Source of the DNA: Morchella semilibera
Taxonomy: Eukaryota; Ascomycota; Pezizomycetes; Pezizales; Morchellaceae
Direction: 5' to 3'
DNA length: 64,000 nucleotides
Assembly: GCA_009192285.1 (NCBI GenBank)
Contig: CM018603.1
Location: 3,712,588 to 3,776,587 of the forward strand
The notes below the pieces were generated by a model. That model saw only the letters and a program-made list of their open reading frames with translations. It was not told where the DNA came from and searched no databases. Positions 1 to 64,000 of the stretch are shown here, one piece after another; positions within the stretch are counted from its first letter, which is position 1; each line of letters begins with the position of its first letter. A program made the translations under genes and the position numbers.

Positions 1-3000
1 CAGCGCAATTGTCCAATAGGGATAATAATAAAATCATATATCGCATCTTAACTCTCCCGATCCCGAACCACTCTCTTGTCCCCGGGTCTCTGAGATTCCC
101 CACGGGGAACAGGAGCAATGGCAACGGTGGCATAGGGTTAACTTGTAGCTTATGAGTGCCCAACGGGTTTCGAACTTGTCATTGGCTACGATTATTAAGG
201 ATGTCAGTCGCTTACTCACCAAATGACCAACCTCATGTTGAACAGTTGCCTACTAACTATATGGACTGGATAAATAGGTATAATCTGTGTGACCTTGGAC
301 CAGAAACCGTGATGCACATACCCGTTAAGAAGAAAAAACAAGGAACCAGAGAACTAGAGAAAGTCGATACTAGAACCATAGACCGCGGACAGAACCTACT
401 CTACAAAGAAGCTAAAAAAAAAGAAAGAAAAAAAACGGAACTATGTTTTTAGAACCCCTTATACAAGGCCTAATTATGGCCACATGATCTCACAGGAATC
501 CGAGCTCATTTCTTTTGATACTAATTTGGAAATGCTGTACTGGTATACCTGCTCTATACAGTGAAAATCAACTGTAAGTGCTGACAGCACGCAAGTACCT
601 GTACGAGTTCACAGACAGGGGTAAGCTGACTCGAGATAAAAAAAGGCTCCTTAGTCACGTGCAGGACTTCCTTTCTGAGGTCCGTGGCTAAACTCTCCGG
701 GAGTTTTATTACGTACTTTTTAGATCATGTAGTCTCACCCGTCCTCGTTTATAAACATGCTTTGGAGCCGGAACTCTCGGTATAAGTACTTAATTGCTAG
801 ACAAGGCATTACTCCTCCTCGAGGTTGCTATCAGTATTCCTCACCAAAAGTAAAAGAAAGGAGGTTGTGGCATTAATTGATATGCAGTACCGCTGCGGAA
901 GGCCGTCTACCCTGCCTTTGCGAGACAAACTGTACGTCGAGCACCGCGAGGAAATCCGCAGATTTGCTCACTCTTTACGATATATAAATACATGTATATA
1001 TCAAGTCGGCTGAGCCCCCCGGGAAAACTTAATGGATTGATCAATCAAACCCCCCAGGAAAGTTAAACTGGCCATCTGAAAATGGCACCTTCTTCATCCG
1101 TTAGGACATACGGAGCTTAAGTTAGAGCTATATTTTTCTTACCTCGAATGTCCAGGAAGTAAGCTGGGCTTACTACCAACACGCGTACCTGGTGGCTCGG
1201 CCGTGGAACTCTATTCCAGGAGCCATATTGATCTTTCGACATTCTTGATAGACCTAAATTCCATAATTCTAGGACTATCTACATAACTGGACTGCACAGA
1301 AAGAATCACTCGGGGAATCAGCGACCGGGTTTATGTGGGAAGAAGCAAGATTCCTCGAGAATCCCGACCCGAGACCTTTTAGATTTAATAGACGTACAAA
1401 GGACTGTGCCTAGATCACATGAAACCTGCAGCAGTGCATGGAAGGAAAAAGTGACCTTCCAAGCGCGTCAAGATGGTACCTGCATTGGCTTGGTCAGATA
1501 GTAATGGTAATATATATACATAATGCGGATTCGGGAAATGACCTGGGCTTCCCTGAGTTCCGGGACTCGTATTCATGGCAAGATTGGTATTTTACTTAGG
1601 CTGATCACTGATCACAAAAATATAACCCCCACCTGTTCTGTAATGAGTGCAGTGTGAGGGTGCCGCTATAAGGTGATGCATGTTTGGCCAATTTCAAGTC
1701 TATTTAGATATACGACCACACATGCGGCTAGATAAGAATATTGGGTTCCGGCCCAGAGAACCTTTAAGGAGTCCGAGCTAAATAGCATAATAGCATAATC
1801 GGGTAGCACTCAATTGTCTGTTGAACTCGTCCGGCCTATCTGGCGTGATCCTCCTATTCAATTCTGTAGGACATCCTGAGCCGACCCGACCCTCCCAGTC
1901 TTCCGACCACCCGACCGTTAGAACTTGAAATCACCAGTACAAGTCAGGGAGAATTTCAACCTTGATTCTAATACCAAGTTCAGCCGTCTGGTGGAGGATA
2001 GGTTCTGGTATGGTATTAAGGCATCCGTAACTAAACCAGGATGCAGATCGCGACAAGAGGTCGAGCTAAAGAACCACCACAAGAAACTTTCTCGGAATAC
2101 CGCGACTACATCGTATACCATACCGTTACAGTTCCGATGAGGTCTGCGTTTCGGAATCTTAAAGAAACGTTGAGGAGATCTCACCCGGGCCCGGGAACTT
2201 ACCTGTCGGTTTACTATTGTGTTGGTGTCTGCGTTGCTCTGAACGGACGAGCCAGGCATCGGAACCCGGGGAAGCCATTACCGCATGCTTAGGCCCCGCA
2301 CTGTTATGAGGGATACACACGATCCGTTAGGATACCTTTTAATTTTATCTGTAAACGGGCCCAGATACCGGCATACGGCGGAGACCGGTGTTCAGGTCGC
2401 ACCTATGTTTACTTCACCACTTATCACTCGATCGCGCGGCTTACCCCATCGCAATATTACGATCGGGAAATTCGACATGTCAGATTTGTACCAACTCTCT
2501 CCCGATAGGGCTATATTCCGAGAGTTATGCGTGGCCTAAAACTTGACGACTTGAATAAGCTTGCGCCCCGGTGTATGTGCAGCACACCCAGCGCCTCTGC
2601 GAATAGTACGCCTCGCCTCGCGGGCCGGTAGCGATATGTATACACAAAAGTGACAGCACTGTAATTTACCCGCAATACGCGGGAGACATACCCTCAGGCT
2701 TAGACTGGCCTATGAGCGGAGCCTGCACGGTCCAACGCGGTGGGGGGTCGGCTTGCACACGGTACCAGCACTCGCCCGGACTGCTCCGCCCCAGGCGTTC
2801 CACAGCTTACAGCTCGAAGAACTCGTTTTGACAATGCCGTACAGATGGGGGGAGGGAGATATCAATGGTAAGGACTAGAGATTGTTCACACTACAATACG
2901 GGCGTAGACATGAGGCTGAGTTGTCTCGATAGCCTTAGGAAATGACGTCGTTTTAGTACAAATGGCTTCTATGCAACTATGGACCTCATGTCATCGTGGA

Positions 3001-4700
3001 GAAGAGATTGTGATCTCTCGTGGCTCTCAAATGAAGGGTTGATGCGCATTCTCCAGCCGCAGACACGTTACAGTAGAGACGTTCATGCTCCTCCACTCGG
3101 ATATGATCTACTAGAGCTAACACCCGCTAGTGGCGCTCCAATGAATGACAGTTGAGACCCGACAAGAGAAACCGTTCAGCCGTAAAAGACAAGAAGAGAT
3201 CGTCAATTTCATGTGGGGCAATCAACGGTTGGCTGTAACTCCCCACCCCCCCCCCCCCTGAAACCCGGTCAAGGGATATGGAAAGCTTAAATAAAACCTT
3301 CCTGGGCGTGAGCGCTTTGATATAGGATGTTGCCCCAAACTGGAAGATCACTACTTAAAAAGATCTACTCCAAGTCAAAATACCTATTTATTGGGATTAT
3401 CATTAAGGGCTACTTTTCTCGCTTGCGGGTGAACAAAAAAATCTCGCTCCTGACATGAGACGTTGAGTCGGTCGCATCCAAGGAATTCTGCGTGATATTG
3501 GGCAAAGCTCCAGTGGCTTAAGGTTCTAGATAACACGTCACGGTCTATTTGGTGTTCACTCGTGTAACTGAGCTGGTTTAAGAGAGCTGGTAACATTCGT
3601 ATCTTATTAACCTAAAGATTCATAATAGTAAAAGTATGTGCAGGGAAGGAGGACAGGATTAAGACTTTAGGGAAAATTAAGACACGTATAGACATAGGTA
3701 ATCAGGTAAAAAGCAGTATTCTATTGGATCTATTCGTTAGCTTCGTTAAGGACTAGAGGATTATTAATATTATAAAGGTTAGTGAAATATTTGGAATTAC
3801 TTGGGTAGCATTTGAGGCCAAAAAGGGCTATCTCTTTTTCCACCTTCTCTTTGTAGCAGAACTAGGGGATGATAAGGTTGGATTTGGTATAAAATCACCA
3901 AATATCACTCGGCGCATGGCTTCTAAATCATGTTTCGTCAATCATCGCTGCCCTTTAAAGATTGGGAAACCGTGTCTGAACATATAACATTGATAAATTA
4001 CATCCAGCTACTTCTTAGTTGGCCGGACCACTCCTTTTGCAACACATTCCGTTAATTCACCGTCAAACCCCTTGATGATATGATCATCATATCCATATAT
4101 ATATATATTATGTACTCAAGACATTCCCAAAGAATAATTCTAGAGTGGGAGTTTACCTTCCTACAACTATCTACATTTAAATAATGTGGTTTACGCGCCT
4201 GTCCAAAGGCTGTTAAACAGCTCGCTTCCTATCCTTTGCTATCTTACCCAAAGTATTTCTCTCATAATTTGGGGGACTACAACGCCCTGGATTTGAAAGA
4301 TTACTTCCGCTTGATATCTATAACTTCGTTTATGGCCCTTGGCCAAGGGCCATATGGAGCACACGGCTTTGGGTGAGCAGAGCTGCGTCACCGATAATCA
4401 CTCGGATAGGTATGGCTGTTGATATTAGAATTGTTGTTGCGAGTCTGGGAAAATATATCATGACTGTAATAGTTGTGATAAGGTCTAGGCCGCTATGGTA
4501 TGTTGTTATAAAAGGGCTGCTAGGTTCCCTCCGTATTACAATAAGATATGGGTTTGTTCCGCTGCTAGTCAATATTTTGTGGAATTCATTCATTCATTCA
4601 TACGCACATTTATAGAAGCAAAAAAAGACGGAATGTTGGTTTGCTATGGATATATAGACAGGAAATTGAATGTTTACATGTGAATACTTAGTAACTAATT
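1..4700. other. gene-poor region, no supported gene
   Basis: Only short overlapping reading frames on both strands, none with a recognisable domain, a consistent intron pattern or a biased composition. It contains a run of about 14 C near 3246-3259 and scattered AT-rich stretches such as 4077-4110. Nothing here supports an RNA gene or an intact mobile element. The region may be decayed repeat DNA, but I see no terminal repeats that would prove it. Confidence 0.6.
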
Positions 4701-4817
4701 GAAAATATGTTCCAAAGTCAGGATTAGGAGTGATGTACTTCCCCCCAACCTTTAAGACTTCATCATGAACACGGCCACAATAACCGACCACCGCAAGCAT
4801 AATAGTTCCAACCTCAT

Positions 4818-5045
4818 TCAAAGGATACCCATCATCGATGCCTCATGCCTTTGGGCAGGCAGAAACCCCGAACGCCTCCTCATTCCAGAGCACAGTGCAC
4901 CTGTGGTTAAGATAGCAGTAAAACTTTTACTGTGCTTCCGGAAACCTTGCTCGACCCAGACGTTGGCGGTTTTAATGGTGCTTCCGGCAAGGGCGAGAAG
5001 GGCAACAAGTAGGGAGATAACGAAGGCGCGTTTGAGAATGTTCAT
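4818..5045 (-). pseudogene. possible small secreted protein gene, probably broken
   Basis: A minus-strand ATG at 5045 opens a 75-codon frame. Its first ~25 residues look like a classical signal peptide: Met-Asn-Ile-Leu-Lys-Arg, then a long Leu/Val/Ala core ending in Ala-Gly-Ser. After about 40 residues this frame becomes low in character, while another frame of the same strand (about 4940 down to 4847) reads as a cysteine-containing tail (FYCYLNHRCTVLWNEEAF and then CPKA-stop). The switch falls beside a short A run near 4918-4921. I infer either a frameshifted small secreted protein gene or a short intron I cannot place. No family is recognised and the protein could be spurious. Confidence 0.25.
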
Positions 5046-5049
5046 GTTT

Positions 5050-7590
5050 AGGGGCCTGATGCTAACGAGCAGATAGAGGAAGTTTAATAGCTTCTGACTA
5101 ACGATGTGGGAGAGATAAGTAGGCGCAAAGGATTCAAATTGATGATTTGTGTTGAGGGGCACTAACGGAGAGAGGCATAAGAGTTGCCTTATAGATGGTA
5201 GTGTAGGCGGGCAGGAGATGGTGAAGCTATGGCCTTTTGTGTTTTTGCGCCGTGCCTGGGGTATCAATTCCTATTGACATTAGAATACATTTATGTACGA
5301 GCCACTATACCCCTGTATACGTATTAGAGTTTCTCCATAATTGTTTACTTCTTTTCCCTTCATTCTATTGTGAAAATCTGTACAAACCTAACTTAGATTG
5401 GATAGTTTTGCCATTAAAGTTTGATATCCAGAAAATTCCACCGCCGAATTTGACAGGATCAAATGGCGAATTTCTCCAAATCTTTGATATTGATAACAGC
5501 CGATTAAATCTTACTCCTCTTTCTAGTTTATCGATACATATGCATAAGCATAAGAAGCTGGTCCATCTGGGAACGCATCATTTTAATAGTTACCGATTGA
5601 GAGCCAGAAGGTTTCCGTAGTTGTAATAACCCTTTGATCGAGCTCGATGTAGATATGATTTTGTCTAATCAATACTGACGTACCTAGGGTGCCATTTAAT
5701 TAAATTGGAGGTGGCGGCTAAGAGAGGGTAGTTGTATGCTAGTTCGTGTTAGGATCCCAATTTTTTTTTCCTTGGGGTGGATTTAAGACACCGTGGCCTC
5801 CTTGGTAGTGATAGTACATGTATCTTTGCCCTAAATGTAGCATCAGAAGTTCTAATTTCCTTGGTAGGTGGTTACTCTCCCAGTGTTCGCTTGCTTGTAA
5901 CGAGCAATACTATGGTTATATTAGTGCATGATGTGAGTGTATATATTTCCGGTAAATGACACTTTGGAACCTCCCCCGCTCCAACATTTGCTGAGGAAAG
6001 CCATATCGAAAAGTCCCGAAATCATTGATCCAGAACCTCTAGGACCATCTGGAGGACTGGTGGCCTACCTACTTAGACTTAATACAGTTTAATAATGTTC
6101 TATCGTCTTCCCCACGCTCAGACTCTCGTGCTGGCTCCCAAGTATCACTTTGGGGCACCTCAAAGCATAGATGAGATGGAGGGGCAAGACGATTTTGGGG
6201 CAAAGACTCGGTCTACCGTTGAAACCGTGATACATACAGCCAATGCTGCTATAGCGCAATCAGGCATTATTATCTCTTTAAGCCCAAAGTACATGTTCAT
6301 GACTGGTCGACTGCCTTTGCCGGTCCCTCATAAGCCCGCATATATCCTAATCTTCTCAACCGAACACTATCAATGACCATAGTAAGAGGGGGTAGTGGTG
6401 GATTGTACCGGCTTGTCACATCGTACATCTCGGAATCGTCGTATTGCAGGCCACGGCTCTCACTTGTTCGCACCGTTTCATTCCAGCATCTGGGTTTCGG
6501 GAGGCGCCCGAAGGTTCGACCAAGCACCTGAGCTCCTAGCTATCTTATCAGTCCTCATTTGCACATAGGATGCTCGGTGGCAGTGCCACCTAGATCTGCA
6601 AGCCTGACTTTTAATTCTTAAACCTAACCCTAGAACAACTGCCCTAACCCTGGTTTAGGGCAATGATTAGTTAGAGCAAACCCCTCAGGTCTATAAAAAT
6701 GTAGTGATTCTTTAATATTAATATAGTATCGATGGAGCCGAATTGTAATACAATGATCCTGGAGTCGGCTCGCATGGTGATGTGATTTAGGACTTTACCT
6801 TGCCTGGTAGAATATTACGCACCACGCACCTGTGGATATATATACTTGTTCGTCGGAATGCTCACATACAGAACCCGAATGAGATGAAATTATATTAGCA
6901 GCGGGCGCACGGTACTGGGGGGCTGACTGGTCTACCTACCATATATAGAAATAACATATGGCCAAGGCATCGAGATGCCACTATTTGGTACAATTGTTCG
7001 CGGAAGACTATAAACCCTACATGTAGTTGTCTCCACTTCTCTCGGAGAATTTAGAAGGGAAAAGGTGCCAAGGCCTTGACAAATTTACTGCTCGGTTACA
7101 ACCGTAGATCACCATCACGCTAATCTAATTTGTTAGTTCATGAAGAAAGGGGATTAAAATAATCTTTTTCGCGAGGCAGAACTTTTCTTCTCTCCCAACT
7201 TTATTTTCAGACATACAGTTGTTTATCTTGAAGGCGTCGAAAAAGAGCGAAATTACTACCACAGGAAAAGACTTTCCGGGCCATTTCGAGATAGAAATGA
7301 AAACGATGAGTGAGTGCTTGTCCCGTTCTTTCCGTTCAATGATCAAATGTGGTCGCCCAGCTGCAGGTCAAGTGTAATAAGAGGTTTTGATATAACTTCA
7401 CAACCACAACAGCTATTTTCGGTTATATGCGGAACTTTCCATCGCTATATAAAGCATTCTAATGTCATTCGTGGCTGTAAAGTAATATCAAAATCTCTAG
7501 ATTTTGCTTGTTACGTACTGGGTACATTCGTTGTTTAGACCTAACCCACTTCTCTCGACGTAGGGGATGAAGTTTATCTCGTCTAACAAT
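5050..7590. other. intergenic region, no supported gene
   Basis: No recognisable coding sequence. 6627-6662 carries CCTAACCCTAG and GCCCTAACCCTGG followed by TTTAGGGC, which resemble degenerate TTAGGG telomere units and form a 7-base hairpin (GCCCTAA/TTAGGGC). 7314-7590 might hide a first exon of the TRK gene downstream, but I could not identify one. Confidence 0.5.
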
Positions 7591-7597
7591 TCTAACA

Positions 7598-9414
7598 GGA
7601 TTACACGCGTCTCTTAGCTGTTTGCACTGGCAGTATATCTACTACTTCATATTGTATCTAGTGTCGTCCCTCGCATTTCAAGTTGCGGGCTTGCGAGGCG
7701 GGGCAAATGTGGGTTACCTCAACTCTCTGTTCTTATGTATTAGTGCAGGTACTGGAGCAGGACTTAACACGGTATGTCTACCCGTCTACCCACCCTCGCG
7801 CCCGAGGTTCTGATTATGTTTGTAGGTAAATCTGTCATCCCTCAACTCATTTCAACAGGCCATACTTTGGCTAAATATTATCGCGGGTTCACACATTTTT
7901 GTGTTCGCCGGGCTCGTTACCACACTCCGATTCAAATTATACAGGCAACAAAGCCGTCGTTTGATTCTTGCCCCATCGTCTACAGATGGCGTTGAAAACA
8001 CCAATGACGGAACCACGTACGCTATGACTGAGAATCCAGATGCCAGAGGCCCGATCAAACCAGATACAGAAGAAACATCAGTTACCGGCACAGTTGTGGA
8101 GAATTCAGCACTCCATGAAGACACCAGAGAGATCGACGCAAGGTATCAAGCATATGTTCTCCTCTCTTGGATCGTCCCACTCTACATGATCATTATCCAA
8201 CTATTGGGAGCTATTGCCCTAGGGTGGTTCATTTCCTCTCGCCACCCTGCGATCCCAGCAGAGAATCACGTCAATGCCTGGTGGGCTGGAGCATTTCTGA
8301 GTATTTCAGCATTCAATAATTCAGGGATGAGTCTTATTGACGGCAATATGACGCCTTTCTATAACTCTTACTTTGTATTATTGGTTATGACAGCTCTGAT
8401 CCTGCTGGGGAACACGATCTTCCCTATCATGTTGCGCGGGATTCTTAGAGCGCTTGAAAGAGTGATTCCAGAGACAGGCAGGTGGAGCGGACCGAGAGAT
8501 GGGTTGGAAATTATGGAAAGTGACAAAGCGAGAGTACTTTGCCCATATCTGTTTAGTGGTAGTCAGCTGGCTTGGTTGGCGGGGACTGTTGTTGTCTTCA
8601 ATGGCATTGATTGGGTGAGTTTATTTACCCAAACTAGGTGTCTTCTCTGTAATACGTGCTGATATGACCTTGTAGGCGGTTTTTGGGATTTCATCTGCTA
8701 GCAACACTGCGTTTAAAGGCTTCCCTGTTTCCGTTCGGGTAGTTGATGGTCTCTTCCAGGCCGCCGCTGTGCGAAGTGGTGGGTTTGGTGTTGTAAGCAT
8801 CCCATCCCTAAAGCTGTGTGTCCAAATCACATATCTACTTATGTAAGTCCTCTCGTCACCCATATTGATAACGAAAGCTTATATTTTTAGGATGTATATT
8901 TCATCGTTCCCTATTTGTGTAGATAACAGTCTTAAAAGCTCTCGACTTTCGGATCCAGAATCAGTAAGGAGGGCCAATAACTCCACGTATACCCTAGAGA
9001 GAGCAAGATTCCTTAAACACCAACTCAAGAGAACCTTTACGGTTGACGACTTTTGGTATGCCCCCCCCCATATATTCCCCAAGGCGGTTATCTGACATTA
9101 GTAGGATGCTGTTTATGACGATTTGGGTCATCGCCGCAATCGAATCTCCACATTTTTATGCGGACCCAGTATCGTACTCGATATTTAACATGGTGTTTGA
9201 AGTTATTTCTGCATACGGATGTGTCGGCGTCAGCATGGGGCATCCTGACATGTCGACCTCAATGAGCGGAGCTTTGAGGAGGGAGAGTCAGTTTGTAATC
9301 ATCATCGTTATGCTGCTTGGCAGGACGAGGGAGGCAAGAAAGGGTGTGTGGAGAGGTAATTGGGGGATCGGGTCGGACCCCGCTGAAGTTAGGGATAAGG
9401 AGAGGGAGGATTAG
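7598..9414 (+). CDS. TRK-family potassium transporter, 5' end not resolved
   Basis: Fungal TRK-type plasma-membrane K+ uptake transporter. Exons inferred from splice signals and frame: about 7598-7771, 7826-8614, 8676-8842, 8891-9055, 9105-9414. The four pore loops can be followed: TGAGLNTVNL (first), SAFNNSGMSLID (second), VRSGGFGVVSI (third) and FEVISAYGCVGVSMG (fourth), each carrying the filter Gly. After the third pore comes the family-typical LLMMYISSFPI, rejoined cleanly by the 8843-8890 intron, and the last intron restores DFWMLFMTIWVIAAIE. About 530 residues are visible, short for the fungal family, because the hydrophilic loop after the first pore is brief and the N-terminal segment is missing: there is no ATG in frame before 7622. 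The C-terminus (GRTREARKG) replaces the usual GRHRGLP motif and soon becomes basic and low complexity. It may be a divergent paralogue or a decaying copy. Confidence 0.82.
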
Positions 9415-12400
9415 ATGGTTATCTAGGTTAGGGTATTTTTCGTTTTGACCCCTATCTTTTTATGGTATGGATTTAGGCTGGATTGTCAAGTCATCAGGGG
9501 CTTGGATTGGGATATTGATGAATCATGAAGGGCTTGGACTGAAACATTGACGGGTCACGAGGGTTTAGACTGGGTTAGCGAATTACAGGGAGATACAAAA
9601 GGCGCTTTTACCATGTAGGTTGTTTTCGGATCTCTTTTTCGTTCATTCTGTTTTGTCTTAGTTATAACATAGATGGCGTACGTATATTGCAATACCTCTA
9701 GCTAGAATTTCTTAGGAATAAAGATGTAAGATTTCCTTGGAGATGACGAAAGTGTGATATATAATGGCTGCCAGTTAACCAGTGCAAATAAGGATTACTC
9801 AATACCCCCGTACAAGCCATAATATACCCTTGGCGGCACTGCACTTAAATCCATATAGGTGCATCCCACCACTCGTCGTAACAACATTTTTATCATCGCG
9901 GCCAGCCAAAATGCCCTACACGCACCCGAAGCTAGGTACATGTATTCATGGACGACGTCAAATTATGAGAATATACAAATTCTCTCCTTCTCTTTCTCTT
10001 CCCTGTCCCCTGCGCTGCTTCTCCTCTTCCTACTAGCCACCCTTTTCACCACCAAGTATATGACGCCTCTATAATCACGGAACCCCGTAGGAGTACTAAC
10101 AAAGCCCCGACCGATATTCCACACAATCGAGAGAACCTCAAATCTTTATCTCGCCGTTGAACTTGAATAACATTTACCCGCCTCCATTCAACACAGTGGG
10201 ACAGCCACGTGTTTCACAGAGCCTATCAACTCTGCAGCAACCCGTATGTTTCGGCGGAAAAACAAGGCAACAACGTTTCTTCCATCTCGGGATCCCAACA
10301 TGGATGAGCACCGTCACCGTATTCAGAGATACTCAACCCAGCAAAATCTTCATTCTGTCGCCACCGCCGACCGGACCACACACCAACCCTGAGACATGAC
10401 CAGAAAAGCACACACCACACCCACCCACACTCACACACACTGCCGTCAACCGCACCTCTCCCGCAAAAGGGAAAAAAAAAAATAAAAAATAAAAAAAATA
10501 AAGTTTAACCTTTTAGCCTTCCCGGCCCACCACCACCATCGAAAAGCCAAGCCCGTTCCCGGCAATCTCGGTTAAACTTTTTTGAGCCGCATGACGCAAT
10601 TTTCAAATGCATGCACGCACGGACCAGGCGCGCTATCGATAAGACAAACATCGGATGAACCCTGGTGGATGGGGTGGGTGCGGCGACTTCCAGCTGACGT
10701 TGGGGATTAAGTTGGTATGATATTAGTTGTATAATTAGCCTTTCATCTCTTCATGGCTCTTATACAACTTTGGAATGCTGCGCATTAGTGGGGGTTGTGC
10801 TGCGCCTTGCGTGGTAACGAACGTCAGGAATCGTTTAAGTCGCTCAAACCAAATGCTATGGTATTTGCGACCCTGTTATAAAAGGCGCAGCATCACTGAG
10901 TTGATAAAGTGGATACCTACTTGTGGCCTGGTAATATCGCGCCGTTACTTGTTATAAATCTCGATCTCAGACTTGCCTGGAGGCAAAAGAAGCCCCCAAA
11001 AACACACTGGGGCGCACATCTGGTGAATATTAGAAGGGAGGCTCTTTTCGCCTAACATTGACCAACCAGAACTTGGGTTTCATGGTGGAGGGCGCCGTAT
11101 GCTAATATGAGGAAGGCTACCAAGGCTTCGCATACGTCTTATAAATAATTAACCCAATGAAATATAACTTAGGCCTCGCATCGACCCCCCTCCAAAAAAG
11201 AACCCGAGCGAAAGCTGTTAGGTAAAGGATTCTCACACGGGCGGCCGGTAATCCAAAAGCAGGGAGTTTCTTCGTGGCTTAGTGTTCCTCGACTCGGGAT
11301 CGACTTCCGAGCAAGTATAATGGCGCCCTGGGGTTGATCTTTACCCCCTGGCAATAATTTTGCGCCATGACCAGTGGTAAATTTCTCGGTCGGACACATA
11401 CATACATTGCCCAGCCGTAAAAAAGCACTACACCGTTATGGGCTCATGTTTAGCCTCTAAATTTGGTCTTCATGAAATATCTAGGGTTTCTGATATTACT
11501 AAATCGAGCCATCTTATGAGGGAATGAATTATACAAGTAAATTTGGACCATTCTAGTCGTTGCGATTCGCGAAAAAGCAACAGCGAGGCATTGTGGTGCT
11601 TTATGATAAGGGTGTGCTGCGCTATCAGCTCCCCTCAAATTCCATACATCCTTTCAGCCACTCATCAGGTCCAAAACAGTTTAGAACGCTTTAACCTATA
11701 CATAGGGAAGGAAAGAAAATCAGAATGACCCGGAGATTTATGCTGCTAGTACGCGTCACGCCCAGGGCCTCTGAATTCCTATAAAAGCCACTCGTATAAG
11801 GGCGAACAGCATAGAACAAAAACTCTGGTTGAGTCAATATATCATTCTAGCCTCTTTAATTTCGTTCCAGGATTGCGTGGAAGAGTGGCGAGCACTTTGG
11901 CCGAGTGATATCTTGTGCAAGCAACCTAGCAAAGGCTGTTGCCGCGACGATTTCAAGGGCGAGTGATCTCTCGTGTTTCAAACACCCAGACTCCACTAGG
12001 TTGCATACATTCTAAACATGACCTCTGCAGGCGGATAGGCTACATATCCCGGGGGGTGAATGTGATGCCATGGAAGTGGAGGCCGTATGGAATCGATTAC
12101 TGATACGATATGAAACTGCTCGTCAATTCGTGACGTTTCTGGACCCGACCACTATTGCATGCCATACAAAAAGGTAGCCTTGACGGGGCTTTTCTGTGTA
12201 TGCAATAGCAGTTGAGTCCGGAAACGCTATGAAATTACGAGCATTATGAATAACCCCCCAATAACCGCCTTGGTAATTACGGAACGCTATAGCATGCATC
12301 TCCCTTTAATTCGGTCACGGATGTTAACTTCGCCACAGTCTCTTTGCTGGGACAGGAGGAATAGAGAAGAGGTGTACGAAACATTTGTGCCTGCCGTAGG

Positions 12401-13370
12401 TGAAGAAACCTCAAACCTTTGAACCCCCAAACACAAGCCACGAAATATGAGAGGAGTGGAGAGTGACAGAAATGGAAATAATTAACCGTATAACATTTCA
12501 ATGCAGCCCGGACCTGCAATTAAACACTTTTTCCAAGATTAAGCCCAGACACTTCGACCACCGGTGCACCCCAACAGATCTGCGTTCTAATCTCAACCCT
12601 CCCGCCCGGCGAGAAATTTGGAAAGGAACGAAACATTGGCATCATGAATAGACAGGGAGATCTGGGGAGGGTCAAAGTCCCCCGCTTACCCGCTCCGCCC
12701 CGCCACCACCACCCCCGCCCCTCCTCTCCCGCCCTTCCCCTCTCCCGCTGCATGAGGCCCGTAGTTACATGTGTGAGCAGCTACATACAGTATAGGACTC
12801 GCCCAAAATCTCGCCATACTGCTGCTCTCCACAACCACCGGCCGAACCCGCGCATATGGCTAGTCGCGAACGATGGAAAGCCCCAACCAATCAGTTACTT
12901 TGTGACTACCCATCGGCAGTGTGTAGAGAGATGATATTTCTTATTGGCCGCCATTACATCCGAAACCGCATTTTTTTTTTCCCTGCCCGAGGGTGGAGGA
13001 GGGAAAAAAAACCGTTCTCGTTGTGCGTGCGTGCGTGCCTGCCACATGGATATGCCTAGCTACACTAAGCTCCACACTAGGGCTAAACATGTAATGGTGA
13101 TACACTCAATGTATCAGTATCATGAATTCACCCCGAGCCTAGCATTCTAGAACCTCTGGGGGTCCATGTATCGAGGGGGGCCCTAGCTCCTCCGTTCTTT
13201 GTGGGCGATTCTTATCCACGTTCTTTTGCTTGTAGCTTGGGATTGGGGTTTGAGGCTCTCTCTCTCTCTCTGTCTCTCAGACTAAGACTAACATCACGGA
13301 CAGGCGTAATTGAGTACTCGGTGTGCAGCAAATGTCTCCGTGATTACGGTCATGATGCATTTATTTATTT
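9415..13370. other. intergenic region, no supported gene
   Basis: No frame with recognisable domains. Simple-sequence features: an A/T-rich tract at 10468-10503, C-rich stretches near 12680-12740, a short GTGC repeat near 13023-13035, and a CT dinucleotide run at 13255-13278. Frames in this span are short, mutually overlapping and compositionally like the surrounding non-coding DNA. Confidence 0.6.
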
Positions 13371-13462
13371 GTTTATTTAAATTTTTTTTTCCCCCTCCCC
13401 TTCTTCCCTTTCTGAGTTTCCTGATGATCTTGGTCCCTATGTTCACATAAAACAATCAAGAC

Positions 13463-13497
<35 letters not shown>

Positions 13498-14642
13498 AAA
13501 AGGCTAAAAAACATCATCCTCTCTCTCTCTTCCCTTCCTCCGAGACTTTCCAAAAAAAAAAACTGTCGTTTCCCACCCTTTATTTGTGTCCCAAAAAAAA
13601 AAAAAAAAAAACCTGTATCCATGACCCAACGAAACAAAAAGAAGAGAGAAGAGAGATGGTCGAAGAGCCTTCCGCTAAAAAATAAAAAATAAAAAATGGG
13701 GGAAATAACTGACAATAAAAAAAAAAAAAAAAAAAAAAAAGGAGGAACCAAAAAAAAAAAACCCCGCCAAAACAAAATGCACAAAGGGAAAGAAAAAAGA
13801 AAAAAGAAAAAGAAAAAGAAAAAGTAACATCGACAAAAGAAATACCCCCCCCCAAAAAAAAGCTAAAACAAAAGAAATGATTCCCCTTCCCCGCACAATT
13901 TCCCCCCGATCTCCCTATCCTCAGCTTCTCCGACAAATCATACATACCAACATGATCCTTCTGGCTGCAGGCAACCACTCAACGTCCATATCAATCCCTA
14001 AAGTATCATCAATTCAGTTGTGAATTCAGTAGGCTATTTTTTGTGTTTTTCTAGGTTAAGGTTGCCGTTTTTTCCTTCAAAAAAAGAAATGAGAAGAAAA
14101 ATGAATGTCCATCCATACCATACCATAATCCCAAAGTAAAGCGTATAAAAAAAAAAGACTAGATATACCTACCAAATAACAAAAGAAACGAGACATACCC
14201 CCCTTCCCTGGATAGTTGTTTTCTTTTGTTAAAAAAAGAAGTGTTGATCAGAAGTATCAGTTAGATATAAGAACCTGACACGATAAAGATATAGAAAAAG
14301 GACTAAACCTCCCCAATGTCACCAACAATTAAAAAGACAAACAAATATGGAGGTACAAATCACGTCAATTTCAAAAACCACACTGGGACAAAGAAGCATT
14401 AAAAAGACCGAGATTGATAAAGAAAAAGAAAAAAGGAGGAACCAGTGAAATAGAACTTTTTGATATGAAAACCCCCCGCCCCCCGACAATCCATTTGCGC
14501 CCAGCAGAGGAATAAAGAAAAAAGAAATGAATACAACCCCAAGAGACTCGAAAAGAGAGAAAAAATCTCTGCAATTGCAACTAAACCCCATACATAACAC
14601 GCAAAGCAGGAGAGCCTACTAATTGCGATAAACGTTAAGACA
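13371..14642. repeat. A-homopolymer and AAAAAG-rich tract
   Basis: On the plus strand this span is dominated by poly-A runs (about 13475-13501, 13552-13561, 13592-13610, 13719-13740 and 13750-13760) and an (AAAAAG)n-like block at 13793-13824, with C runs between. It lies just 3' of the minus-strand zinc-cluster gene, so the transcript of that gene would read it as U-rich. The long Phe-rich minus-strand frames here are a by-product of the poly-T. No gene is supported. Confidence 0.7.
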
Positions 14643-14680
14643 AAAGCGAATAAAAGCGAATAACAGCGAATAACAGCGAA
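14643..14680. repeat. 10-base tandem repeat (GCGAATAAMA)
   Basis: About three and a half copies of a 10-base unit, GCGAATAAAA/GCGAATAACA, ending eight bases from the stop codon of the minus-strand zinc-cluster gene. It therefore lies in that gene's 3' untranslated region. Confidence 0.75.
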
Positions 14681-14687
14681 CCTTGAA

Positions 14688-16877
14688 TCACTCTACCAAG
14701 ATCTTCTTCTTCTTGGTCTTGTTCTTCAGTTTCCCCAAAACACCAAGTCCACCCCCAGCTGCAGCCTTCCTTGCAGCAGCTGCTGCTTGTCGTCCTCGCC
14801 TTGTCCCTGCTTCATCCTCAGAAATGCACCCATCAGCTCCAATCCCCGCATCCTTGCATCTTTGGCATGGTCGTGCCCTATCACAGCCCTTCTTAGACTT
14901 CCGGCAGCGTTGGCATCGAGGCTTCATCGACGGCTCGTCGGGTCCGAGGTGGTGTTGGTGCGGTCGGTCATCCACCGGGGTCGCTGTTTGCTGGCTGTAT
15001 AGCGAGGTGGGTGTAGTGAGGGTGAGGGTGACTGTGTTGACATTGCCTGAGTTCGAGCGCGATTTGGCATTTCCATTAGATGAGGATGCAACGGAGGGCT
15101 TACGGCTAGATGGAGGAGACGCAGGAGAGATAGGCCATTGCGTCTCTGGCAATGGTCTGGGCTTTTTGAGTCCATTCGTTTGCAGTGTGGGCTGATTTTT
15201 GCGCTTAGTTGCTCTAACGAAGCCTTTAGGTAGAGCGGGCTTGGCCTTTAGAGTTGTTCCTACATTGCTTGGCGGCGCTGAAGGGGCTGAGGGTACGCTT
15301 GATAGCTTTCTCCCACGAACGGTTTTCATCAATGGAACGTCATCCAAGTCTTCATCGTAATCTGCGTCGTCATCCTCTTCCTCTTTGCCAATATACGTTT
15401 CATCAGCATCATCATCAAGTAAGTCTTCATACTCCTCTTCGTCCTCAGCACCAGTTGCATAGGTTCGATGTGATTCAACCCTTGATGGATCTTCTCTATA
15501 ATAAGCCTGTTGCGTTGTGTGAGGGGATGGTATTGGTGGGGAAGGTAATTCTTCATTATCGCTTGGTTCGGTGGTATCGAAGCTCGGTAGGATCTCGTCT
15601 AAGCTTTTGTACTTCATCTTGTCCCTTGAATACGAGATTGGGCTGTTCGGCGATCCACTGTTTAGCGGATCGGGTAGCTCAGTAGTGTCGCTTCGCCCAT
15701 CATCACCATACTCGCCCCCCCCTGAAGAGAAGCCCTCTTCGTACTCTTCATCGTAGTTATCCTCTCGTGTTGAGGTTGTTACAGAACAATTCTCTACCCT
15801 ATTACCACCGAGTCGCATAAGTTGTACAGCGACTTCTTCATCCGAGATACACGATGCAATTGTAGGCGCAGGTGTAGGGAAGGTGCCATTCCCACCTGTC
15901 CGCGGCTGTGGCCAGGGGTTCTGTACTTGAGCGCTGTTTCCAGGATAGGTACCGTATGCAGATGGTGGTGTAGGATGGGGGTAACCATAGTTTCGAGGCG
16001 CGTATGGGGTTGTCACTTCTTCGGGTTGACGTGTGGGGCTAGCAGACGACGCACTTGAGCCATCATGCCTAGGTGGGGCTGTGGGGGGGTATAGTGGAAG
16101 TTCCTATAAGAGAATTAGCAAAAAATTAATAGTATAACGGAGCCGTGTAATATTCACGTCTGACGAGAACTTTGGCCTTTTCCTCCTTGATCCTTCCAAG
16201 ATATTGTCAAGACTGATTTCCGCACTTGCAAGAGGTTCGAGTCGGTTCCTCTGTTCCTCCTCATAGGTCATAAATCCTAATGGCGCTATGGAGACACCTG
16301 GTAGGTGAGTCGACGCATAGGGATCAAAGCGCTCTTGCTTATACTCCCAATTGTGGCTAGAGGCTGGACGTTTAAGGGTCTTTGAGCGACCACCTGTACT
16401 GGCGCTACGCCTTCCTCGGGCAGCGCTGGGTGAGACGCTCCTTGCAGAAGGCTCGGGATGACTTAATAACGATGGGTGAATGTCATATGAATAGCGTTGC
16501 GGGGCTTCTTCGACACGAACAAAGACAGTCATACCATCTTCGAAATTTTCGTGCTGAAGAATCATATACTTCCCTTCGGGGTCTTGGAAACTAAGGGCAG
16601 AGTCTTTGTGGGAGGATAGTGCAAACATGTTCTTGACGGTCGTTGTGATCGACTCCGTTGTGTCATGGGGAAAGATGTGTAGAGTTTTGGGCTCTGATAC
16701 CCCGCCGCAAATTCTAAAGTGTACACTCTTGCAACTAGATGTTGGTGACAACGACTTGGGAGGCGTCATGACTGTTGCACTGCTGTGATAAGGAGTAGTA
16801 ACTTCTGGTACAAAGCTGCTGTAGGTTCGGGATGTTCGAACGACGGGTTCGTTTGAGAGGAGGGTGTTGATGTTCAT
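14688..16877 (-). CDS. Zn2Cys6 protein with C-terminal cluster and N-terminal beta-grasp-like region
   Basis: Two exons, 16877-16158 and 16103-14688, joined by a 54-base intron (donor GTGAAT, acceptor TATAG); the product is 711 residues. Residues ~50-125 (SVHFRICGG, PKTLHIFPHDTTESI, YMILQHENFEDGMTVFVRV) read like a ubiquitin/PB1-type beta-grasp fold. The middle is Ser/Pro-rich with several acidic blocks. Near residues 637-666 lies CQRCRKSKKGCDRARPCQRC followed nine residues later by a sixth Cys, a Zn2Cys6 binuclear cluster, with a basic Lys-rich tail. Zn2Cys6 clusters bind DNA in fungal transcription factors but usually lie near the N-terminus; here the cluster is at the extreme C-terminus. 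I infer a nuclear regulator; its targets are unknown. The ATG chosen is the first in the frame and precedes the conserved block. Confidence 0.85.
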
Positions 16878-18900
16878 TTTGAATGGCTGTAGAGGAAAGA
16901 TAGGACGGTGATAGAGTGATGCGCCAACCCGTTTATGATCCTATATTGAATGGCTGATGATGGCAAATGCAACCCGTTAGTCAAAAGATGAATACTTAGA
17001 GGGTGAGGAACTCGGTGTGATGATGCGGGGAGCAAAAGGAGATGGATAAAGAGATGGCGACCAAGAAATTTACATCAGGGCAGCGGGGGGGGGGGGGGGG
17101 GGGGGGGGGGGGTGAATAGTCAGGAGCGACGGGAGGTTTTCGGAACCACGCGATGGATTTAAGGGAACCAAGCGGGACAAGAACAAGCGGGGATATGACG
17201 AGAGAGAAACAAGATGGTAAAATACCGAGGAAGAAGAAGAAGAAGAAGTTTGTAACCATACCTTGAATAGATGCGTCGTGGTCAACGACTGCGCTCAGCG
17301 CTCAAAGCGGGATGATTCTCCAATCCAGCGTCCGGAGCGCACAGTTAATGGGGAGGGCAGCGACAACAACAGCGATGGTTGACGTCCAGGAAATCAGGAG
17401 CAAACTGGGTAGAGCGATGGGAGGGGGGTGCTCAGTAATATTGGGGATCCTGCGAAGATTGCGCTCAAGATGGCGAGGAATGAAGTTGGTGTTTAGATGC
17501 GAGCAAGGGTGAGGAGTGAAGAGAGTGATGGACTGGGGGGTGGGTATTGATGAGGGGAGGTAGAGAGGTGTTAGAGATGATTATGGTGATGGACGGAAAG
17601 ACTTTGGAGAGGTGTTGTAAGAGAGGGCGCAGAGATGGAGGGGAAGGATGAGTTCGAAGGTCGAGTTGTGTTGGTAGAGCGAGAGGAGGGTGTGGGTGTG
17701 GGAGAATGTAGGAGCGAGCGGAGTGGGTGTGTGTGGGGTGAGGAAGAGAGGTGTGTGGAGAGCGGAACTACTGGTTGGGTGGGGATAGGATGATAATGAT
17801 GATGGATATGAATAGGTCGCTCACTCTTGAGTCGGGGGGGGGGAGGGGGGAGGAGGAGGAGGGGGGGGGTAATAGATGTGCTAGGGAGCAAAGCTGTGTG
17901 TGCTGTGTGTAGGCGCAAGCAAGCGTGGAATTGCTCTTGGGTTAGGGAACTGGCAGAGAATAATAATGGGTAAGGTAAGAAGGTATGGGAGAGGTGTGTA
18001 TGTAGGTGTGTAGGTGTGTAGGGTGTGTAGGTGTGTGTGGTGGGCGGGCAGTTGGGGTAAGTGGGCAGAAAGTCAAACGAAAGGGCGAAAAGAACGGAAC
18101 AAGCTAAGAAGAGAGAGACAAGTCCGACAGGTATATTGGGAATGGTGATAATGCGAAAGTGAGTGAGCGAACGAAAAAAACCAAGCTATCTACCGTGGTC
18201 GTCGCTGTCGCTGTCGCTGTCGACATGTCGCTGTCGCCGCCGCCTGTCATGATAGTCTAAGTAGCTTTCAAAGGTTGGTGATACTCAATTACCTGTAATG
18301 GTTGGATCTATAGGGCGGCGTACAGGAAGAAGGTGTGTGTCTGTCTGTCTCTCGCTCGCTCTCTAGCTCTCGCTATCTCTTGCTTCTGCTACCTGCTGAC
18401 TGGTCAAATAGGCTTTGTCTACATAACTTAGTGGTGTATAGAATTATGGTCGCTGAAGGTGCTACAAGTGCTACAAGTGCTACTGGAACTTGAGTCTGCT
18501 CTTTCCTTCGAATTCTTTCTCTCTATGGTAGCTCCCCACTAATACTGCTTCTGTGTGCTCTCCCTACTGCTTGTCCTGGACCTGGTGTGCGCGAGTGGTA
18601 CTCTACTCTCTCATATGGTGTGTGTATGGCTATGTATGTGTATGTGTGTGTGTTGCAGCAACAGCAGCAAGCAGCAGCAAGCGTACGTCCAACGGGCTGT
18701 AACAACGCAGACCTCTAGCAAGCGGAGCTTGGGATATGAAAGCCAGTTCCCAGATACATCGATACATGCCATACATGAGAACCTTCACCCCCCCCCAAGA
18801 CTCTCCGGCGCTCTGTGCTCAACTTGAGGGAACGTGCGAACTGAAGTGGCCAGGCTAATCCCAAGTCGGAATTAGGAAGAGGTTCGACGACGGGGGGCCG
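16878..18900. promoter_or_regulatory. long purine-rich upstream region of the zinc-cluster gene
   Basis: No coding frame is convincing. The span is strongly strand-asymmetric (G/A on plus, C/T on the coding strand of the gene at 14688-16877) and carries many simple repeats: a 28-base G run, G-rich blocks at 17837-17868, GTGTAG repeats near 17995-18040, (GTCGCT)n near 18198-18235 and a CT-rich block at 18346-18372. Long pyrimidine-rich leaders are common for fungal regulatory genes, so part of this may be 5' untranslated region. That is inference. Confidence 0.4.
17085..17112 (+). repeat. 28-base poly-G run
   Basis: An uninterrupted run of 28 G on the plus strand, preceded by CAGC and followed by TGAATAG. 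It is about 210 bases upstream of the start codon of the minus-strand zinc-cluster gene, whose coding strand would carry it as poly-C. Confidence 0.95.
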
Positions 18901-21900
18901 CGCTTCCCTTCCTTCCTTCCAACCAACTGAGATTACCTACACATTTCAACGCTTCCAAGTACAAGCCAAGGGTGGGCACTTTACATGGACTGCATTCTCT
19001 TGTCCTTTTCTGCCTACTACTACTCATATAAAGTACATACATCATGTATGTATATATGTATGTTCAATATGTGATTTGACCCCCCCCCCCCCCCACTCTC
19101 TCCCTCTGATATTACTGCTTGCGTTCATTACCAGCGTCTAAATGGAGAGAGGTAGAAAGAAGAAGAGAGAGCGACGGGTGTGTTTCCATCCCGAAAAAGA
19201 TGGTGGACCCGGCCGTGGATCGCCGCCCGCCGTTGCAACATGCACTGATTGGCACAGACACGATACGATATCCTTCCTTCAAGATGCCTCCTCCACTCGC
19301 TCGCTAACGAATCGCCAGTGGGATGCGATGCGGATGAGAGTAGTTAGAACGGGTCAGGATGGTGAGTGGTGGAAGCGCTCCCTCGGCGCAGAAGGGATTT
19401 TGTTTGGAATTGTCATTAGACTGAGATACTTTCTTCCACCTCTTGACCTTTTCATACTGCCTCAAAAAATGGAAGCCGTGAATGCGCGATGAGTAGTTCA
19501 AAATTGAAAAACGACCAAAAAAAAAAGGAAAGGAAAGGGATGAAATAAAAGGTTGGGGAAACTACGGGCAAACAAAGAGCGTAAAACACGGGGATCGCTT
19601 GCGTCAAAGATCGGGCGATGTAAGAAGCAGGACGAGAATGCAGTTTGTCAGTTTGCCCGCAGCGCCAACAGGTAAGAAGCAAGAGAAGCCGAAGCCGATA
19701 TCCTGTGAGGAAAAAAATAAAGTGCGACGGTTTTTGGAGAAGATTAAAGGGATTTATTGTAAATATTGAAGTTAACAAGATATGGAGATTGTCAATAGAA
19801 CTGGACGGGCAACCAGGGCTGGAGATACTTCCGTCGCTATCTTTTTTGGAAAAATGGCGGCTCGTCATTCGCAAGATTTGATATAGAGCACACCAGAATA
19901 TATGCTAAGAAATCCTTAAGAGGGGGTATTGGATTGTTTGTAAACCTGGGAAGCAAACAAGGGAGCAAAAAACAAAACTGTAAACATTCCTGCGCAAAAC
20001 TACTACATCTACGGTTATCGTCGGCGCCATAGGGTGTAGCACCCATGAAACCTAAAGGATATAAATAGCGCCGCGGGGGGGATAGGAAGAAGGTGAAGTT
20101 GTAATCGTTTGGCTGGCTGCGGGCGACCGGGCGACACAGCCAACGGCGCCTCAAGAAGCGTTCTTTAACTGCTATTGTGGATCAGCGGAAGCAGAGCGAC
20201 GTCAGAATCAAATAAATAAGCTACTTGAGAAAGAGCGAATGGGATGAAGAAGATATAAAAAAAAAAAAAACGGGCAAAGCACCTGGCGAACCGTTTGGTT
20301 AATAACAAGGTGATACATGTAATAATAAGTGAGAGTCGCCCAAGTCTCGTGACGACGCGTAAAGTGGTTTTCCGTGACGTGCCTAGCAGTCAGCCAAGGA
20401 AAGCTAGACAGTTGGGCGGGAGGGCGCGGGACGACGCGTTGGCAGGCATCCAGTTCTGAGACAATGCGACCATTCTTAATGTGGAAGTCCCAATCCCGAC
20501 TCCATGGAGGAGAGTACTGGTATACGGAAATGGCGCAAATCATTTGGGATAAACACCGTTAAAAGACATAGTAAAATTGTCATAGGTTTTCAGTCTTGTT
20601 TTCACTCACCTTCTCAACCCTTGAATTCAAATGCGCCGTACTTTTTTTTTTTTTTTGAAGTTAGTATGTACCTAGTGGATCGTGAGAATATTCTAGATTT
20701 GAATTTCCCGAGGTCATTGCGTCACGTCACATGGTCCGAGGCCGGGTAATCTATAAAAAAAGCACCTCATTACGGCAACCGCCGCTGCTCGGAAACCAAA
20801 CGAAAACAACTGGTCTGGTGTTTGAAGTCTTTCCTTCCACCATGAAAAGCTTTTTGGCTCAAACTTTTTTTGAAGAGCTACATATCGCAAAACGATAGAT
20901 AACCGACACACAAAGCTGCCTCAGAAGAACCTCGATGGCAAAATAAAATAAAATAATGAGGGAGGCAAGCTCCCGCCCGGTTGGCAGTGCAGAAACTTTG
21001 AGGGGCGGTCATGGAGATACGCATACAGTCTAGCTTTATAAAACCATGCCTGATGCTTCTAAGGCTGCTTTGCGACGGGTTCAGGCCGTTTTCTTAATGA
21101 CCCAGCGATCTGTCACTCTCGACCTGTCACAACCCGGGTCACTGATACGATCCCCCCAGACCTTGAACCTTTTACCTTTGGATCGCAAGGTACTTGTATG
21201 TATAAATTACTTTATTATGGAAGCCTTCGGACCTCCCTCCGAATTTCTTATTTCTTTCTAGAACAATTTCGATCAATGTTGTTTTCTTGCCATCCTTGTT
21301 TTTTGGGTTCGTGATCATTTTATTTCATATCCCAGGGTTGACAAACCACCCCTCCTCCCCTGGTTTGCGACCCGTGATCATCAAAAGATAGTTGCAACCC
21401 CCCCCCCCGGTGATACCAACAAGAATGGCCCGCGCGAGACTCGGTAAAGGCAGATGTGGGCAAATGCGATGGAGAATTTCCCTCAGAGGAGTAAGCAATC
21501 CCGGATCTCTTTTTCGCCCCACACCACGTTTCTCTAATGTCTCAGAGTAGGTACATAGACCACCTGTTCCACCACTTCCCATCCGCAAAATCTCCCATTG
21601 TGGTGGCTGAGCTCCTTCTCGAACCTTACCCCCTCATAAACTCACCGCCAAACCCAACAACCGAAAACAAGCAGCTTCCAGAAATATTCTTCAGCTTCGA
21701 TCTTCATCAATTTCCCACATTGGACTTGGGAGTGGTTATTTTTTTTTAAATCATGTCAACGGTTTCCATGGACTCCGATTGCCCACTGCAATTTTAACCG
21801 CGAAGTTGTTCATTCCGGAGTACCCGCTTGTCCCCCCACCAGCTTAGAGTGCGTCATGGTCGGCTGTATCACTTACGGCAGCAAGATCGTGTTGGATGTT

Positions 21901-24665
21901 TGGCCGCCCTCAATCACCTCAGACTTTAGATTACGGGGGGAAACTTCGGCAGAAAACTTGAGCTCATTTACGGAGTACATAACCGGGGCGAACAGTACAA
22001 ATATGGGCAGGGCTGCTCTTAGAGAGTGAGCGGTGTCGGGAATATTTTAAAGCTACTGTGGAGAGTGCTTCCCTCATAAATTGCTGACATCCAAGTGTTT
22101 AGGACGGAACTGCGCGCGTTTGCCCCTATTCTCCTCCAGGAATGTTCAGAAATGTCCAGTTCGTCTCATGACTGCGATCTAGTTCACGCAACAAGCACAC
22201 CATTGGTCTGAGGAATAGTAAGAGATTGAGTTATGTTTAGGGGGGGGGGCCATTACAGAAACAGCGCACTCTACGGAACTAGGTTCCGACAGGAGTTGTT
22301 TCGGGTGTTCTTTGCTTTATAAGGACCACTGCCCACCAGATATGAGTTGCGGCCCTGTGAATACATTGCCAGTGAGGAAATGCTTTGCGTTTAACCGCTG
22401 GTGATATACTCTGCAGAATGTGTAGATTGCGCTTAGACGCCGGATACGGCCACTCGGTGGATATGTTTTGGTTTCAAGGGACCTTTGGCTGGGCGGTACC
22501 AATTATTTGGAGGGCTAGGTTTAGTTTTGCCGAACGATCTTATTCGCCGTCTCACTTGAATCTGAGCCCCAGTGTCTTCGGGATGTACGGGTGAAGTGAC
22601 ATCTGGAAATCAGGACCCACAGCACAATGTGCGCAGTATATAATCAACACTTAGGCGGTGTTTGTCGTATTGTCAGGAGCTTTCGCGATCCTGAAATAAC
22701 CCAGCAAACTAACATTTCTTCATAATAGCTGACCCGATGGATCGATAGCTTTAGGTCGCTGGGGGCAAGTAGGATCGCAACACCTGCTCGACAATTCCTC
22801 TCTTGCTCGCAACCCGAATGTCTGTGAGGGTTTAACTTTGAAAAGCACGCGTAGGGCGTCGGTGAGTTTCCTTGCTTTTGGGGTCGGGCCGCCCTTGCGT
22901 CGTCCCTGCGTTACTTCGGCATCGGGAGGGCAGGGTAATCGGTGTTACATTCGAGTATCCATAGTATGATTTCATGTCAGTGCCTTACCGCGTTCCCGGT
23001 GCTTTTTCTTTGACATACTTAGAGCCCGAGAGTTACCCAATGTATTTTATTTATTAAGGACCCTTGATTCTCCAGCAACAGGCTCGGTACAACTAATTCA
23101 CGCCCATTAAGTTGCGATCTCCCTATTAGGTAACGAGAACCACCGACCGCTATTTGGAGTGCGCCCTAGCATGCATAAATAGAGACCCCCTGTATATCAA
23201 TTGAGCAACAACACTTTGCTTTGTATCTTGAACATCCATGGAAATAGAGGGTATGGTTTCAGGTGACTGTTCGTGCTTCGTCAGTATAATGAGTATGTAC
23301 ATGACTGTTTTGGCAGGGCGCTTGTTTAGTGAGAGTTAGTTAATAGAGGTTTGGTAGGATCTTTCTGATTCCCAACGCTGTAGGAGTAACCAAGGATAGG
23401 GTGGAAACAAGTCTTGGTTATATGTGCACAGCATCCTGATAGACTATCGACATAGCTTATTACTTGCCACCAATATCACCATTTCGTCTCAGATAGGCAC
23501 CCAATCATTCCCAGCTTCTATCATCTACGCCTGGCGCCTTGTTGGTCAGCACAACTGGAGGAACCATCTCCTCTTTAACAAGGATGGTGGGGAAGCATGG
23601 GGGTTATGGTCCCAACGGCTGATCTCAACCCGTGGAACTAAAGCACAGGCCTGCTTCTTACCATAGCTACCACCGTAGGGGAATCGTGGGTTTTTGTGAT
23701 ATAAAGGTATAACCATTCTCGCGCGGTCCTTCAAGTTTACAGTCTAATTTTCTTCAAAATGACAGTACTGATGTTGGTGTTCCATCATTCATTACCAAGC
23801 TAGGTCAATCCAAAGGAGGGGTTACCTTCGATCTACTTTTTAAAGTTGTTCACAGGCCGGTAGATCTGAGGTGATACTTGCTGTCGATATGTCACTGCCC
23901 CTCTTCCCTGCGAGTTAGAGGCACTTTCGGATGTACGTACACTGGGTGTACTATGCACATCTAGAGTCATGTCAGGCAGACAAGTCCTGTACATATGTCG
24001 TTGTCGTTGCCTAACATGCAGGCGCCTGTCCCGCACTCGAGTTTCAGTGTGGTTGACCGGAATCGACCATTGATAACTTGATGGCGAATCTGGGGACATT
24101 GGAACTTCGATTGCATCTAGGAATCGATAACTAGTGGTTAAGGAGAAGGAAACGGTTTTCTTAACATTCCAAACGTTAGGTATATCAGGTCATGTGATGT
24201 CGTGCGAAGTTTCTTTTGGAAACGCGAGCTAGCGAAGGTGCAGAAGACGCGGCGAGTGGCTGGTGCAACAATTAGTTGCGATTGGGAGGGCGCGTTCAAT
24301 CGCACTTCCCAGTGGTTGCCTCGACAACTGCTGCATACGCGAAGATGGTCTCAAACAATAGTTCCATGTAGTTAACGTTCTCTCTCCGCATCTCAACTGC
24401 ATGCTCTTCTTCCTCATCCTTTAGTCAACAATAACATTGGACGGATTCTTCCCATTCGGTTTTTTCTTAATAGCTCTATTTTCAAATAAAACAGGTCCCC
24501 CAGATTTGTTTGTCTTTTTCTCCTCATCCCCCCTCATCCCCCCCCCCTTTTTTTTCCCAACTGCGTCGCGCCCCTCCCCCACCTGTTTTTGGTAACTTTA
24601 CGCCTCTCATTTTCAAAATTCAAAGCGCATTTCTCTCTTTTACATACTAACCTTCAACTAGTGCA
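18901..24665. other. intergenic region, no supported gene
   Basis: No recognisable gene on either strand. It contains C runs (about 19080-19094), T runs (20641-20656), an A-rich tract near 19517-19530, and short reading frames without domain signals. 24480-24665 is pyrimidine-rich (C and T runs at 24528-24556) and immediately precedes the cyclin start codon, so it is probably that gene's promoter and leader. Confidence 0.55.
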
Positions 24666-26763
24666 ATGGACGCTAAAGTGAGTAGTGTGCTCCCCCCCCC
24701 AAGATTCCTGTGCTTTCATACTATGATCTTCACACACCTGGATGTGCTCCCAATTCAAGACACATTCCATGGTCTTGATACACATACCCACATATATGAG
24801 CACTTCCCCCCCGTCCCCCATTCCGCCCTTACTGATCATCGATCTATTATATTCATCAACACGCCCGCGTTCTTACATCACAATCTCCCCAACACTGCTA
24901 ACATCACACGCTATAACAGCCTCAACGCCCACCCCGTGCGATCCGTGTTCGTCAAGACGAGAACGCCATCCGCGCTGTTAGTAGGAAAGGACTAACTGCA
25001 GCCACCACCACTGCAGCATTAAAGAGCATGGATCCTCAGAAGGGAGCTGTCGGCCTCAAGGCTGGCCCAAGAAGAACCGCGTTTGGTGATGTTAGTAACA
25101 CCGCGAAGAACGTTTCAGAGACTGCGAAGCACGCGAAAGGTACTTTCACCGTCATCGAAGAGAAGCAAATTACCCAAAAGACTACTGGTGCAATCTCAAA
25201 GCCTGCTCAGAGGGGCGTCAAGGGCATTCCCTCTGCTGTTCAGGCCTCTTCCCATGCTGCTACCTCCCGAAATGTTCGAAAGCCAGCTGTCTACCAGGAT
25301 AAGAGGCCTAGCCCGATAAGGCCTAGCCCCAAGAGGCCTAGTTCCCCAAAGGTTTCCAGGGATGCCATCGCAAAGAAGGAATCTCAATATACCCAGGTGA
25401 CCCGCCACAATGGAGTCACCAAGGCGATTTCTCGACCTCTATCAAGCCTCCTCAACTCGAAACATGGCTTGTCAAAAGACGAGGCGCCTGTTCACTCTGA
25501 TCAGCATCCTAACCTTTACTCAGGATATAATGACGAGGAAGATGACGATAACAATGGCGTTGAGGTTGAGGAATATGAAGAGGACGATTACGCAAGTGAC
25601 AATAATGAGGAGAGACTCGAAGGCGGCAAGCTCCGCATCAAAAGAAACGAGGTTATTTCTGATGTTGAGAGCGACGAGGGTGAAGACGATGATGATTTCA
25701 CTACCGCTGTCAGGGGTGACAACACTACCGGTGTTACATTTCCCCTACCACTCGTTCCTAGGTGGACATCGCAGGCCAAAAAGGAGATCCAATCTGTAAA
25801 CAAGCAGTTCAACGCCTATGATGAGGAGGACGAGGGTGATATTTCAATGGTTGCAGAGTATGGGGAGGAGATTTTTGAATATATGCGTGAGCTTGAGGTA
25901 TGAAACACCACTGATAACAAAACTTATGATTACCTACTAATACGTTTCTACAGATTAAATTGTTGCCCAATGCATCATACATGGATCACCAATCAGAGAT
26001 CCAGTGGTCCATGCGCGCCATTCTCATGGATTGGCTCGTCCAGGTTCACACTCGCTTCAACCTTCTCCCAGAAACTCTGTTCCTCTGCCAGAATTATGTG
26101 GACCGGTTCCTTTCATCCAAAGTTGTGTCTCTTGGCAAGCTCCAACTTGTTGGTGCTACTGCTTTATTCGTTGCTGCCAAGTATGAGGAAATCAACTGCC
26201 CATCTGTGCATGAGATTGTCTATATGGTTGACAACGGCTATACCGCGGACGAGATCTTGAAGGCAGAGAGATTTATGCTGTCAATGTTGAATTTTGAACT
26301 TGGCTGGCCGGGGCCAATGAGTTTCCTTCGTCGCATTAGTAAAGCCGACGATTACGACCTTGAGACCAGAACGCTTGCAAAGTACTTTTTGGAGGTTACT
26401 ATCATGGATGAGAGGTTTGTGGGGAGCCCACCTAGCTTTCTGGCAGCTGGCGCACATTATTTGGCGAGGCACATGTTGAAGAAGGGTGAATGGGTAAGTT
26501 CCCTCCTACATTATCTTATCTGTTATTTCCTCGGCTAACCACAATTCTAGTCCCCTGCTCACACGTTTTTCTCTGGTTATACCAGCACCCAATTGGAGCC
26601 ACTTGTCCATACACTGGTTGAGTGTTGCGAGAACCCAAAGACCCACCATGGTGCCATTTACGAAAAATTTGCCGATAGGCGATACAAGAGGGCTAGCTTA
26701 TATGTGCAGAACTGGATCAACAAGGAGAATTCCGAGGGCTCAGAGGAAGAGGCGGAACAATAA
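24666..26763 (+). CDS. B-type mitotic cyclin
   Basis: Regulatory subunit of the mitotic cyclin-dependent kinase. Four exons: 24666-24677, 24920-25897, 25954-26493, 26551-26763, giving 580 residues. Exon 1 encodes only Met-Asp-Ala-Lys; its GTGAGT donor joins CTATAACAG so that the protein continues PQRPPRAIRVRQDENAIRA, typical of fungal B-cyclin N-termini. A destruction-box-like motif RTAFGDVSN lies at residues 56-64 (Phe in place of the usual Leu). Residues ~150-330 are low complexity and acidic. The cyclin box starts near residue 335 (MRAILMDWLVQVH, FVAAKYEEI), and the C-terminal cyclin fold includes FVGSPPSFLAAGAHYLARHM and SGYTSTQLEPLVHTLVECC. Regulation by APC/C destruction is inferred from the motif. 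All three splice junctions keep the frame. Confidence 0.95.
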
Positions 26764-28100
26764 TGTCCGACTTCTTTCTTTCTATCCCGCCTTTCCTAAT
26801 TCCGGATTCAACTCCCTTACAATCACCATCACGATTACCTAACCTAATTGCATTTAATGCGGGAAGTTTGGGGGGAGAATAGGAGAAGAGGAAGTGTGGG
26901 ATAGAGTATGGTACATAGGTCATGCAAGGCGGGGTGAGATTACGTGCATTTGTGCTCTCATTTCTATTGGCAGGAGTTGGTTGGTTGTCTGCGATGAGTC
27001 TTGTGTTATATCGTTTTCATCTTTCACCGAGGGGCTGTTTGTTTTTTGTTTTTACATTACTAACGTAGAGCAACGATTACGGGTGTGGCTTGTGCTCAAT
27101 GATTAAAGCCACTTATCAACGTTTTATACCCTGTTCCTGAAAATTACGGGCACGTGCTGTAACGCTGTACTGCATTTTTTCGCCTCATCCGTGCCTGGGA
27201 TTTTTGGCATCACTTTTCACTATTACGCGCACCCGCTGTGCATCTTTCTTACTAATTATTATTTCGGGACGGATTTCGGAGTCGGATGCGGGGGAAAATG
27301 GGAAATCGCAAATGATATGGGTTCCGCCTTTCTATAAATATGGGGAGTATTCTTTTCTATTCTTCTACACTCTTTCTCCTTTCTTTCATTCAAAATCCTT
27401 TCGGATATCATTTGCTTTCTTGGAGTTGGCCATATTTCTTCTGTTACTACAACCGAGTTATGTTCTGGGGTTTTGTTTAATGATTGTCCTTTCTTGTTTT
27501 GGGTCATCGGGATAAATCTGGTTTGTAATTGTTTTTTTGTTCTGTTTTTCTGATACACTTACGAGGGTTATGGGCTTAATGATTGATGGCTTGACTATCC
27601 AAGTTTTTCTTATATTACTTTTTATTATTATTACCTCTTATTACTATCCTTATTATAAAGCCAAAAAAAAAACGAATGCAAAATACTTAAGTTTGTCTTT
27701 TTGAGCGCGAGGGTGATGTTTTGATGTGATTATTGGAGGCTTGTTTGTTTACGCGTCTCGATCCAGCATCAGTGGTTGACAACCAGCCAATGTTATGACC
27801 AGGGTCGCATTTCTTGTTTACAGTTTCGAAACGGGTCTGTTGATGATGACTCGTGATGACTCGTTCGGGTGAGTGGACTGGATTGCGGGGTAGATGCTGC
27901 GGGGGTGTGTGGGAGGGAAAGGTGGTGATGACGCAGTTGTATTCCAGGGGCCGGTCATGGATTGTCACTCGAGGTTTTCGACGGCTAGAACTTGATTTTG
28001 TGCTCTTCGAGGCGTTGGCTGCGAGTGCATTGGAGCACGGGGTCTGCGGGGTCTGGAGGTGGGGGGGATTGGAATTGGAATTGGGGTCGTAGGTAGACTC
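26764..28100. other. 3' region of the cyclin gene, no further gene
   Basis: T-rich and pyrimidine-rich DNA following the cyclin stop codon. It probably includes the 3' untranslated region. Short frames show no domain. Minus-strand frames around 27690-27970 are unsupported. Confidence 0.5.
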
Positions 28101-31100
28101 ATTGGAAGCTCACTTGTGCTTGTGTCCGTAAATTAGAATGCGAAATCTAAAAGGAGGCATTGTCGTTGGGGGGTAGTACCATTGTGCTAGTTGGGGTGTT
28201 TACTAGGAACGTTATTATCAATATCTAAATAACCACGCAGGAACTAGACGGTACTATGCTCCAGGTACGTACGCAAGTATACGTCTGGTTCAGTGCGAGG
28301 TAAGATTGGTTAAGAACAGAGCGAGAGTGAGTTTTTGGATAAAGGTCGATTAGCTACTTAGAATTCGGTCATCTTCAAGCGCGCTAGACCGTACTAAAGC
28401 CAGCCCCGGATAGCCTGAGAGGACAATATTGTATGACCCGTTCGCCCAAGAATAGAAAGGACAGGTCTCTTTTATAAGAAAGAGAGGACACTTATAGTGC
28501 TAGTGTAGTCAATATAACAAGTACAACCGTCTGATAGCCATGACTGAGAGATCTAGAAAGAATAGAAATTAAGGGTGAGAAAAAACTAACAGATGTTGCA
28601 TACGACGAACTTTAAATTTCATGATCAGTGATATGAAAATCTAGATATCACAAATGAAAAGCACGGGCAGATTGTATGTGCACTCCTGTACTAGTAGGTG
28701 GGCCTGCGGGCCCGAGTGTGATTATACTAAAAGAAGTCGGTTACTTGTAGGCCGAGTCCCGGATATAATTCCGGATGATCAGTGATCTATCGATCAACTA
28801 GCCTAGGTGGGGATTATTAATATGAAGTTGCGTATAAAAGAAATGCAGATAGATGTCCAGGTTATAGCTACCGCCTTTGTGCATAGGTCTAGGAGAGATC
28901 TTCCGAAGGTTTTGACAAAGCATATTCCCAATTTATATTTTGATATCCACTAGATCAATTAAATTATGAAGAAGGTGTACGCAAAGCCCAAGATTCCCAG
29001 CTATTTAGCCACTCCTGAATATTAGAAGATCAAAATCAAAGCATACATAAAGTATGTATTTGGCCGAATTTTGTTTTCTGCAGTACGTGGTGAACGATGA
29101 TACATGTATGTCTGACGCTATATCTCTCATGTAGTGTATTGTAAAGCCACTCTTGAAAAATGTTCGTGATTCATACTTTATAAGATGGTCAGTGCTCAAT
29201 GTGGCTTACAGAGTTGAATCAAAGAACTCAAATGTATCTATAGAATTATAGAAACCTGATAACAGAGAATAGAAACGCTATGAACATCTAATTTGATTTT
29301 AGCCTCTATTAAGTACTGGTAGCTTGAGATTTTAAACATTTCAGTACACAGTTTGATAACTGACTTGAGCCGGACATGTCATACATCCAAATCACGAACA
29401 CTTTTAATGAGTGGCTGTATATATACTTGATCACCACATCCAACCAAGCTATATATATCCGCCCAGACGATCCCATGAATGCTTAGGCCTTGAACTAACT
29501 TGACTGGACGATATAACTTGTTTCATAATTCCCGAATTATTTATCAATAAAACTGATGTGCGTTCGGGACCGGCCTTGACCCGAACTACATGTACATGTA
29601 GTTATGGTTGCATTCTATTATAATGAAGCAATTTCGTGTAGAATGCGACAAAGTAGGCAAAATTGATAGTACTTTAGGACTATGGAAAGTATACTATAGG
29701 TGAAAAAAGGAGATGATAGTATCCCGATTGGGAACCCTTTCATATATGTCCTCATATATATTTATTCTCAAGGAATATTAGTCATAATATGTTATTGCTT
29801 TAATATAGAGACACGCGAAGTAAATTCATGTTATATTATATATTAAGACCTTCTAGTAATCCCTTGCTAGATTTGCCTGAGAAATGAAGGTTGGGATTTG
29901 AAATCTCTTTTTAGAATGCTCTGATATTCTGGATATGAAACACCTAACGGGGACCTTAATATCGAAGTTGGAGATCTCTCTGATATCCTGTAATAGGGGC
30001 TTTTAGTCAGCGGCCCGAACCCATTGCTTGTCCGTGATCCCCCGAACTTGCAGGTGGTCTAGGACATGATTGGCGGAAATTGACTACAGTGCAGACAGGT
30101 AGCCAACCATTTTCTCGGAATATCCATTGATCTACCCTGTTGTGTAGTAAATCTTCTGCAGTTTACCCCGGTTTACATGAGGGCTCGGCGCAGGCTTGAA
30201 AGGATGAAAGTGAAAGTTGCGGCCGACTAAAGCCTCTAATACCGGGGGATCAGTTGGACCGGACCAACACAAAGGATGCCTATAAGTTACGCGCTAAATA
30301 TTATACTAGGATTCATAGCGGAGATCATTAACCCATGATTGGGGTAGCCTACATTCTTTTTGTGCTTTTTCCGTTGGGTGAACAGAAGACCGACCCCAAT
30401 TGGATCTATGGAGCTCGCCGGGGGGAGTAATGATATCAAGTCGTTAAGTAAAGTAGATCGAAAGAGATAATTATGTCATCTAGCTATCCAGCGTACCTCA
30501 TAATACATCAGCTGATCAAACCGGATTCCATTCTGGGCGGGGAAGAGTTTTGTCATGTTATGCGGTTTTTTCTTTTTCTTTTTCTTTTTCTTTCCTTTTC
30601 GCTACGTACCCTCGTGGTCAATTGATCAAGTAAAATCTTCTAACAAATGAGGTCAAGATCTTTCACAAAATGTCAAGGTAGGTGGTGCATGTATGATAGA
30701 ACCTTTCCGGATGATAATACTGAGAACACGGCTGATCAGAGCTATTTTCATAGTATATTCTGAGAGGGACTGATCATTATTGGCGGGAGGTCTTCGCACT
30801 GCATACCAGTCCCGGAATAACCCCCATTCTCATGAACTGCAGGTAGCATGAGCCCCACACAATCAGATGACATGCGCTTGACATGTGGCGGAGTGACAGC
30901 AGGGGTTGGTTGGTTGGTTGATATTTCATGCGTGTAATGACAGTGGGGGAGGTCGGTAGTTCTGAGCATCGTCATATACATCAGGACGATCGATCTTCGG
31001 GGTAAATAAGTGTCGTTTCCAGTACTCTGCTCTTCACAATAACGTGATTTTGGGCATAGAAGATGTTTAGTGTATATTGAGGACATCCATAACGGCCATC

Positions 31101-33430
31101 GTTCTGGCCCTTTCGGGATCGTTTGGTCTATGCTGCATGTAGGCTTTTGGGGGAAGCACCACGACAGAGCGAGGTTGATGAACGCGCGGTCACGAAGTGT
31201 CAACGTCAGTGACTACATGTACATGTTACATACAAGTATGCCCTCTTTTTCCTCCTGTAGAATTACATGTAACCGATTCATCTCCCCCTACCTCTTGTTA
31301 TCCCTAGACATGAAAAGAAATTTCATTGGGAGGGCATTACCAGCCCCGCGGTACAAAATCTATCTGCAAATATACAAGACTTGAACCGACAATAACTGGT
31401 GATATCAACAGGGTGAAGCATAACTTTCGCCCCTGTAGGCATGAGAAAGATGAGAACTCCGATACTCCCTGAGACAAGAGCAGGAGCTGCCTTCGAATGT
31501 ACGTACGTGCTACTATGCAAAGTTCACTGGTTAATTGATGTCCGATCAGCACCTTGAGGTATGTAGATCATTGTTCTCACCAAAAAGCTCGAATCCCCGC
31601 CTCTGAGCGTCAAGGATGGTTTCGTGGTCATAATAGATCACGTCACCCTCAAACCTTTCATTTCTCCCCCCGCGTCTCACAATTGTAACTGTTCAATTAC
31701 ATAGCACATCCTAATAATTTGAGTAATCAACAGTACCTTCAAACCCGTTGGGTAGCGACCAATAAACTACCTGTCTCACTAGCAATTACTTACCGTCGCT
31801 CGACGAATGATAGTGCGGAATTCCAAGCTCAGGATCAGTGAGTCTATCCAATATTTCCATTGGCTCATGCTCCCTGTTAACGTCTGTACTGATAAAGATC
31901 TTATCATATATCCTAGGATGGCCTTGCAAGGGATAAAATCATACTGTATCACTCACGTATCAAACAAGCATGTGACCTTGCCGATCGCTTGGGTTATTAT
32001 TGGCTGTTTTTAGCCTGTATGCAGCAGAATGGTTACCCATACAAAAGAGTACCGGGGATCTGTTTTAGCCAGTATTGAGATTAATTGGGATTGGTTTCGC
32101 GTGGAGCCGTTTGACTGCATAGAACCCTCAGAGCACCATGAGCTTGACACGGGGGGCAACCAACCAATCAGGAACGGCGCTACGCTCAGAATCACATGTA
32201 GGACGCAATGAGATGGATGGACCTCAGATGAGGTATCGAATGTGGTCCAATTCGGAACATACTGCTATCTACGAACTAGGTAAAAGGCTCTAGATACGCA
32301 AAAAAGAAAAGGGTATTTATTGAACGCTCTAATGCAAGCCGTCCTAATCAAGCAACGGCCGCTAGGTTAGCTCCGTTAAAATACCCTCAATGCTCTTTTC
32401 CATAAAAGTAAACACTAACTTTCTCATCGCTTCCACTCTATCTTTGGGAAACTCCATCAGGTGGGTTGCAGTATAATACTCCCGAGAGTCCACCCCAACC
32501 CGCAAGACGTCCGGCGCGGGTTTAACACCCCTGATATTATGGCTTTCCGTTAGTTCTTTACTGCTTATTAGCGTCTAGAGGGTAGTGGTTATTATGTAAA
32601 CCCCACATAATAATGCTGACATTCCTAGTGATGGCGTAGTTGGGTTCAGAGTTTGTAGCATAGGCAGTGGTTTGGCTCATGGCAAGTTTGGGCCATGAGA
32701 ACAGGCCTGGAGTTTTGTGACACCTTGTCCGATGAGCTTTTGATTTTCGGTGTCCCAGGGATTTCTTAAAGGAGTAAGGTGCAGGTGAAATGGTGTGTTT
32801 AGAATCGACTCTGGTAGTAGCCCCGAACACCCGGGATACTCTTTCTACAAAATTTGGCGTTTATAGTTGTCGAGGGTATAACTTCAAGATAGAGGTTGAA
32901 TCCGTGCCACATAATAGGCATTCACAAACTATCACTCGCACAACCAACCAGCAGCTGCCAGTTAATTGATTGACTGATTTGTTCGTTGAGAGCAATTATC
33001 ACTGGCCTGGAACCTCGGGCGCGCAAAACCCTTGCTTATATCAATCAGATAAGCTACTCCTATCTCAAACTGTCAATCGTTTGGAATTCTCCCAACAGCT
33101 TCGCAAAGATCTGTATTCTTGACCAATTACCCTGATTGTGTACCTGATCGACTAGAACCAATGTTTCAAACACTCTCGAACGGCGACCTCGCGCATCGTG
33201 TAACTCGCCCGAGATATATTTGGTGAGACATGCGTCTGCCTGTGCTTTCGGCGTCACCAATCAGCGTCGTCTTGGCGAAACAAAGTGCCGATTCCGAGGG
33301 GCCGAGGGTCTGGATTTTGTCGCGCTCTTCTGAAATTCTCAAAGTACTATATATCTTCGCCTTCCTCCTGTCAGAACTCAAATACGCCAGCCGGGGCAAA
33401 AGATATTCGGAGATTAAATTACATTAAGCG
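28101..33430. other. AT-rich gene-poor stretch
   Basis: Visibly AT- and TA-rich compared with the flanking genes, CpG-poor in 28.9-30.0 kb, with almost no reading frame over 100 codons. It contains a (CTTTTT)n microsatellite at about 30567-30595, a GGTT repeat near 30905-30920, and several TACATGTA palindromes (29101, 29587, 29593, 31214, 31264). No transposon protein motif is visible. It could be mutated repeat DNA, but I cannot show an origin. Confidence 0.55.
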
Positions 33431-34235
33431 AATATTGATACTGATTGCACCCACGAGGGCGAACAGGACACCTCGGAGGAGAAACACCCGTTTTAGATAC
33501 CAACGGGCCCATCTTATGTCAGTTTTGCAGCAGGGCGAGGAGTAAACATGCAGGCGAAGGCATCTACATAGCAGGGTCCGGTACTTTTTCCAAAAACAGC
33601 CCCCTTATATCCCTCCCCCTCCTGTCAAAAGTAGACGGAGGCCCGTGGCACCATGACGTTGAAGGAGAGAAGAAGCAGAGATTTTCCAGAACATCTCGGC
33701 GAATACGAGATGAAGCGAGAAGATCATCAGGAAGAGTTGTGAGCGGTTCGCTGGTGGCTGGTTTGTGGGCCGTTATCCCTGTCTTATCTGAAACGGCGGA
33801 GAAATGTGAGCTCGAGAAGCGAGATCCCGTGCCCCACAGAATTGGGCACTTGAGTTATGTAGCAGAGTGGGAGTGTTGGGTTGTTTCTGGATGCATGTAA
33901 CGGGGGGCTTAAGCAAGCAGGCGGGGAAGTCGTATGTAGGTGAGTAGAGTGAGTTTTGTAAAATCTTCCGACGGATTTCTTACTCCTCTTCTTATTCTCT
34001 CGGGTGCCACCTGCTACTACTTTATACTGTGCTCCAGCCCTTTTCTATTCTCAGCTTTTTCTTTTTTCTTTTTTTTTTTCCCTTTTATTTGTTCCTTTCC
34101 CATATATCTATCTATTCTCTTGTTTCAAGTCCAGAGCCCAGTTACTTTTGCTTTCATTAGTCTTTCCGCAGAGCGGGTACATGTATGCAAAGAGAAATAC
34201 TTTCATAAAATACCCATTGCTCAACAATCACAACT
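33431..34235. other. intergenic region upstream of membrane-protein gene
   Basis: A 151-codon frame at 33445-33900 has no recognisable domain and an unconvincing composition, so I do not call it a gene. The last ~200 bases are T/C-rich (33990-34130) and probably form the promoter of the gene starting at 34236. Confidence 0.4.
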
Positions 34236-34870
34236 ATGGCCGCCGACGAGGAAATCGCCCTCATAATCGTGTTTGTAAACTTCTGCAGCGCAGTCTGGAG
34301 CTACTTTTGCATCACCGCATCGTTGGACCGGCGCAACAGAGCCTACGACGTTATCCATGACTCTGAGTTGATCTGGCACGCATTCTGGTCGTCCTGTCAG
34401 GTATGTTTTTGTTTTTTCTTTCTTTCCTTGACCTTGAACGAGTAGAGGCACTAACATTTCCCATTTAGACCTTTGCAGTCCTCGTCTCGATAACCAACGT
34501 CTCCCTCGTAATCTATGTCACAATCCGTACCTTTGGCTCTTTCATGGACAGGCTCAAGAGCACACAAGGCATCACTCGCAAGGCCGTTATTGGGTTCTGT
34601 GGTGTTGCCGCGCTGCTCTTGCTCCTGCCGGCAAGTTTTATTCCGTACAACCTGACGAGGGTCAGTACGGATAGGCTCGATGAGAATATTTTCATCCACT
34701 GTGAGTTTCTTTTTTTTTTTTTTCCCTTCTCCTTCTTGTGCCGTGGCAGGGATCCGATGTTCTAACGGGTTGCGATTGAAGGGGATGGTTAGGAATTGTA
34801 TCCCGGGAACGGGACCGCCCGTTGAGTGGTGGTGGGCGCTATGTAGTGTGCCTAACCCGGCACTTTCTTG
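34236..34870 (+). CDS. small multi-pass membrane protein, 3' end unresolved
   Basis: Two clear exons, 34236-34400 and 34469-34700, separated by an intron with GTATGT donor and CATTTAG acceptor. They encode three hydrophobic segments: residues ~6-28 (IALIIVFVNFCSAVWSYF), ~56-82 (TFAVLVSITNVSLVIYV) and ~97-118 (VIGFCGVAALLLLLP). A third exon is likely after GTGAGT at 34701 and CAG at 34747-34749. It reads WIRCSNGLRLKGMVRNC and stays open to about 35240, but that frame runs through a T homopolymer at 35020-35040, so the true stop is probably earlier or beyond another intron. The end coordinate given is a guess. No family is recognised; I infer a membrane protein of unknown role. Confidence 0.55.
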
Positions 34871-35394
34871 CCAAGACGCAAAAGCACTCTATCTGGGACC
34901 CGTACTTCTGTGTTGGGTCGTTTTTGCGTCACCACCACTTCTTTCTGGAGATGGCCTGTTCTGTTCCGAGCGGCTTGCCGGCGGCCGGAGGGGTCGCTTT
35001 CCGTTGGTGGTCCTCGGTATTTTTTTTTTTTTTTTTTTTTGCTTCCCACTGTTGGTGGTGGGGGTTGCGTTGTGTGGGTTTCATCATTGGGAAGGGAGGA
35101 AGGAGGGGGGGGCGTTTTGCTTTTGGAGTCACTCTTTTGGGTTTTTTTTTTTTTGTTTCGTTTTCTGGGGGGTTGGGCGCGCGCGGGCTGGCTTTTTTTC
35201 ATCGAGCCAAAAATGGGTCGGGTTTTTTTCTTTTATGTAGTAGTACCCAGCAGTAGAGGGATTAATATCGATATGTCCTCCCGTGTGGGGATGTTCATGG
35301 CATGCGATTAGATTAGATTGCGGTACACAGTGTATGCTGTGTGCTGTGTGTCACGTCACGTCACTCAGCCGTTGTGCCGGGTCGGGCGCACGGG

Positions 35395-35612
35395 CGGTCG
35401 GTCGGTCGGTCGAGGGGTACGGCCCTACATACATACATAAGTACATGTAGTTGGAGTAATGGAATCAAGCGGACAGCTACAGTAGTCGTAGTCGGGTCAC
35501 GGTTTCATTTCCCTCCTGTGGAGATGTGTCGTCTGTGTGTCGTCTGTGTATGTATGTATGTATGTATGTATGTATGTATATAACTACATGTAGCACCCCC
35601 CCCCCCCCCCTC
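35395..35612. repeat. cluster of microsatellites
   Basis: Adjacent simple repeats: GGTC repeat at about 35396-35411, TACA repeat at 35426-35437, (TGTA)n at 35547-35580, then CTACATGTAG and a run of about 15 C near 35596-35610. Confidence 0.9.
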
Positions 35613-36036
35613 ACTTGGCGTATCTGTGCTATGTGCTATGTGCTATGTAGCAGCTTCATAGTGTTTCCGGGTTGGGGGTAATGTTGGGAATGTAGACATA
35701 CCAACCCCCATTCCCGCTCCAGTCCGGAAACGGGGGCTGCGTTGGATGTGAAGCTGTAACACGGCCGGCTCCTGATGATGGTGTTGGTTGTTATCTGCTA
35801 CATGTGTATTGGGGGGTGCTGCGGTTTGGGGGCTTTGTACTGTTGCACGCCTCACTGTTACATGCTGTAGGCCTGGGGGCGGTTGTCTGCGCCTTTACTT
35901 GTTCCTGTGTAGGAACCTCCGGCCTGGGCACGGGTCATGGTCGTTTGTAATGGTTTACGAGGGCTGATAGCGTATCGGTGGGTAGCGCGCGCTTCTTCCG
36001 CCCTGTTGGACTGGCCTGGGGACCGGGACTGGGGAG

Positions 36037-36098
36037 GGTGCGGGGACGGGGCGGGTGCGGGGACGGGGCGGGTGCGGGACGGGGCGGGTGCGGGGACA
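36037..36098. repeat. GC-rich minisatellite (unit GACGGGGCGGGTGCGGG)
   Basis: Three to four tandem copies of a 16-18-base G-rich unit (GACGGGGCGGGTGCGGG and one-base variants). The G blocks on one strand could allow G-quadruplex formation. Confidence 0.85.
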
Positions 36099-37626
36099 GG
36101 GTCTTGAGGGCTAGCTAGCAAATACATAGGTTACTGCTATTCGCTCAAGACCTCCGGAGCTGTTAGCCAATCTACATACATACACATGCTAGCTCCTGTG
36201 TCCGTTATACAAGTAGGAGACGGCTATACCATATATCTGGGGTTTCTAGATCTGGTGGCTAGCTAGTCGGCTGCTTTGCCATGAGCTACAGCACCGGCGT
36301 GCACGTGCTCCCTAGCTGTTCGTGGGCATATAAGGTCATGTCGTGGCTGGTTGGGGCCGGCGCACTGTACTGGCCGGTGGCTGGCTATGCATGGCCAACT
36401 ATATATGTGTTGTGTGGGACGGGGTGTGTGTCGGTCATCCTCCTGGGGTAGGAACATAATAACTACCGGCCCAACCAGAGGGCCTAACGCCGCCGTGGCT
36501 CTTGGCTGGTGTTTCTTGCCGGGTGCACATTTTACAAGCTTAAGGCGGACCGATCATGGGCTACGCATCCGCAACGTCCGGGCCGGCCGGCAAAGGAGCA
36601 ATAGCGGGGGGCTAAGGGTGTTAGTTGCCCGTGTATGGGCGGACGTGCGGTCAGAAGCATGGCTAGATGTGGGTACTATCTCGTCATGATTCGGTGGTTG
36701 TTGTTGTTGTGTGGTGGGGGAATCGAATATAGATATATTGAAGCTCACCCCGGAGATGTGTTCAGTTGGAGATACAACCGGTGTATCGGTATCGAGATAT
36801 CCCCCTCACTGTAACGGGGAATAGTAGTCTAGATCTAGAGGTACACGGACTCCCCATCAACCTGCATATATAGACAGGACACGCGGCTCCGGAAGATGGA
36901 GCGGCGCGGGGTTGTGGCGTTGTTGGGGTGGGGGCGGCGGTCGGTCGAGGGGCGTCGGGTGTTTGAGGAGGGAGATGTGTTGGAGGACATGGGTGTTGGG
37001 GCTGTGGACCGCGTAGGGGGGTGTAGGTCATGAGCTGGTGCTCTGGGTTTGAGGGTAGTGGGTCGTCGGGTGCGCTGTGGTGGCCTGGCGGCGGAGGGGG
37101 GTGTCGAGGGCGAGATGCACGTAGAGGGGCGCTACCACTACCGCCCCCGGAGAAGAGGAGGGCCGGTAGTTCTGGGGTCATCAAGAGGGGTATCGTAGAT
37201 GGGAGGAGGGGCTGGGTTGGGCAGAGGCGGTGGTGGTTCGCGGGGGTTTAGGGTAGTGGTCAGACTCAAGGGGGAGGGGGGAGGTTCTTTGTAGTGATAC
37301 CCGAATCCCCCTCCCCCTCCTCCAATATCCGAAACTCGTGATTTTATATAGGAAATACTAGATGTACGGATCTCTTTTGTTCTTTATTATACTTAATATT
37401 GACACTTGATGGGACGTGTGGGTGGGCATGAATAGGTGGACGTAAATACTTCTCCGTGATCACTGGCGCCGCCATGCTACACTCCTTCACAGGCCATCAC
37501 TCGAACACGCCAAGAGGTTCGGTTCAACCCTAACCCTGCATATAACCTTCAATATTCGCAGAATCCAGAATCATTAATTAAAAGAAAATTGATAAATCTA
37601 TCTACCTACATAAATACATACCCCTT

Positions 37627-38941
37627 CTAAAGCCTACTCCCCCTCCCCTCCTCCACCAGCCACCCCCTCACCGCATCCACCAGCGCCTCGACCTCGGCCA
37701 CGGTGTTCCCAGCATGCACACACACCCTGACCCTCTCGGCGCCCCTCTTGACAGTCGGGAAGACGATTGGGCGGGCGACAAAGCCCCTGCGCAGCAGGTG
37801 CGCGGCCAGCCTGCGCGGGTGCGGGGTCACGAGGGCGGCGATTGGGGACGGCGGCGTCGACGGCGCGGGTATGGTGAGGAGGTGGGGCGCGGGGGGCAGC
37901 GCGCCCAGCAGCGCGTGGAGACGCGCAATCAGCTGGTGGAGACGCGATTGCAGCGTTGCGGCGTGGGGCGTGCGTAGGAGGGTGTAGGCGCTGCTGATGG
38001 CCGCTAGCGCTGGGAAGGAGAGCGACGTGGTGTAGATTAGTGGTCGGGCGTAGTTGATTAGGTATTCGCGCGTGGTGGGGGTCGTGAGGATTATCGCTGT
38101 TTGCGACGTTAGCGCCCCGGGGGGGAGGGTCAATGATTGGTTTGTAGGGAGGGGGGGGTGTCAATGATTGATTTGTAGGAAGGGGGGGCGGCTCACCGCC
38201 GTTGCAGGCAAGCGCCTTCCCGAACGTATGCAGGCGGGCAAACACCCGCCGCTCCACCCCCAACGCACACACGAGGCCTCTACCAGCGTCGCCCACGACC
38301 CCCGTGGCATGCGCCTCGTCGACGACGAACAGCGCCCCGCGCTCCAGCACCTCGTCGGCAATGTCCAGCATCTCGGCCAGCGGCGCCACCGCCCCATCCA
38401 TCGAATACAGGCTCTCCACGGCCACGAAGACATTCCCCGCGCCCTGGGCGACGCCCTCCAGCACGGCGCGGAACGAGGCGAGGCAGTTGTGCGCGAACGG
38501 GGCGACGGCGGCCGCGCGCGACCCCCGCAGCCCCTCGTGCACGCTCGCGTGGATGTCGGCGTCGTGCACGACCGTGTCCCCTGGCTGCGGGACGCATGCG
38601 AAGAAGCCGGCGTTTGCGTCGAAGCCGCTGGTGAAGAGGAGGGCGGTGGGGGCGCGGTGGTGCGCTGCGATGCGCTGCTCGAGCGCCTCGGCGTAGGGGT
38701 TGTTTCCGTCGAGGAGGCGGGAGCCGCCGGAGCCGAGCGGGTGCGTTGGGTGCGTGGTGAGTTCGGTGAGGAGGAGGGCGCGCAGGTGGGCGGACCGCGA
38801 GAGCGAGAGGAAGTCGTTGGAGGAGAAGTCGGTGGCGGTTGGGGGCGGGAGGGTCAGTTTGCGGAGGCGTGAGTGGGCCTGGCGGGTGGTGAGGGCGCGG
38901 GTGAGCGCTGATTCGAGGTGCGGGGTGGGGTCTTTGGGCAT
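37627..38941 (-). CDS. bioF: 8-amino-7-oxononanoate (KAPA) synthase, peroxisomal type
   Basis: PLP-dependent enzyme condensing pimeloyl thioester with L-alanine to KAPA, the first committed ring-building step of biotin synthesis. Two exons, 38941-38197 and 38096-37627, joined by a 100-base intron (GTGAGC donor, AAACAG acceptor) give 404 residues, near the usual family length. Motifs: DFSSNDFLSL near the N-terminus, GSGGSRLLDGN, VVDEAHATGVVG (Asp208 for PLP nitrogen), HTFGKALACNG with the Schiff-base Lys242, and after the junction the family signature EYLINYARPLIYTTSLSFP. The protein ends Gly-Ser-Arg-Leu; SRL is a type 1 peroxisomal targeting signal, as known for BioF of Aspergillus. It diverges from bioDA across 481 bases, suggesting a shared promoter. 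The sequence is very GC-rich. The start is the first ATG in frame, just before the conserved region. Confidence 0.96.
38129..38189. repeat. 31-base direct duplication inside the bioF intron
   Basis: GTCAATGATTGGTTTGTAGG at 38129 recurs with single-base changes at 38160, each followed by A and a G run. The two copies make up most of the 100-base intron 38097-38196, so the intron seems to have grown by tandem duplication. Confidence 0.85.
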
Positions 38942-39422
38942 TGTGGGGATGGGGACTTTTTTACTTCTACTGTACGGTCTAGATGCTAATTGTTTTACTT
39001 TACTTTCTAGTCCTATGGGAAAAGGTTGTGAGCGAGGGGGAGGTTCAATTCAGGTTGTGAGATGTTTTTCCCCTCACTCATATCATGGTGTTTATTTCCT
39101 TTTTTTTTTTTTTTTTTTCTCTCCAACCCCTGCAGGCAGACGGGTGCTGATGGTTAATTAACTCATTGCATTTCACCCCGCTAGAAAAAAGAAAAGAAAA
39201 AGAGATGCCCCTCACCCGAGGATAAGAAAACGTCCCTGGGGGGGGAGAGTATATAGACTGTATATCCTAAGTACATGTAGAGTTAGAACAGAGTGAGCAG
39301 AATGAACGGAACAGAAGAGCAGAACTAGAGTAGAATTAAAAACTGACCAGCCCGAAAGGAATTAACCCCCCTCCTCCTCAGCACTAAACCAAAGCCCTCC
39401 CCCGATCCAAAACCTCCCCCCA
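38942..39422. promoter_or_regulatory. shared bioF/bioDA divergent intergenic region
   Basis: 481 bases between two start codons pointing outward. It contains a T run at 39100-39119, an A/G-rich tract at 39185-39202, a TATATAGACTGTATAT stretch near 39250-39266 and one TACATGTA palindrome at 39272-39279. Co-regulation of the two biotin genes from here is inferred from the arrangement. Confidence 0.6.
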
Positions 39423-41961
39423 ATGTCCCCTCCCCCTCCCCCCACAAGCACAGAAACAATGCCCCCATTCCCCGCCGCCTCCCACCTCTCACGCACCCTC
39501 CGCGCCCTGCAGATCTACGGCGCAAACACAAACGTCGGCAAGACCGTCGTCTCCACCATCCTCGCAAAGGCCCTGCGCCGGCGCTTCCCCGCCGAACCCG
39601 TCCTCTACCTGAAACCCGTGTCGACGGGCGCCGCCGCCCACGCCGACGACTCCCACGTCGCGCGCTTCACCCGCAGCGACGGCGTCCGCGCAGAGTGTCT
39701 GCTGCAGTACGAGGACCCCGTCAGCCCGCACCTGGTTGCCGCCGAGGTATGTTGTTGCGCTGTTGCTGTGCCGTGTTTTGTGGGGCGATCGATCATTGAC
39801 GTTAGGTAGCCGCCGTCCGACGAGACCCTACTCGCGGCGATATCAGCACGGATAAACCGCCACGCCGCCGCCGGGGGCGCGGCGACGCTGCTCCTGGAGA
39901 CGGCGGGCGGCGTGCACTCGCCCACGCTGTCCGGGTCGTCGCAGGCGGACCTGTACCGCCCGCTGCGGCTGCCGGTGGTGCTCGTGGCCGACCCGCGGCT
40001 CGGCGGCATCTCGGCCACCGTGTGTGCGTACGAGGCGCTGCACATCCGCGGGTACGACGTCGACGGCGTTGTTGTGTTCCGCGACGGGTACTACCGCAAC
40101 GACGGGTACCTGGATGGGTACTTTTCGGGGCGGGGGGTCAAGACGCTTGTCCTCGCGCCGCCGCCGCCGGCGCAGGAGGAGGGCGAGCGGGATGCGGAGG
40201 AGATGGGGCGGTACTATGATGCGCAGAGCGCGGACGGGGGCGTGGATGCGCTGGTGGACGAGCTGAGGAGGCGCCACGACGACAGGGTCGAGAGGGTGCA
40301 GAGGATGCCCGAGGAGGCGCTGGGAACGATCTGGTACCCGTTTACGCAGCACGAGGGGCTGCGCGCAGAGTCCATTGCCGTGATCGATTCCGCGCACGGG
40401 GACTTCTTCCAGACGTACTCGGGGCCTGGCGCCGCCGGGGCGGGGGGGTCGCTGCTGAGGCCGACGTTCGACGGGTCGGCGTCGTGGTGGACGCAGGGCC
40501 TTGGCCACGCGAACCCAGAGCTGACGCTGGCGGCGGCGCACGCTGCCGGGAGGTACGGACATGTCATGTTTGCGGGGGCCGTCCACGAGCCTGCGCTCGA
40601 GCTGGCGAAGACCCTGCTGGACGCTATTCCCAACCCTAGGCTTGCCCGCGTCTTTTACTCCGATAATGGGAGTACCGGGTGCGAGGTTGCCGTCAAGATG
40701 GCCATGCGGGCTGCGCGCGAGAGGTACGGGTGGGACCATCATGGGGGGCGCGAGGCCGGGGTCATTGGGCTGAAGGGCAGCTACCACGGTGATACCATCG
40801 GCGTCATGGACTGCTCGGAGCCCGGGGTGTTTAATAGTGAGGTCGAGTGGTACCGTGGGCGCGGGTACTGGTTCGATTTCCCGAGGGTGCGGATGAAGGG
40901 CGGGAGGTGGGGGATTGAGATTCCGCAGGAGATGAGGGAGGAGCAGGCGGCGGCGGAGGAGGGGGAGGAGGTGGTCGGGGTGGAGAGACTGGCCGACCTG
41001 TTTGATATCAAGAAGAGGGCGGACTCGGCCCTGGGGAGGAGATATCAATCCCACATCCTCAGCACCCTCGAGCGCCTCACAAAAGCCGAGAACCGGCTCT
41101 TCGGCGCCGTCATGATCGAGCCCCTGGTCCTCGGCGCGGGGGGGATGCTCTTCTGCGACCCCCTCTTCCAACACACCCTCGTGTCCGTCGTCCGCACCAA
41201 CCCCACCCTCTTCTCCGCCGCCGCTGCCCCCGCGCCAGCAAAAGACCCACACGCATGGTCCGGCCTCCCCGTGATCTTCGACGAGGTCTTCACAGGCCTC
41301 TACCGCCTCGGCCGCCTCAGCGCCGCCACATTCCTGCAAGCCCACGGCGACATCGCCGTCCACGCCAAGCTGCTGACGGGCGGGCTGCTCCCGCTGTGCG
41401 CGACGCTGGCCAGCGAGAGCGTCTTCGCCGCGTTCCTGGCGGACCGGAAGAGCGCCGCGCTGCTCCACGGTCACAGCTACACGGCGCATGCCGTGGGGTG
41501 CAGCGTTGCCCGCAGGAGCGTCCAGCTGCTCATGCAGCTGGACCAGCGCGGGGGCCACTGGCGCGACGCAAGGGCTGATTGGGGGCGCGAGGACGTGTGG
41601 AGTGTGTGGCGGGCGGGGTTTGTGGATGCGGTGTCGCGCGCGGAGGGGGTCGACGGGGTGTGGGCGCTTGGGAGCGTGCTGGCGGTGACGCTGCGCGCGG
41701 GGGACGGCCCGGGTGAGTATCTTCTGGTTGTTTGTCTGTTTGTTTGTTTGTTTGTTGCTGACGCTGGGGGTGTATGTAGGGTACTCGTCGAATGCGGCGC
41801 AGGGGTTCTTGCAGCGTATTGGGGCGCGGGGGCAGTGGAGCGTCCATGCTAGGGCGCTGGGGAATGTGGTCTATATCATGGCCAGCCAGACCACGGGGGC
41901 GGAGACAATTGCGCGCTTGCAGGAGGCGGTCTTGGAGGCGCTGGGGGCGGGGGGCGAGTAG
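39423..41961 (+). CDS. bioDA: bifunctional dethiobiotin synthetase / DAPA aminotransferase
   Basis: Fusion enzyme carrying out two consecutive biotin steps: the C-terminal aminotransferase converts KAPA to DAPA, and the N-terminal synthetase closes the ureido ring to dethiobiotin using ATP and CO2. Three exons, 39423-39746, 39810-41712 and 41780-41961, total 802 residues. Residues 33-41 GANTNVGKT are the BioD P-loop; VLYLKPVSTGA and LLLETAGGVHSP follow. The aminotransferase half shows WYPFTQHEGL, the GSYHGDTIG segment, VIFDEVFTGLYRLG, AKLLTGGLLPL with the probable PLP Lys628, and LHGHSYTAHAVGC. The same fusion is known in plants (BIO3-BIO1) and other filamentous fungi. A second in-frame ATG at 39462 is an alternative start. 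It is convergent with the next gene and divergent from bioF. The sequence is strongly GC-rich. Confidence 0.97.
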
Positions 41962-42813
41962 ACTTGGTATGTATGTAGTGTTAGCAATGGGCACAGACGG
42001 GGGGATGTATGTATCTTATAGTAGGAAACTAGAAGTATGTAGCTCTTTAATCTTGTAGCTGGCCAAAGAAGCACTATTTTCAGTCGTATAGGACAATGGT
42101 GAGTTGGTATATATTGCAATATAAAGTTCTCTATAAACAGAAAGCGTTAGAGCGCCACCACCAAACAGCGGACGAAGAAGTGTGGGGTGGACGTAGGGAA
42201 ACTACATGTACTTATTCTGTTAGAAAGACTGTAAAGGTTGTTTGGATCCCACCACTTGCTTTGGTCCGGGGTGGCCTCCTCGAGTGATAATCCGTGACCA
42301 CAGCGTCGGGCGCGGAGTTTAGTCCGGATCCCCCTCCACAAGCCGAAGTAGCGGCACAGACCCCGCCCCCGGCGAAAGCGTACCTTCTGTACAAGGGCAC
42401 TCCCCCATAACGGCCGCACCTCCCGCCTTCAGCACCAGCAGTACCCCCGAGCACACCGTTATAGCAAGGCGCTGTATAACCCTACGTACAGAGCTGAGGG
42501 CAGGGTGCTCATGGCTAGGCAGGACTGACCGCCACCTGCTGCGGGGCGGGACATCGATAGGGGCGGCGTGTCCAGCAACCTATGCAAGTGAAGAGGAGGA
42601 GTGGTGGTGGACACCAGGGCTAGGGTTTCGTCACGGCATCTCACTCGGCGGAAATGATTCCTGGTCCGATTGCTGTGGCGGGCGCAGTGATTGTTTACCA
42701 TTTTACTTTATTCAGACCAAGTACTCTTTCCGGCAGTCCTCGCCCTACACACACACCAATGGGTCGGTCACATACATCTATTTAATTATATACAAAAACG
42801 AAGGGGGGAGACC

Positions 42814-43652
42814 CTACTCCCCCCTCTTCCCCTGCATCATCTTCCGATACGCCTCCACCAGCTCCCTCCTCTCGACCGCGAGCCCCTCACGCCTCGCCAG
42901 CGACCCCGCCCCCCTCGGCACGCCATCCACGTCCACGACCCCGCGCGAGTGCAGCACCGCCTTCGGTTTGTGTAGGCTAGGCGGCGCAGGGGCGACGTCG
43001 CCGAACCGGGGCGCGTCCCGCCTCTCCAGCACCGCCCACGGATCCGGCGACGCCCCGCGGCGGCGCTTACGCCTGGTGCCGCCGTCCGAGAAGTCTTCGT
43101 CGCCGCCGTCGCCGTCGGCCTTGGGGGCAGGGGTGGTGGTGGTGGTGGTGGTAGGGGCAGGGGCAGCACGGGGCTTGCGGGGCTCGCGCGCGACCTTGAG
43201 AGGGACGGGGAGGGAGGCGTCGACGCGGCGGTTGAACTCGCGGAGGGACTCGCCGGGGTTGATTGTTAGCTTTTGTGCGGCTGTTGGCCCTTCTTCTGTT
43301 GTTGTTGTTGTTGTGGTGGTGGTGGTGGTGGTGCGCTTGCGCTTTGAGGATTGGGGGGGACGGCCGTTGTCGGGGCCCTTTGCGAGACGGCGCGACCCCG
43401 ACGCAAAGGCCATGAGGCGCGTGAAGGCTTTGGGCGTGTCGTCCTGGGCCTCGAATGTGTTTTTGGAGGTGCGCGAGCGCTTGCTGCGTAGGCGGGACTT
43501 TGTGGACGAGAGGTTTGCAGTCTTTGCTAGGGTTGTTGGGGGGAGCTCGAAGCTGTGGGGGTGTGTTAGTAAGTAGAGAGAGAGAGGGAGAGGGGGAGAG
43601 AAACTTACTCGAGTGCAGGGGCATTCTTGCTGCGGCGTTTCTTGTTTGGCAT
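42814..43652 (-). CDS. conserved basic fungal protein of unknown function
   Basis: Two exons, 43652-43609 and 43552-42814, with a GTAAGT donor and CACAG acceptor; the product is 260 residues. It begins MPNKKRRSKNAPALDFELPP, then a basic region and DDTPKAFTRLMAFASG, a block I recognise from an uncharacterised protein conserved across filamentous fungi and resembling part of the CCDC137-like nucleolar family. Further on are NPGESLREFNRRVDASLPVP, a Lys/Arg-rich stretch RRKRRRG and a C-terminal RRELVEAYRKMMQGKR. Two poly-Thr runs are encoded by GTT/GGT repeats on the plus strand (43131-43152 and 43296-43334). The basic, low-complexity composition suggests a nuclear or nucleolar protein; that is inference. 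It shares a 361-base divergent upstream region with the helicase gene. Confidence 0.8.
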
Positions 43653-44013
43653 TGTGGGGCGGTGAAGGTGAAGAGGTGAAGATGGAGGTGATGTTGATCA
43701 AAGTTGAAGTCGAGATGCGATGTCAGTGATCGATCATCAAATTAAGTTTCCGCTGAAGAATTTCCGTTCGAGCCGCAGGTCTTGGCACAGGGATCATTTC
43801 CCTTAAGAACACGAAATAAGTAAAAACATCCAGGCGGACAACGACACCACAACAGCTTTTATTCTCTCTCCTCTCTTCTCTCTCTTCTTCTCTTCTCTCT
43901 CTCCTCTACACCTCTCCCCCTCTATCTATCTATACCTCGACCCTACACTCCTATATATATATAAGATATATATAACCCCTCAGCATCCATACACAGGCCC
44001 CACACCCCACCCC
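43653..44013. promoter_or_regulatory. divergent promoter region with CT tract and TATA-like sequence
   Basis: Lies between two outward-pointing start codons. 43859-43920 is an almost pure C/T tract on the helicase sense strand, followed by TATATATATAAGATATATATAA at about 43953-43975, some 40-60 bases before the helicase ATG. Together these resemble a fungal core promoter and pyrimidine-rich transcription start area for the helicase gene. Confidence 0.55.
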
Positions 44014-47000
44014 ATGCCGCCAAAAAAGTCCCGTCTCAAGCCCGGCGCAAACCAGGGCAAGAAGCCCAGCGCCCCCTCGTCCAGCGCCGAAGACACCTCG
44101 GCCAACACCTCCGCCGCCGAGGACAGCAAGAAGCCCCCCAGCGTCCAGGAGCTCATTGGCGGAAAGTCGTGGACGGGCAAGCTGCCCCAGACGCTCTTCT
44201 ACGAGCTCTGTGTCAAGAATGGATGGCAGAGCCCGGAGTATGCAATGGTTCTACTCCCCCTCCCTCCCTCTCCTTTTTTTTGTTTCTGCTTTTGTTTTGC
44301 TTTCTGGGGTGTGCGGTGTGCGGTGTGCGGTGTGTGTGTGTGGGGTGTCTGTCTGTGGGAGGAGAAGTGTACGAAGAGGAGAGAAGAGGAATATGGGAAT
44401 ATGATATATGTACATATATTCAGAAAAACGAAAAATCTACGCTCAATCCCCTCAAGTAAACAAAGAGAAGAAGAAAAAGAACCCTACTGAACGACCGCAT
44501 TCCATAGAGAAGAGAAGCCGACCTTGGCTACATCTCCACCGTCTACATCCGCTGCAAGAACCCCAAAACCCTCGAGGTCGAGACCCTCCACTTCCGCCCT
44601 CCCACCGAGCACCCAAACGGCCTCCCCCTCGATCCCCCCCCTCACCAGCCCACGGCCCTCGAGGCCCGCCACTACACCGCAACCTATGCCCTCCACCGAG
44701 TCTCCAGCATGCGGAATATCCACCTCATGCTGCCCCCGACCTACAGAACCCACTGGGCCACCTTCGAGGAGATCAAGCGGGCCTGGCTCGAGAAGAAGCA
44801 CGCCTGGATGTACGAGGCCGACCCCTTCCTCACCAAGCGCGAGCACGACCTAGCCATCGCCAAAGCCGCGCGCGTGGCCGCCGCCTCTGGGACCTCCGGC
44901 TCCTCCTCCTCCTCCGCCGCCGCCGCCGCTCACGACCCTGGACCCCCTTCCTCCCGCGGCTGGGGCAACGGTCCCAATCGTCGACATGTCTGCCACCAAC
45001 CGCCGCACCATAGAGTCGCTCGTGCGGCGCCACCATGTCTGGAACCCGTCCGGCGTCGTCATGGCCGCTCCCGCGCGCGCCGAAGCAATCACGGAGTTGG
45101 CAGGCCTTGGCTTCCGCCGCGCTCACGCCGAGGAGGCATGCGACTGGGCAAAGGACCGAGAGGAGGCGCTGGAGTGGCTGCTCGTGCACGTGCCTGAGGA
45201 CGACCTCCCGGAGCGCTTCCTCCCAGGAAACTATGCGACGGGCGTGACGTTCCAGACGGACCTGCCCCTGGCCGTGGAGTATGCGGCGAAGCGCCTATGT
45301 CAAAATGGATACAGCGTTGATCTGTGTCGGGACGTGCTGATGCGGGTTGGCGGCGACGAGGCACGCGCGACGGAGACACTCATGCATATCTTGCTGCACG
45401 GGGAGGAGGAAGGGGAGGGGGGCGCCGCGTACCTCTACCACAACCAGCAGGCGGAGGAGGAGGAGGAGGACTTGATCAGTTTCGATGACCCCGTCGTGGA
45501 CATCTGGCGCGAGGAGCAGGTATCGCTCGAGGCCATCTGGGGCGAGCGGTACACCCGCGTCTCCAATGTCCAGTTCCTTGTGCGCCTCGAGCTGCACGAC
45601 TTCTCCGAATTCGCAATCACCCTCGACCTACGGAAGCCCACCCCCCGCGGCCTCAACGGCGCATACCCGCACACGATCCCCGTCATCTCCCTCATTGAGG
45701 CAAGGAAGTCCACCGACACCGATACCGGCACCAGCACCCCCCAGGGCCTCCCCGCCCACGTAAAGCTCAGCATCATCCGCCGGACCGCCACCTTTGCCGA
45801 GACCCTCCGCGGCGAGATGATGGTCTTCTCCCTCGTCGACTGGCTCGAGTCAAACTTCGCCCGCATCGTTGAGAACCCCGGCCGTCTCCGTGACGTTGCT
45901 GGTGCCGTCGCCGCCGGCGAAAAGAACCCCGAGACTACCACTACCACTACTACTACTACCACCACCACCACAATGCGAGTTGGCAGCGGGCAACAAGCAA
46001 AGAAGAGGCGCCCACGCCCACCAGTCGACTGGACGCCCGGCCACCCCGAATCACTGCGAATGTTCGAGGCGCGCTCCGCCCGGTGGCAGACGCAGCAGCA
46101 GCTCCAGCGCACTGAGGCGCGCGTGCGCCTACCGGCCTGGAACCTACAGGAAGAGATCATCTCCGCCGTCGACGCCGCCCAGGTGACAATTATCTCCGGC
46201 GAGACGGGAAGCGGCAAGAGCACACAGTGCGTACAATTCCTACTAGACGACATGATCCTGCGGCGGCTGGGGCAGGCAGCCAACATCGTGTGCACGCAGC
46301 CGCGGCGGATCTCAGCACTAGGGCTTGCGGACCGTGTCGCGGAGGAGAGGTGCGGCGTGGTTGGCGACGAGGTCGGGTATGCAATCCGCGGCGAGTCCAG
46401 GCAGCGAGTGGGCGTCACCAGGATCACGTTTGTGACGACGGGGGTGCTGCTGCGTAGGCTGCAGATGGGCGATAACCTTGAGGATGTGTCGCATGTTGTT
46501 GTCGACGAGGTGCACGAGCGGTCCCTGGACACGGACTTTCTCCTTATCCTGCTCAAGAGGATGTTGGCTGTGCGCGAGGACCTGAGGGTTGTGCTCATGA
46601 GCGCCACGCTGGATGCAGACGTCTTTGAAGAGTATTTTGGGGGCCCGGGGAAGGTGCGGAGGGTCGAGATTCAGGGGAGGACGTTCCCGGTGAAGGATTA
46701 CTATCTCGACCAGGTCATTGTGAAGACGAGGTTTGACGCCGGCGGGAGGATCGCGGGTCAGGGTCAGGCCGCCGCCGCCGCCGCTGCAGCAAAGAACGTC
46801 AGTGTTGAAGACCTCCGTGGCCTAGACCCCAACGTGGGGAACATCATCCGCGGCCTCGGTGACCGCATCAACTATAACCTCATCGCCGCTACCGTCGCTC
46901 ACATCGATGAGGAGCTCGCTATAGAGGATGGTGCAATCTTAATTTTCCTGCCAGGTCAGTCATTACCCCCCCTTCCCTCCTCTCCTTCCTCTTTTGGTCC

Positions 47001-48649
47001 CATCATGGCCCATCACTCGGTCACACTAACCAATGATCGCCCGTGCAGGAACCATGGAGATTCAGCGCTGCCTCGACGCAATCAAATACGTGCCCGATGG
47101 CTCCCACCGCTTCCACGCCCTCCCACTGCACGCCTCCCTCTCCCCCTCCGAGCAACGCCGTGTCTTCGCCCCCCCGCCCCCCAACAAACGCAAGATCATC
47201 GCCGCCACAAACGTCGCCGAGACCTCAATCACCATTGACGACGTCGTGGCCGTCATCGACACCGGCCGCGTCAAAGAAACCTCCTACAACGCCGAAACCA
47301 ACATGGTCAAGCTCCTCGAGACCTGGGCCTCCAAAGCCGCGTGCAAGCAGCGGCGCGGGCGCGCGGGCCGTGTCTCGGCCGGCGTCTGCTACAAGCTCTA
47401 CACCCGCAACGCAGAGGCCAAGATGCCCGACCGGCCAGAACCCGAGCTGCTGCGCGTCCCGCTAGAACAGACCTGCCTGGGCGTCAAGCACATGGGCGTC
47501 CGCGACGTACGGGCCTTCCTTGCCTCGGCCATCTCCCCGCCCGCCACCCTCGCCGTCGACGGGGCGCTGAACCTACTGACGCGGATGGGCGCGCTGTCGG
47601 GCGACGAGCTGACGGCACTGGGAAAGCACATGGCCATGATCCCCGCGGACCTGCGCTGCAGCAAGCTCATGGTCTACGGCGCAATGTTTGGCTGTCTGGA
47701 CGCCACCGTGGCCATCGCCAGCATCCTCACGGCGCGGTCCCCGTTCGCTGCCGTACCCCTTGAGCACCGCGAGGCGGCAAAGTCATCGCGCATGTCGTTT
47801 GCACCCGGCGCGGGCGACCTCCTGGGCGACCTGCGCGCGTTCGAGAAGTGGGGGGAGCTGCGCGGGGCGCTGGCCATCCGCGAGCTGCGCCGCTGGTGCG
47901 ACGAGAACTTTGTCAGCCACCACACGTGCATGGACGTGCTCTCAAACATACGCCAGTACGTCGACGCCCTGAAGGACATTGGCTTCCTGCCCGGCCACTA
48001 CGCGCCCTGGTCCGCCGGCGGCGCCGCCTACAACCGGCAGGGCGCCAACAGCGCGCTGCTGCGGGGCCTGATCGCGGGGGCCTTCTCGCCCGGTGTTGCG
48101 CGCGTCTCGGTCCCGGAGACACGGTTCGCGAATAGTGCTGTTGGCGCTGTCGCGCTGGACCCCGAGGCCCGCGCGGTCAAGTTTTGGGCGGAGGAGGGTG
48201 CAAGGGTGTTTATTCATCCCGGGAGCACGCTGTTTGGCGCGGCGTCCGGCTGGGGCCGCGATGCGTTTGTGAGTTATGTGGTGAAGGTTGGGACGGCGGC
48301 GGCGGCGGCGGCGGACGGGAAGGTGTATCTTCGGGAGTGTACTCGTGCGTCTCCCCTCCCTAGTAGTAATATTACATGTAGCTAACATATCCATATACAA
48401 ATAGCGGTCAACGCATACTCGCTGCTCCTGTTTGGCGGCGCGCTCGCCGTCGACACCATGGGGCGCGGCATCACGGTCGACGGGTGGCTGCGGCTGCGCG
48501 GGTGGGGCCGCATCGGAATGCTTGTGGCGCAGCTGAGGGGGATGCTGGACCGGGTGCTGGCGCGAAAGATCGAGGAGCCTGAGATGGACCTCTGTGGGAG
48601 TGAGGTTGTGGACTGCGCGAGGAGGCTGGTGGAGGGGAATGGTATGTGA
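44014..48649 (+). CDS. DEVH-box RNA helicase, DHX57/YLR419W type (UBA-RWD-helicase)
   Basis: Putative ATP-dependent RNA helicase of about 1,400 residues. Exons: 44014-44247 (or to 44237), ~44508-46954, 47049-48344, 48405-48649. Domains in order: GKSWTGKLPQTLFYELCVKNGW near the N-terminus, a UBA-like segment (AITELAGLGFRRAHAEEACDW, EEALEWLLVHVPEDD), an RWD-like region (EEQVSLEAIWGERYTRVSN), then helicase motifs GETGSGKST (I), TQPRRISALGLADRVAEE (Ia), DEVHERSLDTDF (II, DEVH rather than DEAH), SATLDADVF (III), TNVAETSITIDDV (V) and QRRGRAGR (VI). The HA2 and OB-fold regions end with VNAYSLLLFGGALAVDT and GWLRLRGWGRIG. The 46955-47048 and 48345-48404 introns restore FLPGTMEIQRC and CTPVNAYS. One problem: the frame changes between ~44874 and 44985 without a good intron. 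The first-intron boundaries are also ambiguous (donor GTTCTA at 44248 or GTATGC at 44238; acceptor 44507-44512). Confidence 0.93.
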
Positions 48650-51600
48650 GGGCGTTAGGTTAGGTAGGGAGGGCGTTAGGTTAGGTAGCTTGGGTATGTA
48701 GGTTTTTAGTTTAGTTTGGAATGGAATGTGTTTTGTGCTGCTATCGTCAGGGTGAAGTGATTATCTGGTCCTGTAGATCTCTCTGTAGTTCTGCGATCTT
48801 ATGGTGTGGCACCGTCGGCCCTCCTACATAAGGGAATACTCTACTACTCTCTGTACGGGGGGTCAACACCCTATGAAGTAATAAAATAATAATAATAAAG
48901 AGGTCAACACCCAGACCGCACACCAACCACCACCCTCCACTCTCCACACGCAATCACAACCCATCACTCGACGACCGGTCATAGCTTCTCACTCGGGGTG
49001 CAGCTTAGTTAGGTGCCGCCGGCGGAGACATGTAGACCCCGCACGGTTGTAACGACTTGGCATTACGTCCAGTCCTAGCTGCCAGCCCTATTTTGGATCG
49101 GCTACTGACCCGGCCGGTATCTAAGGTGGGCTAATAAACACACGCTGAACGGCGACCCGCAGACACTGTGCCGGGGCGTTACCGTCTGCGCGTGGCGGGT
49201 TGGGGTGGGCCTGTAAACTGGGGCTGCGCTAGCCGCGGGTGCGTTGGTGCGTTGAGGCGGCGGTCAGATCTATGGGGTGGCCACAGCTACTCGGGGTGCC
49301 GGGGACTGCATATATGTATATGCCTACCCGCCGGCGAGGCTATTATATTACCATTGCCGCTGGGGGGGTGGTCTTACTGCAAGCGTTGCCAAGAAGTGGA
49401 GGGCCCATAAACTACAGCGGCACAAATGAAAGCAACGTGGCGTGGCCTAGTGGTAATACACTGGGCTTCGTCATATGACCACGACAGGTTCAACCCCTGG
49501 TGGGAGCAGTGGTGAGAATGCCCGACATGGTAGCGACGCTCTTGAGGGATGAGTACTCACTCACGTAAGTCTTTTGTTGCCGGCTTTTTTTTAGCCTTGG
49601 GTGCTGCTCTGTATGGTGTGTAGGTTTTGATCCTCTACGGTACGTACTAATACCTCGCGGCCGCCGGTTGTAGGTGATTCTCTACTTTGAAGTAGTACAG
49701 CTGTTATTGGGTGCTAGCTTAGTCAAATACCCCAGTCGGTCGTGCCCGACCAGTCATATTACAGAAACTTTCAAAGCGGATGTAATCCATAGTAACAATA
49801 GTGCCAGTACCGCCGTCCAGCTGCTATGTTACCGTACCTGTTGTGGGGGGGTGGCGCTGCATATATCGCCTGTCGGTATGGTGGCTGCGCTGCGTCCTGT
49901 CTGTCTGGGGGATGTTTTCCGTTCGACCGGTCCGTTGTTGGCCTGTTCTGGAGCTGCTCTGTTCACAAGATGGGTATTAATGGCTTTATTGGTGATTATA
50001 GATAAAAGCCCAGAAGAGTGCACTAGAATACACTTGCAAGAGTCCCTTTAGACAATACCCTCTAGATAAACCGCCCATATGATCCGTCCATACCCACAGC
50101 TCTCATCCCCCGGCGTTAGGCCGACGTTAGGCCCTTCCCTAGCAGCAATAAAAATAAAAACATGCATGTCTTGGGCGCTACGGCGCCAGTAAGGGGCTGG
50201 TATTAGTAGTTAGTTATAGGTATAGCTCCTGGACTTCTCGGGGACGGGGACGGCGAGGGCTAGCTGGGCTCTGTACGTCCCACAATAACGTCCCCGTCCC
50301 GCCCATAGGGCCCCCGGGGCTGCTTCCACGGACTGGACAGAGCAGAGCAGAGCAGCACCAGGACCGCTGGGTATGTACAGATAGCAGTAGGTAACAGAGG
50401 TGGCGTCGCCAGGGGGCGTGACGGTAGTAATATCTGAACCGTTCCAGGCTGCTGTAAACGGGATCTCCCTGTACTGTCGAAGACCTATAATTATAAGAGT
50501 AGTCGCCCATAACGGTAATGTCTACGGCCGTCCCAGGCCTTGTTAATTGATGGGGCTGGCCCTTGACCAGCATATACAAGGGTAATATAAGAGTGGTCCC
50601 GGTCGACGAACCCTTTATTACAGAAGACCTGACTGTAGCTACAACGCCGACATGCAGGGCCTGCTAGCTAACGGTTCGAACCCAACATGCGCCAGACTAC
50701 TCACCAGCGGGGGTAGTAACTAACTGCCACAACACACTCTCGAGACCTTTAAGAGCTAGATACCGCAGACAATGTACCTGTGGTATACACAAAAGCTAAC
50801 AGCACCCCCTCCCGGCCCACCCGGACAATGAACCCCCCGATTCACTTACACTTTTACACTTACACCCCCCCCTTACGTGGGTGGGGTATGGACGTACGCC
50901 CGCACTAATCTGCAGCTGGGGTCCTACATATGTAACCCCCAAGCCCACCCAGCCTATTTGCGGGATACATACATATACCGCTCATAAGAGGAACTCGGAG
51001 GACCTATATATTGTATGTACCGTGGTGTTTGGTCCAACGACTAAACATTGTCTCGTCCGACGCGACCTGCACTTCAACTACCCCTACGTAGAGCCAGCCT
51101 ACTTGCCGGTGGAACGCACGGGTGCTATAATGCCCGGTTTCTATGCCCAAGCCCCAAACAGGAGCGGGCGGGCATATTCTATCACTGCGACTGGTCTCGG
51201 TCTCTGTTTCCATGCTAAAGTAAACCCAGTCTCTACTTGTCCACCCGCTACGAGGCGTACATACATGTAGTTGTCTGCCCAGCTACACATATGACCATCC
51301 CACCAAATTGAAGCTTACAACAACCCAGCGCCACTATCCAAGTACAAGTACATACCACCATCTAGCCCCCTACCACTGGTTATGGCAGTGGGCAGCAGGG
51401 CAACACCCCCATACACACATTACTATAAACGCACCCTCTACACAAACACACCAAAGGACAGCCACCAAAGCACGCGACAGGCCAGATAGCGTCCTCACCA
51501 GACGGTATGATCCACATCTCTCGACACTGCAGCTGTCCTACACAACACCAACCCCCCGCCCAAACACACAAGGAGCCGGAAATACAGTTACCACCTCCCA

Positions 51601-52046
51601 GGCACACCCAGCTCATCCTCACTAGGGCTAGGGTGGGCACTTGCTTTGTGAAGCCGGGCTCGCTTCGGCCTATTTGGGCCAGGCCTTTTGATGATAATAT
51701 GGGCTGGGAATCATGGGAATCAATGCCCGGGCTATTTGGGCCACAAAGATTTGGTATTTTCAGCTGGGATGTTGAGGGTCATGCTATATTCTGTCACAAC
51801 CTGACCTCTATACCCAGGCGTCCTCGGTCATGAATAGGGTAGATATAATATTGGGCTCACCGGGCCCTGGGCCTGGCGTGTCCGGGTTTATGAACTTAGG
51901 CCGGGCCATGGGCAGCTGAGCTGCTAAACGATTTATATTAGGTACATGTGTATACAATGAGAGTTATTAGGTCAGCTAATTTTATATATTAACTTTTAGT
52001 CATGAATTATCACTAGTGCGGTCGGCCTTCAATGACGCTCAACAGC
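48650..52046. other. intergenic region with SINE-like element
   Basis: No protein gene is supported. 48650-48700 has a short direct repeat (GGGCGTTAGGTTAGGTAG, twice). AATAATAAT repeats lie near 48880-48897, and 50340-50357 has AGAGC repeats. 51620-51920 is G/C-rich with repeated GGGC...ATTTGGGCCA phrases, possibly a decayed element. The SINE-like element at 49438-49592 is listed separately. Confidence 0.5.
49438..49592 (+). mobile_element. tRNA-derived SINE-like element
   Basis: TGGCCTAGTGG at 49443-49453 matches the RNA polymerase III A box and GGTTCAACCCC at 49487-49497 matches the B box, at tRNA-like spacing. The flanks do not form a 7-base acceptor stem (bases before the A box do not pair with TGGGAGC after the T arm), so a working tRNA is unlikely. 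About 90 bases of unrelated sequence follow, ending in a run of about nine T at 49584-49592, a possible Pol III terminator. This head-plus-body structure is typical of a SINE. No second copy is visible in the window. Confidence 0.6.
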
Positions 52047-53957
52047 CTAGCCCGAAGTCCCACTCTGAGCTTTCTTCGCTGCCTCATCTTCTGCCGCAAG
52101 TCCTCTGTTCGATGGTCCCATAACGCACTTTCCGGTAAGCCCATCGAACCTGGAGCCGTGAACTAGGAAACAAGTCAGCTACAATATCCTGTTTCCTTTG
52201 AGGGGCCTAACGAATAGCGTACTTGGACAATCCCAACTCTTCTCCGATGCGTTCCACGCAACTACGCCATGCAAATGGGGACATATTGCCGAGAATTTAG
52301 TGACATTACCCTCGCCGTCCTTATACACCGCAATTGGCTTCCCAAGCTTCGACAGTCCCCCGTGCATAACCGCGCCTGAGCACGGAGGAATCTCCTCAAT
52401 ATCAGACACATCTGTGGCGATATATCTCTTGTACTGCAGGTTCTGGTTAACGTTCTCGCTGATCATTTCCGGCACAGTTCTTGGCTTCGGCTTTCTCGAG
52501 GGGCTGTACAGCCCCGCCCAAGGGTTGTCAACACCCTCTATCAAATCACTCAGAAGCTTTCCAGCAATGACACCATGCGTGAGGCCGTTTCCGGAATCGC
52601 CAGTGTTGATATATACATTCTTATCTAAACCGGTATTGTGCCCGATGAAAGCCATGTAGTCGTTCGGCTCAACGATTTGACCAGACCACTTGAACTCTAC
52701 ATCCTCAACGAAGGGGAAGTGTGCGCGTGTCCAATTGGCAAGTTTCTTATAGTGGGCTTCGTACCCTTCGGTGATTTCCTGCCCGACTTTGTGGTCTTCG
52801 CCTCCGGTGATAATGTATTCGTACTTTGGATCCGGATGAGCCGTCTTTTTGACATAGACGTAGGGGTCACCGTTGTCGTAGATAAGTATGTCTTTGAAGG
52901 CTCCCTTGGGGGCCCTCATGGCAACACAGTACGTGCGGTAGAAGGCCTCTTTATCAATTACTTCAATTATGTGCAGTGGAACATTGGTAGCCATGATCAT
53001 GTGTTTTGCGTCAATCTGATGGCCGCCTTCGGTGGTAACTGTGACGCCACTTCCACTATCTGTATGCTTTGACATGCGGGTGTGAGAATAGGCTTGGAAT
53101 AGGCCCTTGTGCTTGGTTGATAACGATCTTAGGAGCCCGTTGAGGTACTTTGTGGGGTGAAAAGTCGCCTGCTTAGGCCACTCGAGGACAGCACCTGTGT
53201 AGGCCTCGCCAATGCGGCCTTTCTCGTTATAGGTTACGTTGATCCCAAGCTTTTTGCAGGCTTCGAGCTCTTGCGGGAGATCGTTCTTTGAGGAATAATC
53301 GGGATGTGTATCCGGTACTTCGACAATCTGGTACCCGGGGAGCGTCCGATACTCGCAGTCGATGCCCTCTGCGGCTGCAACTTCACCGATATGCTCAAGT
53401 GCGTACTGGTGAGAATCGAATGCCTTTCTAGCTCCGTCTTCACCGAATGCTATATGAAACCCGCAATAAGAACATATTTCCCTACAAATATCTTCAATTC
53501 CGAATTACTTACTCTTGATCAACTCATAGTAGTTATCATCTAGCGCGCTACTAAGATGCCCGGAAGTCCTTCCAGTTTCTCCAGACAGCACAGACCGTGC
53601 ATCGATGAGCGTAACGGACATTCCCCTTTTGACACACTCGTACGCCGCGCTGATACCGGTAATTCCAGCGCCAACAACCAGCACCTCAGTACTGAGGTTC
53701 CTATCCAACTTTGAAAACTCTGGAAAGTTGCTGTAAGGCTCGGTGGCAATCCATACAGGCTGCTTATAGCCCGAAGTATGGTCCATGCCATAGTTGTCCT
53801 TCATTGACTTTTGGTCATCAATCATTGTTGCGTGCTTTGCAAACCCTCTGATAGTGATGTGGGAAGATATGATCTGGGTAACTCTAGGGGAGACTTTCCG
53901 TGTGGTGAAGGCGTGTCGGGTATTAAGTCTGGCCGCGGTGCGTCGGACGGCGAACAT
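52047..53957 (-). CDS. FAD-dependent oxidoreductase with C-terminal Rieske domain
   Basis: Three exons, 53957-53513, 53449-52223 and 52162-52047, total 595 residues. Residues 1-45 are rich in Arg, Thr and Ser with no acidic residue, like a mitochondrial presequence. EVLVVGAGITGISAAYE at ~91-107 is the FAD-binding GxGxxG motif of the D-amino-acid-oxidase (DAO) fold, followed by SGETGRTSGHLSS. NVYINTGDSGNGLTHGVIAG is the C-terminal FAD contact of that fold. The Rieske 2Fe-2S centre is CPH (Cys538, His540) and CPIH (Cys556, His559); the second pair is completed only across the last intron (donor GTACGC, acceptor CCTAG). Similar DAO-Rieske fusions occur in bacteria and fungi, mostly with unknown substrates. 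I infer an amine or amino-acid oxidising enzyme passing electrons through the Fe-S cluster; the substrate cannot be told. All junctions keep frame. Confidence 0.93.
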
Positions 53958-54917
53958 TTTATATAGTGGAGCAGTGAAACAGTAGATCTATTGAAGAGTC
54001 ACACTTGCAAGTTATAGGCCCCTGGAATAGATATTTATGTGCTCATTTTCCTCATGACGTTGACAATCGTGGGATTGTGGATCGAAGGTAGGCATCCGTT
54101 CAAGCGAGTGTGCGCGGAGGTTTGGTCCGATGGCACCAGAGAGATGTATGTGCCACATAATAGAGGCGGCCGTATGCACAAAATGTCCGTGCCGCATGGA
54201 TCGAGGGCAACTGTGTCCGAAGATACCAGAGAAATTCTGCTAACCCCAGGAATCTACTGAATCTACTCTGCTCCTTTGTCGTCAACGGGTACATGCCTAC
54301 ATACCCAAGGCAATTTCATGTATTAAACCCGAGAAAAATAGGTAAGTTTCAATGTCTGCAGTACAAGTGAATATAGCCTACTGACCATAACTAGACTATC
54401 GTGGCAGGGAGAATTTCTAATACCCTGCCAACCATTGGCTAGCTTTGCGTGAAATATCTCTGGTATTCCGGGGTGTGGAAGCTTGGAGCTTGCGCTGCTA
54501 GCTCACCCATCTGTTTGTACTGGGGGTGGAGGCTTTTCAGATGTAGTCATTTCTTCATCATCGAAAGGGTGAGTGATATTGGGTGAAATGGATGATGTCA
54601 TGATATTGTTTGAGCGCGGATTTGCCAAGACGTTACACGGACCACCTACGCACTGCCTACCCTAGTCTAACCTCATGCCAACAGACAACGCTCACGAGCT
54701 TCAAAAATACGTGTACCTGGAGGAGTTCTATTTTCCCGAGTAACCGCGTATCAAGATTCTTAGACTACCGTGCGACTCGTATTTGCTGTGGGGCAACAGA
54801 GGCTGTAGGCTAAGTGGTCTCTGAAGGAAACGAAAAGCATCGTTCCTGGAGCTATCTAACGAGGCAGGTCAAGGGTATCTATATCGAAACTGGCGCTGCA
54901 GCTCAACCCACCCCTCA
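53958..54917. promoter_or_regulatory. divergent intergenic region, oxidoreductase / aprataxin
   Basis: 960 bases between two outward-pointing genes with no credible frame of their own. It presumably contains both promoters. No specific operator or TATA element stands out. Confidence 0.45.
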
Positions 54918-55884
54918 ATGGCCTCTAGGACAGCTGAGAAGCGCAAGACACCTAGCGATGAAGCCGACCGCGTCCAGGCCACTTCTTCCACCACGGAGGC
55001 CAAAAATGCATGTTCGTCCATCTCTCTGAAAAGACATGTGGACAGCATCTTCGTCAGTAGCTAACAACTCAAAAAACAGTTACCGCCTTGATGAACCGTC
55101 CCCCGTCACCTCCACCCGCCGAAAAAAAGCCTAAATACTTTGGTGGGCGCGACGGCCTCGGTGAATACCTATCAAAACCAGAATCCTACCCACCAACCGT
55201 CGTGATAGCGCACAACAGCGCATGCGTGTTCATCAAGGACCTCTTCCCCAAAGCTAGCATCCATGCTCTCCTACTCCCAAGAGACCCGCAGAAGTGCCTA
55301 ACGGACCCGTTTGACGCGTTTGAAGATGAGTTGTTCCTTGAAACGATTAAAAGTCAGGCCGAGACGCTCAAGAAGCTGGTGGCCAAGGACCTCAAGCGTC
55401 GGTATGGGAAGTTTTCAGAGAAGGATAGGAAGTTGGAGGAGTATGAGCAGCGGGAGGCCATGGGACAGCTGGTGGATGGTGATGTGAGGCCACAGGGGAG
55501 AGATTGGGAGAGTGAGGTGAAGGTCGGGTTTCATGCGGGGCCGAGCATGAATCATCTTCATATCCATGTGATATCGAGGGATAATTACTCAAGCTGTCTG
55601 AAGAAGCCATTGCATTACAGTATGCCACCTACCCTTCACTCTCGTCACCTTGTTTGATACCCGGCTTATAGTTCGCAGACTCATTCAATACGCCCTTTTT
55701 TATAAACATCGAAGAGTTGCCTTTGAGCAAGTCTGAACGGGAGTACAGGCAGAGCAGTAACACTAGAAAGTTACAGTTGTCACAGGAGTTTGAGTGCTGG
55801 AGGTGCGGCATGAACTTCAAGAGGTCGTTTGTGAAGCTGAAGGAGCATCTAGAAATAGAGTTTGAGGCGTGGAAGAAAGAGTAG
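54918..55884 (+). CDS. hnt3: aprataxin-like DNA 5'-adenylate hydrolase (Hnt3 type)
   Basis: Removes AMP from abortive ligation ends in DNA repair. Three exons, 54918-55011, 55080-55619 and 55679-55884, give 279 residues. The first intron (GTTCGT...GCTAAC...ACAG) joins KNA to FTALMNRPPSPPP, matching the conserved NAFTxLM start of the fungal family. The HIT domain holds FIKDLFPKASIHALLLPRDP and the catalytic histidine triad SMNHLHIHV at about 187-195. The second intron restores LHYNSFNTPFFI. The C-terminus CWRCGMNF...KLKEHLEIEFEAWKK is the zinc finger (Cys251, Cys254, His268 and probably Glu272), as in the C2HE finger of S. pombe Hnt3. The N-terminal ~30 residues are hydrophilic. Nuclear location is expected from the family. 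Confidence 0.93.
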
Positions 55885-56666
55885 GGCCGGGGAAAAATAG
55901 GTTAGACTGATTGCCCCCATCATCGAGCACTGCAGGTATTTGGTTGTGCGGCGTGGGTTGGACTCGGGTACCGGAATCCACCCCGCAGATATTCTAAAGG
56001 CTTGAAATTTTGTGATGAATTACAGATCTTGCATGACAACGGCTCACCACACCAAATTTGGTAAAATATCTTTGAACAAAGGCTCTGTTTTTTAATATAG
56101 AGAAAAGAATTGATTCTGGGTAGAAGATATCTATATCTTTAATGCTCAATATTGAAGCAGAAATTTTCTCGGAATTTTTAGCTATGTACTACGTATTGTA
56201 GTTGTATGGTCTTATTGGGGCTATTTGGGATATACATCTCGACGCTACAAACCTTCCACGGGATGGCCTACATTGAAAGGGCAACCGGTCTCACGGATGC
56301 TCACTCGATTTTTAAAGCAATATATATCGGCTAGGGCTTGGCTTCGTTGGCCGGGGTGTAAGTACCTCAGAAACCTGGAGTAGTGTATTCAGCCGCATCT
56401 GATGTTTGTGCTGCTACACGTGGCTCGGATTTAAAACAGGATGCCTGAATCTTACTGAGTCTTACTCTAACTACATGCATACCATAAACCTCCAACAACA
56501 ACAACTAGCACAACAGAAGAATTATATCAGAGAGCTTCAAGTCAATCCAACAAGGTAAGTATTCATGGAGTACAAACGTAAGCAGTCCCACTAATACAGC
56601 CAGTTATCAGACTACCCCCTCATCGCAATCGGATCCTTCTTGTTGGTCGCAGGCCGTTAGTTAATC
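55885..56666. other. intergenic region, no gene
   Basis: AT-rich, without a credible reading frame. The last ~200 bases contain CAACAACAACAACTAG at 56491-56506 and probably form the leader of the F-box-like gene. Confidence 0.5.
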
Positions 56667-58064
56667 ATGCCGTTGCTAGCTCTGCCTAGAGAGATTCTTC
56701 TGGAGATCCTCGAGTGTCTCTCGAAAGCCACCAGTGATTCGGTTGTAGAATATTGGGAGCACGAAAGCAAATTTAAACGCCGCAACATGCTTTGCGCTGG
56801 TGCAACATGCCGAACTCTAAGGGCTGCTTCGTTGCCTTACATCTACTCCGAGGTTACATTACAGGAGTCGGGAGCCTGTCTTCTCAGATTCCTATATGAC
56901 TACAAATATATCCTCCCATACATTCGCAAACTCACTTACTATTATCATGAACTCTGTTCAACCTCTCCTCTTAAGGAACTTTTTCGGGATGTGCTCCCTC
57001 ATTGCACAGGGTTACATAGCATAAGCGCTTTGGGCTGGCAAAGTATGGAATATGGTTTCAGTGCGCCTATGTCTCTGGAATGGATACCCTCAGAATCGAG
57101 ACAGTCCCTTGAATGTCTGCACATCGAGACAGGTTTAAGGGATATGCTGGGGTGTCTACAGGCCGTTGCGAAAAGGTCTATGGAGAATAAAGAGTTTGGA
57201 AGACTGAAAGATTTGCGACTCGATTCTGTGATGGACCATGAAACCTATACGCCCGAATTTAATAATGAGGTTCTTAAACTTCTGGATCTTGAAACTTCCG
57301 GAAAGGTGGCCTTGGAAAAGTTACCACAGGTGCGGAGTTTACGGCTCGAGCTGCATGCAGAATTCGGATTCGTTCCGGGACCGGGGATACTGTTCGCCAA
57401 AATGCTGCCGAATATCGAGTGCCTTTCCTTGAACAGTACACGAAAGGTGACATGCACGATTTTGAACGCATATATTGACTTGGGAACAAAAATCACCGAA
57501 CTTAATATCAAAGAACCCTTACGGGTCGAAAAATGTCCAGAGCATCTCTGCGAAATAATCTCCAAGTTATCTCACGGGCTTTCCAAACTCAATATTTCAA
57601 TTGGTGTGGAGGTCGATTCGGTTTCAACATTCTGTCATGCTTTATTCAGAAACATCGCCGACTGGCCATTACTGGCCGACCTAAACCTCGAAGCAGACAG
57701 AGGATGCCTACAACATGAGAAACGCGCAGGTTTAGATCCAGGTCTAATGCACCATGCAATGACGGAGCTTATACGTACTCATCCACAAGTAAGAATACTG
57801 TTGAAGCAGGCAGCTGTCGCCCTTGTGGACTGTGAAGGGGGGCTCAAATATATTGCACCGGTTGAGGCATTCGAAAATCTTCTTATACCACCCGAAATTC
57901 CTGGCCCTCTGTCCGAAATCAATTTTGATCTCGATATCGATTTTGACGATAACGATTATGAACATGATATCGAAGACAATATTGAAGACTACTACTCGGA
58001 GCAAGGGGGTTTCGATGATATTGATTATGATAGTGAAGAGTGGGGATATCCTTATGAAGGCTGA
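56667..58064 (+). CDS. F-box-like protein, single exon
   Basis: An uninterrupted 465-codon frame. The N-terminus LLALPREILLEILECLSKA, followed ~25 residues later by LCAGATCRTLRAASLPYIYSE, matches the pattern of fungal F-box-like proteins, in which this helix pair binds Skp1 in SCF ubiquitin ligases. The middle (residues ~70-390) has repeated Leu-rich segments such as LPNIECLSLNSTRKV and LSKLNISIG, suggesting degenerate leucine-rich repeats as the substrate-binding part. The last ~50 residues are Asp/Glu-rich. The target is unknown. Fungi carry large, variable families of this kind, so orthology cannot be assigned. Composition is AT-richer than the 37-49 kb genes. Confidence 0.78.
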   Translation: MPLLALPREILLEILECLSKATSDSVVEYWEHESKFKRRNMLCAGATCRTLRAASLPYIYSEVTLQESGACLLRFLYDYKYILPYIRKLTYYYHELCSTSPLKELFRDVLPHCTGLHSISALGWQSMEYGFSAPMSLEWIPSESRQSLECLHIETGLRDMLGCLQAVAKRSMENKEFGRLKDLRLDSVMDHETYTPEFNNEVLKLLDLETSGKVALEKLPQVRSLRLELHAEFGFVPGPGILFAKMLPNIECLSLNSTRKVTCTILNAYIDLGTKITELNIKEPLRVEKCPEHLCEIISKLSHGLSKLNISIGVEVDSVSTFCHALFRNIADWPLLADLNLEADRGCLQHEKRAGLDPGLMHHAMTELIRTHPQVRILLKQAAVALVDCEGGLKYIAPVEAFENLLIPPEIPGPLSEINFDLDIDFDDNDYEHDIEDNIEDYYSEQGGFDDIDYDSEEWGYPYEG

Positions 58065-58605
58065 TATTGGATTTGTGGGCTGGGTTTGTTCGCCATAGCT
58101 TTCCCTTTTCCTTTTCCCTTTTTTTTTTTTTTTGTGATTTCTATGGGGAACGAGTACATGTAATTTCTTTTCTGCTCGCTTAGTTACATGTGTTGTAAGA
58201 AAGGGATGTACACAGAAAAGGAATGGAAACGCTACTTCGTCGCTAGGCCTGAGAACTTTTACTATATCTTCATGTACTATATCAACCTCCCCAGCACTTC
58301 AAATCAATCTGGAGAATCAGCATCGGCGCAACTTGTTTTCTCCATCTTTGACTATCTGGTTGGGCTTTGGGACATCTGAGGCTACTTATAATACTGGATC
58401 TGGGCCGACGCATCCTTCACATCTGCCCAGACGATGTATTAACGAGGAGGAAAAACTAGCTTCTTTGATGGTTTTTTTTTTCAAAGACGGGCTTTTTACG
58501 GAAGATAATTCTCGAAAAGGACGGAAGACGTCTTGACCGTTCATATTAGCATGCCTGATAACAGAATTTTCCGAAGATCAGGGGGCGTTCTGTGTAGCCG
58601 CTATA
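58065..58605. other. 3' flank of F-box-like gene
   Basis: T run at 58119-58134 and TACATGTA at 58155-58162, both probably in the 3' untranslated region. No gene. Confidence 0.5.
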
Positions 58606-58950
58606 GTGATGGGCACGAGACAAAACGAGACAAGACTTGGACAGGTCTTGTCTTGTCTTGTATCTCTTAATTCTGGTCTCGAAAGGCTTGAGACAAGGTT
58701 CCAGTCTTGACAAAGCCTTGAGACTTCATGGCCCTGTAACTCCGCCGGAAACAGTGAGCCGGGGTTCTATTACCAAACCTTAATTGACCTTGTTTGGGGG
58801 TGGTTTTAACACCAAATTATATAGTGGAAAAAGGTCAAAAACATCTCTAGACATCTTTGACTATGTAGTCTTGCCTTGTCTCGTCCCGTTGCCCCCCGCC
58901 TCGTCTTGTTTTGCTCAAAGTCTCGAGATAACTTGTCTCGTGCCCATCGC
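58606..58950. mobile_element. TA-flanked MITE-like element with terminal inverted repeats
   Basis: The left end GTGATGGGCACGAGACAA (from 58606) matches the reverse complement of the right end TTGTCTCGTGCCCATCGC (to 58950) at 17 of 18 bases. The dinucleotide TA sits immediately outside both ends (58604-58605 and 58951-58952), as expected for target-site duplication by Tc1/mariner-type transposases. The 345-base element has no coding capacity and carries inner repeats of GAGACAAGAC and CTTGTC near both ends. I infer a non-autonomous element moved by a transposase elsewhere. Confidence 0.85.
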
Positions 58951-61455
58951 TAGTATAGCCTTTTCGTAATCTCTCTCGATACTTTTGCTTGAACCCCTCA
59001 ATATTTCGCTCCCCGCGATCCATATTACTAATGGTTCGGCTTGTACTACCTCTACAAGAAAGAGAGTGTGTGAGTGATCGAGGTAGGAAAAGTATCAGTG
59101 GATGAATGGACCTCATGTGGGGAAGACCGGTTATATATGGGATTTTCAAGTGGGGCGAGATTGCATGCCTGGGCCGTCAACTTATAACTTGTAGGGGTAC
59201 TCATATCGGAACTTCTGAAGGAAATTGTTAGAGGGCACTCTTTTATCCCATTTCCACTCTCCGTCCTATAGCTACGACTCTCTAACTTGATATAGTCTAA
59301 TATTTACTTCTTGAGACAAATATCATTTATCAGATAAGGGAGCTATTACGCCTATAGCTCTGTTTTGACTAGATCTAAGTTATGCGTACGTTCTAGATCT
59401 AGGAGATTCAACATTCACCCAGTTCCTATAAAGACTACTGATAATGAGCTTCCTAGCGCTATCCTAACATAGGATATAAAACTAGCTTAACCTACCTTAT
59501 GATACATATACCCAAGATTTATGGCACAGATTTATAGAACCGGCTTTAACCCGACGCTCTCTGGACGGACATATGTTTTAAATTCAGTCAATGGATTAAA
59601 ATGAACAGCAAGGATCTACCACAATAAGATCGAGTGATAGAATATGACCTAGAGTAATCTGAGGCTACTAATTAATTAGTACATATTGCGTTTAGGCACC
59701 TCAGCTACATACACTTCGAGCCTAAAGCCTGGAGGGTACCCGAATATGCTTGTCGATAGAGCTATTGCAGTCAACGAGCCTCTAATCTTCACCACGTCTA
59801 TCAGAATGGATACCGGGTAGTGCATTGTCCACACACGAGTATTTGTAACCAGGGCCACGGGCAACGCTCCAAGATGTCGTCCAGATGAGACGGAAAGAAC
59901 CGATGTACTCCATATGTGTATACCCAAGTTTTAAGCCAAAATCACCAGCTTCCAGGTAAATGACACGTACCTCTCAGGACAACTTATCAGCTCCTGGGCT
60001 ACATGTAGTCCTCCCATATAGGCATATATACGATGCACTAACTGATTTGAATTGACTTCTGAACCGATTCACTCATGTCTGGTGTGCGCACTATCAATCG
60101 CAACTCTATCCTAAAGGTTGAAATGACCATACACTACATACGGAATCTATAATATATATACCCTAGAGAGTTGTACAGAACGAACGCTCGCATCACTATT
60201 TTCTAGGAGAGTCGTCACTAGTATATCCTTTATATCCCCCGAGATCCCTTAACTACAGGGCTATTGATCATTGGCAGGCAGTTTTGTCTTGGCGCTACGC
60301 CATGCGGCACATTCCACCTTCATCTGCACTTTTCACGTTCAGGATCTCTTTGATCGATACATACACTCAAGTCAATCCAGCATATATTTCTCGACCATGG
60401 GTGAAACATAGCCCCGTTGTACTACACAGACGATGAGGTTAAGCGAACACAACACCAATCATCGCCCAAAGACCCTTGTGTCACATCAGTGCTTAAGTAC
60501 ATACCACAAAAAGTCCTGTAGTAGGCACATATCATTCGACCGAATATGATGGAGGGGATGGTGTTGGAGTATCAGGTGGGATTGGTTGGAGTAAGTAAGT
60601 AGGTACTCTCTCTCATGTGGCAGACCAATATTCCTTATCTCTATGTAGGTATCTCTACATGTAGATACACACACTCCATGTACCCCAACATCACGTTGAT
60701 TTTTAGGCACCCGATCTCACTTCAGCCCATTAACTACATATAGGTTCGCGAAGGGGCCTGATAAGATGTTATCCAGTTCTCTTATGTATGTTCTACCAGA
60801 TGTTTCCTTTAAAAAGGTGGTGTGCTAAGGTAAGAGCAAAGTTTTCAGTACAGGTGAATGTCCAATAACAGTTGCTCCTATCAGCGACTATTCTCATGAC
60901 CCAACAGAAGACTGGTAAGTACTCTGATAGATGCTTGAGTGAAATAAAGTACATGCGGCCAGCTCCAAAACTAGAATAATAACTTTCCACACTAGTGCGC
61001 CGAGCGAACAGACAGAACGTGCGATCTGATCGGCGCCAGCGGCCTCACATCACGTTTCTAGAGTTACCATACTTTACACATGTGCACATGCCTATGGAGA
61101 AAAAGAAAATATATACCTTCCAAAACTAATTCCACGCAAGCCTTCTCTAGCGATAATTCTCTTAGCCTCACGAACTAGTGGAGATGGGCCCAATAGCTTT
61201 AGAGTAAAGCTTGCCATAACCCCGCCCTTTCGAGATTTACTTACATGTCACATTTTCGGGATTCTTCCTTGACTTTCAAAGACAAACTTTACCAAAAAGT
61301 AGAATATGATACTCATTTACAGCATCTCCTACGCTCGGTACCCCACTCGTACCGATTATATATACCACAGGTCTATAGAGAATCCATTTCAATATATAAA
61401 GGGCTGAAAGAACCCCCTCTAATTTCCAACGCTGTGATATCAAACAACCACAACC
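58951..61455. other. AT-rich intergenic region, no supported gene
   Basis: Short frames only. TACATGTA at 60000-60007 and 60656-60663. The stretch just before 61456 (about 61370-61455) contains TATATAAAG near 61393 and is a plausible promoter for the next gene. Confidence 0.5.
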
Positions 61456-62194
61456 ATGAAGCTCCCAAGTCTATTTTCCCGTGCGGTACTAACCTTTACC
61501 CTCCTTACACTTAGTACTTGCCAGGATGCCGGAACCGTGTCATTTCCTATTACAACAACCATTACTTCGGGGCCAAACCCAGTAACTCTTACCCTTACAG
61601 GGCCTACACTTGTAACCTCTTACATCGTCTCCAAACCTACCACCCTGGGACCAGCAACGGCTCCGCCTTTTGTGACCGCACCTACAACAGTTGTCTTTGA
61701 AAACGAACTATACACGGTGACAGCTACTTTCACCTCGGGCCAAACCGTTCCCTCTAATGCCTTTGTCTTGACACCGGCCCCAACATGGACTACAGTAACA
61801 ATACAACCCGTTGGGGCAGAGACAGCTGAGGACACTCTTACAAGTCTAAAATACACAACAACATATGGATGGAGCTATGATCCAGATGTCACGATAACAA
61901 CCAAGGTTATACCCTGTCATGTTAATGGAATATACGGAGATTGAAAGCTTATATGTACAATAGTCCACACATACCTCCAACTCAGAATCATCAGATTCGA
62001 ATTCAAAAGACTCTAATGACAAGTTTAATCTTGGCCTATGGCTGCCAATTATTCTTCTCACGATGTTCACTTTTATTATAGTCCCGGTGGCGTGCATTGT
62101 ATGGATGTGGGGTGGTTTCAAGCGTAGAACACCACCAGATGATTGTGCAAAAAGCCAATCGGAAAAATCTGTTGATGAGTCAGATATCTGTTAG
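61456..62194 (+). CDS. Thr-rich single-pass membrane protein with signal peptide
   Basis: Exon 1 from 61456 opens with a signal peptide (MKLPSLFSRAVLTFTLLTLS), then a Thr/Pro/Val-rich ectodomain with repeated TTT, TLTLTGPT and PTT phrases, likely O-glycosylated. Read straight on, the frame stops at 61944. However, GTTATA at 61906 and ACAATAG at 61961-61963 would form a 58-base intron that keeps frame and adds exon 2 (61964-62194): a Ser/Asn linker, a transmembrane helix (LWLPIILLTMFTFIIVPVAC), then FKRR and a short acidic tail. A second donor at 61921 is possible. The spliced product is about 226 residues. The layout resembles cell-wall stress sensors of fungi but no family is proven. Confidence 0.65.
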
Positions 62195-64000
62195 TATAGC
62201 GACGGCGGGGGGGGTTTTTTTTTCTTGTCTTTTGACGGGGGGAGGAATTTTATGAATGACGACATTAATGACAACATGGCGTTTTATTTGGCCCTATTTG
62301 ATAGTACCAGCTTTCTAGGGAGCCCCTTTAGTCACGGGTTTCTTTTAAATATTTGTACAGTGTTTGATATCTATCGCTTCTAATATTTCTTATTTTATTG
62401 GTCCCGATATCCTTTTTATTTCTATCCTAATTAACTCATTGAGTTGATCTGATCTGATTTGGTATGTAAAAAAGCCAAACACACGCAGCGAAAAAGAAAA
62501 GACGAGGTTGGGGGGGGTGTACCTTCTTTCTTTCCTTACTGTAGTTCATGGATCATCACTCGTTTATAATTAATACCTCTCTTAACATTTAGGTGATTAC
62601 TTTATTATCCATCGTCCGTACTCAGCTGCAGTAAGACCTGACCCCCCCGAGAAAAAAAAAAGGAAAAAAGAAAAAAAAGCAAGTCTAGTGTGGCTTTACT
62701 TACAGATCTCGTTATCTCTCTTATCAAATAACTGGTCTCCCATATAAATCCCGCTCCTCTACTATCTGGCGGATGTGTGTGTCTCGTGCGTTAATTAGAT
62801 GGTCGGAAACTGTTGCACTTATAAAAATTTCCGACCTTTTAATTAACGACTACATGTATGCAAGTAAGACCTTGGAGAATCTCTCTCATGCATCAACGTG
62901 CCCTCTCCAGGAAGTGATTGACCAAAACATAATAGAGCAGCAACGTGCCAGATAGGAGGGTCACCTGGGATATAACACGCGCGCAGGAAAACGAGGTCTC
63001 AAATACCGGCCAACAGAATCTCAAATAAATAATATGTGCATACCCCATCGAGGCAAGATCGGCATCTAACAAACCCTGAGACATATACGAAGCAGGTTGG
63101 TTTCATCTAATTGTCTGAGGATTTGGGTTGCTATGCAGTACTGCATGAACCCTGGCCCCAATAAGAAATACATGCACTCACAGGCGATCACTCGCACGCA
63201 GTCGGCGCTAGCCGGCTTCTACTATACATGTACGGTACTGTATGTAGCTAGTATCAGACTAACTATATTCGCTAGTTACTAATTCTCACCCGGGCAAACA
63301 TTCGTTGGTTCAGTTAATTGACCGCATGATTCGGAGGAGCAAGCATGAACCCCAGGTATTCATTCGGTCCTTGTAAGACCCTACGGTATGCGTTGAGTAA
63401 CCAAGATCAAGAGAAAAGCGAAAATTGCAAAAATATATACTTCCACATATTGTAGACAATTCAAATCTGCATATAGATAGCCAGGTACCTACATGTAGGT
63501 AGCCACTAGTGATAACCCTCATATCAAAAGGTAAAATTACTATCATAGAGAAGATAGGTTACGTAACTAGACAAAGGAGGAGTTTAGGGGAAAAAAGAAC
63601 AAAAAAAAAAAGAAAAAAACTCCATCTCCCGAGATAAATAAAACACAATGAAACAAAAAGGATAATAAAGAGTGAGGAACCACCATTTCTTTTTGTTACG
63701 CATCACCGGCCCCCTGAACCAACCCCAAAGCAACTAGACATCCAGCCGTGAATATGAAAATCAGGTAAAAAAAAAAAGTCAATAAAGAATAAAACTGGCC
63801 CAAGATTCAGGCTTAGTAGCCCTCTACTAATTCAACAAACTTGCCAGGCCTCTCGCCATCTTTCTACTTGTAGTTGTTGTATTGGTGAAGGTCAGATCAC
63901 CCATCTCGCACCAGTTGCTGACCGGCAAACAGTTAATGTATTTGCACCATGAACACTTCTTATCGTATAGATAAAAGTTGTTGATCAATACAATGGTTAA
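62195..64000. other. intergenic region to window end, no supported gene
   Basis: Contains A-rich runs (62652-62678, 63600-63618, 63767-63776) and TACATGTA at 62851, 63225 and 63490. No coding frame or RNA gene is supported. Confidence 0.55.

Follow-up and report, generated by a model that had tools for sequence, protein, structure and literature searches.

TACATGTA, a palindrome over-represented in non-coding DNA of Morchella semilibera: a putative site of a symmetric DNA-binding protein

The 8-bp palindrome TACATGTA was found 22,206 times in the 56.8-Mb genome of Morchella semilibera (391 per Mb), where Markov models of order 1-3, trained on 284 kb of sampled genome, predict 653-1,067 copies, an excess of about 21-34-fold. 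From the features of the word and its surroundings we rather favor the view that it is the core site of an abundant DNA-binding protein of two-fold symmetry in intergenic DNA, some copies of which would sit side by side as adjacent dimers. This reading appears to fit best because of the rigid spacing of the half-sites, the symmetric flanks, the pairs at 10 bp and the position-specific behavior of neighboring words.

Abundance and placement of TACATGTA

In the window, that is the whole 64-kb stretch of DNA that was analyzed, 23 copies were present against 0.77 expected (100 dinucleotide shuffles, the largest shuffle count being 3; Table 1). The first-pass annotation had listed 22 of them, all correctly, and missed the one at 989; the five copies that it had described as cores of the 10-base form CTACATGTAG are indeed such. 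Its claim of a strong over-representation was borne out by window and genome alike, and a genome-wide count near the Markov expectation, named beforehand as evidence against the claim, is not what we found. Of the three readings it had offered, a genome-wide sequence preference holds as a description, a binding site is the best fit, and a remnant of small elements is less probable, although a known scar word and transposable elements are both present.

Table 1. Copies of TACATGTA in the window
Sequence	Position	Strand	Remark
TACATGTA	989..996	.	absent from earlier list
TACATGTA	5815..5822	.	
TACATGTA, core of CTACATGTAG	7018..7025	.	
TACATGTA	9937..9944	.	
TACATGTA	20314..20321	.	
TACATGTA	29101..29108	.	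about 30 bp outside a MITE
TACATGTACATGTA, two overlapping copies (29587, 29593)	29587..29600	.	
TACATGTA	31214..31221	.	
TACATGTA	31264..31271	.	
TACATGTA	34178..34185	.	
TACATGTA	35442..35449	.	adjoins short TACA repeat
TACATGTA, core of CTACATGTAG	35585..35592	.	adjoins (TGTA)8 tract, 35547-35579
TACATGTA	39272..39279	.	flanked by two divergent predicted genes, both with aminotransferase domains of biotin type
TACATGTA	42203..42210	.	242 bp after predicted stop codon (ends 41961)
TACATGTA	48373..48380	.	predicted intron, DHX29-like helicase gene
TACATGTA	51262..51269	.	
TACATGTA	58155..58162	.	91 bp after predicted stop codon (ends 58064)
TACATGTA, core of CTACATGTAG	60000..60007	.	
TACATGTA, core of CTACATGTAG	60656..60663	.	
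TACATGTA	62851..62858	.	
TACATGTA	63225..63232	.	
TACATGTA, core of CTACATGTAG	63490..63497	.	337 bp beyond predicted stop codon of minus-strand gene beginning 63827

Sampled loci gave the same picture: 81 copies in 314 kb against 3.6 expected, and, in 267 kb, the highest ratio of observed to expected (23) among all 8-mers expected more than 4 times on the two strands together. The 314-kb tally and later sample counts exclude L001, which was fetched around a copy, and L027, fetched around a homeobox; the loci labelled TE-rich (L004, L006, L012, L016, L020, L021) were furthermore left out of the counts of word ratios, CpG, flanks, TA offsets and gene-relative positions. These TE-rich loci held one copy in 60 kb, a contrast that is post hoc since they were set aside after their self-similarity and site counts had been seen. 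Genome-wide, the 10-base form CTACATGTAG occurred 2,029 times and its reversed word 30 times. The reversed word of the octamer, ATGTACAT, occurred 3,723 times and is an imperfect control because it is also present within overlapping copies (TACATGTACATGTA). A general preference for palindromes was rejected, as among 8-bp palindromes in 314 kb only TATATATA and ATATATAT besides TACATGTA exceeded about seven times their expectation.

In the sample the copies are largely confined to non-coding DNA. When the 284-kb sample was split by class, 73 of 76 copies fell in predicted non-coding DNA outside introns (190 kb), one in an intron (11 kb) and two in predicted coding sequence (82 kb), the last being about the chance level. 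As had been claimed, none of the 23 window copies lies in a coding exon, here taken from ab initio models that are incomplete (a TrkH gene at 7826-8659 was missed by the gene finder), and the copy at 48373 is intronic in these models. For the 120 bp around every window copy, even the highest coding score over the six frames was negative; the window gave no Rfam match and, with ARAGORN, no tRNA. Relative to predicted genes, DNA lying within 500 bp upstream of a start codon (18.5 kb) contained 5 copies, or 0.27 per kb where all sampled non-coding DNA has 0.46 per kb, and the stretch 1000-1500 bp upstream contained 10 in 10.2 kb. Downstream of stop codons the word was more frequent, with 25 copies in the 26.6 kb between 200 and 1000 bp and 13 copies in the 11.2 kb between 200 and 500 bp (P 0.007, uncorrected for ten bins). 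The placement thus shows no promoter-like bias in the predicted gene models, and this counts against a binding site.

Half-sites, flanks and pairs

The word is nearly all-or-none. One base inserted between its halves (TACANTGTA) removed nearly all of the excess and left 908 copies genome-wide, near the background of 650-847 expected. In the sample, CATG alone was not enriched (670 observed, 604-647 expected), and TGTA alone reached 1.27 times its expectation. Of the one-mismatch neighbors, two were counted genome-wide: TGCATGTA, which differs by A to G at the outer position, occurred 5,179 times against 1,450-1,722 expected, and TACGTGTA, with the same change at the central position, 1,722 times against 732-1,005, so that the central change shows 3.5-5 times less excess than the outer one. 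The flanks show a symmetric preference of the form TAnn...nnTA: a TA stands four bases beyond the core in 28.8% of flanks (42 of 146), compared with 10.9% for all TA. This preference is shared with other words, TA-CA-TA and TA-CAA-TA having it in 24-25%, and is not unique to TACATGTA.

The copies had also been described as scattered singly, which holds only in part. In the whole genome, 2,666 matches are followed by a second copy that starts 8-38 bp further on, where 269-477 are expected, and the window copies at 29587 and 29593 overlap. A spacing of exactly 10 bp was found in 606 pairs, compared with a mean of 69 over the 30 other spacings in this range, an 8.8-fold peak of which the flanking-TA preference (about 3.6 times that at other offsets) alone explains a part. 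The 100 matches listed showed no peak at spacings of 20 or 30 bp. Different spacers occur in the 50 listed pairs at 10 bp, which all come from a single contig, and each of the four triplets among them has two different spacers; the pairs are therefore not simple tandem duplications. That the copies are no ordinary microsatellite was correctly stated, and a tandem array was rejected as their origin.

These properties would fit an abundant homodimeric protein that reads TACATGTA in intergenic DNA throughout the genome. Each half-site would be TGTA, followed on its outer side, after two bases, by a less strongly preferred TA, so that the full site reads TAnnTACATGTAnnTA. Two dimers could bind side by side, their centers offset by exactly 10 bp or one helical turn; this may account for the excess of TACATGTA-NN-TACATGTA. 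We infer that a dimeric protein reads the word, that selection keeps the copies and, likewise, what binding would do. With about two copies per gene (gene number estimated), a general regulatory or chromatin-architecture factor seems likelier than a regulator of a single pathway. The 22,206 copies are, however, a very high number for one factor, and this counts against such a protein.

Alternative origins of the copies

The main rival, which we consider unlikely but better placed than the others, is that the copies are scars left by the excision of Tc1/mariner-superfamily transposons or MITEs. Such an element inserts at TA and duplicates it, its exit can leave two bases of each end (CA and TG) and thereby TACATGTA, and this would be tolerated outside genes only. 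The word is identical to taCATGta, which the accessible text of PMC3520976 cites as the footprint of Tc1 excision, and the genome has 69 matches to the Tc1-type transposase model DDE_3, 57 of them above the cut-off and some on duplicate contigs. A TA-flanked MITE with ends of the CAG...CTG type (one end here AAG) lies at about 29140-29425 and matches 39 other stretches. Scars would shun exons as well, and targets of the form TA-nn-TA would likewise give 10-bp pairs. Partial-scar words (TACATA/TATGTA) are raised 2.0-2.6-fold, in part through microsatellites. TCCCT-ended MITEs were also seen, and TATCGATA, which their excision should leave, was counted 10 times against 2.1 expected. The three-base scar words TACAGTA/TACTGTA are, however, raised by 1.6-1.9-fold only. 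Neutral scars should moreover decay equally at both A positions, against which the uneven counts of the two neighbors speak, and CpG depletion is mild (CpG ratio 0.78); the same ratio leaves an origin of TACATGTA by CpG decay unsupported.

Flanks of the MITE bear on the question in both directions, the comparison being confined to one family and to the 25 of 67 TA-flank rows at genome-search matches. CATG follows TA directly in 3 of 25, compared with 1.1% of all TA, a link to transposons that a pure binding site does not predict, and TA at +4 is common in these flanks (12/25) as it is in those of TACATGTA. YR after TA, on the other hand, was seen in 18 of 25 MITE flanks but in 41 of 146 TACATGTA flanks (27% of all TA; P 5e-5). 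The copies share their word with the Tc1 footprint, and transposases of Tc1 type are present in the genome; they differ from it in copy number, in the uneven neighbors and, for this one family, in the flanks. The scar reading requires that insertion followed by excision became fixed tens of thousands of times; if it holds, a single word would preserve an exceptionally large archive of transposon arrivals and departures.

When the flanks of 78 sites (100 bp on each side) were searched with blastn against 320 kb, 12 matched beyond themselves and duplicate contigs, all partially, and a whole-genome search with 2.4 kb spanning five window copies matched elsewhere at the MITE only. A single repeat family or a MITE end was therefore rejected for the copies examined, and the possibility raised earlier that all copies fall within one family did not materialize for these five copies and 78 flanks. 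L009 and L010 are identical, and L025 and L026 differ by 2 mismatches and 11 gaps; both pairs therefore look like duplicate contigs, of no use for an empty-site comparison, and the sampled duplicate contigs did not differ at any TACATGTA copy. L012 and L013 align at 94-99% and contain no TACATGTA. Only one copy (L004:1262) falls within an alignment between sampled loci, here with L016; it aligns without a gap and so arose by substitution, which speaks against a scar.

It is quite improbable, in our estimate, that the word is a mutational or slippage by-product of cryptically simple intergenic DNA rich in TA, TACA and TGTA, with no protein involved. In line with this idea, TACATACA and TATATATA are enriched too (11 and 13 times), TACATA/TATGTA are raised within 40 bp of TACATGTA (22 against 6.5), and two of the 23 window copies adjoin TACA/TGTA tracts. 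The inverted unit TACATGTA is, however, enriched 27.5-fold and the direct unit TACATACA 11.1-fold; none of the 16 TA-N4-TA palindromes apart from TACATGTA and the simple repeat TATATATA exceeds five times its expectation; and the varying spacers and the near-background level of TACANTGTA argue against slippage as well. We give still less credence to another sequence-directed process, such as DNA modification at the symmetric CATG, as suggested by the methyltransferases to which cyanobacterial highly iterated palindromes are tied (PMC4390886, accessible text), or an RNA 3'-end signal on both strands, as the density past stop codons might suggest, since CATG itself is unenriched and an RNA signal would need one half only, yet TGTA is hardly raised.

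Candidate readers and known systems

Should the copies serve as protein sites, one factor would mark intergenic regions genome-wide and could be pulled out with one probe (TAACTACATGTAGTTA). The only Homeobox_KN match reads NWFINARRRR across a predicted splice and has at residue 50 an isoleucine, which we take to be Meis/TGIF-like, in place of the Irx alanine. Homeodomain matches numbered five at four distinct places, and both of the places read are of the WFQN type. Among the homeodomains read, an Irx-type one is so far unsupported as the reader of TACATGTA, the word itself being the same as the one reported as the preferred site of the Irx-family TALE homeodomain (as cited in PMC3520976).

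No fungal report of TACATGTA was found in the accessible part of the open-access literature, and the MoIsw2 palindrome of Magnaporthe was set aside, as CATG is never printed in the available text (PMC11481914). HIP1 of cyanobacteria (GCGATCGC; PMC4390886, accessible text) is likewise a single palindrome of 8 bp that is spread densely over a whole genome. Unlike the HIP1 host, Morchella is a eukaryote, and here the word is at background level in coding sequence. It is possible, and we suggest it tentatively from these sequence data, that some 20,000 selected copies of one rigid symmetric site, often paired at 10 bp, are read by an abundant protein that organizes intergenic DNA between adjacent genes; a fungal genome would then have its own equivalent of the highly iterated palindromes.

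As an abundant motif, TACATGTA is already known from promoters of Phytophthora, according to the accessible text of two papers (PMC3520976, PMC3597505). There motif-1/M93, the identical palindrome and also strongly over-represented, is a promoter motif enriched in stage-induced promoters and correlated with expression; it is found upstream of 12,070 genes, 4,150 times in P. infestans promoters, and was proposed as a homodimer site, a precedent that speaks for the binding-site reading. M93 belongs to an oomycete, is defined by promoters and is linked to stages, whereas here the host is a fungus and the first 500 bp upstream of predicted starts are not enriched. M94 (TACCGGTA), the sister word in Phytophthora, is not raised here, with 2 copies where 2.0-2.4 are expected. 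If the Morchella copies are protein sites, the factor that marks intergenic DNA in this fungus would read a word that is also a very abundant promoter motif in the unrelated oomycetes.

Abundance and placement of the palindrome

The over-representation of the palindrome TACATGTA is real, genome-wide and striking. Dinucleotide shuffles predicted 0.77 copies in the window, whereas 23 were found: the 22 coordinates listed in the first-pass annotation were all correct and one copy, at 989, had been overlooked. Inspection of the flanks also bore out its five copies of the 10-base palindromic extension CTACATGTAG. Across the 23 contigs of the genome (56.8 Mb) we counted 22,206 copies of TACATGTA, or 391 per Mb, where Markov models of orders 1, 2 and 3 built from 284 kb gave expectations between 653 and 1,067. 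The excess proposed earlier thus held up genome-wide, at about 21 to 34 times. CTACATGTAG occurred 2,029 times, its reversed word 30 times. In 267 kb no other 8-mer whose expected count on both strands exceeded 4 had as high an observed/expected ratio as TACATGTA, and in non-coding sample DNA (160 kb, with repeat-rich loci, chosen post hoc, set aside) it reached 27.5 times the expected number. A second candidate word in non-coding sample DNA, ATCACTCG/CGAGTGAT, was 13 times over-represented (43 vs 3.3).

Placement was determined with a simple intron-aware gene finder, a fourth-order Markov model trained on the sample, in 284,000 bases that excluded loci L001 and L027 and the duplicate-contig loci L010, L013 and L026. 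The 76 copies therein were split among coding sequence (2 copies, 82 kb), introns (1 copy, 11 kb) and the remaining non-coding DNA (73 copies, 190 kb). Coding sequence is therefore at background level, since about one copy would be expected there at the Markov rate. None of the 23 window copies fell in predicted coding sequence, and the predicted gene models placed 48373 in an intron, both as claimed before. Outside the repeat-rich loci, copy density also varied with distance from start and stop codons: copies were sparse within 500 bp upstream of starts and within 200 bp after stops, but dense at 200-500 bp beyond stops (13 copies over 11.2 kb) and at 1000-1500 bp upstream of starts (10 copies over 10.2 kb). 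Since ten bins were compared and the P values were 0.007 and 0.014, the pattern is suggestive only. The distances are approximate because the gene finder overlooks genes, such as TrkH in the window. The source of the window is inferred to be a filamentous ascomycete.

Features of the window
Feature	Position	Remarks
TACATGTA copy	989	
TACATGTA copy	48373	
Run of 28 G	17085-17112	example of long G/C homopolymer runs in non-coding DNA
MITE, about 285 bp	29140-29425	TA target duplication, inverted ends of CAG...CTG type
G+C-rich block	36000-48000	61-63% G+C, vs 49% just left, 55% then 50% to the right; just two TACATGTA copies; contains both aminotransferase-domain genes and the greater part of the DHX29-like helicase gene
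TrkH gene		
Cyclin gene		
Two aminotransferase-domain genes		read as biotin genes
DHX29-like helicase gene		
FAD oxidoreductase gene		
Fungal Zn2Cys6 cluster		match just under its cut-off

Site architecture and pair spacing

The core of TACATGTA is almost all-or-none. In the non-coding sample (160 kb), the one-mismatch neighbours that exceeded background were mainly transitions at positions 1, 2 and 3. Genome-wide counts were 5,179 for TGCATGTA (outer A to G; expectation 1,450-1,722), 1,722 for TACGTGTA (central A to G; expectation 732-1,005) and 908 for TACANTGTA, which carries one extra base (expectation 650-847). Four bases outside the core a symmetric preference for TA was observed (42/146 flanks vs 10.9% of all TA), which extends the site to TAnnTACATGTAnnTA; the same flank was present, more weakly (24-25%), around TA-CA-TA and TA-CAA-TA.

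A second copy started 8-38 bp further on in 2,666 cases genome-wide, against 269 expected at random, or 477 when random placement is limited to the non-coding share. Exactly 10 bp separated 606 of these pairs, the remaining 30 spacings averaging 69; part of this 8.8-fold peak is accounted for by the preference for TA in the flanks, which is about 3.6 times that at other offsets. No peak at 20 or 30 bp was visible among the 100 close-pair matches listed. Tandem duplication is disfavored, since the spacers differ among the 50 10-bp pairs listed (all on contig C1) and each of four triplets at 10-bp steps, among the matches listed on C1, has two different spacers.

Binding site or excision scar

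A dimeric DNA-binding protein would impose rigid half-site spacing and symmetric flanks, as well as position-specific neighbors and pairs one turn apart. These being the features of the word, a putative dimer site is favored, and the most likely reading, to which we lean by a little, is that TACATGTA is a protein-binding palindrome. The only Homeobox_KN match in the genome reads NWFINARRRR, presumably not Irx-type as judged by residue 50; two other homeodomains, among four homeodomain places, end in WFQNR. The identical palindrome is described in Phytophthora (PMC3520976 and PMC3597505) as motif-1, which lies upstream of 12,070 genes and whose presence correlates with expression at infection stages, and as M93, which P. 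infestans promoters contain 4,150 times and which has a suggested role in general growth. PMC3520976 puts forward Homeobox_KN proteins as candidates. Among the open-access papers listed, titles and abstract starts yielded no fungal report of TACATGTA, CTACATGTAG, ACATGTA or highly iterated palindromes.

A serious alternative, though an unlikely one, is that the copies are excision scars of Tc1/mariner elements or MITEs. PMC3520976 names TACATGTA as the footprint of Tc1, considers such an origin for its motif and then sets it aside. The Morchella genome contains 69 matches to Tc1-type transposases, of which 57 exceed the cut-off, and TA-flanked MITEs with CAG...CTG-type ends, in whose flanks CATG directly follows TA in 3/25 cases (1.1% of all TA). 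Scars would also avoid exons and, via TA-nn-TA targets, form 10-bp pairs. They should, however, decay evenly at both A positions, which was not seen, and carry element-like flanks, whereas YR follows TA in 18/25 MITE flanks, from a single readable family, and in 41/146 copy flanks. We retain the scar explanation because another transposon family could be the source.

Repeat content and redundant contigs

No repeat family shared by the copies, a possibility raised in the first-pass annotation, emerged: 2.4 kb with five window copies matched elsewhere in the genome only at a MITE outside the copies, and 12/78 site flanks had any match in 320 kb (self and duplicate contigs excepted), all partial. 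Only one copy fell within an alignment to a second locus; it sits in retroelement-like sequence and, the alignment being gapless, arose by substitution.

The window MITE has at least 39 further genome stretches at 76-91% identity (from scoring 40/66 candidates, some of them located on duplicate contigs). TA-flanked MITEs seem to be plentiful in the genome, given several other TA-flanked inverted-repeat stretches with different ends, e.g. TCCCTTRGACGG and GAGAGTTTAAGCC (sample loci L007, L008, L009, L011 and L017). TATCGATA, the scar expected from TCCCT-type MITEs, was 4.8 times as frequent as expected.

Three contig pairs appear redundant in sampled stretches: C9/C10 (100% identity over 9.8 kb), C21/C22 (99.8% over 9.4 kb, 2 mismatches and 11 gaps) and C12/C13 (94-99% over 4.2 and 2.0 kb); if true contig-wide, the absolute genome counts are inflated by about a tenth. 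Runs of ten C/G numbered 102 in the sample, with 0.6 expected.
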